Assembly (NCBI GenBank): GCA_033439295.1
Contig: JAVTLE010000014.1
Span: 1,364,001 to 1,428,000 of the forward strand
From: Deuterostichococcus epilithicus
Taxonomy: Eukaryota > Chlorophyta > Trebouxiophyceae > Prasiolales > Stichococcaceae
Length of the DNA stretch: 64,000 nucleotides
Reading direction: 5' to 3'
Below the pieces are notes generated by a model. It was not told the origin of the DNA. It saw nothing but the letters and a program-made list of their open reading frames with translations, and searched no databases. This document shows, piece after piece, positions 1 to 64,000 of this stretch; the stretch's first letter is position 1; every line of letters starts with the position of its first letter. A program made the position numbers and the translations under genes.

Positions 1-2
1 AG

Positions 3-3000
3 TCGCCTGCAGCCTACTCGTGGCGCAATAGCGTGCCAGGCGAGTCGCCTGGCACAGCCCGCGCCAGTCGTCGCCACAGGTCGCAGCCATTCTTCATCGG
101 CGTCGCAGGTGCTTCGCCATGCGGCAGTCACTGCAAAGACGCTGTTATGACACGTTTTCTTGATGTGAGAAACATGCTGCTACCCTGTGTAAATGGCTGG
201 TTCAAATGCGCACGCGAAAGACAACGGGGCTGAAGGACTCTTTGCAAACCTCTGCAGGCGGCACGGCGAGCGGCAAGACGACAGTGTGCGACCTTGTCAA
301 GCAGCGGCTCAACGACCAGTGCGTGGTCATGCTGTCGCAAGACTCCTTCTACAGGGGCCTTACGCCGGAGGAGCTGCAGAATGTGGCGGGTGAGCCACTG
401 CGAATCGTGTGAAGCAGCGTCTGCCAGCAAATGATCTGTGCGCTTTCGCAGCTGCAACCTGACCAGCAGGCTGACATGAGCATTGCTGTGCAGAGTACGA
501 CTTCGACAGCCCCAACGCCTTCGACCACGAGGCCCTCCAACAGTGCATGCTGGACCTCAGGGTGCGCCTCACCTGCTCTCCACTCAGATGATGTCCAGAT
601 GCGAGACATCTGGCATTCCTGTCGGCGCCAGCGGCACTGCACCGGTTCATGCACCGCCGCATCACCCGCTGCAGGGTTGGCCAGCCGCAGCAGCGGCAGC
701 AAGATAGCATGCTAGAACCCTGCTCCGCGGACAAGCTGACCGCGTGTCACGCACCCAACACAAGCAGACCGCGAAGGAATGCTTTGCGGGCAGGCCGGCG
801 GGTGGGCGGGCGGGACTCATGCTCGCTGAAACAATCTGTGCGCACCCGCCGCCGAGCAGGCGACGAAGGTGGCGGAGTACGACTTCGTGAGCCACCAGCG
901 GTCCTCGTGCATGAGGCCTGTGCTGAACCGAGGGTTTGTGTGCAACCGCCACAGGCCATGAAGGTGGTGGAGGTGCCGGAGTACGACTTCGTGAGCCACC
1001 AGCGGTCGGCGCGCACGCACCGGGTGGAGCCCGCGGATGTGGTCATCATTGAGGGCATCCTGGTGCTGCACGAGCCCGCTGTGTGCTCCATGCTCAACAT
1101 GAAGATCTTCGTCGACACCGACGACGACGTCCGGCTCGCCCGCCGGTGCGCCCTGCGCCCTGGCTTGCGCCTCTAGACTTCGTGGGTCTGGTTCTCGAGT
1201 CGACACCGATGACGGTGTTTGGCTCGCCAGTGCGACTCTGTTTGCGGGCATCGTGTCCCTCGGTCTTGTGCTGAAACGACGACGTCCGGCTCGCCTGCCG
1301 CTGCGTGCCTTTGCCTCCCGCGTGCCTACCCGTATGCATGGCCGTCTGGGCCTGATCCACTGGCCTCGACGCAACCCTGCGTCAACTAATTTCGCCACCA
1401 CGAATCTGACATTCACGCAGCTGCGGCAAATGCAGCAGCTTGCTAAGAGTTGTGCACGCTTGACATGTTGTGCCTATTCTGTCGCAACCTGTACAGTCTT
1501 GAACTGTGGAACCTTTGCATCCATCTTCCAGAGGCATCTCGCAACCGCCAGAAAAGCGACCGCTACCCAATGGCATCGGCCTGTACACTTGCAGGATACA
1601 GCGCGACATCGTTGACCGTGGGCGCGACGTTGCAGGCGTCATCCAGCAATACACGAAGTTTGTGAAGCCCGCCTTCGACACCTTTGTCGCCCCCAGCCGC
1701 AAGCATGCGGACGTCATTGTGCCCTGGGCCAGGTGCGGCTGCAGTCCTCTGCTCGGCTGCCCAGCGCTGCAGCCCGTCGCTCTGGCCGCCTGGCTGCAGG
1801 GGCAGAGTTGATGTGTGTGACTGAAACGGCTGACTGAGCCTTGAGTGCATGCACATCTCTTTCAGCGTGACTATGCCACACTTTGGAGTGCTACTGCGCA
1901 AGACAGCATCCGCGCTTGCCATTTGCCGCTCTGTTCAATTGCGCAGGGAAGAGGCGAACGTGGTGGCAATTGATCTCATCACCGAGCACATACGCATGAA
2001 GGTGCCTTCGACATCTCCCTGCTGGTGACCCTGCCTTATTTGAAAAGGCGCTGAGAGGCGGTGTCAGCATCGTAAGCATGATGATATGCTCCTGCCACCC
2101 GCAAGTCATTCGGCCTATCGCGTCCACCCTCAGGATGAACACTTCCACTGCACTCGATTCACGCCTGTGGGTCTGCTACTGCAGCTGCAGCAGCACGACC
2201 TGCGGCGTATCTTCCACAACCTCCAGGTCATCCCCAGCAACTTCCAGATCCGAGGGATGCACACCATCATCCGGGACCACACCACCGCGACGCCCGACTT
2301 TGTGTTCTACGCCGACCGCCTGCTGCGCCTGGTGCGCCGGTTCAAGGTCTTGCTTTTGCTTTGCCGCAAAACCCACTTTGCAGGTCACGGCCGGCTCCAG
2401 ATCGACGTCCTCCGGTCAGTGTCCCAAGCATCCTGCCGACCGCAACGCTTCGGCACCGGCAGACACGTCATTGCGTGCAATTTTAGGCTGGCTGCAATGC
2501 CTCTTCCGCAGTGACCTGCCGTTGACTGATTCATGCCACATTCACCCCGAAAGGTGGTGGAGGCGGGGCTTGGGCATCTGCCCTTCACGGAGCGGACGGT
2601 GGTGACTCCCACAGGGCGGCAGTACGTGGGCGTCGACTTTGCCAAGAAGCTGTGCGGCGTGTCCATCATCCGCAGCGGCGAGAGCATGGAGAACGCACTG
2701 CGCGCCTGCTGCAAGGGCATCAAGATCGGCAAGATCCTGGTGCACAGGTGCGCGCAAAAATCTAGTGCCTCAGTTTTCAACAGCTGGTGGGCACCCGCCA
2801 GCCAATGGCGCTCGCTTGGCGCTGTGGCGGATGGGGTGCCGCCCGGCACCGGATCCCCTGCAGTCCTGCACCTGATGCTGGAACCTGCCTGATTGGGAGC
2901 AACGTTGAACGTTACTCGTCGGAGCAAGGCTCGCTTCCAGCTGCCGCCTGGAGCAGGCGGCGACCCAGGCACACACCTTGGCGCTGGTCTGCACCCCGAT

Positions 3001-3566
3001 GCATACTGTGGCAACTGCACTGGAAAGGGACATGGTGAGCAATGCTGCTACAGGGTAGGCGATGCAGCGGTAGAGCAGGCGCTGGTGTACGAGAAGCTGC
3101 CGCGCGACATCGCGGAGCGCCACGTACTGCTTCTGGACCCCATGCTTGGCTGCGGCTCCTCCGCGGTCAAGGCCATCGAGGTGTTGGGCAATTCCCACAG
3201 CTTGATACTGTCTGGTGCAGTATGCGCGCACCGCTGCTTCTGGGTGCCGCAGGCGCGCCGGCGTGGTGCATCGAGTCGGTCATGCTGTGCGGCGTGCGCT
3301 GCAAAACCTCAGGGCTTCCACATGCTGGAGATCACTCCTATTGAAAGCTCTCGCCGGCCTGCACGTAGGTGCTGCTGGAGAAGGGGGTGGAGGAGTGCAA
3401 GATATTCTTCCTCACGCTGATCGCGGCGCCGGAGGGGCTGACCAACATCTGCCGCCGATTCCCCAAGGTCACCGTGGTCACCTCAGAGATTGACGAGGGG
3501 GTGGGCCCGGGGTACCAGGTAGTGCCGGGCTGCGGCGGTTTTGGCGATCGCTACTTCTGCGACTGA
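3..3566 (+). CDS. UKL: Uridine-cytidine kinase fused to uracil phosphoribosyltransferase (5' partial)
   Basis: Pyrimidine salvage enzyme: the N-terminal half phosphorylates uridine/cytidine, the C-terminal half resembles UPRT (uracil + PRPP to UMP). Exons fitted by phase: 3-108, 258-389, 494-561, 955-1145, 1595-1732, 1947-2001, 2185-2331, 2554-2747, 3054-3180, 3369-3566; stop TGA at 3564. The P-loop GGTASGKTT is split by the first intron (IGVAG|G). It is followed by QDSFYR, EYDFDSPNAFDH, VEVPEYDF and VIIEGIL, all kinase landmarks. The UPRT half shows TPTGRQYVGVDF, CGVSIIRSGESMENALR, KIGKIL, LLLDPMLGCGSSA and TSEID, ending in FGDRYF. About 451 residues are visible, close to the plant UKL length. 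The reading frame is open to the left edge without an ATG, so the start lies outside. Plant UKL proteins are known to have this fusion, but the UPRT activity of such fusions is disputed, so that function is inferred. Introns 3 and 4 hold partial exon copies. Confidence 0.93.
864..903 (+). repeat. Partial copy of uridine kinase exon 4 inside intron 3
   Basis: About 29 identical bases (gagtacgacttcgtgagcca plus nine more) repeat the start of the real exon at 955-1145 some 95 bases later. The copy follows an AG and is open in the phase set by exon 3, but lacks the GTGCCG that precedes the segment in the true exon and has no convincing donor. Confidence 0.85.
1183..1315 (+). repeat. Two degenerate copies of the end of uridine kinase exon 4 inside intron 4
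   Basis: The exon end at 1112-1145 (gtcgacaccgacgacgacgt then ccggctcgcccgccg) recurs imperfectly at about 1197-1236 (gtcgacaccgatgacggtgt) and again at 1270-1312 (acgacgacgtccggctcgcc). Both lie just downstream of the real donor at 1146. Confidence 0.75.
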
Positions 3567-3938
3567 GCGGCAGCGCTTTTATACGAGCATGTATATTGAG
3601 ATTTTTGCACGTTGTGGTCGTGTACTTCTAGCAGCGGCATCTTGTGCACTAGTGTTGCGAGTGGCAGGCAAGTGTTTGTTGAGCAGAAACAGCAACAGCT
3701 AACATGCCGGCCTGTATAAAGTTCCTTCATATCTGAGCAGTAAGTACTGGGTCGCTTCCAAGTACTGGGCGCGAAGGTGATTCGATGTCTGTGCCACCTC
3801 TCAGGCTCACTGAAGATGCTTGCGACGTGCAACAACGCAAAAGAAAGTTTCGCACGTCGCATCGCTTGCGCGCTCGTGCTCACACCGCAGCGGTTGTGAT
3901 GGTGTGCCGATCGTAGGTGAAGTTCGACTCGCGAGAGC
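3567..3938. other. Intergenic, 3' region of uridine kinase and promoter side of next gene
   Basis: No coding signal that I trust on either strand. The stretch is less GC-rich than the flanking exons. Confidence 0.5.
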
Positions 3939-6900
3939 ATGACAGCCTACGCATGGCATGCTGCTCTCCTGCCACTGCTGTTCTTCGCTGTGGCCTGCCC
4001 TGTTGCAGGACATGCGTCCCGGATCGGGCCCAACCTTGCTGAGTTGCCAGCTAGCATCCCGTTGTTGCAGCGAGGTGCCCACCGTCATCTACAGCAGAAA
4101 GGTACCTAAGATTGCAGTGCTGCTGTCGCAGTTCTCAGTCCAGACATGCCGTGGAAGACGGTTTGTAGTGCTGCCAGGCCGTTGTGCAATGGCTAATCTT
4201 CTGAGCTCTGTATGCGCCCGCACATGCAGATGAAGTGCCCGTCAAGGGGCTCGACGTGGCCAAAACCTCTGCATATTCCGGTAGCTCTGGCCGCAACAAG
4301 TTTGAGAAGGTCGTCGCGAATGCCGCAACAGCCGCTGGCGACAGCGCTCGAGCAGGCAGCAGTGGCTCCGCTGCGGGCAGCACGGCAGCAGCGGCCGAAG
4401 ACGAGGAGGACGACTATGATCCAGACGGTTTCTCGGAAGCAGCGGACGTCACCGACACAGCAGGAGGCAGCAGCAAGCTCCGCACGAAAGCTGATGCGAA
4501 GCCAGCAAAGGGTCAATCGTCCGCAGCAGGTGCAGCAAGCGGCGGCGCTGTGCCAGATCAGGCATCCGTCGCCATGCCCAATGCCGCTCGCGATATGGCC
4601 AGCAGTGCAGCAGGCGGCACAGCAGCTGCCGGCGGAGATGGCGAGTCAGACCCTGATGCGGACTTCGACTGGGGCGACGGAGTTGATGAAGACGAGCCGG
4701 AGGGCGGCAGCGGAAGCAGCAGCGGGAAGACCGGCAAGGACGCCAGCAGCAAAAGCGGCACCGCTGCCGAGGCGGCCACAGTGGCAAAGCCGGTCAAGGG
4801 AGCCAAGGCGAGCGGTGCTGCAGCTAGAGGTGAGCAATGTGAAGGAATGCTGCTGTCGCTGGCAAGGCGGGTGCAGAGCAGATAGATGGGAGCGGCTGAC
4901 GCCAAGCGGCTGTAACTATCAAGGTTTCGATCCATATGTGTTGCCAGAAGCGGCTTGATGCCATGTGCAGGCGATGATCTGGACGCTGACATCGACTATG
5001 TAGCAAGCGAGGCATCGATTTCAAAGGCGGCTCCTGGGAAGGCCACAAAGCCGTGCAAGGGTGCGCTCACGCCGGCTTCCCTTCTGGTAGGGTCGTTGCA
5101 TCGCACCTGGACCCCGCCCTGCATGTCATGAACCCCAACCCGCATGTGTCATCCTACCTGACCCGTTACAGAGCGCCCGGTCCCCTGCACGCAGGCGCAC
5201 GCTGCAAAAACAGGCGACCCGCCAAGGGCGGCGGCGGCGGCGCCAAGGCCGGCGGCAAGCGGGCGGCAGGCACGGGCGCTGCCGCGGGCCGGCAGAGGGA
5301 GGCGAAGCCGGGCGGCAGTGGCGTCGCGGCCAAGGAGGAGGTGCAGGACGAGCAGTACTCGCTCGACATGGACGGGGAGGAGACGGACGCGGACACCATG
5401 GCGGAGATCCGGGTGCGGCTCCGTGCTTTGGCCCCGCTCGAGAAGCCCTGCGCGGGGGCTGGCCGCTCTGGGCTCAGGCGGCTGTCTGGGCAGCCCCGCT
5501 GCGCAGGAGGGGCCGAGGTCATTGCGAGCCACGAGATCCTGGTCGCTTCGAACTCCCTGCCGACGCCAGGGGGACAAGATGTCCCCAGTGGGCGCGGGCA
5601 TGCGGAGGGACAGTGACACTATGCTAGCATGTGCCCCGCGCTTGTCATGCATCGGGCGAGGCTGTACTGCGGTCTGCTGTGCTCGGCCGGGCGCTGCACA
5701 ACAGTTGCAAAGCGCCTGCAATCGAGCTGCTCAACAAAGCCTCCTGTTGTCTGGAGCACTACCGCAGACGCAGGCATCGATGGTTTCGCGCGCAGGCGGC
5801 GGCCCTGGCGGACGAGCGGAAGGCGGAGAAGGAGTTTGCGAAGCAGCAGGCCGCGAAGGAGGCGGCGCGCAAGCGCACCAAGGACGCCGCCGGCGGCGGC
5901 AGCGCCGGCGGCGGCAAGCGCCAGGACCCGGACGACGAGGAGGACGGAGTGGTGGACGATGAGGTGATGCAGTGCACTTTGTGGTGGTCAACCCGACAAC
6001 TGCAGCCGAGCAGGCAGCTGCTCAACTAGACCAAGCACGCTCGGGGGCAGCATGCATGGCGGGCAGAGGCCATCGCTCTCCGATGACGGCTCGACGCCCC
6101 GCCCTCCAGCGCCGCCCAGCCCAGCCTGTGCATCAGCTCTGACTGCCATCTGGGTGGGCGGCGGCGCGGCGGTGACGGTGGCAGCTGCCGGCGGCTCCAT
6201 GCCAGCTGCACACACAAGGAGCATCTGAACGCTGCCGCTGAAGCCGGCGGCTGGGACCCCCCTCCCCCCGGGTGCCCAACCCCTTTNTGTGTTTCTCATT
6301 TCGCGACTCAGTTCGGGCATTACCACTCTTGCAGACGGACGAGCTGGATCTGCAGCTGCTGCAGGAGGCGGCGGAAGAGGACGTCAAGAAGAAGCAGGCG
6401 GCAGGTGCACGCTGCTGCCTTGCCGGGGTTCCATGCCTGTGTTACTGCAGCTGGGAACTGCCGTACCAATGTTTGTTAGGCGAAGATGGGAGTCGCCCAC
6501 AGTGGCTTCACACCTGTGGTCGCATGCCAATTGGCTTGGTCTGTGGCCCTGTGGGCGCCACGGCACCGGGTAGAGGACACACAATCTTTGCCATTGTGAC
6601 CCCCGTTTGCTGACGAGGCGCAGCGAGTGTCAGAGTGTCCCGTGACGCTGTCCTGCTGACGATGATTGGGCTGACGCGTTGCAGAGGAGGCGTTGGCAGC
6701 GCGAATTGCGAGGAAGCGGGCAATTGCTAAACAGGCTATGGAGGACCAGGCTCGGTGCGTCTCCTGGGCGTGGGCTACACCCAAGATACCTCCCTTTAAC
6801 ATTGTGGACCCAAATCCTATTGCAACTGCTCCCTGCATGCCTGAGGTGTCGCGCATGCGTGGCAAATCCTTGTGCTTTGGTTCGATCAGGTGGGCATCAG

Positions 6901-8359
6901 ACACGCTTCGTGCGGCCAACTCGTGCGTCAGCAGCCTGCCGTGCGTGATGAGCACTCGAGCCCTCCTCACTGAGCGGCCCTCTCGCCTGTGAGCAGCTGC
7001 CGCAGTGGCTCAGATGCGCTCTGGCGTGACGCCCACCGCCAGCAAGCACGTTCCAGTTCCTGCAAGATGCCATCGGTTTATATAATGCCAGCGTTGTTGG
7101 ACCCCCCCCGCCTCTCTCCCCTGTCAGATAGATACGGCCGCCATGCATCTCTCGTCTCGTGCCCCAGCCATGGCGACCTGGCGGACCCCGTCTGCGCCGG
7201 TGTCGTAATCCCCTGCCCGGCTGCCATGCGCCCCGGTCAGCAGCTGTCCCAGCTGTCAGTGCTGTCCCGGGGAAATGGGCAGCGGCTGGGGGCCACCATG
7301 GCGGCAGCGCTGCCTGCGATGCACAGAAAGCACAGAGACGGCCCGTGGTCCCTCCCGAGCCGTGTCTTACGAACCCCCTGTGTCGAGTGTGCACCCTGGA
7401 ACTGCGCAGGGAAAGGCAGGAGGAAGAGGACAAGTCGGCGGCGGAGGCTACGGCGGCGGCGGCGTCGGCGGCTGCAGCGGCTGGCCAGGAGGAGCAGCAG
7501 CAGGGCGCAGCGCCGCCGCCTGGGGACGCCGGCCCGTGGCTGAGCCTGCGGGCGTGGCTGTGGGCGCTGCTGCCCGGCGGCGCCGCTTCTGGAAAGCCGC
7601 CGAGCTCGCTTAGGTGGGCACGGCTTTCGCGACCAGGAACCAGAGGGGTTTTCCTCTATACTTCCGGACACCATCTCTTCGTCGCCTGGAAACATGTCTG
7701 TGCAGACATCATGGACCCGATGCGCCCGCGCACCCTGGAACTTCTCGCAATTGTGCGCAGCGTGACGGGCGTGGCGCTTGGCGGCGGCGCGCTTGCGATG
7801 GCCGCCGTGCTAATGTTCAATAGGGTCGGCGGCGGCGGTGCCAGATACCAACGGTGCGCAGTCACGTTGTTTCGGCTCGAGGGGAGCTCAGTGCAGATCC
7901 GCCCGCTGCGCTGCTGCAGGGCCATGTGACCCTCGTGCTGCTTTGTGGCACTCATTTATCGCATTGCGCCACACTGCTTCAGTCCGCCGGCGAAGCTTGG
8001 CGGTCTGCAGCTGCCCAGCCGCAGGGCCAAGCGATCAAAGCGGCTGTTGGGCCTGCCTCCACGCTGGCAGAGTCTTGTGGCTGTCACATCAGCTGGAGCG
8101 CGTCCGGTGGGTTGATGGGCTGCGCCACACCTGATGGCTGCTCTGGAATCGATGCAGTGTCGGCATGCAAGACAAGGCCTCATCAGCGGCGAAGGGCTTC
8201 AGGGGGCAGCAGGACTTTGGCCGGGGCGCCGGCAGTGGCAGCAGCACCGACGCCATTGGTGCAGCGGCAGAAGGCGCTGCCACCACGCCTCGCGCGCCAG
8301 CAGCCTCACCAACACAACGCAGGAGTCAGACCGGCGGCAAGTGGGATAGCGACTGGTAG
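3939..8359 (+). CDS. Predicted type I membrane protein, acidic, coiled-coil, tail ending W-D-S-D-W
   Basis: Family not recognised. Exons by phase: 3939-4101, 4230-4829, 4971-5060, 5195-5412, 5796-5963, 6335-6404, 6685-6754, 7410-7853, 8158-8359, about 674 residues. The first exon begins with a clear signal peptide (MTAYAWHAALLPLLFFAVAC, then PVAGHA). A long Ala/Gly/Ser and Asp/Glu-rich region follows (EDEEDDYDPDGF; DPDADFDWGDGVDEDEPE). Next come charged heptad-like stretches (ADERKAEKEFAKQQAAKEA; EEALAARIARKRAIAKQAME; RERQEEEDK), then one strong transmembrane span (LELLAIVRSVTGVALGGG and ALAMAAVLMF, about 7720-7820). The tail is short, basic and Ser-rich and ends KWDSDW. All exon phases close, and the intron at 7854 uses the GTGCGC donor common here. 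A TGTAA, the usual green-algal poly(A) signal, lies at about 8449. Topology suggests the acidic part is lumenal and the tail cytosolic (inference). Assignment of the last two exons is less certain than the rest. Confidence 0.68.
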
Positions 8360-9048
8360 GAACGGCTGGAGTTTCCGTAGCTGGCCAATAAATGACTCGA
8401 ATGTTTCGAGAGTGATGATGACATGATGCGCGAGACTTTGGCATTTCTGTAAGTCGGGCACTGTGAAGAAGTTGGGTCTCAAAACGGATCGGAAGTCCAA
8501 CACAGTTTAAGCAGTGCTTGCAGAGACAAGGTTGGCGGAAATTTGCAAAACTGACATTTGCAAAATCAAGCTGCTGGTCTACTGGAGTTCCTGGCTCGAC
8601 TCGCCCGGCGGTGCATAACAGACGAAAATTGATGTTGAAGCACCAGTGCTCCTGCATTCGGCCACTTTCATGGCGGCGGACCCTCAAAACTGCATGGCCA
8701 ACTACTTTCCAAACCTGACGACAGACTGCGCCAAAAGGCGGCCGTCTATCGAAAGAACTTTTGCACTCTCAGCGCTGACCCCGCAAAGCCTATGAAATCC
8801 CGGAATCCCAGTCAAATCAAGGGGTGGCTAAGGATTGGGCATAAAAGCGCCAACCCTGCGTCGTGCGCTGACTGCTGTGAGGCTTCAAAGCGATAGGCCT
8901 GCCAGGCTGCCGTCGTCACCATCGTCGTCTGATTCGACCGTGACGCGCACCACTTCGCCTGCACACACAGATACGCAAATCGGCCACTGCATGCGCAGCG
9001 CAACTGGAAGCCTAGCAGACGTGCTGGAGATCGACCGCCGGCCACGGC
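8360..9048. other. Intergenic stretch
   Basis: Contains the likely poly(A) signal of the preceding gene near 8449. I see no further gene; open frames here lack codon-pattern or family support. Confidence 0.5.
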
Positions 9049-9411
9049 ATGGCAGGCCTCGCACTTTGGGGTCAAATCTTCAAGCGCTCACCTGGGCGCA
9101 TGTGGGTAAAGAGCCACCGACCGGCCGGCGTAACCGGCGCGCCGGGCACCGCAATGGGCTCTGGCGCGTGGGGCGATGCCTGCGAAGACCCCGAGTCGCT
9201 GGTGCAGTCCCTCAGGGTAGTTGCCACCACGGGGGTCGACTGGCTACGCATGTTGCGGGGCGGTGTGGCCGCATGCTGCCGCGGGTACTGCACCGGCCAG
9301 CCGCCCGTGGCAGAGGCACTGGCTGGTGTCCGCTCCGCAGCGGCTGCCTACAGAGCGCATCAGCGGCATGTTGAGAGGGATGGGCGGCAGAGAAAAGTGA
9401 TTTGCAATTGA
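9049..9411 (+). CDS. Hypothetical 120-residue protein, intronless
   Basis: A single ATG-to-stop frame: starts MAGLALWGQIFKRSPG, has an acidic patch (GDACEDPESLVQSLRVV), then WLRMLRGGVAACCRGYC and a basic end. No family recognised. It is the longest ATG-started frame on this strand in a stretch with no other candidate, and its third positions are GC-rich like the real exons nearby. With no introns in an intron-dense region it could be a spurious frame. It faces the ORF at 9434-10300. Confidence 0.35.
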   Translation: MAGLALWGQIFKRSPGRMWVKSHRPAGVTGAPGTAMGSGAWGDACEDPESLVQSLRVVATTGVDWLRMLRGGVAACCRGYCTGQPPVAEALAGVRSAAAAYRAHQRHVERDGRQRKVICN

Positions 9412-9433
9412 GGATATGGCTGGTGAGGGGCGG

Positions 9434-10300
9434 CTACATTTTAAGTAACGCAGCTAGCGCAGCACACGCCACACGGGGCGCATCAGGACAGTGCCCAGGA
9501 CATAGCTGCGTTGGATGCCAACAAACCTGTAGGCAGCTGCGATTCTGTGGTGGCGGCATGCTATTGCTGCGGCCCTGCTCCCCCAGACCGGTTGCCAGGG
9601 CGGCCGCCGCCGGCTGCTGCTCCTCCCCCAGCCCCCGCATGGTGAGCTTCGCCAGCTCTGCCGACAGCGCGCTGCGCATGATGAAGCGTCGCTGCAACAG
9701 CTGCGGCGCGTCATCCCGCGGCAGCGCCCGACAGGCCTGCCGCTGCAGCCGGCCTGCCTGACGGTCGGCGGACGTCCGGCGGCCGCCGGACGGCAGGGGG
9801 CACATCTGCGGGCTGGTGCCGGCCGACGAGCTTTCTTGCCCCTCGCCGCCACGGAGCTGCTGCGACAGCAGGGAGGTGCGCCCTGAGCTGCCAGCGCTAC
9901 TGCCGGAGTTGGTCGGCGAGGCCCGCAGCGTCCTGCCAAGGGCGGCATGCCTCGCAGGGCTGTGCAGCGGCGGCGCCTGCCGCCTCGACCCGCGGGCAGC
10001 TGCGGTGGAGGCTGTCGCTGCTCGTTGGGAGATGTGCAGGGCCACGCTGCTGCCTTCGGCCGCTTGAATAACCAGGGCGACGTCATCTATATTTGCGCCC
10101 GCCTGTTCACCGGGCTCCGGCATTTCGACGGCACCAGCGGAGGTCCGGCGCCACGTGATGACGTCGGGTGCCGGTATGTGCCGAGGTTCTATGTCGTCGC
10201 TGGCTTGTCGGGGCTGCAGGGGCCGCCGCCCTGGCTCCTGCTGTGGGCAGCATGGCGGCACCGGGCTGCCTATCCGCGCCTGCCTGCTGCTATCCGCCAT
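9434..10300 (-). CDS. Hypothetical 288-residue Ala/Ser/Arg-rich protein, intronless
   Basis: Uninterrupted ATG-started frame of 289 codons, one of the longest open frames in the window. Start MADSSRQARIGSPVPP; contains NIDDVALVIQAAEGSSVALH (about 90-110) and a Ser-rich low-complexity middle; later RSALSAELAKLTMRGLGEEQ. No recognised domain. The length is unusual for chance, but GC-rich DNA produces long antisense frames, and the plus strand here also has frames of 80-130 codons. Could be a lineage-specific gene or part of a longer spliced one. Confidence 0.4.
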   Translation of the reverse strand: MADSSRQARIGSPVPPCCPQQEPGRRPLQPRQASDDIEPRHIPAPDVITWRRTSAGAVEMPEPGEQAGANIDDVALVIQAAEGSSVALHISQRAATASTAAARGSRRQAPPLHSPARHAALGRTLRASPTNSGSSAGSSGRTSLLSQQLRGGEGQESSSAGTSPQMCPLPSGGRRTSADRQAGRLQRQACRALPRDDAPQLLQRRFIMRSALSAELAKLTMRGLGEEQQPAAAALATGLGEQGRSNSMPPPQNRSCLQVCWHPTQLCPGHCPDAPRVACAALAALLKM

Positions 10301-11938
10301 GCGTCTTCAAAAGACCTTATACTTAGCTGAAAGCTGGCCCTGGGCATGGAGCCGCGCTGGCTGGTTTCGAGGCGGCGTGCCTTGCCGCACACGCGGCGGT
10401 GGTGGCAGACTGCTCGACCCCGCCACTGCCACGGTCGCTCCCAGACGCCGACCACCTGCAGTGGTTGCATGTGAGGCGTTGGCGATGATCGAGCTGAAAG
10501 CGTAATTCGTTGAGATTATCAGCGCGCATCAGTCGGCTGGCGACCCCGAGCAAGGTACGGTCGATGTCAGTGTGACGACGACAATGTGCGGGGGCGGCTG
10601 AGCAGGCAAGAGTCTCTCTGATAAGCTCAAAATATGAGATGCTGTATTATTGATGTGCATGCTTCTTGCGTGTGCACAGACTAATTCACGACAAAAACGT
10701 CCGCGTCAGCCGCTGGAGTGTCACCGGACGCAAGAGTTTGTGTTCATTTGACCCACCTGTGTCTATGTAGGACTGTTCCAACTTGCGACAGCTTCGTCGC
10801 CCGCGACGCAGGCGCTGCTGCCGCCGCTGCACTAGTTGGCAGGGGAGGGGGGGAACGGCGGCTAATGAAACGCGTAAGAACACGCGTTTGCGCTGACCGT
10901 CCACGGCACAGTCACGCACACTTCGCGGCACGAGAAACAACACCCTTTCGCTCCTCCTGATGACGCCTTGGCAAAGTCGGAGTGGCCAGAGCAGGCAGGT
11001 GGGTCTCACATGACCCACTGGGTCTCACATGACTCCGATCCACGTGTTACCGTTAAAGTGCACATGTATTCATGTTGATTCAAGCCCTTCGCTTTCCATT
11101 GCTATGGATTGCCAGCTGGCTGGTTGGTTGGAGCACGGAGCGCAGTCTCTGGGTCAGCGTTGCCTTCCTCTTCGTGTTGTGTAGACAAAAAGCGTCGCAT
11201 CTTGAAGCGTGCTCACCTCTAGTGGTGACGTGCCGGCGCGTTGTAGACGAAGCTGCTGCACTCTCGCGAGGCCGCCCGTCCGCGCGTGTTGGAGTCCGTG
11301 CGTGTTGCAGACCCGCCACGCGATCCAGCGGGCAGGCGACTGTCTCTGCAACTGCTGTCTAGAAGGTCTGTCAACCATCTGAAATCCCATGCATCAAGTG
11401 TCTCGGCTCTGGCCAGCCATCCACAGCAAAAGTGCTGTTGCCCTCCACCCTCTCGACTTTTCGGTTTGACATACTGCGAAGCTGCTGTGGCAGCGCCGCT
11501 GTCACGCTAGCATCTGCACGCCAGATCGTGACGGTCTTGCAGGGCAGCGCGAGTGCATGGACCTGACTTGTGCAAAAACAACTGCTGAGCAGTGAGTGAT
11601 CTGCGTGCATGCATGTAAGGGCACCTGGGTGCAGCAATGCAGTGGCCGCGATGCAGTCACCCACGTCTCGATATCATGAGAGATCTCCAGCTTGGTCCAT
11701 TTTCCAAGCCTGAGCGCGGTTCATCGTGAACACACCAACAGGAAGTGCCAGTTGGAGGCGTCGCGGTTGAGGAGGACGGGGCCGCACCCTTCAGTCCACA
11801 AGGCCAGCTGCGCAGGCGATGGGATCGAAATCCAAACGCAGCTCGTGAGTGGCTCCGCAGTCTGGCAAGGCTGCATAGCGCTACTGGCGCACTCGCAGCC
11901 CTGCAGTGCATTGCGGCCTGCCGCGCAGCCTGAGTGAC
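10301..11938. other. 1.6-kb stretch without a convincing gene
   Basis: Several frames of 60-110 codons but none with family motifs or linked splice sites. Contains a short tandem repeat at about 11000-11036 (unit tgggtctcacatgac, twice). The right end must hold the promoter of the methyltransferase-like gene. Confidence 0.4.
11000..11036. repeat. Two-copy tandem repeat, unit about 19 bases
   Basis: tgggtctcacatgac occurs twice head to tail in intergenic DNA. No known role. Confidence 0.6.
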
Positions 11939-14328
11939 ATGCCAGATGCGAAACAGTCATCGTGCGTGTGCAGCGGCGGAGCCTTCCCGGCATGGCTGCC
12001 AACGGCGGTGGTGCTGGGCGTCGTGTTCCTGGCAGTCTACGGCTGGACAGGACAGGCCCGCAGCGAGCCGTCATCAGGTCAGTGATGGCGTGGTGGAGGA
12101 AGGCCTCGCCCGAATCCACGGGATGCGACATTGGCTCTTGTCTTGGTTGAGCTGCACCGTGTCTTGAAAGTTTGAAGGCCTTGCCCACGGCTAGAGGCGT
12201 GAAGACAAGGCCGGGAAGGCCGGGCCTGCGGCATCACATGGCAGTGCGGTCTCACGCCTGGCCTTGTCTGCAGGCGCCAGCGCAAAGGCGCAGGAGGTCA
12301 TCAACAGGTACCACTACGCAATGGCACATGTCAAGAAATTAAAGGAGGTCGGCAAGAACGAGGTGTGTTTCTGGCGTTTCCATGAATTGTGTTGCTGACT
12401 TATCCAAACCAAGCCAATGGCCACCCTTCTGGCTTTTCCAGCAACAGATGACATCTGCGGACCCGGAGCTGATTTACGTGATGCCTATGATCAGATCTTC
12501 TGAGCATCAGCCACCACCCTGCAGATGTTTCCGCTGGTCAACTGCCCGGAAGACTTCAGTCTGGGCTATCGGACGACGCCGGGGCAAAAGGTGCCCGAAT
12601 TTGCCGGCAACACCTGCGAGCCCTGGATCGCGCGCTACGCAGTGGTCTTCCTTGACAAGCTAATCGACTCCGGTGCGCGCTGGTGTTTGCCCATTCGATC
12701 CGAATGCCGCGCCACATGTCCACAATGTCCCCCAGCATCAAAATGTGCGGCGACGCAGATTGACACAGCCAGAACCTTTCCCAAGCTGCTTGGAATGCTG
12801 CGTCGCATGTCCACGATATTCCCTTGCATCGGACTGTGCGGTGACGCGGGGCGACAAACTCAGGGTGGGCTCTGTGAGGGCCCTGCCTACCGGCCGCAAG
12901 TGCAGTTGCGCTGACGCCCTGCTGTGCGGCGCCCGCGCAGACATGAAGGGCCTGGAGTGGAGCACCGGCTCCGGCACCATGTGGCTGCTGACGCGGCTGC
13001 ACAGCCTCGTGTCCATCGAGCACCATGCGTCGTGGGTCCGCCGCGTGCAGCAGACGCTCGAGCGCATCTTTCCCAAGCAGTACATCAAGGTAAGGTCTGA
13101 CCGCTGTGGATCAGCCACACGCTCACAAAGACGCCCTCGTTCTGGGAAGCCCCGCCAGGCCAAGCTGGTGCTGGTTCCCGAGCCAGGAGGTGGCTGGCGG
13201 TCCGCGTGCCGGCTGCGCGGACCCCGCGCGCTGCGTCGCAGCGGGACACCCGTGGGGTCTCCTGTGGGTCGCCTGCCCATGGGTTTGATCTGGAAGGTTG
13301 TCCCGCGCTGCAGAGGTGGGACCTGCACGTAGTGGAGGCGAAGGACTTCAAGACCAAGGCGCTCGAAGAGGACTACGACAATTTCAAGTGAGTGCGCTTG
13401 CATTTGGCCTGGAGGGGGCTCGCCTCTGCGGCTGTCTGATGCTGCGCAGCCCCGGCCCTCACACCTCTGCTGCTGCATACCAGATCAATATGCCAGGCCC
13501 GCTGCCGCAGCCTCGCTCCTTGCCCCATCATGAGACCCAGCGATGTGGTGAACTTGCAGAGAGTACGTTGACGCAGACTTCCTTCCGCACGAGCCGACGT
13601 ATGACTTCGTGTCTGTTGACGGACGTGCCAGGTGCGAGCTCGAAACTTCTGCTTGATGCTCAGCTGCACGCCGCCACGGGCGTGGTGCTATGGCCCGGCC
13701 GGGGGGTCTCACCCTGCCATGTGTATGCGGCAAAGGCTTCTCTCCGACCGGTGCTTTGATGACAGCTCCGCTAGCCGTGCGTGCAGGATCCACTGCATGA
13801 AGCGAGCACTGCCGCTGGTGAAGCCCGAGGGCGGCATCTTCATGCTGGACAACTCCGGTCAGTGCATTGCCCCTGCTGTTCCTTCATGTCTGCTGACGCT
13901 TGACCCTGCAGCAACAAGTTCGCACACAAGATGTGGATGCGGATCTCCTCTCAGCGTCTGATTATGTGTGTGGGTCCATGTAGACCGGGACGCCTATGTT
14001 GAGGGATACGACTCTGTGCCGTCACACTGGCTGAAATTTGAGGACAGCGTCAACACAGGTGCTGCACGGACGTCCCCAACGATTGCATGATGTCCTGTTC
14101 TCTATGCGTCAGTAGCAACCTGGCAACCACTACAAGGACTTGCAGCGCAGGTCGACCCTGATGCTGACACCAAAACTCCTGCCGTTCACCTGAAGTGTGA
14201 CTGCTGTCCCTGCAGGCGAGCGGACCACGATCTGGATCACTTGCCTGCCCGGTAAGTGCAGCTCCACAACCACGCTCGCGGCCAGCTCAGGCGGCAAGAC
14301 GAAGAGCAAGAAGACGTCAACGGCCTAA
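11939..14328 (+). CDS. Membrane-anchored class I SAM-dependent methyltransferase-like protein
   Basis: Exons: 11939-12077, 12274-12362, 12442-12477, 12525-12672, 12941-13089, 13314-13387, 13560-13631, 13787-13857, 13984-14058, 14216-14328; all phases close, 321 residues. ATG at 11939 gives MPDAKQSSC and then a signal anchor (AWLPTAVVLGVVFLAVYGW, about 16-34), so a type II membrane topology is likely. The catalytic-like core has GLEWSTGSGTMWLL (motif I, SAM glycine loop), VSIEHHASWV (motif II acidic residue), YDFVSVDGRAR (motif IV-like) and LVKPEGGIFMLDNSDR (motif V-like region). This order resembles small-molecule or sugar methyltransferases of the Methyltransf_24/FkbM-like type, but I cannot name the substrate. 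Lys/Ser-rich C-terminus (GGKTKSKKTSTA). The substrate may be a lumenal glycan or lipid, given the anchor (inference). Confidence 0.8.
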
Positions 14329-15144
14329 GTTGCTGTCGTTGCACCGCGACGGTGGGCGGCAGAGACACTTAAACGGCGCAATTTACCTATCCGTGTCAAT
14401 TCAAGAATGAATGTGGGATTTTTGGCTCGAGCCCTGCCATGGGCTTGAGCGGCAGATTGCGCTGCGTCAGCCATTGCAATGGATTCCACTATCATGACAT
14501 CGTGCTTTATGTAGAATCAGCGGGACGAATCTAGATAGCGATTCAACAAATTAACGGGAAAAAAAAACAGGAAACAAAAACAACTTGGCTTCTGATGCCT
14601 GTAGCTCCTGTTGCCATTTTGCTCGCGAGATCGTGGTGCAGACCCCCTGCAGTCACTGTCCCCGCAGCGATGGAAACGAATTCCAAAGCGCAAGCATGTG
14701 GGATGCACTCAAGCGGGGTTGGTCAAGTGTACAACAGAGACAGAGGAGGAACCTGATCTGAGGAGCTGTCCGGCCGGGAGGGCGTCAGGTTTGCGCTGAG
14801 CGGCGGCTGCAGGGAGGCACTGTTGTCAGCAGGCGAGGGGTACAGCGACTAATCTCAGCAGGGCATTATGCACATAATCCGCAGTGTGACAAACTGGCAA
14901 TCATAAGACGAAGAGTTCAATTCCCGCATGTTTTGCCATCACTCTGGTGCCCCAAGCCACTGGTGAAATAATGTCACTGATGCAGTTCAGTCTGTTATAC
15001 GATGCACTCGTATAGCAAAATTGAGTCGGATGCGAAGCAAGGTCAAGTCCGAGCCCCCGGAATTGTTGCGGAGGCGCCCCCATGAGCAACCTAGCCGGAC
15101 TGCAGCGGGCAGCATTGCACTTCTCATAACGTCCGTGCAGCAAA
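14329..15144. other. Intergenic region between convergent genes
   Basis: Holds the 3' ends of the methyltransferase-like gene (+) and the costars gene (-), plus an A-rich run at about 14558-14580. No other gene seen. Confidence 0.55.
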
Positions 15145-15832
15145 TCACAACCCAGGCTCGGCAACAGCTGGCTCCGGTTCCCTGGCCACATCGCTCGGCT
15201 CCGCGGCTGCCGTAGCTGCCGGAGACCGTGCTGGTGCTGCTGCTAGTGCGGCTGCCCCCGGGGAGGGTGCAGCTGCCGCGTGCTGCACAGGCGGCTCCAA
15301 AAGGTAGATCTCGACATGGTCGTGGGCACCTGTGATCGCGCAATGGTTTTGAGAACATCAGACGCTTTGTTTGAAACCTCAACGGCAGTCGTGACATGCG
15401 CCTTGTAACTGTCGCATGCTGATACTGAAACAGAGTGTGCTATTGGGGCAGCGTCGACAGGGGATCACAGGCACCTTGCAGCAGCAGCTCCGAGTCGTAG
15501 CCGACGAGCTTCCGCCGCTTTGCCGCTTTAAGCGTGCCACCGAGCGCCTCGACTGCGCATGCACCATATCGAATGCTCACATGGCATAGCGACGTAGTCG
15601 AGCGTCTCAGATACTGCATCTAGTGGAAGACGTGCAGAGTAGTACTTACACAAGTTCGAGCACCGGTCGTCCCGGCACAGCACGCCAAATGTGGTCCTGC
15701 CGCCAAACCTGCATCAGATCACCTCGATTCAGCGCTGTCGCAAAGCGTCCGCTCAGCATGCAACCGCGGATGTGTGACATCTCACCTTTGCATCTCTGCC
15801 ACCAGCAGCGCCACCTCATGATCGACATTCAT
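15145..15832 (-). CDS. Costars family protein (ABRACL-like)
   Basis: Small conserved actin-linked domain, a winged-helix-like fold known from animal ABRACL, the C-terminus of STARS, and plants. Exons on the minus strand: 15832-15786, 15708-15650, 15552-15475, 15329-15145; 122 residues. Starts MNVDHEVALLVAEMQRFG, then TTFGVLCRDDRCSNLFEALG, then GTLKAAKRRKLVGYDSELLL and HDHVEIYLL. This is the family's whole domain (about 80 residues). It is followed by an extra tail of about 40 residues rich in Ala/Pro (EPPVQHAAAAPSPGAAALA) that most family members lack. The exons are short, so simple open-frame searches miss the gene. Exon 2 ends with a perfect GTAAGT donor. ABRACL is reported to influence cofilin and actin dynamics; that role here is inferred. 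Confidence 0.93.
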
Positions 15833-16196
15833 GGCTGTTGATGGTGATGCGATGCGTGTCAAACTCAGGTGCCTGGCGACTTCGAACTGTGAGCTTCGCC
15901 ACGCTAGTGTCTCCAAGATGATGATCTGCTGTGTTGTGCGCTAGCTGACCTCTGACGCAACTGCCCTGGGATCGGAACTGCAGGAGATTTCAAATTGGTC
16001 GTACAGCAGTACGGGATGTGGTAACGCGCCTGCGATGTTTCACCAGCTTTTGACAAATCCTCTCGTGCATCGTCCTGACAGCTTCACACACTGTGCAGTT
16101 TCAGCACGCATCAAGCACGGCGCAGAGCTGCAGCGACAGCGTCATTGCTTTCAGCCGGCAAACCTGCCTGTGGCGAGCACCTAGGGATACAGGGAT
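15833..16196. other. Intergenic, between two same-strand genes
   Basis: Region 5' of the costars gene and 3' of the transporter. No further gene seen. Confidence 0.6.
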
Positions 16197-18918
16197 TCAG
16201 TCGCCCAGCAGCAGGCCCTGGATCTGGCGCATGCTGCGCCTCTTGGTCTCCAGCATCGTGCCGCAGAAGCAGGCGCAGGCCAGGTTCAGCAGCGCGTACA
16301 CCAGGTAGGCGCCGCCGATGCCCAGCAGGTTCAACATGGCAGGGAATGTCACGCCTACCACCAGGTTCTCCACCCAGTTGAGGCTGACGGCAACCGAGCT
16401 GACCTGCGTCATCACATACGACGCCGTAAAACTGCATTCACTCCGCCAGCGCCAGGCCGCAGCCAGTTGCTGTTTACCTGCTCACCTTGCCCTTGATGGC
16501 TGACGCCAGGATCTCGCTCATATACAAGAAAGGCAGCGGCCCCGCGCCGACGCTGAAAAATATCACAAACACCAGCACGCACACCAGTGCCACGGCCGGC
16601 GGAACGCCTGCGGGCGAGAGTCACGAACGGTCATGCGTGGCTGCAGAGGCAGCTTGCGCGCCACAATCCCGCAGCAGATGCCGAGCACACTTACATTGGC
16701 AGCCGAAGTGCTCCCAGTGCATGAAGTGCGGTGCCTGCCTGCGTTTCTGCCTGCTGGCGCACTCGAGGGACAGCAAGATTGCACACCTGGCACCCAGGCA
16801 TACAGCGAAATGCCGATGAGAGACGCCGCCATGCCCACATGACTCAGCACCTGAGCGGCGTCAGAGGCTTCGGAATGGATGTCCGCCGGCTGCTGGCAGG
16901 AGACCGTTGCACAAGCACGGTGAAGAGCTGTGTCGCCGCCGCAAGGCATGCAGGCGGTGCTGCAGAATCAGCAACGAGGCAAGAGTTTAGAGGGCCCACC
17001 ATCAGGGGCTTGCGGCCCAGGCGGTCCGTGATGCCTCCGGCGGCAATGATGCATGTGCCTCCCGTGTTCACCACACCCACCAGGACAGCTCCGATGATGG
17101 GGGAATTGAGGCCAGCCTTGGAGAAGACCTGCAGGGAATGTCGTGCAGAGCTCGTGGCCTCCCCAGCCGCAGCGCGTGGGTGAACCCTTGACAGAAGGCG
17201 GGCAAACCCGGTCTTCAAATGCGGGGCGCACGATAATGCGAGGCGCCTCACGTTTGCAGAGTAGAAGGTGATGGTGTTGATTCCAGACAACTGCACGGAG
17301 AATCCAGGATTCTTTAGCACATATGAAGCTGTGTAGAAGGGCCCTTGCACCCAGCGCGTGCAGCCTGCACGACCGGCTGGGTGCACTCACCTGCTGTGTG
17401 AGGGGCACGCCGATAGCCAGCAGCAGCATCCTGGAGTAGCGGCCCCTCGGCCGCAGGAGCTCCGGCCAGGAGGTCCCGCCGGCGTCCTACAAAAACAAGC
17501 AGCTGGGGACTGCCGCCGCATCCGAGGCAGGATCAAAGCTGTGGCACAGGCTTGTCACTGGTGGATCATTGGTAGAAATGGCGATCTACCCTGCAGGAAG
17601 GGCGCTGTCAGGACTCGGCCGTGTGCCGTGTCGGCTACGCTCACCGGCTCCTCTATGCTTGCAAGACTCGGCAGCAGCGGTTCCGTCCCGTTGGCAGCGG
17701 CTGCGACGGCGGCGTTAGGCTCGACGGCGGGCTCGCCCGCCTTGGAGACGTGCAGTCGGCGCTCGACGTGCAGAGCCTCCTCGTGCCTGCCGCGCCACTG
17801 CAGCCACACGGGGCTCTCCGGGCAGTAGGTCAGCAGCGCCGCCTGCAGGCGAGCGAGGCGTCAGTGACAGTGACCCGCACTGTTGACGCTCGCGGTACCG
17901 AGTGTGGTGCAACACAAGATCGGCTGACCTGACGAGTCCGCATCGCCGGCGATTGCGTCAGGTGCGGACCCACCTGTAGGAGCGCGGGCGCGGCGGGAAA
18001 GAGCAGCATGAATCGCCACCAAGCAAACCCGCCCCAGGTCGGGTGGCCGCTGTGCACGTATGGTAGGCCTGCCACGGACGACAGCAGGATACCCGTGCAG
18101 ATGGAGATCTGCATGGATTGACAGAGCTTCGACAGGCTTGTGGAAATGGGTCACAAAGGTGCTGGATCAGCGGCCGAGGCAGACAGGACAGCACTCAACC
18201 CAGAGAGAGTGCTGTTTGAAGCATGCAAGCCACGAAACATGTCATCAGTTGACCAACCTGGGAGAGGCTGCCGAGCGCACCGCGGATCACAGGCGGCGCA
18301 GTCTCAGCCAGGTACCGCGGCACACAAAGACTCGTCGCACCAGCCTGCACTTCACGTCGCGATGTTGAGTGGCTCTCTTTCTACCTGCCAGCATTACTGC
18401 AGCTGCAATGATGCCGCGCACATGTGCGGCTCCACAGCCACGCGAGCTTACCGCGACGCCAGTCAAGACCCGCGCCGCAAACAGGCCCGGGAAGCCGCCT
18501 GGGCTGAAGCAAGCGATTACGCAGCCCGCGGCAAGTATCAGACTGTTGAGCAGCATGGCCCGCTTGGGACCGATCGAATCTGCGGCATGGCCCGCCGCCA
18601 GCGATCCAAAAACGCCGCCGAGCAGCAGCGCAGACACGAGCGCCGCGCCGGATGTCTCAACAGATATGTGCAGGTCCGAAGTCACAGCGGGCAGCGGCGT
18701 GTTGAGCACCCCGAGCTGGTAGCCTGCAGGGCAGCGAGGCTGCTGTCAGCGGCAGAAACTTCATAGCACATGACGTGCGCTCGGACCCATCACGCGAACG
18801 GTACACCAGCGCTTTGCCGAGCAAACAGAATTCATCAAGCTGCGGTGCACTCACCATAAGTGGCGCTGCCAATAAGGGCGACGATGGTCACGAATGCTAG
18901 GTCTGGGCCATACGTCAT
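16197..18918 (-). CDS. MFS hexose transporter, plastid-glucose-transporter-like
   Basis: Twelve-helix sugar/H+ symporter family; moves hexose across a membrane. Minus-strand exons: 18918-18855, 18723-18452, 18344-18258, 18108-17974, 17842-17590, 17486-17391, 17290-17252, 17128-17000, 16850-16787, 16607-16486, 16403-16197; about 488 residues. Family signatures: YQLGVLNTPL in helix 1, GHAADSIGPKRAML in loop 2-3 (degenerate GRR/KG), VPRYLAETAPPVIRGALG (PESPRW partner loop), CPESPVWL after helix 6, GINTITFYSANV in helix 7, GGITDRLGRKPLM in loop 8-9, GAGPLPFLYMSEILAS in helix 10 and a C-terminal LETKRRS. GAGPxP and ETKxRS are closest to plant pGlcT-type members. The start at 18918 gives a very short N-terminus with no transit peptide; an in-frame stop lies just upstream, but an extra 5' exon is possible. 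The exon 5/6 junction does not close with GT-AG at the expected phase (one base off). Confidence 0.9.
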
Positions 18919-20070
18919 GTCGGAAGTTTCGGATGGTCACGTTTGCGTTGCGACCTGCCAACGCTGTAGCAGAACCATTGCCGCCGACAAGGAACACTAC
19001 GAGGGCATGAGGAATTTGTCTGGATTTATCGAAACAAGGACGACCTCTGTCCCAGATTAGTCACGTGCCAGTCCACGTGCATTGCCACGTAGAAGTGCGT
19101 CATCTTCGCAGCCTGGGAGAGCACCTCCCCGTCATCCCGCACAATGCCAACACCAAAATTTGGCCGAGCCCTCTATGCCCAGTACCAACACCATGGGGAT
19201 CAGCTGGGCACGAACCTGACCAACGGCGTGATTTGTGACAGCGAAGCTGCGCCATCGGGAAAGCAGGAGACCAAAGGAACGGATGTTGTCGGTTTCGTAA
19301 TGCCTCCAGAATGACTTGTGGTTTCTGAGCACGACGGCTACCAGCCGCAGCTGCAGGTTTCAAACTTCCTTCCTGAAATGTGACTCTGCAGGATTCAGGG
19401 CGCCCTGCCGCCTATCCACATTCGGCTCCGCAGTACTGCCGTGTACGGTTGCAGGGTTTGAGGATTGTCCTGTCAGTCAGCAAGGGGCGATGATAGATGA
19501 GACCGACTCTCAACCACGTAGACCCTGCGACTGCCTGCGACGGTGCACTTCGTCCTCAACTAGCTGGGCCGTGTAGGGTAGCGACACGGATATACGCGCA
19601 GCGTGCCTTTCATGTCGTTGATCTAGTACGATCTCGTGCTCACCTGAACGGCCGTAAGGGCGAGCGCCAGCGGTGGGGTTAGTCGGTGAGGATCTGGTGT
19701 ACGTGCAGCGCGCCAACCGGCACCGCATCGCCGTATTGAGACGCTGAATCGCTATAAAACTGTATTTCTGAGTGTTGCGAACGGACGGCGCCTGACGGGC
19801 CTGTGCGCAGTGCGGTCGTCGGTTGGCTTTGGTGGTTGCAAGGAATCATCAGGCAACAGCAAACCCCCGGTCAAGCACGACGGTAAGCAGGCTTCTGGCA
19901 ATGCTATACACAAGAGTGATCCGTACTGATCTCGTCCCGCATGATGCGCATCAGCCTATCGGACATGCCGGTGCATGCCCGTTTCTCCGACGCATATCCT
20001 GGCAGTCCTGCGCCCGGATCCGCACCAGTTTGGTGGCACCACACCACCGAATCAGGGTGGCTGAAAAACC
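18919..20070. other. Divergent intergenic region
   Basis: Lies between the 5' ends of the MFS transporter (-) and the SGNH-like gene (+), so it should hold both promoters. No motif I would name, and only weak open frames. Confidence 0.5.
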
Positions 20071-23000
20071 ATGTCGCACCGCTGTCGCAGGCGTTGCGTG
20101 CCGCAGCTGCAATCCAGCGTGTGGGGCCGCGCCACACCCGGGATGCGGCGGCAGCAGTCCCTGCACAGCAGGTGCTTCAGCATGTTGCTCGGATTTTGGA
20201 CAACGCGTGCTGAGCCCTGCGACGAGACTGGAGCGTCAACCGGTGCCTCACCGCTCTGTCCCGTGTGCATCTAGGCAGCAGGCACAGCGCCATCCGCGGC
20301 AGCAGAATGTGCATGCGCGCTGCAAGCGGCGGAGCCTGCTACGGCACTGCCGCGGCCTGCTGGCGCTCGCCTGCGTGCTGGCCTCGGCGCTGACACATCC
20401 GCAGCCAGCTGCAGCCAAGAACTGCACGCGCTACCGCCCCGCCGGCTGCCTCTTCGCCACGTTGGCGGACGACAATGTGGCGTACCCGGCGCCGCTGCAC
20501 CCCATCAGCTTCGACCTGCGGAAGGAGGTGCCCTGCCTGTTCCACGCCTCGGGCATGTACGAGGTGGGCAGCAAAGACCAGTGCCGGGACTCCTTCATGG
20601 AGGTACAATCGCGGAAGCAGCCGACGTGCGCCAACTCCTGCTGCAACACGCGACGGGGGATGTTCCGCAAGCATGGCGACCACACCTACAGCTTCCAGCC
20701 CCTCAAGGTGGAGCAGTGCAGCTACTTCGAGTACAGTCGCAACGAGGTGGGCACCCGAGCATCGTCACCACGAAGTATGCCTCACTCAATCCGGATCAAG
20801 AAGACCTGACGACATGATGGTGCCTGAGCTGGACAGCACCAACCTGATGTGGTCCCTGTGACAGTCCCCTGCCTGGACGCTTGTGAGCGGAGGGGTCGCC
20901 GCATAGCTTGTCAGCTGAGAGCTGTGCAAGCCGAATGATCGCGCCGTGCGGTGTCGCAGGTTCTGGACTTTCTGCAGGATGGCAGCATGGATGTGCTGGT
21001 GGCGGGCGACAGCATGATGCGGCAGCTGTACATCCGGCTGGTGCACATGATGCGCGGCACCCGCCGCGTACTGGACTACCACATCCACACACACGCCAAC
21101 TACGCGGTGCGCCAGGAGAGGAGGCGGTTGCTGCGGCAGCATGCCTTGCACATTTGTTGCCTGCAGCCTGGGCTGTGTCTTTCAAAATAAAGGATGGCCC
21201 TGTCATCGTGTCAGGGTGCTAGGCGTCCAATATTCTAGCCTTTTCTTGTTCCGCTCACAACCCTGACCTGCAAGGCAATCGCAGTTTCAAGCCCGGCAGC
21301 ATCAAAACTGAAACATGCCACCACATCACCACAGGTGTGCAACGAGGCGGACCGCTTCCGCATGTCGCCGGTCAACGACGACACTGAAGTCACGGCCTTT
21401 AAGCGCCTCGACCTGGACTTTCTGGAGGTGTCTCTCTTTCACTGCTGTGCGGCAGCCCGGCCGTCATGCGCCATACTAGCTGCCACACCTGCAGCTGCGC
21501 AGGCGCCTCTGCTAGTTGCCATGCTTCCCGTTCAACGCCAGTTTGATCACAGCTTCCTTTTGTGCAGCTCCACCAGCCGCTGTTTCCAGAAATCCTGTCA
21601 TACCAACCCGCGGCTGGGAGATGTGAGCTTTCCTCAGCAACCCCTCTGAAGTGCTGGCTCTGCCATGCAGGATCAAATCCCCAACTTCTTCAAGTTCAGC
21701 CCCAATGCGGACCCCATGATGTTGTGCAGCAAGCCGCACGTGGCCATCAATTACATGCACGCGCCGGACTACGTGCTGCAGCGCCGGTGCGCATCTGTGT
21801 TGGATTCCAGTAGAAAAACCTGGCGCCGGTCGTGTATGTAGCCTGCTTGGCTTCTCATAATGTGGCGTCGCTGTTGCCGCATTGTTGTGGCACTATCGTT
21901 CACCGAACATGCCCCTTCGCAGAGCCGCCACGCCAGGCGGCAGGCTGAACCGGAACAATTCTCTGTTGACCCAGACTGCGTGCACAGCCTCACATTGTCG
22001 ACTGGGTGATGTGCAACATTGGAAACCTGCCAAAATGCCCAATTGCCCCGCAGGTACCTGGAGCACTACATGACCCACGTCATGGAGCCGGGGCGGCAGC
22101 TGACGATGGTGCTGTCGGTGGGCTACTGGGTGTGGTTTGCAGAGGTGCCGCAGGACTACCTGGACTTCTTGGAGCTGCTGGCCTCGAAAGTCGCCAATGT
22201 GGTCGTTGTCAGCATCCCCACCAGCCATGTCACCGCGCACACTGGCAAACAGGCGCGCTTCCGCTGTGGTACGGTGTGCCGCAGTGCTCTCAGCTGGCAG
22301 GCGCCCTCACGAGTACCTGGACGGTGGCTGCTCATTCGGGGCCACCGTGCGCCTGGTGGTGCAGCACCCTGCCTGCAGTGCTGTGTGTGACCAGGATGGC
22401 GGCTGACAGGCGCGGGGCGCTGCTCCAATCGCAACGTAGCTTCGCAGCTGTGCTCACCCTGTGCCGCTCGCTGTCCTTGCACAGGGCCCGGCGCTGCTGC
22501 ACGCCTACCGCTCCCGCAACCTGATAATGAAGGAGTGGGTGGCAGAGCGCCCTGCCGGGAGCAACATCAAGTTCGTAGACTTTGATGCAATCTCAAATAG
22601 TGGCAATGCGCCGCCAATCTGCTCGGAGGAGAACTGGCACTACCAGGTGCGCAACAGCATCCAGTTTCATTGGCAGCTGCTTGAAGCGCCCCTGTTCACT
22701 GCGTGATTGGGCATTTGACCAGCGCGCATTTCCAGCCTGTGCACTGAGCTGCGGCCCGATGTTGTCTGCAGTGCTTCCTGACCTGGCCGGCGAGCAACAA
22801 TCACGTGCGCTCAGATGCCTCTCCCCTCCCACCATGAGTATCCAACACCAGGTGCACATGAGATGCGCAGTCATGTCTCTGTGGTCACAGGTGTTAGTCT
22901 TCATGCCTCTGACGATTGTGTTCGCAGGTGGCACTGACGGACACCACCACAAACTGGTTCCGCGACAGGTGAATAGCTGCTGCTACATCATGGTTTGCTT

Positions 23001-23328
23001 CCTCCACACAGCCGATGACCACCATGCAGCACAACAGCAAGTCTGCTGATGAGTGAGCAGATGGGTTGTTATCTGCCCAACACTGCTGCTGCAGGCACTA
23101 CCAAACGCCGCTGGTCGGCCTGTACATGACGGAGGACGGCCAGTGCCATGATGAGATGAACCGGAACCTCTGGCAGGCGAGTCCCGAGCTGGCTGCAATT
23201 CAGTTTCAGAAGGCTGTTGCTGCCGCACTCGATCTGCACAACATCCATGCTGCAGTGTTGCTGCTCAACCACCTGATGGCCGCCTGCGCATGCTGCAGGT
23301 CATCTTCAACCTGTGCATGAAAACCTGA
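20071..23328 (+). CDS. GDS-motif SGNH / PC-esterase-like membrane protein
   Basis: Exons: 20071-20171, 20275-20746, 20960-21106, 21335-21427, 21671-21786, 22054-22268, 22294-22346, 22485-22646, 22928-22968, 23095-23176, 23299-23328; about 503 residues. Basic N-terminus, then a hydrophobic anchor (GLLALACVLASALTHPQPAA). A Cys-rich part follows (ANSCCNTRRGMF, VEQCSYFEY). The core GDS motif is VLVAGDSMMRQLYIRL, the catalytic-serine block of the PC-esterase/TBL/NXPE superfamily, followed by SVGYWVWFAEVP and VVVSIPTSH. These enzymes acylate or deacylate glycans, usually in Golgi or at the surface; substrate here unknown. The C-terminal Asp-His pair typical of the family is not certain (candidate WFRDRHYQTP). 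The last intron uses a GC donor (CAG|GCGAGT). The start exon is the least certain part; the ATG at 20071 joins in the right phase. Confidence 0.78.
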
Positions 23329-23900
23329 GGCGAAGGGGCGACCCAGGCCTATCCGTTAGTCAGTACTGACGGCCGGACGCGTGGTGGTGTCCCGCACGCT
23401 GGTGGCCGAGCTTCACGACCGCAGGAGCGGCGCCTTCTGACAGCAAATTGATGACGGCAGTCACCGTGCCCAGGCAGGATGACACTGACAGTTGACGGTC
23501 GACGAACAATGTTGCATGTGCTGATGGGATGGCACCATCTATCCTGTGCCGTCATTGGAGTTGATATTGGGTTATTGCAGCATTTCATGCATGGAATTTG
23601 TGGCAGGGGAAGAACCGTACGAGTAGGATAACGGGGGGAGTACAACATCGTTTTCCGAGACGAAGTGCAGTATAGTCGCGAGGAGCCAGCACATTTCGTC
23701 GTTGTCTCAAGTGGCTGCATGCGTCCTTGATTCGAGTCCGGAGCAATCCGCACCCCTGATACGCAAGTGCTTCACAAAGCCTGCAAATCCCTCATTCACA
23801 ACACCGAAGTGCAGCCTTCAACGGCAGCTCCAAAACTCGCTACCTAGGTTGCTCGCGCCACTGCAAGGGCTCTCCGCTGCTCATAGCAAGGCCCGGCGCC
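23329..23900. other. Intergenic region
   Basis: Between two genes on the same strand; no gene seen. Confidence 0.55.
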
Positions 23901-26900
23901 ATGCACCGCCTGGGTCGGCTGGCATTGCAGCTACACCACCGCTGCGGCAGGGCGCAAGAGGCGCCCCTCGTGCAGCAGGCAGGCCCAAGCCTCAGCCACC
24001 TGCATGGCGCCGCTGGCTTCTCGACCAGCTCCAGTCCGGATGTGGTGATCGTGGGCGCCGGGCACAACGGACTCGTTGCGGCCGCGCTGCTGGCGCGGCA
24101 GGGCCTCCAAGTGCATGTTGTAGAGCAGCAGGATATGATCGGCGGTGCATGCCGGACAGGTGCGTCTGCCTGCGACGTACATGTAAAGGCAAGCTGTTAC
24201 TCAAAGCTTCACGCGAAAAGAAACACTGAGCTGCTCAGGCTCTCTGAATGCAGAGTATCCGTTCGGCAAGGTTCCAGGGCTGGGGTCGTCGACGGGCGCC
24301 TATCTCCTGGGCCTCTTCCCGCCAGAGCTCCTCCAGGTTGCCTCTGTATCAGCAGTGCTGCGATGCTTTCTGACAATCAACAGTGTCTGCGCGGCTGCGC
24401 GACCAAGCGGCTTCTCCTGTGCACACGGATGCAAGGGCTGGCGTTCCTTTCGACCGTCTACATTTCGACCGTCTACAGGTGCTGGGGATCTCGCTGCCGC
24501 TGCTGCGCCGGGACCCACACTACTTCCTGCCAACGACGGGCGAGCGGTACTTGCTGTTCGGCAGCGACCATGCGGCCATGCGCAGCCAGTTCGTCAAATT
24601 TTTCTCGGAGCAGGACTGGCAGGCCGACTGCCGCATGCAGGTGCAGCATCACGCATCCATGGCGCATTGCCACAGCACCCGCCGCAGCACCCAGCGCCAC
24701 TTGCCGTAGCAAGAGCAAGCCTGTGATCTGTGATTTTGCATCCTGTCCCTGTCGATATCGTGGCGCGCATTGCTGTCTTGGCATGCTGTGCTGGCCCCCA
24801 TCTGTAGCCCTCACGCCACCCGCATCGCAAAGCAAGCAGATGCTCTCTGCGCATGCGTGTAACAGGAGGAGCTGGCAGCGCTGCGCGAGGATATCGCACC
24901 ATCGATGCTGAGGGAGCCACGGTCCCTGGAGGACACCGCAGCCCGCTACGTGCGGCCCACTCTGCAGCACGCCTTTGTCAACATGTGCAGGTGGGCAGTG
25001 CAATAGCCGCCTGGCAGGTGGAGTGCAGTGCAGGGCGATTGCAGGGGGTGAGTGGCCGGCAGCGACCATTTCGAAGGCGGCCTGCGCCATGACCATGCAA
25101 GTGGTTCTACAACATACTTCTCCGGCAAACCATGGTGCTGACAGCAGATTGCTGGCATTGCAGGCAATCCATCACGGCCTACCTGGACCGCTTTGGATTC
25201 CGCAGCCCTCTGCTGAAGGCCATGTGAGACGCTGGTGCCCTGTATGACCGCACGCATGGCCAAGGAGATGTTTGTTCGTAGGCTATCATGGCGTTGCCGC
25301 AGATGTGTCGTCAGCTGTGCTGCTGATGGTTGTCACAGGTATGCGGCCACGGATGGCACGAGCGCTTTCACTGGCGATTGGAACGATCCCGGCACCGGGA
25401 CCAACTTCCTGCTGCATAACATGGTGCGTCCTCGTTGCACTGAAGAGGTTGCAGCAATAGGCACGACAAAACCCGCACTTCGTCTGCGGTAGCCTGCCGT
25501 GCTTCTGCAGCAGCACAGCAGTACTCACCACGATGACCGGTCGAATTGCAGTGCCGGCTGCCCAACTCCGGCGGAACATGGATGGTCGTTGCCGGCGGCA
25601 TGGGCACTGTGACCCAGGCGCTCGGCCGGTCGGCGCGCAAAGCTGGCGCCAAGATCGAGACCGGCAGGTGGATCGAACGCCGATCGGCCTTCTGAGACTC
25701 GGAGGCCCCCTTGGAATTCTGCGTCAGTGCTGCGCCCACCGTGCACAAGAAGTAAGTTCTGTGCGTCTGTGTCAAGCACCGCAGCAGGGCTGTGATGCGA
25801 AGTCATCTGCCTGCTGAACAGTCACAATTGAGTCGCACTTGGTTATTAGCAGCTCGCTCTCGCTGACCGTCCACGTGCTGTGCCCCGCAGGCCCGTGGCG
25901 CAGATCGATGTGGCCAACGGTGCCGTGACGGGCGTCACATTTGCGGACGGGCGGCAGCTGAAAGCAAAGGCGGTTCTGGTCAATGCGGACCCGTTTCGCA
26001 TACAGCAGCTGGTGGGGCCGCAGCACCTGCCGCCGCAGCTGAACGCCGGCCTGGACGCCCAGAAGATCGACGGCAGCGTGCTGAAGGCGCGCTGCGGCGT
26101 GGGGCCTTCCCCACGCGGCCGTGTTGCATGTTTTCTGGCAGGTGCCCTTGCATGGTAGCGATGCCCTCCAGCAATGGCCAACTGGTCTGTGACTGATGGC
26201 GCATTAGGACAGGCATGAGGACAGCACAAACCTGACTGTGTGCCTGGGGACTGTGGCACACAGGTGAACCTGGCGCTGAAGGGGCTGCCGGTGTTCAAGT
26301 GCCTGCCGCAGGCCATGGGTCAGCATCGGACCACGACACACCTGCTTCCGGACGAGGATATTGTCGATGTGTCAATGAACCAGGTGCGATTTGCTGCGCC
26401 TTTGCAAAAATACCCATCAAGACGAAGATAGTTCAACTACAGTTATCGGTCACATCTGCTGCCCAGCACCTTTGCACGGACTCGCATGCCCCTCACTGGA
26501 GCACAGGAGTGGATGAGCTGTGCAGCGGGCCTCGTGACCAAGCCGTGGCACGCTGCGCCATGCTGCAGATGTTTGCGGAAGCTGCGCGCGGTGAGCTGCC
26601 CGACTTCCCGACGATAGAGCTGTACCAGCACACGGGCGTGGACCCGTCACTGCAGGTCAGCCGCCCAACTCAGTTCCCTGCTCCGCCCTGGCTGTTCTCC
26701 TGAGGGTGGCGCAGGTGCGGGCACCTTGAGACAAGTGCTCAGGTTGTCACCATCGTTTGGGCGGGCAAGTGACGAGATGTGATTTGCCTGAATTGTTACA
26801 GGATGCGGAGGGACACCACAACTCGGCGCTGTTTGTTGGGCCGGTGCCGTGGCAGCCGAAGGGCAGCTCCTGGGACGCCGAGCTGGACGGCTACGTCCGC

Positions 26901-27640
26901 CACCTACTCTCCATTTGCAACCGCTTTGCGCCAGGTGCGCGCACTGCACCTCGCATGCGCCGCACAGCAGCTGGTCGAGTGTGATGACTGATCGCCCAGC
27001 AGCCTCGAGTCCAGATTCCTGCCGCTTCTCTGTACTTGACACATTTGCCCTTCCCTGCAAGCCATGAATCATCACGGCCCGAACTGCTCGTTGACCTCGC
27101 ATGCAGGCATGTCCGACCTCGTCGTGGACAGCTTTGCTCTGCCGCCGCCGACCATCGAGGTGAGCAGCATCGAGTGGCACTGTGAGCTCTTTGAGGCGCA
27201 CGGCAAGAAGTCGTCTGGGCATGGGACAAGGCCTGTATCGAGCTGTGATGCTCTCCGATTGCAGTCGCATTTTGGCATCAGCCGGGGCCACATCCACCAC
27301 ATACAGAATGGCTCGTTTGCGTTCGACCAGCGGATGCCATACGCCACACCAGTGCAGGCGCGCTTATCAGTCTCGGTACTTTGCACAGCATGGGATGTGA
27401 TGTGTCCTCTTCGTCATGTTGGAACTGAGTGGGCAGCCCCATTACCCAAGTGATGATACTGCGTATCAGCATCACCGCTGCATGTATCAGTGAGATACCG
27501 GATGCAACACTGTGCAGGGCTTGTACGCCGCATCGGCAGGCTGCCATCCAGGCGGCTCCGTCATTGGCTGCGCCGGTCACAATGCCGCCTCGCGGCTGGT
27601 GCGAGATCTTGGTCTGCTGCCGTGCTGGCCTACTGCCTGA
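23901..27640 (+). CDS. PYROXD2: FAD/NAD-dependent oxidoreductase, PYROXD2-like
   Basis: Phytoene-dehydrogenase-like flavoprotein; animal PYROXD2 is mitochondrial. Exons: 23901-24159, 24254-24336, 24479-24640, 24866-24990, 25164-25223, 25339-25423, 25552-25667, 25891-26086, 26264-26383, 26569-26655, 26802-26934, 27107-27159, 27265-27357, 27518-27640; 564 residues against about 580 in human. The N-terminus is basic and serine-rich without acids for about 45 residues (MHRLGRLALQLHHRCG), consistent with a mitochondrial presequence. FAD-binding Rossmann motif VVIVGAGHNGLVAAALLARQ at about 48-67. Family blocks: EYPFGKVPGLGSSTG, FTGDWNDPGTGTNFLLH, GGTWMVVAGGMGTVTQAL, FADGRQLKAKAVLVNADP. The C-terminal FAD motif is TPVQGLYAASAGCHPGG followed by CAGHNAA. 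Two introns (after 26086 and 27357) start with GCGCGC; at the second, TPVQ|GLY is conserved across the family, which fixes the junction. Substrate unknown. Confidence 0.93.
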
Positions 27641-27741
27641 AGCAATCCCGTCGCTTGCACGGTGGGTAAGCTGAAATACTACCTAGGTACACGTAAACCA
27701 ACTACATCGCTGTCCTCACACCTCTTCACATCACCTAATCA

Positions 27742-28817
27742 CTATGTCTTCGATTTCAATACACCTGTCTCGACCTGCAAGCAAGCAGCGGATGCTTATG
27801 TTCGGTGTGTCGCAACAGACGCCAACCATTACTAGGGAGCACGGCAAGACAGGCACAACGCATGCGCAAGAAACAGTACATCATTGCATCGATATGACCT
27901 TACAACCAGGTAGTACAGCTGAGCCTCACCAGATGAGGCACCTCCGCTGCAAGCCACGGCGCCAGCCCCAAACAGAGTGCGTGCGCCAGGCCGAAGTGCG
28001 GGCTGCACGCGGAGCACAATGGCACTTCAGTTAGGTCCAAGTTGCAATGAGCCAGCGGCCCTCATCGATGCGAGTCTGCCTCAGGCGCCGTCAGAATCGA
28101 GCCACAAGCCGAGTGATGACGGCGGCAGGCAGGCGCGCCTGTTCTTGGCCCACAACGGCTTGAAGTGCACGGTGAGGCAGATCTTGCCGCCGCGGTACAT
28201 TTTTGCGGTCTTGCCGTCCAGCTCAGGGATCTGAATCTCTGGCGCTGTGGCTGGGTATGTCGCTGGTATCTCAAACCCAAAGTCGAATTCGTACTTCAGC
28301 AGTTCGTGCACGTACCAGCACTTGCCCGACCTGAAAGGGAGCGGAGAGAACTCATCTGACATTCATACAACATTCATACGAAAGCCAGCTCTGGGAAAGG
28401 TGCTAATCAGGGACATGTTGAGAACTCACCACTTGATGCCGTCCTTAGAGGACGTGATGGTGAACCAGTCGCTGTCTGTGGCCTTGTTGATCTGAATGTA
28501 CTTGATCAACGCCTGCAGCTCCTGCGATGATCACCAGCGCAGTCCAGCATGTCCCGCACATGAACGCGGCTGCTCCTGCCGTGTGCAAGCTGGAATCTCC
28601 GTATGCATGCTGCCGCCTGCTCACCTCTCGCAGCCGCTTGCCCCAGCCCTCCTTGTCTCTGGGCCCTGCAGAAACCTGCAGCGACGCCTCCGGGTCATGA
28701 GCATGTGCATGAAGCACATGGTCGAGTGCCGCATGGTACCTGAATGTGCGGTCGGCGCACCGTGAGCAAAGGGATCTTCTGTACAGTGGCCTTGGTGCCG
28801 TTGTCCCACTCTGCCAT
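27742..28817 (-). CDS. UFC1: UFM1-conjugating enzyme (E2)
   Basis: E2 of ufmylation: accepts UFM1 from UBA5 on its catalytic cysteine for UFL1-directed transfer, mainly to ER-bound ribosomes. Minus-strand exons: 28817-28761, 28675-28625, 28521-28430, 28330-28139, 28002-27930, 27774-27742; 165 residues, the family length. Visible: [65 protein letters not shown], then the active site ICLTVHF (Cys) and [37 protein letters not shown] at the end. Intron 4 begins GCGCGC (donor 28138-28133 read on minus) and splits KN/SPHFG; the conserved sequence on both sides leaves little freedom. The 3' end is 102 bases from the converging PYROXD2 stop. The 5' end shares a 581-base divergent spacer with Sec15. 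Confidence 0.96.
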
Positions 28818-29398
28818 GACTTTAACTATTGTGTAAGCAAGCCAACAAGACCTGATGCAGATCAAGCCAAGCTGCACCTCGAGATGAACCTGTCTGAAAA
28901 AATTCGTCTTTAGCCTGCAAAAGCTACCGGGCGGACTGCGACGCTACAGGGGAAGACGGAGGAAAACTGCAATCAGACCGAACGAGCGAGTGCAGATGCA
29001 GCCTTGGCCCATGGCTGAACGCGGAAGCAGAGAAAGTAGGTTTGTGAAGAGCGACTTCCAGGCAAATCAAACAGCGGGCTCCGTTTTCACTGTTGTACAT
29101 TGCCGCATAAAGGCCCTCACAGTTTGCGTCCTCGCTAGAATGTTGCTGGTGCTGAGGTAGCGCTTCACGGGCAAGTTCGTGAGCTTTCTTCAGAGTTATG
29201 TACGGGGAGTGATCTGGGTGCACTTCCACGCGTGACAGCGCAAAACATTCACGATGAATACGTGTGACATGTAAAAAGCCTTGGATCTGACAGGGCTTGA
29301 ACCCCGGGCTGCCCGGCATCCACTGTCGCTGATGCCAGCTGTTAGCTGTAGCCGCAGGCACGTTTTGAAAGGCTGGTACGGCCAGCTGGCCTGCAGTC
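28818..29398. promoter_or_regulatory. Shared divergent promoter region of UFC1 and SEC15
   Basis: The two start codons are 581 bases apart on opposite strands, so both promoters must lie here. No defined element recognised. A 241-codon minus frame crosses it but has no family support. Confidence 0.5.
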
Positions 29399-32300
29399 AT
29401 GGCGCTGGCGAACGGCCCGTCGTCGTACTCAGAGCGTCTTGATGCACCCGCTGTCGAGAATGTCCGCGATCTGGTGGAATCGGCGCTCGACAACAAAGAT
29501 ATCGGCCCGCTGGTGCGCACTTGCCCACAAAGGCTGGATGCAGCCCGCCAAACCAGCTCTGTCCATCTGTACGACTTCAGTGCAGCGCAACGGCTGTTTG
29601 GCACATGAATACATCCATAGGCACTCCAATGAGATGGTTTCCATCTCATCCGCGCAGGTGCGGCTGGTGTTCAGCGGCGCGGTGCAGTCGGGGGAGGTGG
29701 CTGCCGGCGCCGGCGCCATGTCCCGCGGCCTCAGCTTCGCGCGCGCTTCCAGCCAGCCGCTTGACAGCGAGGAGGACCGGCAGTCGGGCCGCGCACGCGA
29801 TGTGCTGTCCGCGCTGCGGGCCGTCGTGGAGGAGCAGACCACCGAGATCACCGCCATCTGCAGGTCTGTGGCGCGCTGCGGCAATGGCAGTGCCCCTGAC
29901 GGCTTCCGGGGTCTTGCATCTCCTTCCAGGACTCGGGACCCGACTTGCGACACTGCAATGTGATGGTGCTGTGCATTTTCTGGGCAAGTGCGATGCCGCC
30001 ATCAGGACCGTGCGGCGGCAGTGTCTGGCAGACGGCAGTTTTGAGCACAGCTGCGCCTTCATGTGTTCGGTGCAGCAGCAGCGCTCCGCGAATCGTGGAC
30101 TGTCATTGTTCAAAGCTCGGCGCCATGGCACACGGAGCCGTAGAGCCTTCACGCAGCACAACCGCCGCCCATCCATCGACCCTGCCCGCAGGGGCAATGC
30201 GGAGGAGATAGCCCGCAGCATGCTGGAGCTGGGCGGCATGGCGGGCAGCGCGGGCGAGCTGCGCGGCGGGCTGGCCAACGCGGACGCGGGGCTGCAGGCC
30301 ATCGGTGCCCAGTATGCAAAGCGCCTGGCGGAGCTGCAGGAGCTGCGCGCCACGCAGTCCGCCATGGCCGCCACCCGCCAGGTGCTTGCCTCGGCAGGGC
30401 CTGCGGCTTCCCCCAACCCTCCTGTACAACTCACGCCGACGGCTGCTTAGGCATAGGCGCAGCACTGCACCCGGAGACAGGAACAGACAGTTTGGCGGTG
30501 CATCGGACACCGAGACTGCTGGGTGCTGCGTCGCTCGGTCGTGCTGCGGCAAGCCGGGTGGCTAGAGGCACTTGCTGCAACCTTGGTCCTGGTCCTCTTG
30601 CTAGCCATCGTGAGGGTGCTCGGCGTCAGCCCCCGCGTGCGCTGCTGGGCTACATGGAATCGTAGCCGCTGCGACCCGCTGCATGCCCCTGGCTGCTGCG
30701 ACCCAGCTGGGCTGCCCAAAGCTCAGCCTCGCACGGGCGCCCTCGCAGCCGAGCCCCCTTGCTGCCACGGTGCGCGCAGGCTGTCGGGGAGGCGATAAAG
30801 CTGCTGGGGCTGTGCGCCAGCGCGGGGGAGCTGGTGTCGGGGGGCCACCTGTACCGGGCGCACCAGGCGCTCACGCGCATCCGCACCGAGCACTTCCGCG
30901 AGTGGGACGTGTCCGCCGAGAAGGCCAGGTGCGAGGTTTAGGGTTTAGAGAGCCAGCAGCGCATGGCGCGGCTAGGGGAGCTGGGCTGCTGCAGCCGCTC
31001 GTCTGCTGCGGGCATGGTGGGCAAGACGGTGGCGCGCGCTGTGTGGGCGGGCACGGACTGCACATGCTGCTGGGACCCAGCGGCAAACTCCCTCTGCAGC
31101 CTGTGCATCTGATGTGGACAGCGTGCCGCCCCGCGAGCGTGGACAACTTCATGCCGGCGAACGGACGCCGCATCCAGGCAGGGTGGGCCGTTTTCGAGTT
31201 GAGACTCTCGATTCAAGCTCAGATTCGCAGTATTTCGTTATTTCGCCTGCAGGCAGGAGGGGCTGGTCATGGGCGCTGGCGAGGAGGGGGTGCTGTCGGG
31301 GCTGGGCAGCCTGCAGGCCTTTCTCGTGCGCGCCGTCGACGAGCTGACGGCCTTGCTGCTGCGCCGCGCGATCTCCGACTTCAACGAGTGGCTGGTGCGC
31401 CGCTGGCGCCCCCGCTGCCGGGCACGTGCATCAGGGTTGCAATTTGTTGAGTGGATGCGACGCGCGTGGAGGCGGAGCTCCGGTGCTCGGCTGCCGAGCG
31501 GCGTCGCGAGCACTGCACACGGATCGTGGTCCTCAGGGGGCGCCTCAGCCCGGCAGCGTGCTCCTGACGGCGGCGGTTGCCCCGCCTGCAGGTGTCGGTG
31601 CGGGCAGAGGCGAAGCGCATAGGGCAGCGCGCCATCAAGCGGGCGGCCGCGGAGCGCACCGCAGAGGACAACGCCGCGGCGCAGCGTGCGGCCCTGGCGT
31701 CCGCGCTGTCGGGTGCGCCGCGGAGGGCACATTGCTCAGCAGTCGTCTGGTCTGGCTGATGCTGGTCTGGCTGATGCTCTGGCTGATGCAGAAGGCGTAA
31801 TATGATTGGACCACGACGGCTTGCTGCAGCAATGCGCACAGAGGGCAGCGGCGATGCCGCGTGCGTCACCAGCCCTGCAGCTCTAAGCGTCCTGGCTCGA
31901 CATGCCGTGCGCGCAGGCCGCAGCCCGGACCTGGGCGTGGCGGTGAAGGCGCTCATCGAGCAGCAGGCGGCGGCCAGGAGCGGCGGCGGCGGCGCGGCGG
32001 CGGCGGAGGCCGATGCGCACTTGGACCCCCTGGAAGGCATCGACCTGGCGCCCCTCCACAGGTGGAGGCCCACTCCAGAGCAACCGCTTCTTTGCTGCCC
32101 CCGTGCGCGACGCGGGCCCACCAAGGACCCGGCGTCTGGACTCGCATCCCGGTCCGCCTGTCGGGAGTGGGTTCCCAAACCTCACCCGAGTGAGGTCTGG
32201 CCCGAGGCTGGTATGCCGAGCTAGGCTGAGGGGCGTGCCGTGCCCTCGCTTCTTGCGCACCAGGTGGATGTGCCATGCTGTAGGGACCTCGAACCTTTCG

Positions 32301-35300
32301 GCAAGAGCGCCGCTGATCAAAGTCTCCATGCCCGCCGGCTCTCTGCGCGCAGCTGCCTGCAAGGGCTCGTGGCGCCCAGGCAGGAGAAATTCCCACAACC
32401 AGCATCCATCCCCACACCCCCCACAGGCCCACAGCCATCCGGGCAACACACCGCAAACCAACTGGCTATGGTCCTCCGCACCTTTTGTGCGCAGGTGCCT
32501 GCAGGTTCACGCGGCGCTAGGGCGGGAGGACGCCTTTCTGGAGTACTATCGCGACAACCGCCGCCAGCAGCTGGCCAGCGACCTGACGCCGCCCGCCGAC
32601 TTTGCGAAGGCCTACCCCGCCTTCATCGCGCAGGCGCGTGCTGCCTCCCAGATCAGGCTGCGGCATGCGCTGCAATCTAGCATACACTCAGCCGACTGAG
32701 CGCTGCTTCTGCTTGAAAAGGCAGACCGAGGGCTGCTTGATATACAACAGCCCTCAGGCGCTGCGCTGCCCCAGGCCAGGCAAACACACGAGCACCGCCT
32801 GCCGGCGGACACCGTGCCGTGGGCGCTCATCTTGTCGCATTCACCATGTCGACCCGTGTCCTCTGTGTGCAGCGCAGGTGGTGGGCTTCTTCGTGGTGGA
32901 GGACCGGGTGCAGCGCGGCGCCGCGGGGCTGGCGGCCGGCGCGGCGCTGGACGCGGGCTGGGAGTCCGCCGTGGCGGCGCTCAAGGCGCCGCTGGACGCG
33001 GCCTTCGAGGCGCTGTCCGCAGCCCAGCAGCTCCTCGAGCTGAAGGACTATGTGTTCCTCGCCTGCACCGCGCTGGGTGCGCTCGGCGGGGGGCGCCACT
33101 GTGTCCGGGATTTAGGGCTGCCTGTGGCGGCGCGGTCGCTGCGGCGCTGCGGCTTGTCGTTGGAGCCGCACGCGGGGAGCCGCACACGTGCCCCAGCAGT
33201 TTCGGCTCCCTCCGCAAACCGGAGCAGGCTCGTGGCACCAGACCAGAGCCCGGCAGGAGAGCAGGATGATCTGAATGGACCGCAAGCGGCATGCGATGGA
33301 TCATGCTGCACCCTGCCCGCCTCTGATGTCGCAACAAACACGGCATCGGGCGCTCAAGACAGTGCTGCAAGTCTTTCATCTATGTATGCTTTGGTTGACG
33401 CTCCCCACTACCTTGCAGGCAAGTGCGGCTACCACGTGGCGCCGCTGCAGGAGGTGCTGGCGGCTGGGCGGCTCAAGTACCTGGACCTGCTCGGCACCGC
33501 GCTGGCTGCCGCCGTGACGGAGGCCATCCACCTGGACAGCCAGGCGCTGGCGCCGGTGGAGGTGGACTCCCCGGAGGTCGCCGCGGAGCTGGGTCAGGAC
33601 CTGGGGCTGCCGCTCACGCGCGAGGGCGCCGGGCCGCTGGCGGCGTTCCCTTCGGCAGCGCCCTTCTCGAAAACCGTGCCCGGCGTTGTGCGCGCCCTGC
33701 GCAGGTGGGGACAGTGCGCGCGCGCCTCTGGGAGGGCAGTTGCTGGGCTGGAGCTCGCATTCTTGCTTCACCTCAACCTTGAACCCGCTGCTCCCTTGGG
33801 CACGCTTGTGGACGAGTCGCCGCCACAGGGACAGGGGCCCCATCGCATTTGCAGTGGCATGCGGCTCACCCAGATGCAGGCTGCGGCAACCTGGAAGGGC
33901 TCCTCCCAGCTACCCAGCGCAGTGTTGCAGTACAGATCTGTTGAGCGTCGACTGCCCCAGGATGAAGGAACGTGACCGCCGGCAGGGCTGCTGCGCACCG
34001 CAACCCTGCAGAGACAGCACCCGGACAGGCGAACACCAGTTCTGGTAGCGCCTCAGCACTGACCACAGAAAGGTTCGAGCGGACGGCAGCCCTGAAGTTT
34101 CAGTTTCAACCTCATCAGATATGTCGAGGAGGCGGTGGCGTACCTCACCGGCGTCGTGTCTCCGGGGGAGCTGGTCAGCGCGGTGCGGGGCGCGCGCGAC
34201 GCAGCAGTGCGCCGCATTGTCGCCGAGGCGCTCCAGAACGTGATCGACGAGGGCGCCGCAGGCCCAGATGCGCTGCGGCGCACCGCGCAGGCGACCGCCA
34301 ACGCCGCCGCCATCGCCGCGACGGCGCCCGCGCTCGACGACTTCACGCTGCTGCGCGCCAGGTGAGCTGCCAGACTCGTGTATCCTACTGCATCCGACCT
34401 GGCCCCCCAGGCGTCCAGACCAACAGCCTCAGAGGTGCTGGCCATTGGGGGCATCTGTCCGTCCGCAAGACCTTGGCCACGAGTGGAGCTCGGCGAGGCA
34501 TTGTTGCACAGCAGTGAATAGCCAGGCTCGGAGCAAGACAGCGTTCTCACCAGTCACCTGCAAGGTGCAGGGGCGCGCCGGCCGGCGCGGCGAGCGAGGC
34601 GCGGCGGGGCAACGCATGGAACACGCTCACCCTTGCGCGGGCCTCCGCGGCAGCGGGCGGTGGGGGCGCCAGCATCGCCGGCTGGGCGGGTGCAGCCGCC
34701 GGCATGGCGCCTGTGCAGGTGGTCGCACCGATGCTACCTTGCGCAATTGATGGCACCGATACTGCTTTGCACGGTTTGCAGCCCCCCAACCGAGCGGCTG
34801 GCACTGCTGCTTGGCACAGTAGCCTGGAGCACGCCAGGGCATTTGGCGCGATGCGTGAGGCGTGAACCAAACGGCAACGTATGGCAGCTGCCGCGCGGCT
34901 GTCGGGCTCTGGCCGGGCTGCCAGGCTGCCGCAGAGGACCTGAGCAGCCAGCCTCGTCCGTGAAATCCACTCATCCATCTGCGAACCTTGCAGGAAGCGG
35001 GAGAGCGGTATCTGGTGAGCCTGGTGGCGGGCGAGGCGGGCGCAGCGGTCAACCGCGCAAAGGTGCAGGACTGGAGACCGCTGGAGCCGCCGCGCTCCGC
35101 TGCCGGCCTATCCGCCTGGGCCGACGGCCTCATCTCCTACCTGCAGGTAAGACCTGTGCTCCCGCCTTCCTGCCTCTCAGTTGTCCTGCTGGCTGGAGTC
35201 GTGAGACCATGTGGTGTTGTCACCGCTGTGCACGAAGCTGACATCCTCCGCGCCGCGCGCCGCGGCGTGCAGCTGGTTGTGGCTACGCATGCAGCAGCCA

Positions 35301-36489
35301 CGTCAGAGTGAAAGCAGACGCAGACTGAGCCCATGCATCCCCTGGATCGCCTCAGACACGTGCTCCTCTCCCTCCGCCGCCTGCAGAAGATCTTCAATCG
35401 GCTGCTGCCGATGCTGCCGGCCGAGGCGGCGGAGCATGTCGTGCGCGCGGTGTTATCTTTCACCGGCGCCTGCATCCTGGACCTGTTCATCGACGACGAC
35501 GGCGTCCGCGAGTACAACCTGTTTGCGATTTTCCGGCTGCACGGCGACGTCGCGGGGCTGCAGCGGTTTGCCGACTCTGTCGAGGAAGTTCCTCGCCTGC
35601 GGGTGCGCGCATGGCTTCTCTAATGCCTTTCCATCTGCGTAGTGGTGCTGCACCGCATTTTCAGCGGTGCTGCACATCGACGTGCGATAGCAGGGTGTCT
35701 GCGTGGCCGCTGCTGTCCTGGCACGGAGCTTGGGTCAGGAGTGTGGGCGCCCTCGTGCGCCAGGCGCGCCTCCGGCGCCTGTTGGCGCCTGCAGCTGCTC
35801 GCTTGCACTCTGCGTTCCACTCGCCGGGGCTGCCAGGCGTTCGACAACCCAGCGAGGCTGACGGTGGCCGCAGCTGCAGCTGACCCCATCCGAAAACCCA
35901 GCTGAACTGCCAATGAAAGCTTGCAATTTACATGCTGTGCGCCAGGACGAGCTGGCGGAGCCGGCGCAATTCTGCGACCTGCTGGTAACGAGCGCGCTGG
36001 ACGTGGCGGGCGACCCGCAGCGCCGGCGGGAGCGCTTTGCCGCGCTGGCGCCGGGCCGCCTGGCCGCCGCGCTGGGGCGCTACCGCGAGCTAGACTCGCA
36101 GTCCATGCTCATGGGCCGCCACCACCCCCGCATGCCGCAGGCGCGTCGCCGTGAGGCTGGACCTCCTCTAAGTTACCTGCAATGCCGCCCGCATCCGTGC
36201 TCGAAGCAGGGAGGGGGCCCTCTAGCACAGCCATGTACTGGTGGCCTGGCACACATGCGCACGGCGAGTGGCTGTGCAGTGCACGTATGTTGGCCTGCTG
36301 GCATGAGGCCTGGCAGTCAGGACTGCCAAAGAAGCCTTTGCACATTGGACATGGACGGCAGCTTGGTGCTGGATGCGAAGCTGACACAACGAGCGTGTCT
36401 GTTTGGCGGTGCAGGAGCTGCTGAAGCGGAGGGCGGTGGACACCGTGATCCGGAAGCTGCGCACAGAGGCGGCGACCATGCAGCAGCAG
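29399..36489 (+). CDS. SEC15: Exocyst complex subunit Sec15
   Basis: Tethers post-Golgi vesicles to the plasma membrane; Sec15 links Rab GTPases to the exocyst. Sixteen exons: 29399-29512, 29658-29863, 30192-30381, 30780-30928, 31253-31394, 31592-31712, 31917-32061, 32495-32633, 32878-33076, 33419-33704, 34119-34361, 34571-34718, 34994-35146, 35387-35602, 35946-36140, 36415-36489; about 906 residues, somewhat longer than plant Sec15 (about 790-820) because of Ala/Gly-rich insertions (SGGGGAAAAEADAHLD near 31980). Family landmarks in order: LDNKDIGPLVR, LLGLCASAGELVSGGHLYRA, DFNEWLV, LGQ-like RIGQRAIKRAAAER, GIDLAPLHRCLQVHAALG, GFFVVEDRVQR, LELKDYVFL, CGYHVAPLQEVL, AAFPSAAPFSKTVP, YVEEAVAYLTG, ILDLFIDDDGVREYNLFAI, and terminal DTVIRKLR. 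Exons 8 and 15 end CAG|GCGCGT (GC donors). Helical rod protein with no enzymatic site. Confidence 0.93.
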
Positions 36490-36866
36490 TAGCGAGTGCC
36501 GCCTGGGATGTTGCCGCATTCTCTGGTCGAAGGGGCGCGGCCGCAGGGCTCGATGCGGGCCGCTCATTGCATCCTTGCCTGCTTCGAAGCGATCCAGCGT
36601 TGCGTCCAGCAGGCCCAGAGACTAACAGCGACTGCACCGTTGGAAAACGTGATGCTGAAAGGAGCTCCTCGCCTGTGTCTCTTCAACGCCCCTTGAGATT
36701 TCGCGTGTACCAGATTTCTCAGTCACAGGCTGCGGCATCTACCAGTTGACGGCGCTTCAGCAGATCGGTTCCCAGGAGCACGTCCCACGACAACTTTGAT
36801 ATTGGCGCATTGTCTGCACAAATGTTGCTGTGAAGCAACGCAGCCGAACGTTGTCCGCACGTGAAG
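36490..36866. other. Short intergenic region
   Basis: Between Sec15 and the first DUF21/CBS gene; no gene seen. Confidence 0.6.
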
Positions 36867-39800
36867 ATGCTGCTCATGTCAGCACGGTGGCTGATGGCCT
36901 GGTCGCAACAGCTCAATCTAGACGATACCACCCTGCACAGACATGCACAAGGAGTCTCAGACCCAATATTTTTCTCCTACCTCGCCGTCTCCATCGGGCT
37001 GGTATTGATCGCAGGCTTAATGAGCGGAGTAAGTGACATCTATCGCGCTCCCTTGCGTTGCGAGTCCGTTTCGACAACAAATGCATGTCTTCGCTGCTGC
37101 TTCAGCTCTTTTTCCATCATGCATGTGCGTGTTGACCGTCTGGCTCACGTTTCACTGCAGCTGACGCTGGGCCTGCTCAGCATTTCGTCGACGGACCTAG
37201 AGGTGCGGACTCCTCGAGCAAACATATCATGAAACGATAGTGATATTTGCTAATTGCGCTAGACGCCCGGGGCGCGTTCCAGCAGGGTCCCTGGTCAAAG
37301 CCAGATCGAATATTAATGGTTGCGAGGTCTGGCAGCCGTGAGTGGACGTGTCCACGCTTGCTGACCATTGAGCGTCGCTTGCTTGAGCGCACTCGAGGGT
37401 GCCCGGACGCCAGCCAGCCCGGGATTGCAGGAACCTTCGCGATGCTTGACGCGCACCGCCGGCTGAGCGGAGCATCGTGCTTGATGGCTGGACAGAGCGC
37501 ACAACGCTACACACGGAGCTGAATCGGAGCCCGCGATGGAAGCTCATGGGAGGGCGGATCGATGGCATGAGGTTGTCATGCGCATTGCAGGTCCTGCGGC
37601 GCTCCGGCACTGAGCAGGAGAAGGCACATGCGGAGCGAATTCTGCCCGTGGTGGCAAGCCCGCACCAGCTGCTGGTGAGTTTTTACATGCGCTGTCATTA
37701 CAGCTGCGATGATATGCGTGTAAAAGCAGAAATCAGCCCCTGTGTCCCAAGCTGAGCTTGGCGCTGCCGTGTGCGATCGCAGGTCACGTTGGTGCTCTGC
37801 AATGCCATGGCCACGGAGGTGCGAGCTCTATGTGACCCAGGCTGTTTACTGTCGTCATGTTGCACAGACAGCATGCATGCCAAGGCTGTGTGACTGGGCG
37901 CTTGGCTCATGTCTGTGGTGCTTTCTGCGCAGGCGCTCCCAATCTTCATCGATAGGCTCGCCGATCCGATCACAGCCGTATTGGTCAGCATCGTCGTTGT
38001 CCTGGTGTTTGGTGAGCACACGACGAAGCCGCAAAGTAATGTGCTGCTGCACTGCGTGTCGGCGCTGAACTCTAGTCGGATGGTGGCCTCTGACGGTGCA
38101 ACTGCCTCCTGTTGCAGGCGAGATCCTGCCACAGGCACGGAGCTGTGTGGACGGTTCACTCTTCTGTTGCATGAAGCACAACATGCTGGTTTGTGCTGCC
38201 ACCGTTGCAGGAGTGCACCACAACAGGATTGGTCTGCTTGATCCCAGGCGTTTTGCTCCGCACATGGGCTTGCGGTTGGGGCACACTCAGCATGGCTAGT
38301 GAAGCTGATCATGGCATTAACCAGCCCCATCGGTACGATATTGCTCGGCACAGCTGCGAGTAGCAGGGTGCCAATGCTCATTTCTCTCAAGGCATGCTTG
38401 AGCAGATGTGGCTTTGACAATGACACATGTGCGCTTTGCAGCGTGGCCAATTGCCAAGCTACTAGACTGGACGCTGGGAGAGCACCGCACGGTGCGTACG
38501 CGTCCACGAGGCATCAGGCAACACGGATAGTGGTCCGAAAAGCTGGCACCCGAGGAGCGACCCAGCTGGCACCACTCACACCTTGATGCATGGCACCTGC
38601 GCAGGCGATCATGCGGCGGCGGCAACTGAAAACTCTGGTAGAGGTGCACGGGCAGCAGGAGGGCCTGGTGAGTCCAACACAATGCCTGCTACTTGGCGCA
38701 CGTTGGTCAACAAGGTTGTTGCAAAGGCTCAGAACGATCCGCCTTGAGGCCGTGCACACGTTCACATGCCGTTGTGGTATGTGCAGGGCGGCACCCTCAC
38801 AGATGACGAGATCTACATAATCTCAGGCGCATTAGATATGAGCCGCAAGACAGCAGAAGCAGCCATGACGCCGCTGAACAAGGTGTTCATGCTCAGCAGC
38901 GAGGCCGTGCTTGACGAGCAGACGCTTCAGTCTGTGTTGGCGTCAGGCCACTCGCGCATCCCCATCCACGAGGGCAGAAACAGGTGTCCTTCTGTCCCTC
39001 CGCCACTGTGAAACCTTATGCATCCTTAACCCTCAAGACGCAGGCTTGACATGCCACTTCTGCCAAACTCGGGGGCATGGCACTGCCAGTGCCTGGAGCC
39101 TGACAGTCCCCGAATTATCTCGGCAGCTGGTGTATACACCCTGAAGATGACCGCTGTAGCTCCATACAGGCATGCCATCCTGGGATGCATCCTGGTGAAG
39201 GAGCTCGCATGGGTCGACAAGTCGGAGGCGGTGCCGGTGGCTCGCTTGAAAATGCGGTCGATCCCGACGCTGCCGGCGACCATGGCGCTGTACGACCTGC
39301 TGCGGCTCTTTCAGGCGAGTTCTGGCCTGTGGTGGCTGTGCTGACATGTCTTGGCCAGTGGGAGGGGGTGGCCCTCAGTTACAGTCGGCGGCTTCAGTCC
39401 GTGCATCAGGCCTCTCGCACAGCACTGCCCAGGCGCAGCCCTCTAGCGTCGGGCGTGACGGGTTCGGCTTGAGAGAAAGGTAGTTCAGCAGCCCGCCCGC
39501 ACCAGTGCTGCTGGTTGTTTGCCTCCCATCCCAGTCGTCTGCCACCGCTGCGCGTAGACCGGACGCTCCCACGTGGCGGTGCTGGTGCGGCCGCACCCGC
39601 GGCACTCGCACGGGTGCGGCGAGGCGGTGCACCTGACGGTGCGCGCCAACAGCGCCGGCAGCGACGAGGACGATGATCCCGTCGAGAGCCACAGCGACCC
39701 CAATGACCCCTGGCACCGGGTGAGGCTCTGCTGCATGTACGTTCTTGCGCTCTCAGCCGCACCTGGGCCGGTGTGCATGCCAGACGGCGCATGCTGCCTG

Positions 39801-40885
39801 GGTCTCACCCCTTGCAGGTGGCAGTCGCCGGGTGCGTCGTCGCAAGCGCTGGACCGCTCGAGTCGCACCTGTCAAGTGACGGGTCGTGCCACATTAGCTG
39901 GATTGACAGACTCCTGCGCGATTGCAGGTGGTGCGCGCAGCGCACAATGGGGACCAGGGGGCCGGCGAGCCGATCGGGGTGGGTGTCTGTCTCCTCAACC
40001 ACACCCCTGCTCGCCAGCCAGCAATCACAAAGCGTCCGGATGCACGGGCGCAGCGGCTCAGCAGCAGGTCCCACACATCTTGGACAGGCGTCGCTGCCGG
40101 TGCCAAAGCCACTGGTCTCAAACCTGTCATTCCCCCCGCCCGCAAGATCAGCACGCTGGAGGACATTCTGGAGGAGCTGCTATCAAAGATGTTTACTATC
40201 AGCTATCATTTTGGTCGGTGCCGGCGCAAAACCCTCCGATGTGCACAATGTTTTGTGTGCACACCCCCCAGATCATCACGCTGGAGGACATACTGGAGGA
40301 GCTGCTGAAGACGGAGATCATCGATGAGACTGACGTGTTCGTGGACAACATGCGACGGACAAAGGTCAATGCGTCGCACATCCTGGCGTCGCTGCCGCCC
40401 CACCTGCGCGCCATCGTCCAGGTGCCCATGGGATGTTTTGGATGCCCGTGCTGTTGACTCCATGCCTCGCTTTGCTTCGTCAACTGCACCTCGCGGCAAA
40501 ACTTCGAAAGATGCTTGGATTCCTGTGGCTGCTCGACCTCGATCTATTGACGTCCTTTGTAAGGTGCCCGACCATGAATATTGACATCGCAAATTGCTGC
40601 TATTGGTTGCTCCAGAGCAAGATGTTCCAGCCACGGGTCGGGCAACTGGCGTCCGTGCCCAGCGCCAATCATGGCAGCCTGGCGCGCATCCTCAACCACA
40701 CCAGCTACACGCCGCCGCTGGCGCTGACGCCCGATGCGCTGACGCCGCTGCGGTGTTCGGCGTGTGGCACCAGCGGCAGCGGCGCCGGCCCGGGGGAGGC
40801 GGCGCCCGTCTCGCCAGCTCAAGTTCGAGCGGCGATCAACGCCCTGACGCCGCTCCTGGATGACAGCAGCGATCCCTCATTGTAA
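36867..40885 (+). CDS. DUF21/CNNM and CBS-domain membrane protein, copy 1
   Basis: Related to CNNM/ancient-conserved-domain and bacterial CorC/MpfA proteins, linked to Mg2+ transport; plant members are called DUF21 proteins. Exons: 36867-37028, 37161-37202, 37591-37674, 37783-37818, 37933-38011, 38118-38134, 38248-38332, 38442-38491, 38605-38667, 38787-38983, 39170-39314, 39558-39719, 40272-40421, 40616-40885; about 513 residues. DUF21 core: helix FFSYLAVSIGLVLIAGLMSG, TLGLLSISSTDLEVLRRSGT, EKAHAERILPVV, LVTLVLCNAMATEALPIFID, VFGEILPQAFCSAHGLAVGA. CBS pair: MTPLNKVFML...GHSRIPIHEG and ILGCILVKELAW, then TGRSHVAVLV and ITLEDILEELLKTEIIDETD. Ser/Pro-rich tail. Exon 6 is only 17 bases and ends with a GC donor (CAG|GCACGG); exon 11 also ends with one (CAG|GCGAGT). 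The stop TTG-TAA overlaps a TGTAA poly(A)-type signal. Confidence 0.93.
40147..40182 (+). repeat. Copy of the start of DUF21/CBS exon 13 in the preceding intron
   Basis: atcagcacgctggaggacat plus about 15 more bases match the exon start at 40272-40306 at roughly 32 of 35 positions, 125 bases upstream. It also follows an AG in the same phase and encodes ISTLEDILEELL, but the downstream acidic segment (KTEIIDETD) is missing. Confidence 0.85.
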
Positions 40886-41984
40886 AACACACAGTGCAAA
40901 AATACACGGCGCATTGCAGGCAGCCGCTCCCCAACAAGTCATGTCACGTATCTACTCTAAACCCGCGTCGGCAGCTGTGCTTTCAGATCTGCTTTAATTG
41001 CGACATTGTAGGTGTACGTTTTTGTTTCGCTTTTTTCGCTGGTTCGTGTGCAGCATTTGTTCGGCGCACAGAATACGCTTAGTGAAGTGACTAGCAGTTG
41101 GAGCCTGTCTAGAGCTCTTGATGTTGCAGATGTCAAACCTGCGCAGGTTGCCGTGCGCCTAATATAACAGCCCTGCGAATACATGGACTTTGCCGAGCAC
41201 CAAAGCCAGTGGTGCAGCAGGCGGCGACGACCCCTTACCCGCAACGCCAAGCTCTGGCAGGTCCAAACGATGCAGCAGCAGAGGTGCATGCAGCCTTTGA
41301 ATAACACGCGCCAACTTTCAAGTTGTGCCGCGCCGCCGCCGCCGCCGCCGCCATAACGACGTCTACAAGGTTGCACGCTGGCACGGCTGCAGTCAGCAAT
41401 TTGATCAACGGCTTTGTAGAACCCAAAAAAAAAGGTGCGCAGGAAGCAGCCCGCTCGTGATATGGTTTTACAACAGACGTATTGAGTTTTTGTCCAGGAA
41501 CTGATCATAAGAAACTGATTGGAGACAGTCCATTACTAAATCAGTTTCCGACCAGCACGCCGCGCCGGCAAGATTTTCTAGCAATCGCATGCTCGCAACA
41601 TACAACGACGTTTGCAATCGGTCTTACTTGTGCTCCTTGTTGCGCCGTTAGTGTGGGCCGCAAGCATACTGGTTGCCCCACCAACTTATGCGATCTGGGG
41701 CAGCGGGCTGCAGCCATCGGTTCTCGCAGCGAAGCATGATGCATTGAGTAGACCCAGACTCATGCACTGAGAACATATCTTGCTTTTAAATATGAGGGGT
41801 CTGCCGGCCTTGCTTGACCTGCGAGTGCTCGCGGCAGAGGCCCAGGATGAAGGCACCGCTGTGCTATACACGTGCATATCGGGTAGTGCTGCTGTGCCTC
41901 TCCCGACAGCCATCAAAACGTCACGTACATATGTGATGTCTGCAGCCGTGCTTGCAATGACGGCGGATTGCTCAGTTTAGAATC
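40886..41984. other. Intergenic region between tandem paralogues
   Basis: Contains a GCC microsatellite (41326-41353) and an A run near 41425. A minus-strand frame of 183 codons overlaps but is interrupted by low-complexity sequence and has no family support. Confidence 0.5.
41326..41353. repeat. GCC trinucleotide microsatellite
   Basis: About eight gcc units in intergenic DNA. Confidence 0.9.
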
Positions 41985-44900
41985 ATGGTGCAGTGCGCAT
42001 CATCCGGCGGCGCTCCAGGAAGCTATTCTTTTCTAACAGCCTTGTTCGTGGTTCGATCTGCAGCGGCGCTGGTGGTCATGGCCGGGCTCATGAGCGGCCT
42101 GACTCTCGGCCTCATGTCGCTGGATTCTGTGGACCTTGAGGTGCTCAAGCGCAGCGGCACAGAGACAGAAAAGCGGCACGCGCAGCGCATCATCCCGGTT
42201 GTCAAGAACCAGCACCTGCTACTCGTCACGCTGCTGCTGTGCAACGCCGCGGCTATGGAGGTGCGCTGCATGGCACTGGCGCTGGTGGCAGTGCACCGCT
42301 GCTGTGCACATGCGGCATGCCGTCTGCCGGAACTGACTGCAGGCGCCACGCAGGACGCAGCTTTGCAGTCCGCCATACCACAAAACGCTGAGCAGTAGCC
42401 TGGATGATACCAAAACGGATTCCGGTCCTTTACAGGCACTGCCCATCTTCATCGACAAGCTGACGGACCCGATCACGGCGATCGTGCTGTCCGTCACGGT
42501 GGTGCTGGCGTTTGGCGAGATCATACCGGTGAGAGTCCTGCCTGCATCAGCGTCTGCATCAGCGGCGGCATCCCTCTGGGGCCGTGCATGCGCTGACAAT
42601 GTCAAGTGCACACCGCCTCTGGAGCAGGCTGGCTGATCGCCCTGCACGATCTGCGTCTGATGCCAACTTTGGCAACCACTTGTTGCCCCGCCAGCAAGCC
42701 GTGTGCTCGCGCTACGGGCTGGCGGTGGGCAGCTACAGCTCATGGTTCGTGCGCGCCCTCATGATAGTCTGCTGGCCCATCGGTGCGACGCGCCTGCCGC
42801 ACCCCTCCTCGCGAGTGTGTATGCTGCACCTGCTGTGCCGAGGGTGCATGTTCCAAGTTCCAAACAGGCGTCAAACACTGAGAAGCGCAATGCAAGCTCA
42901 GCGATGACTTGCCCTCCTTGACGTTCTGGCAGCCTACCCCATCGCCAAGCTGCTGGACTACCTCCTCGGCGCCAACCACTCGGTGAGGCGCCCCTCGCAG
43001 CCGCAGAAGCGTGTGTCTGCAGAGAAACATGTGTGCGATGGCCTGCCTCTCGAGCGGCAGCCTGCTGCTGCACCTTCAGGCTGCGCCATTACATCATCAC
43101 CAGAACCGACATGCCGTGCATTGCTGCCCTGCGCAGGCGCTGTTCAGGAAGGGACAGCTCAAGGCGCTGGTGCGCCTGGTCACTCAACCCTGTCACTACA
43201 CCTTGAGACCCCCTCCCCCGCCCTGCCCGGCTTTCCTGACCGCGCTCTTTGTGCACACACGCGTCGCGTCACGTTCACACAACACCGCCAGCCAGACCGC
43301 CATGCTTCCGAAACCCCATGCCGCCAGCGTGCGCCTGCACGATGCTTGCAGGTGGACATACACTCGGCGCAGAGCGGCATGGGCGGCTACCTGACGCCGG
43401 ACGAGGTGACCGTCATCCGCGGCGCTTTGGACCTCACCTCCAAGCGCGCACGCCAGGCGATGACTCCCCTGGACAAGGTCGGTGCCTTGGCTTGTCCATT
43501 TGCCAATAGCCACCGAATTGCCTGGATCGTTTGTCGATCAGCCACAGAGCTTGCCTGCAGTATGGGCAGGGCAGGGCTTAGGACGGCCGCTCAAGCCTGA
43601 GGAGGTCCGCTGGAGCTCGGAGCGAGGCGCTCTGCCAGGGGTCAGCAACACGTGTATTGGCGGCAGGGCGTCAGCGACCTGCTTATGTTCACATGTGTGG
43701 ACCAGACCGCGCGACTCATGCGCAGCAGCCGCCTGGGACCAACCCAGGCTGCTCAAGCTAGGTGCGCAGGGCTTTGAATGCCGATGCCAGGCTGCCCCGG
43801 CGTCAGGAGCTGCAGCAATTGCAAACTGCTGGTTGACGATGGCCCCTGGCGCCGCCCGACACCCCAACAAAAACCCTACATACCCGCAGGTGTTTGCGCT
43901 GTCGGCGGACACGGTATTGGACGGCGAGGCGCTGGCGCGCATCCTGCGCATGGGGCACTCGCGGGTGCCGGTGCACACCCCTGGCGACCGCACCGATCTT
44001 CTCGGCGTGGTGCTTGTGAAGGAGCTCGTGTTGCTGGACCCCGATGACAGGGTGCGCTCGTGTCGTCATCAGGCTGCCTTCATGACCCCCCTGAAGAATG
44101 CCCTGCCTCCCTGTGAGACCCCCTACACGGGTCCCGCCTTCCAGCGCTGGCACTGCACGCTCCGCACTTGCGGGTGTGACACGCCTGTCGAGGGCGTTTG
44201 GTGCCCCGCCGGCGTGCTCAGGCGCACCAAGGGGCCGGCGGGACTGCCGAGTGCGTGCAGGCCGTCGCAGAGGACCTCTCAGCGGGCTGCTCTCCCTTCC
44301 CGAAGGGCCTTGCACTCCTGGGCCATCCCCCTATTCTGCTGGCCCTGCCCAACGGGGCCTGCGGCACCCTCGAAGCCCGTCAGGGTCGCCGGAACCCCAG
44401 ACCACGGAGGCCTGCTGAAACTTTCCAAATATAGGAATTTTGTCCCTAATTTTAACCAAATACCTTGTGGCAAAGGTGCGGGTGGACAGCATGCGCATCC
44501 GGCAGGTGCCGTTCCTGGGCGCGGACATCCCCATGTACGACCTGCTGCGCCTCTTCCAGGTGCGCTTCTGCTGCTGCAGGGCCTCTGCCCATCGCCTGTG
44601 TCATCCCTCGTTGCATGCCTGTCGAGGTCGGCCGCCCAGGCGGCAAATCTGACTTTGTCAACGGTTCCCCACTCCAGCGAGGAGCAGAGTAGCACGGGCA
44701 TCATCCACACACATCCGGAGTGCCCCTTGACTCAGAAGCTCTGACGAATGGTGCCGCGTATCGCCGTGCGCAGACGGGGCGGTCGCACATGGTGTTCCTG
44801 CGCAAGCCGCTGCCGGAGGCCGACGGCGCCGGCGCCGCCGCCACCACCGACCTCAACGTCGTCAGCGGGACCAACCCCACCAGCCACCCGGGCCCCGCCG

Positions 44901-46741
44901 GCACTGTGGCGGTCACTCTGGAGAGCAATCTGCCTGCCGGCAGCGATGAGGTGCATTGTTGTTGTTGTATCTAGAAGACTCGAGCTTCTTGGACCCAAAC
45001 CCCCGCAGCCGCATCGAAGGCCGCGCCGCCCTGCGTACTCGTGGGAGGCCCTGCGCTGCCATGATGGCTCGGCCCCACTCAGCAAGGGCAGCAGGCGCAG
45101 CGGCTGCGGGTGCCAGCAGGCGCGCCTGTCTGTCATGGGCCCAGCCGAGCGAGCTGGCGGGCCGAAGGCTGCCTGCGCGGCGTCCGGTGGCGTCTTGCGG
45201 CTGCTGGGTTCCGGACCCTCAGCGCTGCAGAGAGGCAGAGCAGAGGGGTCAGAGGGTCGAGGGCCAGAGAGCCACCCGCGGACCCGATGGCTGCAGGAGG
45301 AAGGAGAGGAGGAGGACCTGTGTGAGTACGAGGAGCAGGCGGCTGCGGGCGACACCGTGGGGCTGGTGCGCGCCTCCCACTTGTGCTGTGCAGGCGCGGC
45401 GACGCCCCATCACCATTTGCTGGCTGCGACCGCAGGAGTCCCCACCAGGCTCCGCTTGCGATCAGCGCCGCCAGAGCTGTCCTACCGGTTTGATCTGCAG
45501 TCGGGCTTGCAACCGGACCGCGGCGCAATTCCCCCTTGTGCTGCCCTCCTGACGCGCATGCCTGTACCTTCCTGCCGGCCAGATCACCATCGAGGACATC
45601 ATAGAGGAGCTGATCGGCACCGAGATCGTGGACGAGACGGACACGCACGTCGACAACGAGCGCAAGGAGCGAGTCAACCCCCGTACCCTGGTGCGCTCCC
45701 GTCTCCACCGGGCAAACACCTCCACCGGGCAACAACCCCGTTTCACAGTGCTCGAATCCCGCATGCGGATGCGGCCCCTTGCAGGACGGAGGTGGTGGTG
45801 CCTCCTGTCATCGACAGCTTGGCCGTTGCTCGCTGCTGCATCGGCTTGCTTCATGTGCGGCGAGCCATGCTGCGCCACGGCCTGCAGGCGAGCCGGCTGC
45901 CGGAGAGCCTGCGCACGGCACTGAAGATGGACCGGGCCGCATCGAACCGCAGGCGCCCGCTTCAGCGGGGCATACAGGTGCCCCGCCGCTGCTCCCCTTG
46001 CTGTCGACACCGTGCGCGTCGCTCGATGCGTCCTCTCTGCAGCAACCCTGCTCCTGTCAGCATACAGTGCCCTTGCCTGCGGTGTTCCCTGCTTCACAGC
46101 ATTTGCCGTGTGGACAGGGTTGCCTTACTTCCGGCGGAAAGTCGCTCATCCTCGTCTGGGAGCCAGACCCCTGATCTGCGCCGTCGCCGGGCGCAATGCT
46201 TCAGCGCGGCTGCCGGCAGGGGGGCATCTTCGAACGCCTCTTACGCACCTGCTGGCGCAGGACATGCCGGCGATGATGTCACGGGGCAACTCGGGGGTTG
46301 GGCTTCCGGAGGGGGACCATGCGGACGCGCTGGCGGCGAAGCAGAAGCTGCGACGCGCCTCCACCGGCAAGGAGCATGCTATTGATCGGTGCGGGTGTTG
46401 CCTTTCTCTCGCCTTGGTTTCGCTCGTGCCCGGGTGAAGCCATTCGGATGCCTCATTTGAGGGCAGACTGGACCTGCGGCGCACAAGCCGGTGGCTGTGC
46501 ATGCATTAGTTTCCTCTGCAGCAGCGCCGTGAAGAGATTACAGAGTGCTGCACGGCACGGCCGCAGGGGCATACGGGAGCTGCGGAGGAGCTACACGGAT
46601 GAAGGGGACATGCTGCACGAGCCGCTGCTGGCGGACGAGGGGTACTCAGAATATTTAGCCTCAGCTGCCGGCGGAAGCGGCGGTGGCGGCAGCAGCAGCA
46701 GCGGCGGTGCCGCCAGTGATGACCGGCCCGCCACCGCATAG
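41985..46741 (+). CDS. DUF21/CNNM and CBS-domain membrane protein, copy 2
   Basis: Tandem paralogue of the gene at 36867-40885. Exons: 41985-42260, 42436-42528, 42695-42782, 42933-42982, 43137-43169, 43352-43477, 43890-44051, 44476-44559, 44774-44950, 45583-45690, 45888-45977, 46261-46388, 46522-46741; about 544 residues. DUF21 core: [81 protein letters not shown] part: [78 protein letters not shown]. The first exon covers what copy 1 splits over its first four exons. The C-terminus is different: basic [20 protein letters not shown], acidic [18 protein letters not shown] (dileucine-like EPLL and YSEYL sorting-type motifs), then Gly/Ser. Start at 41985 is the first in-frame ATG. All listed phases close; a small extra exon between 44950 and 45583 cannot be excluded. 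Confidence 0.92.
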
Positions 46742-47646
46742 GCACATGTGCAGCTGCAACAAGGACGGCTGCCCTCTGTAGCGGGCGCCGCCGATCGGGA
46801 TGTGGAGCCTGGGCATGGCACATTGCAGGTGCCGCAAGCAGGTGCCACGGGGCGCAGCGGAGTGTGTTATGAAAAAGCGCATATTTGTGACGAACCGACT
46901 CGCCACGTGTGGCTCGCAGCCCCGCTGCGATTTCATTCCAACGTGACATTGCTCGCAGGGCTGTCGCGTTTATTTTTTCACCTGGTCGTGGCTGCAGCCA
47001 CCACGGAACGCTCAGAATGTGGACGCCCTGGCATGTCCACTAGACTGATGGCTTTCAAGGAGCTATTCTGGAACAAAAGTCACATTATTTAAGGTTACAC
47101 CAAAAGCACATACTCAATCCATCGATACTGCAAACGCTGGACCTTCAGGGATTTCCCAGCATCTGGTGGCAGAAGCATGCACGGAATGCTTGGCGGCTGC
47201 TCCGACGGCAGAAATAACAAATGTCACAGATGACTCAGTTTAACCACTCGCATTTCCAATGGCGCACGCTGCTTCAACTCGAAATGGCATCCAGAAAGCA
47301 TACTTCCCTGATGGTTCGTCTGACTTCGAGTACACGATTGCGATCAGTCGCCTGTGGGCGGTCCGTCCGAGGCCAGCACCTCTGGCACAGGTGCAGTGTT
47401 GGCAGGCCCCTGCGCCGCCGACACCTGCAGCTCTCACGACCGAGCTATCTCTCGTTTGCAGTTTCTCCTGCCAGCCTGGCAACCGTGGAATTCCCGTGAG
47501 AGCAATGGAGTAGGTGGCAATCCCCTGCCCCTCCACGGTTTTGCAACCATCAAACCGGCCGCCGGCTGCTGTCACGTCTCATACGTGGATCTGTCTGTGC
47601 TCATGCTGCGTGCAAGCAGGAGAGCAGCAGCGACCTCATTCGCTCT
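46742..47646. other. Intergenic region between convergent genes
   Basis: 3' ends of the DUF21/CBS gene (+) and the secreted subtilase (-). A 111-codon minus frame at 47240-47575 lies just beyond the subtilase stop, with no recognisable domain. Confidence 0.45.
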
Positions 47647-50600
47647 TCAGACACTCAGTAACTGCCTGTGCATGACATGTCGAAGACGGACCTGTGCCGG
47701 CGGCAGCCGGGAGTACAGCAGCCTGTTGGGGGTGCCCGGCCGCAGGCTGGCAGCATCCAGCATGCCAGTCGACGAGGCGTTCACAATGGCGGCGTGCACC
47801 TCTGCCGGCAGCGCCTGGGGATTGTCTGCAGGTCCACATCCGGCACCAGTTATTTTCTGACTGGCGATTGCACGGCGATGTCTGTGCCGCCATGCCTTTT
47901 GCAGCTCTCTACATACTGCCTTTGCATTGTGTCGTGCTGTCTTGCCCCCAGCAGCTGTGCTGTGAGGCATGGATCAGCTGTCAGCGGCGGCCGGTGCAGC
48001 ACCTGAGAGGTAGATCGCGGCGAGGCCAGCAGCGTGCGGCACCGCCATGCTGGTCCCAGACGCAAAGGTGTAGGCCGTGTCGTTCAGTTGGCTGCACCGC
48101 CCTGAGGCGAGAGACATCTCCAGTTCGAGCATCTTTCGTGGGCAGACGGCAGGCTGCCGTGGCGCTGCGTGAGGCGATGGGCACAGCAGTGAGACACCCG
48201 CCGCGGACTCGCGGACGAAGCAAGACTCACTTGCACTGCCGCAGGCCGCATAGATGTCCACGCCTGCAGGGAATGGACAGGGCTGGTGCATCACACCCTT
48301 GAATGGCCGTGACCATTGGCGCTGAGTGCTGGCGAGAAATGGGCGACAACCTAATGCCTGTTACCAGCAGACCATCACCTGGTGCAAAGAAGTCGACGCA
48401 GTCGCCGTAGTTCGCCCACCGGTATGGCGTTTCTTTGTCCTGCAGGCAATGCCGGGACAGAGCCTGCTGCCTACTTGAGGTCGGCAGGCATCAATGCTGA
48501 AATATGCTTGGCGTCAGCAGTGCATAATTGTGAAGTCTCTCCAGACAGCGACTTGTGTCTGTGCCTAGGCGGCGCCCGCACCGTTGCTGAGGTGACAGCC
48601 CACTTGGTGGACAGGTCCGATGCACTGACCGTCAGGGCGCCGGGCACGTTGGCCGGCGCCACTGTGCACGCGTCGACATCGTTGTTGCCTGCACAGCACA
48701 AAGCCTGCGTCTGGCTCATCCTGCACATCGCTGGAAACCTTGCCGCACTTGGCCGTGGCCGAGCGACCGCGTGTGCAAGGCTGCGCACTCGAGGCTCGGC
48801 CGACTTGCGAAGACATGCAGGGAGTCTGCTGGCAGCCCAGGTGGCTTGGGTGGCGGCCACTGCTGCTGCCGGTATGCCGCTCTTTCTGCCTGGTGCAGGC
48901 GGTGCGGCATGGAGCATGCTGCGGGAAGCTGCCGAAGACGGCGGGAGTGATTGGGAGCGCACCAGCCGCGACGACGACCAGGACGCCGGCGGCTATGACA
49001 CGCCGCACGGTCGCCTCCAGCGCCTGCGACCAGGCGCCCACCGGGATGCCGAGGGAGAGCGTGGCGACCGCCGGTAGCGTCGCGTTCCGCATCACCCAGT
49101 CCAGCGCTGTGCAACACACGTCGCTGGGCACTAAGTGATGTGTGAGCGTCTTCCGGCGCTGGGTTGTGCTGCCCCACAATGAGGGGCAGTGGTAAAAGAG
49201 AAACACGCTGTTTTCTATCCAAAAGGATCCAGGGGGTGTCAGCTGTACAACCCGGGGTCTGGGCTCTGCAACAAATGTGCCTCCAGCAGTGCAGCCCGCC
49301 TGCGACGACGTTGCTGACGGTGCCGGCGCCGCGGCAGTCGAGCACACGCAGCGCGACGAGCGACGCCTCCTTTGCGACGCCCACAGTGCGCCCCATGGCG
49401 ATGCTGGAACCACAGGAGATGCAGGTGTCAGGGTGGTTCTCGATCGATTGTCGGAACACTCTCGAAGTCTTCTGGCAATCCTCACGCACGAGCAGCCTCT
49501 CCCGGTGGGCATCGAGGTCCCGGAAATGCCAGTAAGGCTCAGAGGAGCTTGTTGTCTGTCTCCAGTGGTTCATCATGACCATGTTCGCAGACTCACCTGG
49601 CGACGACGCTGCCATGGCCGTCGCAGTCGGGCGCCGCCGCGCCGCCGTCAATGAAGTCATGCCTGCACACCATTACTCCGCATGAGCCTTCAACTGAGCG
49701 CAGCAAGCCGCAAATGCCATAGCGTCACAGGGAGCAGCTGCTTGAAGCGGCGATGCCTCACGGCATGCCGGGTGAGCTGTAAGACAGGCGAACCCGTAGC
49801 TGACGCGGGGCGCCACGTTCGGCCAGTCCAGAAATTCCTTGTGGGTGAGCCGGATGCCCGAGTCCAGGGCGTAGATGGTGGCGCCACGCCCGGTGCCGGC
49901 AGAGTCCGCAGAGCCAAACACATACTGCTGGTCCAGTGGCAGTGCCTGCGCTGGATCGGTGCCGCGAGCTTCCCAGACCTCGTGCCTTGCCACGCCCGCC
50001 AGAGCAGTGCACGAGCATGTGGTTCCACGGTGCACTCAGGGTCTTTAGGGCCGCCCGGGTGAGGCAGCAGGCATGCAGAGGCAGAGCAAACCTCTAGTGT
50101 GGTGTTCAAAGCGGCGCCAGTGAACACAAAACAAAATCACGCATAAAAACACTCGTTTTTTCCCGGAAATTTCATATTTGAATTTTTATTTTTATTTTAT
50201 TTTTTCATGTTTTTCATCCACAAAGTCGTTACAGGAGCGCACCCGCTGGTCAATGCGGTCCATTGACCAGCTGGCCAGACCCAGCTGCTGGACCTTCAGG
50301 CCGTTTGGCGCAAAGCGCTGGCCGCCTGCCGCCACCGTCAGCGGCGGCAGCACGATCGGCAGCGGCAAAGGCATCGTTGTGGGCGCCACCACTTCCACTG
50401 CGATCAGGCAGTATGTTGAATCCGCTGGAGAGCAAGCAGCCTGTGTGCATCTCTGTGCTCCTGCTCATTTCGCCTGTGCCACGCAACTTCATGCCATGTC
50501 ATGTCAATCGACAGCAGGCGCTGCATAGCCAACACCAGAAGGTGTTGAGCATGGGTGTGTTCACGAACTGGTTGAAAGGGTATGTCTGTCAATGCAGCAG

Positions 50601-51548
50601 CACCTGTAGGACCTGCCGCATCCTCCACCATATGCAGCGGCTCCTCCAGGCCATCAGCCGGCGTGCGCTGCATGCGGCCCCGGCTGCGCCTCAGCCGCTT
50701 GTTGTTCGCTGAGCTTGTCATACGCCGTCGGTCGCGGCCTGGCGCTGAATGGCCGCGCGGGCGGTTGACCCCTGCGTGCGGCTCTGCTGAGGCGCTGCCA
50801 ACGCCGCCAGACCAAGCTTTCGGGGGGCCCTCTGCTTTGTGGATGGGTCCATCCTTCTCACAGTACAGCAGCGCCCCCAGCCCCGTGCAGGCATCCAGGG
50901 TGTCCAGTTGCACGGCACTGAAGCTGCCTGCAATGCCTGCGAGCAAGGTGTCAATGCCTCAGATATCATGGAAGATGTAGTGCAACCTGAGTGTGGCTTC
51001 TGCACCTCCCCTAGAGGGCAGCTGCCCCTCTAACACTAGGCCGACATGTGTTGCAGTAGCACTGATGGCTGCTGAGTTCACTCATGCGCGCACCAATGAT
51101 GGCATGGCTGAACACGTGGCGGCAGGTGGTTGGCAAGCGGCAATGCCTGGCAAGACCGCTGCTGTCTGGCTGGTTGGCGGAAGAGTCCGCGGTATCAGCC
51201 GCGCGGCAGATGCGCCGGAGTGTTTCAACATCAGTATCCTCCTGCGCGTGATCATCACAATCACGCGGCGGCAGCATTTAAGGAGCCAGCGCATCTGCAG
51301 CCGGCACATCCGAGCTACGTGGGTGCTGCCTCACCAGACAAATTCAGTGTATATGCCGCAGCGCGCACCTTGAAGACGACAATCAGATCGCTGGTGCCGT
51401 TGCCGGCTGGACGTTCTGCTGCACAGACTTGGCTTGTGGCTGCACGATCGGAGGACGCCCTGTCCGCCAGCGACTCTCTGGCTGCCCCTATCAGTAGTGC
51501 TAGACTTCCCAGGCTCAGTAGGAGCCGTCTGGCCGCCCCAGTTGGCAT
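47647..51548 (-). CDS. Secreted subtilisin-like serine protease (S8, proteinase K type)
   Basis: Pre-pro-protease. Minus-strand exons: 51548-51369, 51241-51157, an unresolved small exon near 50980, 50936-50862, 50397-50243, 49945-49794, 49662-49597, 49403-49300, 49106-48963, 48688-48582, 48439-48379, 48263-48231, 48101-48003, 47825-47647; about 480 residues. Signal peptide MPTGAARRLLLSLGSLALLI. The propeptide resembles inhibitor I9: DLIVVFK, then IAGSFSAVQLDTLDACTGLG and LLYLE. The mature domain begins near LASWSMDRIDQRALPLDQQY. Catalytic Asp in TIYALDSGIRLTHKEF, His in DCDGHGSVVAS, oxyanion Asn in VVAAGNNDVDACT, Ser in FASGTSMAVPHAAGLAAIYL; the full set is present. The exon after VSNVVA is joined by a GC donor (GCAG|GCGGGC, intron starts at 49299), supported by the conserved AALDWV junction. 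One propeptide junction is open: the HYIFHDI segment runs into TGA before a usable donor. Same family as the gene at 55109, but secreted. Confidence 0.88.
50168..50215. repeat. T-rich low-complexity tract in subtilase intron
   Basis: Runs of T with scattered A on the plus strand (A-rich on the coding strand), unlike the GC-rich surroundings. Confidence 0.8.
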
Positions 51549-52345
51549 TGTGGCGGACGAGGGTGGCGGGCCTGACGGCTGCCAGTGTCCATTCGCCGCC
51601 TTCCCAGTAATGACGCCGGCTGCCGACTGGTGTGAAGGCTGTCGTGGACTGCTATCCGCTGACCGCTGACAATGCTGGACGATGACGGATCGGTGTGGGT
51701 CGAGTCGGCTGGGGAGTGGAAACCTCGGCGGAAAGCCCTGAACAAAGAATGGGTGTTCCCTGCTGCAGACGCGAAATGATCCAAAGTATCGGAACGCAGC
51801 GCAGAAAGTCACACAAAGCCCTTTTTCGGCTTTTTGCTGCGGCGAGTTGCAGCTGCAGCTGAAGAATAATGCTGGACTGCCAGACGCCTTGGGTCAAGTG
51901 ACCTCATCCCAGGATGCGCATGATTCATTATCAGTCACGTTCTGGGAAAGGGCTGGGCATGGCTGACAGACATAAATCTGTCGACTGACAGGTAGAACTC
52001 TGTCGAGTAACAGGTGGAACTCTTTCGATTGACAGGCCGTGCAGCGGCGAGATCAGCGGCGGAGTGTCAGCGACATGCTGGCCTGGCTACAAGCGCTGAA
52101 CAGGTAGGGAGTGGCAATAGATCCGAGAAGCAGTGCTCGCCAAAGTTTAGTTTCACATCGTGGGCATGAACGCCCATGCGCCTACACGTGTGGGCATGCA
52201 CCTGAAGAAGAAGACTCTCTGCAAGACGTGAGCCCAGATATTCAAACGAACTCCAGGTGCACTGAACCAACGCAACGCAACATCAGCAGCGGAAACAGCT
52301 CCGCTTAGGATGAAGGGTACAAATGCCTGCTCATGGCGGTCTGCC
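51549..52345. promoter_or_regulatory. Upstream region of the secreted subtilase and 3' side of ClpP4
   Basis: Holds three direct repeats at 51974-52040, about 430-490 bases upstream of the subtilase start. No other gene seen. Confidence 0.45.
51974..52040. repeat. Three direct repeats, unit about 22-23 bases
   Basis: aaatctgtcgactgacaggt, aactctgtcgagtaacaggt and aactctttcgattgacaggc start at 51974, 51997 and 52019. Each contains (c/t)tgtcga or ttcga followed by a(c)aggt-like sequence. Could be a regulatory cluster upstream of the subtilase. Confidence 0.8.
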
Positions 52346-54054
52346 TCAGAGGCTGCCGTTGCTGCTGGCTGGGTTTGCCACCACACCCGGTGGCCGCTGC
52401 ACGACCGCATCGATGAGGCCATAGTCGACCGCTTCCTGCAAGCACAGGTCACACAGCCAAGACATCGGCACTGCAGGAACACGCCTGTTGAGGATTCAGG
52501 GCCATCTAGAGGCCAGAATGATGACGCATCAACAGCAAAACGCAGCACGAGACATTGACAAGTGGGAAGTGCACCTGGGCGGACATGAAGAAATCACGGT
52601 CGGTGTCAGCGGTGATCTTCTCCATGCCCTGGCCGGTGAATTCGGCCAGGTAGCCGTTCAGCGTGAGCTTGTGGTGCAGGATCTCGTTGGCCTGGATCTC
52701 GATGTCTGCCGCCTGCCCCTGGGCGCCACCCAGCGGCTGGTGGATCATGATGCGCGAGTTTGCCAGCGAGTAGCGCTTGCCCTGCACATAGGAGCACACG
52801 CAGCACATTGAGAGAGAGGCTCAAACCGGCTTGCTGATGTGGCAGCGGGGATGCAAGCCCTGTGCCCTGGGCCGCTGACGTCATCAGACAGCCATTTGGC
52901 AACGATCTCACTCCAGCACCATGAGGGTAGCAGTCAGCCTGGCAAACCTGGGCAGCATGTCATCTGGCCAAGTCGACATTTCAGACAGGCAATTCATATT
53001 GTGCAGGACGCAAAGCAAACAGGAAGCGACCAATGTGCAACGTACCTTCTCTCCGGAGGCGAGCAGGAAGGCGCCCATGGACGCTGCGAGGCCGACGCAC
53101 ACGGTGCTGCAGTCGGGCCGTACATGCCGCATAGTGTCAAACACCGCCATGCCCGCCGTCACCGAGCCACCGGGCGAGTTCACGTAGATCGTGATGTCCT
53201 TCTTCTGGTCCGCCGCGTCGAGGTACAGCAGCTGCGCCTGTGTGCGCAGTAACACTGCCCACTCGAGACATTGTTTGGTGCGCCAGCATGGCCGGATCAG
53301 CGCTGCCAATGCAAACAGACGGTGTGGCGGCAATAGGGGGTTCGGGTGCTCACCACAATAAGGTTTGCCATGTCGTCGTCAACTGCGCCCCCCAGTCTCA
53401 CGATTCGCTGTAGCACATCCAGATAGTTGCCATCAGTATGGAGCATCCCACCATGTACCTGACATGTACCGGCCAGCGGCTCGACAGTGGTGGTGTGTCG
53501 TGCGTCTGGAGACGACATCAAAAACCGACCAACAGACCTGCTGGAACAGCTGCGACACGACTTGCTGGAAGCGCTCCACGACCATGGGGTTGGGTGGCGC
53601 CGGCCCCTGCCCGCACCACACTTGCCGCTCCGCATCCAGCTGCGACTTGTCAAAGTCGATGCTGCACGATCCAACAAACCACATGTCGGCATCACGGCGG
53701 GTTTGCATAAGGCTTGCAGCAAGGCAACAATGGACGCTGTGAGGTGCGCGCACCTCCGCTGTGACTCTGGCATCCACAGCTTGCTGGACCTGTCGCTCTG
53801 GCTGCTGTTCCTGCACACCGCGAACAGACAGCATCATCGAGCGGCTCGCCAGTTAAGCTGGGGAGCTGAGCTGGATGTGGTTGAGGTTCCGTGATAAGTA
53901 GCTATCTGGTGCCTGCGACCGGCTAACAACTTCACCTGCCCTGGGCACAGACTGGCCGGCAAACTCCGTGTCGGGCGGGAGCTGGCACAGCAGCACGCGG
54001 CTGCCAGCACCTGGTGTGCATGAGTGCCTGCTTGTTTGCGGAAGTCTGCATCAT
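52346..54054 (-). CDS. CLPP4: ATP-dependent Clp protease proteolytic subunit, plastid ClpP4 type
   Basis: Barrel-forming serine peptidase of the chloroplast Clp complex. Minus-strand exons: 54054-53936, 53661-53538, 53407-53354, 53237-53046, 52781-52575, 52435-52346; 261 residues. N-terminus [20 protein letters not shown], rich in Ala/Arg and lacking acids, fits a transit peptide. The mature part has [59 protein letters not shown] and [19 protein letters not shown] (nucleophile Ser). Then [13 protein letters not shown] (His) and [20 protein letters not shown] (Asp). All three catalytic residues are intact, so it is ClpP, not Clp[17 protein letters not shown] and QANEILHHK match plant CLPP4 more than CLPP3/5/6. 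The short C-terminus ([12 protein letters not shown]) lacks a long extension. All exon phases close with canonical GT-AG sites. It sits between two subtilase genes. Confidence 0.95.
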
Positions 54055-55108
54055 GCCGGCGGGTGCAGACATTCGGGTCGCCTGTCAATGAAAGATCCGC
54101 AGGCTGTGACAGATACTCCGGGACGCAATGCAGGCTCAGGCGTGTGTCTTGGCATGCTGGCCAGCCACGAACAAGCCAACAGCGATGCGTGTGCCAATTT
54201 CGTCCCTTGAATGGACTCTCAGTCGTTCCCCCGAACAGGATGCAGGATGCAGTGCTACATTTTGGCGCAGTGAAAGGGAGGTCGCCTACTACTTCACAGC
54301 TATGCGAAGGCCTTGTCGATATGAATATCAACGTTGCAAGCCACTTGGACTTGTTTGGATCTGTCGACCGTCGTTGCCGCAACAGGAATCAGCCAGCAGT
54401 GAGCAACCCTGTCATGACCCAGCTGCGTTCTTGCTCGATCGCATCATCGCAGTGTTGATCCGCGGGCCTCCTACCTCCTATACATTTGATGGTTGCGCGT
54501 TGTCCGCCACCTGTCAAGCTCGAAGCTGTCCCAGAATCATATTCACGATCATTGGCGGGATTGTCGGCGGTCGCGAAAACTTTTGTGTAGCAGCCATTCC
54601 TTCAACTCTGCGATTCGCAATGAACTGACTTTGGAATCGCACTTCTCGCCGCTGTAGGTCGTCGCAATAGCCGCCAGGAAGGAAGCCGTTGGCTGTCTCA
54701 CACTAACACATCACGCGGCGCGGCCCGTACCGCTGTTGCAATCATCCACAGCATCGTCGAACATCACTAGAGGGTGATCTGAGACGTCAACGGCCCTTCA
54801 AGGGCAGTCCCGGCGCTGCAAGCACTCGACGATCCAGAAAACAGATGGTACGGCAAAATCATGCCGATACAGCAACCGTATGCAAGTCTCGGACTGAAGG
54901 ACTTCGAGCGAAAACTGCCTTCGTGGTCGTCACCTGGGGTATCCGCTTTGCCATGGCAACGTTGTGACCGATAACGGGGAGTGCCCGTCGAGAGCTTGCC
55001 CGTGCGAGTGCCAGAAATCAGCGGTGCACTCTCGCTGCAGGCTGCTCAAACAACCCGCACTTCAGCCACTTCAGACAGCATCTGAAGATTGAGCTGCCCC
55101 CAGAGAGC
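54055..55108. other. Divergent intergenic region of ClpP4 and the membrane subtilase
   Basis: 1.05 kb between two opposite start codons; should contain both promoters. No recognised element and no credible ORF. Confidence 0.5.
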
Positions 55109-58100
55109 ATGCAGCCGCCATCGGCTGCCGAAGAAGGCAGACTGCTGCGCCGCATGGCTTCCTTTGCCCGCGTCAGCCAGGCGGCCGGGGCGGGCCAAAG
55201 CGCGCAGCAGGAGCCCCCTGATGTTTCCGTCGGCAGTGCCGCCAACCCGGCCGCCCTACCGCTGCTGCACTCAGCCGGCACGCACCTAATTGGCATTGAC
55301 CCAACGGAGGCGCTGCCGACTTCCAGCCTGATGCCTGCCGCGGAGGAAGACGACGGCTTCCTGGCGGACTCGTCGGAGCCCACGGGCGGCAGCATACTTC
55401 GCAGCAGATCGATGGCCGCTGACAGCGTGAATGGCGTCACCTTCGCAGACCTGGGGAGCCCGCTGTCGCGGGCCCTGTCCGGCATTCCCATGCTGCGCCG
55501 CTCGGGCACCAGCCTGGGCCCCTTCGCGGCCATTGACATGCCGCCGCTGAGCCGACATCCCAGTCTTGCTGCCGGCGACGCCACGGCGGCGTTCGAGGAC
55601 GATGGCGATGGCGAGTCCCTGTCTCTGCGCCCCAGTACCCCCTGCTTTGGGCGAATGCGGCCGTCCATCGGCGTGGCGCTGTCACTGCTCTGCTTTATTG
55701 CGGCGGTGAGTTCAGTGTCTGAGGGCGGTCGTTGCCTCGGCAGCCTGCTTGGCTATCCCGCATGCAATATGCTCCGCTGCAAGTCTGCATCGGATTGGTG
55801 CAGTTGACCGTGCATCTGATGCTATCGAAGGTTTTTCCATCAGATGCTCTGTCACACGCCTTGATTGTGGAGCGTGGAATCTGCAGGCGTGCATCTTCTC
55901 CGCCTGGCTGCCGCAAGCGGTGCACGACAGGGCTCACATCGTGCTGCGCATCATGTTGCCAAATAACGGCTCCATCTTCGAACCCCGCCAGAGCATCGTC
56001 ATCGTCTTCAAGCAGGTCCCCTCCGTTTTCCTATGCACCTCCTTGCTGCACCAGGCCAGCGGATGCCGGCCCGGCAAAGGGGTTGTCCCACCTGTGCCTC
56101 CCTTGCCACACCAATATGTTCGTTCCTGCACAGTTGCCTGAGCAGCTGCAGGGCACATCAGGGCAGTGCCGTGCAGTCACGCAGGCGGCTGACAGCAGAT
56201 GCATCCGAGCTCTGCATACGCCCCGAAACTCATTTTGTGCGGCGCTCATGCTCAAGCTTCCATATCCATCTCGGCGGCGGCAAGCCCTGCGCGGATGATG
56301 TTTGCAACCCTGTTCCCGCAACCTTGTCCCCACAATCTGCATGTGATTCACAACGTCGTGGACATACAAGCGCAGGATTCCACGCTGCTGGCGGACCTGC
56401 ACATGCTGTGTGGGCAGACGCACGCGGGCGCGGAGCAGCCAGTGCGGCACCACCCGGTGTCCGCGTCCTGCAACCTGGCCAAGGCCTGCTCGCATGTGTT
56501 CGGCACCGTCATTCGCGGCATTGCCGGCAGCTTCAGCAGGTCAGTGGTCCGCCTAGACATCTCGTGCAGAATCTGCTGGTGACGCTGACAAGCTTTGGAT
56601 TGGAGGTGCATACTGCTCTCCTCGACTTCATAAGCACGGGTGAAGAGCGCCACAGTACTCGGTCAACAAGCCTGCTCGAGAACATCGGAAGGCGACAACC
56701 CACACCCCGGCTGTGCAGAGATGTCAGCTTTGCCATTCCCTGCTTTCGTCTCACTTGCCTGCTTCCTACGAGCTTAGGCTGCGAAACTTATTCCTTCCTC
56801 TGCTCGTGGCTGGCTGCCCCGCTGGATGAGCAGATGCGATGACCGATTGCAGGAAGGAGCTGCTGCTGTTGGAGAGCTGCCTGCCGGGCGCGATGCACTA
56901 CATGGAGGCGGACGCTCCCATCCGCCAAATGATGGAGGCAGGTTCTGCAGCGACAGTGGCAGTGGGCCCTGCTGCCGGGGCGGCGCCTGCGCAGGCTGCC
57001 ACGGCCGAGGCGGCGGCGGGTGCCGAGGCTGCGCCTGCCGCCGCCGCCGTGGCCGTGCCTTTGGCCGCAGCCGCAGTCGCGGGCCTGCCATCTGAGGCTG
57101 CGGCAGCCGAGACGGCCGGCCACGCCCGCGAGGCTTTGCAGACGGCGCCGACGACCGCATCTCCTGCTACCACCACCATGCTGGCGCCGCCTGCACCGAC
57201 AGCAGCAAGTGTTGTGACCGTTGGTGTGCAGCAGCAAGTGGTGCCTGCTGTGCCGCCAGCGCCGGCCGGCAATATGAGCGCTGCCAGTGGCGGCGCCTTG
57301 GCGGCCGCTGGCGCGCTTGGCCGGCGCAACCAGACGCTCGCCAATTTCCAGTGGAACCTGGACAGAGGTTCACAGAGTTCAACTTCCACCATGTGCATAT
57401 CTACAGCAGTGTTTGTTACTGCATGTAAACCCTGTTCTTGATCTCTGATAAAGCTTGCATCGTTCGCCGAAGTTTCCTCGTCTCTGGTCTGACTCAATTG
57501 TCTTTTCCTATGTTCCGGTACAGTCTGCAAGCGCAATTTGCCGCTGGACCACACTTACATGTAAGGACGGACACAAAGTACCGCATTATGTGCTCACGCC
57601 GCCCGCCCGCCCGCTGCGTGCATGCACCACAAGTGCGCAATGCAGATCCCTGCCGTTTCCTGAGCAGACCCAGCACCCCGTGCAGGTACGGCTCTGACAC
57701 TTCTGCGGGTACTGGCGCCGGCACCACCATCTACGTCGTGGACTCGGGTCTGCAGCCCGGCTTGCCGGACTTTGCCGGCGCGGGAGCGGGGACGTCTCGC
57801 GCCGCTGCCGGGTGCGCTTTCGTGCTGCCTGGGGGAGAACAGCCGATGCCTGGCATCAGGCGCCAGCACTGCCTGCTTGCATACCAGCAAGACTTCTTGA
57901 ATGAACTGTGTGCGGGGCATTACTGAATCCTCAACCGCTTTGCACAAGCAGGTGGAATGCCATGGACTCCAATGCCCAGTCAGAGGACTGCTTCGGACAC
58001 GGGTCCGCACTGGGATCAATTGCCGCGGGCACCGTCTTTGGCATCGCCAAGGGTGCCAAACTCGTAGGCGTCCGCGTGTTGGACTGTGATGGCAGAGGTG

Positions 58101-59139
58101 GGGTCCTGCACTGGCGGTGTGGTCTTGCAATGCCATGCTGTTGCGCTTCAGTGGCTGAGAGGAATGCGCTCAAGATGGACTACCCTCGATCCAGGAACGT
58201 GAATCATCAGCCAAAGATTGACCCGCTGATCGACAGCGCATGACTTGTGTGCAAAACTGCATGGACATGCTGGGTCGTGCAGGCAGCGTCAGCAACTCCA
58301 TCGCTGGCCTGGACTGGGTTGCCGGCCATGTGCAGAAGCCGGCGGTGGTGCTGCTGAGCCTGGGGCTGCCGGATGATGCGACCTCCAGGGCTCTGGATCA
58401 GGTACCGATCACTCATGACGTGTTGAACGACCACATAATGCTGCTGGCAGGACATTCAGAGGGATGCTGCAGTGGAGACTGTTTTGCATGTTGTGCTGAC
58501 GGCACAGGCACGGTGGTGCATCCTTGGACTGATCAACACATCCTTGCTGAAGTTTGGTCGCATCTGATACCTGCTGCTGCAGACGGTAAACACGATGATA
58601 TCCCAGCACGGCATTCCGGTTGTTGTTGCTGCGGGTGCGCACTGATACAATCCGCAGTCTCTGCAATTTCTGTGATTTTTTGAAAGCATGATGCCTGGGC
58701 ATGTTCGGCATGTTCAGCCAGGGTGAGAAGCGCTCAAGCTCTTGGAACCGTGTGGTGTTGCAATTGTTGCAATGCAGGCAATGGCCGCATCAATGCATGC
58801 GGTGTAGTCCCTGCGAACGTGCCGGCCGCAATAACAGTGGGTGCGACGAACCTCACCACCAAGTTCGGGACTACAAGCGCCTCTGATGCGGAGTCCCTCT
58901 ACCGCTTCTCAAACTTCGGCCCCTGCGTCGACATCAGTTGCCCTGGCGTCGACATCCCCTTTGCCTGCAGCTTCCTGGGTGGGCGATGGCCTTGGCCTTT
59001 CATCTGCCTCCCCGGCTCGCCTTCCCTAATGCCATGATGGCTGCCAGGGGCGCGAGCGGTTCGAATCCCACAGTATGAGCGCACATGGCAGGAATGTCAA
59101 TGCGCCATGGCTGCAAACGCTGAAAGCCTGCTCACCTGT

Positions 59140-59173
<34 letters not shown>

Positions 59174-59769
59174 CTATGGCCCGATGTCGGCAGTCGGCCC
59201 GCCGTCCGCATGCGCGATGCCGTTATTGACCACCCACAATGGCTCCGCAATGCAGGTCGAATGCCCGGAAAGGGACTGAGGAACTTCTTGCTGGCGCAGG
59301 GCTGTCGTGCACCACCGAGGGCAATGTTTCATACTCGGTGGCGTCTGGCACATCCTTCTCGGCGCCCCACGTCGCTGGCGTCGCCGCCATCTACCTCGGC
59401 CGTGAGCCTCCACACACTCCCCAGCATGTCCAGTGTCTCGAGCATCGATCTGGGCCTCATCTGTTGCCTCACTGGTTAGTGCTGCTGTACTGCTCGAGGT
59501 CGGGCAGGCAAATCTCAGAGCTTTCAAGAGCATGACTGTCGCTGAACCTGCTGGCATCGCCCCTGGCAGAGTTTCCGGGCTCAACGCCCGACCAGGTGAA
59601 GGCGGCAGTCCTCACCGCAGCTACGCCGCACAAGTTGATGCACAGCGCCTTCCCGCTGCGTGGCACGCCAGATTTGGTCCTTTACAGCATGGGCGTCCAG
59701 GAGGGCGCGCTGGTCGCCGACTCTGAGGCGACGGACTCCCTGGCGGGCGCATCGCCGGCCCTGCCGTGA
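55109..59769 (+). CDS. Membrane-anchored (type II) subtilisin-like serine protease
   Basis: S8 peptidase with an unusual N-terminus. Exons: 55109-55705, 55887-56015, 56376-56539, 56853-57367, an unresolved small exon, 57686-57811, 57952-58097, 58283-58401, 58583-58634, 58778-58978, 59299-59400, 59570-59769; roughly 785 residues. Residues 1-185 are hydrophilic (acidic EEDDGFLADSSEPTGG, Ser/Arg-rich). One membrane span follows (IGVALSLLCFIAAACIFSAW), assembled across intron 1. Next is an I9-like propeptide (SIVIVFKQ; CSHVFGTVIRGIAGSFS), then an Ala-rich linker of about 150 residues, then FQWNLDR and the protease domain. Catalytic Asp in TIYVVDSGLQPG, His in DCFGHGSALGS, Asn in VVVAAGNGRINACG, Ser in VASGTSFSAPHVAGVAAIYL. 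Acidic C-terminus (EGALVADSEATDSLAG). The sequence between WNLDR and RYGSDTSAG does not close with the exons I can see, so a micro-exon is likely. The catalytic domain should face the lumen or outside (inference). Confidence 0.86.
59140..59173. repeat. (CA)n(TA)n microsatellite in subtilase intron
   Basis: Five CA then about eleven TA dinucleotides, the only such dinucleotide tract in the window. Confidence 0.95.
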
Positions 59770-60321
59770 GGGGTGCAAGGAAGATGTTGCTATGGTTCAT
59801 GAAGCGACCGCAACTGCAACGCTGAGCACCACTGGAACCCTCTTTGGAACCTGCCGATGGACTTGAGCTTTGTGTCAGTCCAGCTATGATTTTAACTCGA
59901 GTTGTTGGTCTGCGAGCGCCAGTGAAACCATTTCTGGTGTGTGCTATGGGTTTCTGGGAGGGGTACGAGTAATGAAGCATGCGCGTGCGGGAGGTTTTTT
60001 GCCATCCTGGGCCTCCAGGGCAGGGTTCCCAGGTTTCCGTGCGACACAATATACATGTTTGCAGCATGGATGTTTTGAGTAGCAAAGTATCTGTAATCGT
60101 GCTCCACCCTCACATCAGCTTGGAAGGCACTGACCCAATCTAAACAACATTGTGTTGGATGCAACGCGGAGGAGCGGTCTGGACGGTGCATGATTTCGCT
60201 TAAATGAACATTGTGCGAGCCTGAGCAGTGCTGATGTCGAAGTGGGCACGAGGCTGAGCCTCTTTGCAGCCATCACATCCCCGCACGCGCATCCTTGATA
60301 CTAAGCTTTTGGCACGTCGCC
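59770..60321. other. Intergenic region
   Basis: Between two genes on the same strand; no gene seen. Confidence 0.55.
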
Positions 60322-63300
60322 ATGCTCGCGACGAGCGTCAAAGCAGCGCTGAGGCAGCATCAAAGACTCCTGGGCCTGCGGTGCCTCGCCAGCGGAGCGG
60401 GTCTCTTTGGCATCGAGCGGCTGCGGCAGCCAGAGGACTGGCGTGCGCTCGTGGCGGACACCAAAGCAAGGTCTCGCGTCATGCACGAACTCTGAATCGG
60501 CCCCTGTTGCGACATGCACAGAAAGAAGGCTGAGGCGTGGAAATGGACCATGCAGGTGCACCGCTCTGGTGCAGGAGGTTGTGTCCGCACCCAGCGGCAT
60601 TGAGGCCATCCGGAGGACGGATGAACTCTCTGACACGGTGCGACCTGCATTTCTGTTCCTGATTGGGACCCCCGTCGTCAGGGAGTGTCCAGGTTGAAAC
60701 CCTGGATCCCAAAGCTTTACATTGCTCAGCGCCTGATGGTCTGCGCCATTCACACAGATATGCCGGACGTATGATGCCGCCGAGTTGTGCCGCAATGTGC
60801 ACACCAGCGGCCAGTGGAGGGCGGAAGCTCAGAACGCCTGCATCAGCCTCGGAGGTGCATGCGTGGTGCATCTGGTTGCAGCGCTGTCTGCTAACGCCGC
60901 CTCAATGCACAAGTGCCGGGCAGGACCTGTCAATCCCCTGTGAACACTGTTGCGTTTGCCGTTGCAGGCTTCCTATCGCACCTGAACGTGCACCAGGGGC
61001 TGTACCATGCCGTTGCAACCGCTGTCGGCGACGGCGGCGCCGGCGCTTCAGTGCACTCGGCGCGTGGCGGCATGCACGGCGGCACCCAACCGCTGAGCGA
61101 CTCCGGCGGCGGTGCTCCGGGCGGCACAGCTGGCGGCGCAGCAGCCGTGGGCAGCGGCGGGGGCGGCAGGAGTCCTGGCGGCGGCGCCGAGCCCCTGCCG
61201 GAGGCGGCCCTGCGGGTCGGCCGGCTGCTGTGCCGGGACTTTGAGGCGCACGGCGTGCACCTGGTGGGCGGCCAGCAGCGCGCCTTCATCGACGCCTCCG
61301 CCCGCGAGCAGATGCTGTGCATGCAGTTTGGTGCGTGCCCGGCCAGGACTCACGATGGCCTGCCTGCACAGCTGCAGGCGGGCGCAGGCACTTGTGGAGT
61401 CGTGATAGGAGTCAATGCACGCCTGCTGCGACCATGTGTCGTTCCAGAGAGCGCCACGTGCAGCGCTCAGAACCTACAGGTCTGTCCGAGATCGCTCCGG
61501 CATCCGCTGCGTAGGTGCATGCGGGCCAGTCCTGGGTTCAAACGACGTTTTCCAGATGCAGCTTCTTGCGCGCAGGGCAGAATATGGCAGACAGCTCCAA
61601 GTTTGCGTGGCTCAGCCTGCCGGGCACGGCGTCAGCGCAGCTGCGGGGCCTGTCGCGCAGCGCGCAGCAGCAGGTGGCCCGCGCCGCCGGCAGCCGCCTG
61701 CGTGTGCCCACCTATGAGCACATGCTAGGCGAGCTGCTAACGCATGTACCCGACTCCGCCATCCGGCAGCAGGTGCGTCGGCGTCAGTCGCCTCCAGGCT
61801 TCGCCAGCCGTGCCAGCTGCGGACTCAGCCCATTTGCTTGCATCGGCATACCACACAGCGACCTGCTGCGGTCTCTGCAGACAAGGCCTTGCGCGGCCAA
61901 ATACAGGTGCGCATGTTTGTGCAGGAAGCAGAAGAAATGTACTCTTCTCACAGCCTGACAGCTGGGGAACCTTCGGTCCAACTCGCTGACCATGCATGCC
62001 GCAGGCATACCTGGCGGGCTACAGCGGGCCAGCGGATAATGTGGCGCTGGTATCGCGGCTGATAGACACGCGACAGGAGGTGGCGCAGCTGCTGGGCGCA
62101 CCCTCCTATGCGCATTATCAGGCCAGCCGCGACACCCTGGCGCAGCACCCCGCCGCCATCACCGCCTTCCTTAAGGGTGAGGAAAGTCTTCACCTTGCAC
62201 GGCGGCTGGAACAGCTGGCAGCTGATGATAAGAGCATGAGTAGACAAAGTATGGTGCGAGGTATCGAGGTTGTGCTGGGTGTGCTGTAGTGCACACACCA
62301 CTGGGCCAGCCACAAAACCCTGGCGCAGCACCCAGCAGCGGTGACTGCCCTCCTTAAAGATGCAGATGGAACAGATCGCTGAGACAGAGCTCTTTAAAGA
62401 TCGTGCAGGGTGTTGCTGGGTGTGCTGCCAGGCATGCAACACCAGGCCAGCCGCGACACCCTGACGCAGCACCCGGCGGTCGTCACCGCCTTTGTGAAAG
62501 ACGGTGCTGGGGGAGCTTGTCGGGGCGAGGTCCGAGCAGCTGTGTGAGGAGTTGCTGGCTGTGATACGCTGTCACGAAACTACCATCTAGCTGGCTGCGG
62601 CAATCTTGCATGGCTTCCCGCAGTCTGTACCGCGCTGGCTGCGGCACTCTTGCACGGCGTCCCGCAGTCTGCACCACGTCGCTGGAGGAGACAAAGCAGC
62701 AAGGGCGAGGCTGAACGAGCAGCCGCACACGAGTATTCCCATGGACAGCCGTCTTCCTTCACATAGCTTCACGTTCGGCCGCCGGAGGAACCAGGGCGTG
62801 GAGCTGACTGATGCAGGCCTGGGCGAGGCAGCACGGGACAAGGCGCGGGCGGAGGTGCGCACATTGCAGCGGCGCAATGGCGGCGGCGCGGCGCCCGCTG
62901 CGTGGGACGAGCTGTACCTGCGCACGAAGGCGCAAGCTGCTGAGGTGGGTTCATGGTCAGTGCTGCAGAGCTTCTGGTCTTGACTCGGTCGTATGGATGC
63001 TGTCCACCTCACTTGGTTACTCGCGGTCATGCCCGTCAATTGCTATCATGGCGAGACCCGGCCAGACTTGAGTCCCTGCTCGAAACTGCAGGGTCTGGCC
63101 TCTTCATCAGCGCTGTGCACGCTGCCAGAGTGCCTGAGCCGCCTCAGTGACATCTGTCACCGCCTCTTCGACGCGCGGCTGGAGGCCGTGCCGCTCGCAG
63201 CTGGTGAGCGCTGCACCACCGAGACCCTCATTGTTTGGGGCCTTCCACTAGCTATGCAAGAGCATGTCCAAGGCCTGTGCTTTGTCACTGCAGCAGGGAA

Positions 63301-63853
63301 CCGTCAGTACCTGAGGAAGTCTGTGCCAACAAAGTGGTCAAAAGTCACGCAGGCGAGGCATGGGCGCCCGACCTGCAGAAGCTGGCGCTGGTGGATGGCA
63401 GCGGAGAGGTTCTCGGCCACCTGTACCTTGACCTGTACGCCAGGTGCGGGCTGGGGCAAGGTCTGAGGCCCTGCATCTTCTGCTCCGGCTCCTTGATCCA
63501 GTGGCTCGAAAGAGCAGTGAATGATGCATGATGCATGCATGTAGGGTGCGTGACGATGCAGCAGCCGGTGTGCTCCTGGGCCATCAGGCAGACAGCTCGA
63601 CGGTAGAAGCCCACTGTGCCCCCCAATCCCGTTTTCAGACCCAGTTGCAGCGGCCGCGCCACCTCCCGCGCCGCGGCGCAGGCCGGGCAAGGTGCAGGGC
63701 GCAGGCGTGCAGTACACGCTGGTAAATGGGCGGGCGCTGCCGGGCGGCGGCTACCAGCGCCCCGCGGTGGCGCTGGTGTGCAACTTCCCGTCCGGCGTCG
63801 CCGCGCCGCTCTCCGTCGTCGCCGTGCAGACGCTGTTCCACGAGTTCGGCCAT
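60322..63853 (+). CDS. MIP: Mitochondrial intermediate peptidase, M3 metalloprotease (3' partial)
   Basis: Removes an octapeptide from some imported mitochondrial precursors after MPP cleavage (Oct1/MIP family). Exons seen: 60322-60470, 60556-60637, 60758-60854, 60968-61330, 61576-61772, 62005-62176, 62817-62944, 63092-63203, 63353-63443, 63682-63853, about 521 residues before the edge. The start MLATSVKAALRQHQRLLGLR is a basic presequence, followed by TGLFG-like GAGLFGIERLRQPEDW. Family blocks: ELSDTICRTYDAAELCRNVH, FLSHLNVHQGLYHAV, LLCRDFEAHGVHL, WLSLPGTA, GYSGPADNVALVSRLIDTRQ, GHLYLDLYARPGK, PAVALVCNFPSG and TLFHEFGH, which carries the zinc site HEFGH and ends exactly at an intron. Exon 4 has an added Gly/Ser-rich insertion of about 55 residues. 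Intron 6 (62177-62816) holds decayed copies of the preceding exon. The rest lies to the right of the window. Confidence 0.92.
62282..62508 (+). repeat. Two decayed copies of MIP exon 6 inside the following intron
   Basis: The end of exon 6 (about 62096-62176; caggccagccgcgacaccct then ggcgcagcacccc) recurs at 62282-62365 with a stop and several changes, and at 62424-62508 with fewer changes (caggccagccgcgacaccct then gacgcagcacccg). Copies are about 160-180 bases apart. Confidence 0.85.
62591..62676. repeat. Direct repeat of 42 bases, period 44
   Basis: ctggctgcggcaatcttgca (62591) and ctggctgcggcactcttgca (62635) begin two nearly identical 42-base units in the same MIP intron. Confidence 0.85.
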
Positions 63854-64000
63854 GTGCGCGGCGGCTGCTCTGCCGACTGTGGTCATGCTGCGGGACGATG
63901 GCGTGTGGTCGGGTGTGGGGTGAATGTGTGGATCAACATTCTTTCTGCCCCTGCCCAGTGCTTGTGGCACTGCGTCCGCTCATCCGGAGTGTTTTCAGTG

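Follow-up and report, generated by a model that had tools for sequence, protein, structure and literature searches.

Do the introns of a green alga that seem to begin with GC instead of GT represent genuine donors, and if so, how common are they across its genome and what sustains them? The question is raised by a stretch of 64,000 nucleotides from Deuterostichococcus epilithicus (contig JAVTLE010000014.1, positions 1,364,001 to 1,428,000, hereafter the window), for which an initial annotation proposed nine such introns. At the level of the genomic sequence, this observation is confirmed. The donor reads AG|GC at all nine coordinates, AG forms the last two bases of the upstream exon in 9/9 cases, as had been claimed, and for none of the nine is in-frame retention possible. 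The two donor forms put forward, AG|GCGCGY and AG|GCGAGT, describe seven of the nine sites: the hexamer GCGCGY occurs at 26087, 27358, 28138 (minus strand), 32634 and 36141, and GCGAGT at 23177 and 39315. The remaining two, 38135 (GCACGG) and 49299 (minus strand; GCGGGC), fall outside both.

The window was examined with a gene finder whose training sequence came from other parts of the genome and included none of the window. When GC was allowed, 10 GC donors were called among 126 introns; eight of the nine reported donors were recovered (27358 was missed) and two were added, at 22253 and 56938. The latter was set aside as probably false, with a GT lying four bases on. With a context matrix derived from GC donors, the score of the window rose by 42.1 nats when GC was admitted as a second donor, compared with changes of -7.3 to +3.7 for the 14 other dinucleotides. 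With a GT-derived matrix GC gained 46.9 nats; some controls gained as well under this matrix, up to 15.9 (CG), 11.5 (CA) and 10.8 (CT), a point to be counted on the opposite side. The median cost of forbidding a donor was 5.34 nats for the 10 GC introns and 5.12 for the 116 GT introns. Across various settings, with GC donors off or on, the finder yielded 123 to 131 introns, so that the earlier total of about 145 was not reproduced. Its weak points are 38135, where forbidding the donor costs just 0.92 nats, and 27358, which can be forced only at a cost of 5.51 nats; both sites rest on homology. The finder also merges adjacent genes and chooses different acceptors at 23177, 28138 and 38135, and for this reason its donors were used and its gene models were not.

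Homology had been said to fix the junctions in four of the genes, and it supports them in three. In UFC1 (28003..28138, minus strand; CAG|GCGCGC, AKN|SPHFG), the proposed splice form scores 268.7 bits against the Pfam UFC1 family, above four alternatives (256.6, 252.0, 243.0 and 211.5 bits), and aligns without gaps to 2z6o. The PYROXD2-like gene holds two GC-AG introns on the plus strand, 26087..26263 (AAG|GCGCGC; finder loss 3.56 nats) and 27358..27517 (CAG|GCGCGC, TPVQ|GLY). Its splice forms were compared with NCBIfam CrtO, for which the scores lie well under the family cut-off and serve this comparison only: the form with both introns reaches 117.0 bits, against 109.5 for a GT 12 bases on from 26087, and against 113.2 for a GT alternative and 87.0 for the unspliced reading at 27358, where the alignment to 4rep is again ungapped. 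In DUF21 copy 1, the intron at 39315..39557 (plus strand; CAG|GCGAGT, LLRLFQ|TGRSH) has a counterpart at the same codon and in the same phase in copy 2, namely a GT-AG intron at 44560..44773 (plus strand; CAG|GTGCGC). Alignment to copy 2 gives a score loss of 12 to 15 at 39315 (finder loss 7.57 nats) and of 11 at the upstream intron of copy 1, 38135..38247 (plus strand; CAG|GCACGG, EILPQ|A). The fourth gene, Sec15, gave chance matches only in the comparison with the PDB; support for its two plus-strand introns, 32634..32877 and 36141..36414 (both CAG|GCGCGT), comes from the reading frame and from finder losses of 7.73 and 6.39 nats, respectively.

The subtilase intron (49107..49299, minus strand; CAG|GCGGGC, VVA|ALDWV) is ungapped against aqualysin (4dzt), with a finder loss of 7.17 nats. 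At the SGNH-like gene (23177..23298, plus strand; CAG|GCGAGT, NLWQ|VIFNLC), five paralogues (L061-L065) run contiguously over the junction and another, L066, is interrupted at this point by a GC intron; the finder took the donor with a distant acceptor, 24478. The unspliced reading at this site reaches a stop, and the paralogues alone disfavour it. A probable tenth GC-AG intron lies in an SGNH-like gene at 22253..22484 (plus strand; CAG|GCGCGC; finder loss 3.04 nats), where comparison with paralogue L067 gives 99 for the GC form and 92 for a GT alternative, and comparison with paralogue L068 gives 85 for either.

In-frame GT alternatives were scanned within 75 bases of each site, on a scale where true GT donors have a 5% quantile of 2.82 and a median of 6.07. 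Within this distance 32634 and 36141 have none, and each of the three found at 39315 introduces a stop. At the other sites the scores do not exceed 1.82, save at 26087 (a GT at -75 scoring 5.82, which would remove 25 residues), 38135 (at -39, 3.96, 13 residues) and 23177 (at -63, 2.74, 21 residues).

Beyond the window, the GC share was estimated in 24 conserved genes comprising 429 introns, with all dinucleotides competing at once. An earlier homology run on 11 genes, in which one extra dinucleotide was admitted each time, had given poor contrast (at a loss of at least 10: GC 4, CG 4, GG 3), partly because a junction could be captured by other dinucleotides lying a few bases away. Filter thresholds were fixed after that run and before the 24-gene counts were known. 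An intron was kept if barring its donor lowered the score by 4 or more and if its junction was closely flanked on either side by at least 3 identities, which left 192 introns; many of the 237 filtered out appear, in our reading, to be gap-filling in weakly conserved stretches. The retained set contains 163 GT and 15 GC introns, and 14 for the remaining 14 dinucleotides combined. GC thus accounts for 15 of 178 GT and GC donors, or 8.4% (binomial 95% interval 4.8-13.5%; 3.7-13.5% by bootstrap over the 24 genes). Five of the 15 lie in carB, without which the share is 10/161 (6.2%). None of the 15 can be retained in frame. The earlier suggestion of a fraction far above 1% is therefore upheld, and about one intron in 12 appears to start with GC genome-wide.

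The sampled GC donors follow AG|GCRNG. AG precedes the junction in 15/15 GC donors versus 96/163 GT donors (p = 0.0012) and in 1/14 controls, and A is found at +3 in 8/15 versus 14/163 (Fisher p = 5.6e-5). All 15 carry G at +5, an enrichment over GT that is not significant by itself (p = 0.076). Matches to U1, out of seven, average 5.53 for GC and 4.53 for GT donors (p = 7e-5). In other respects the two classes are alike, with median lengths of 252 (15 GC) and 241 (163 GT) and CAG-type acceptors in both. Besides DUF21 (39315/44560), same-position GT/GC pairs of paralogues were found in two ClpB-like cases (C13/C7 and C3/C13) and one phosphorylase (C19b/C19a), the GT partners in these three pairs being unfiltered.

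We consider it highly probable that the GC-AG introns belong to the ordinary U2-type spliceosomal class, with C in place of T at donor position +2. T-to-C changes at this position would arise repeatedly at existing introns of a GC-rich genome (G+C is 61.5% in the 327,291 bases examined), and a GC donor would persist if its remainder is strong, with the exon ending in AG, a purine at +3 and G at +5. We infer that transcripts are spliced at the GC donors, that most changes went from GT to GC, and that they are driven by base composition. In PMC3033335, GC-AG abundance is linked to high G+C, a correlation with exceptions. The G+C of 61.5% lies under the values printed there for Aureococcus (69.5%) and Micromonas pusilla (65.9%), an observation that speaks against composition as the driver.

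GC donors might instead be retained since weak donors permit regulated or alternative splicing. In human and mouse, GC-AG introns are tied to alternative splicing (PMC7242645), and selection for it has been proposed in mammals (PMC3488318). Here, however, GC introns occur in ordinary enzymes (9 of the 24 sampled genes) and their context is otherwise the stronger one, which makes this explanation improbable. Somewhat less probable still is a single donor consensus G(T/C)GCGY, as proposed in the initial annotation, in which +2 is merely relaxed, perhaps through an altered U1. GTGCG is indeed the commonest GT form (24 GTGCGC, 16 GTGCGT, 14 GTGCGG and 6 GTGCGA among 163), and GCGCGY is seen in five of the nine window sites. 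In the genome sample, however, it makes up only 3/15 GC donors, and GC and GT contexts differ at +3 and at -2/-1, so the proposal is not sustained. Nor was an altered U1 5' end found at the relevant base: base 7, which faces +2, is unchanged in all 10 copies found, and the 5' end with A7G has no exact match in the genome. That the GC junctions are mostly mis-drawn, with GT donors nearby or no intron at all, is very unlikely, for although single sites such as 56938 look false, and 23177 might be read on to a stop, the 14 control dinucleotides under the same treatment gave together 14 introns against 15 for GC alone, no sampled GC intron is retainable in frame, and paralogue and PDB junctions agree.

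The preferred reading, C at +2 in otherwise ordinary U2-type introns, is in keeping with known systems. Plant and mammalian GC-AG introns likewise combine this base with a U1-like donor, an AG acceptor and GT at homologous positions elsewhere, and the share of about 8% contrasts with values of about 1.2% for splice sites in plants and 0.8% for protein-coding genes in human (PMC6310983, PMC7242645, PMC7072748). Closer parallels are found among algae with GC-rich genomes, in which GC-AG introns are several-fold above the usual 1%: PMC3033335 gives 7.7% for Chlorella sp., 22.2% for M. pusilla and 39.6% for Aureococcus anophagefferens. The 8.4% found here, based on a smaller sample and on genomic sequence only, and at a G+C below that of two of the three, is near the Chlorella value, and here as in the published algae GT and GC introns are alike in length. 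The GC fraction is thus real and far above 1%, yet of a size already published for GC-rich algae, and to call the consensus species-specific, as had been done, is too strong. Our search of the open-licence literature on GC-AG introns (green algae, Chlorella, Coccomyxa) and variant U1 found no report on this genome. With GC donors barred, a gene finder would get roughly one intron in 12 wrong, and exons would be lost or displaced in genes as ordinary as UFC1 and carB. Moreover, the same-position GT/GC paralogue pairs make this a convenient genome in which to measure compensation for C at +2.

Such compensation seems incomplete for five of the nine window sites, given the weak pairing of GCGCGY donors with ordinary U1 (-4.7 kcal/mol in a duplex calculation, versus -8.9 for GUGCGU). 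A lone divergent U1 copy, L059 (contig C10:224723; ATACGTACCTG), has G in place of the usual U facing +4, and its RNA would begin AUACGUACCUG. As in Eurytemora affinis, for which a variant U1 was proposed for GA-AG introns, the copy is altered in the donor-pairing stretch; unlike there, the changed base faces +4 and not the donor dinucleotide (PMC7072748). It is improbable that the genome holds two working kinds of U1, most copies having the usual 5' end and L059 pairing fully with the dominant +4C donors: the copy scores 55.6 bits, under Rfam's 69.5, and its Sm site reads to us as degenerate. If expressed, L059 would account for the GTGCG-type consensus as well as for the tolerance of GCGCGY donors. 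Weak GCGCGY pairing beside a better-pairing variant is a concrete and cheaply testable question; the computed pairing of L059 amounts to -14.8 kcal/mol with CAG|GUGCGU and -10.4 with CAG|GCGCGU, compared with -8.9 and -4.7 for ordinary U1.

The GC-AG introns predicted in the window (C12:1364001-1428000; the assembly totals 46.79 Mb over 21 contigs) are, judging from sequence, real and of a kind already known from print. Between 23177 and 49299 the initial annotation had placed the starts of nine introns that begin with GC behind an exonic AG, by its count roughly 6% of those in the window, and AG|GC is indeed read at all nine positions. In-frame retention is possible for none of them. The two Sec15 introns (32634 and 36141) are without any in-frame GT within 75 bases, and at 39315, in the first DUF21 copy, the in-frame GT alternatives within that distance introduce a stop. 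At the other six sites, such alternatives either rank beneath almost every true GT donor in score or cost 13-25 residues.

Homology points the same way in most genes. With the GC intron (28138, minus strand), UFC1 reached 268.7 bits against Pfam UFC1, versus 256.6, 252.0, 243.0 and 211.5 for four alternatives, and the junction is gapless in the alignment to PDB 2z6o. Against NCBIfam CrtO, the GC model of the PYROXD2-like gene scored 117.0, compared with 109.5 for the GT alternative at 26087 and, at 27358, 113.2 for the GT alternative and 87.0 unspliced; the 27358 junction aligns without a gap to 4rep, as does the subtilase junction (49299, minus strand) to aqualysin 4dzt. Both GC junctions of DUF21 copy 1 are backed by copy 2 in the same window. 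The residues joined by splicing at 23177, in the SGNH-like gene, are encoded contiguously in five paralogues; in a sixth (L066:127-322, contig C12:4585560-4586100), a GC intron with CAG|GCGCGT interrupts the gene at that point, so the GC donor there may be older than the duplication. The Sec15 introns are supported by frame and gene finder; a comparison of Sec15 with PDB found nothing. The GC intron of DUF21 copy 1 at 38135 (Q|A) lies one codon 3' of a GT intron of copy 2 (42529, P|Q), possibly a three-base intron shift.

A small purpose-written gene finder was trained on the exons and introns of 24 genes outside the window in the same genome. Among six GC-donor fractions tried on the window, its score peaked at 0.06-0.10. 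Using a matrix derived from 15 GC donors, GC as second donor gained 42.1 nats, versus -7.3 to +3.7 for the 14 control dinucleotides; using a GT-derived matrix it gained 46.9 nats, with CG (15.9), CA (11.5) and CT (10.8) as top controls. The finder called 126 introns, ten with a GC donor, recovering eight of the nine sites. Forbidding the donor cost a median of 5.34 nats for GC (n = 10) versus 5.12 for GT (n = 116). Counter-evidence comes from 38135, where forbidding cost only 0.92 nats, and from the missed 27358, where forcing cost 5.51 nats. One extra call, 22253-22484 in the SGNH-like gene, is probably a tenth GC-AG intron; the other, at 56938, is probably false. Two adjacent subtilase genes occupy 47344-60000, the first of which the finder merged with a stretch at about 53-55 kb that we take to be ClpP-like.

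Genome-wide, 40 E. coli proteins were extracted and pieces of 31 searched; 24 of the 31 gene places located were fetched and aligned by a spliced aligner permitting every donor dinucleotide, with an equal penalty for all non-GT ones. Filtering kept 192 of the 429 introns: 163 with GT, 15 with GC and 14 spread over 14 other dinucleotides. AG precedes 15/15 GC donors versus 1/14 of the other non-GT donors. A previous run on 11 genes separated GC from the other dinucleotides less clearly. In this sample, skewed toward conserved enzymes, GC makes up 15/178 of GT and GC donors (8.4%; binomial 95% 4.8-13.5%; bootstrap over genes 3.7-13.5%), or 6.2% once carB is removed, the gene with the highest count (L046, contig C10:1276500-1286499; five GC among 17 filtered donors).

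Set against published fractions, the finding is real and a further case of a known kind. PMC3033335 puts GC-AG at 1.3% overall, with Chlorella sp. at 7.7%, Micromonas pusilla at 22.2% and Aureococcus anophagefferens at 39.6%, and links high fractions to high G+C, with exceptions; PMC6310983 gives a plant species mean of 1.2%. G+C is 61.75% in the window and 61.5% over the window and own-genome stretches together (327,291 bases); the organism is probably a GC-rich green alga.

GT and GC alternate at one intron position among paralogues: DUF21 (39315/44560), ClpB-like genes (C13/C7 and C3/C13) and phosphorylase (C19b/C19a). We infer the direction of change and its driver: T-to-C at +2 would be the simplest mechanism, favoured by base composition and tolerated if the remaining donor is good. 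GT-AG introns of other species often align to plant GC-AG positions (PMC7072748), and mammals show 298 GT-to-GC versus 40 GC-to-GT changes (PMC3488318).

The GC donors are otherwise strong. AG at -2/-1 occurs in 15/15 versus 96/163 GT donors (p = 0.0012), G at +5 in 15/15 versus 131/163 (p = 0.076) and A at +3 in 8/15 versus 14/163 (p = 5.6e-5); AG and +5G coincide in 15 GC and 68 GT donors. Matches to the U1 complement, of seven, are 5.53 versus 4.53 (p = 7e-5), and median intron lengths are 252 (GC) and 241 (GT). The suggested consensus G(T/C)GCGY fails, since only 3/15 of the sampled GC donors are GCGCGY; AG|GCRNG fits all 15 and all nine window sites. Computed duplex energies with U1 for CAG|GCAAGU (-8.5) and CAG|GCGAGU (-8.9) are close to that of the common CAG|GUGCGU (-8.9), and CAG|GCGCGU pairs worse (-4.7).

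The U1 5' end, to which the initial annotation had pointed, shows no change facing +2: base 7 is unaltered in all ten genomic matches (eight above the Rfam cut-off), and the exact 5'-end pattern with A7 changed to G had no match in the genome. Two copies differ elsewhere from the ATACTTACCTG found in eight. One, with ATGCTTACCTG (L007:1501-1662, contig C13:1078200), contains scattered N letters, and its G would face +6. The other, a divergent single-copy U1 with ATACGTACCTG (L059:101-262, contig C10:224723-224884), would place a G opposite the +4C of the commonest donors and is predicted to pair more strongly with them (CAG|GUGCGU -14.8, CAG|GCGCGU -10.4). That this lone variant might serve +4C donors better, as the pairing model suggests, is the boldest reading we keep. 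It matches the Rfam model end to end at 55.6 bits (cut-off 69.5), its Sm site looks degenerate, and an AACCCAT element is retained upstream.
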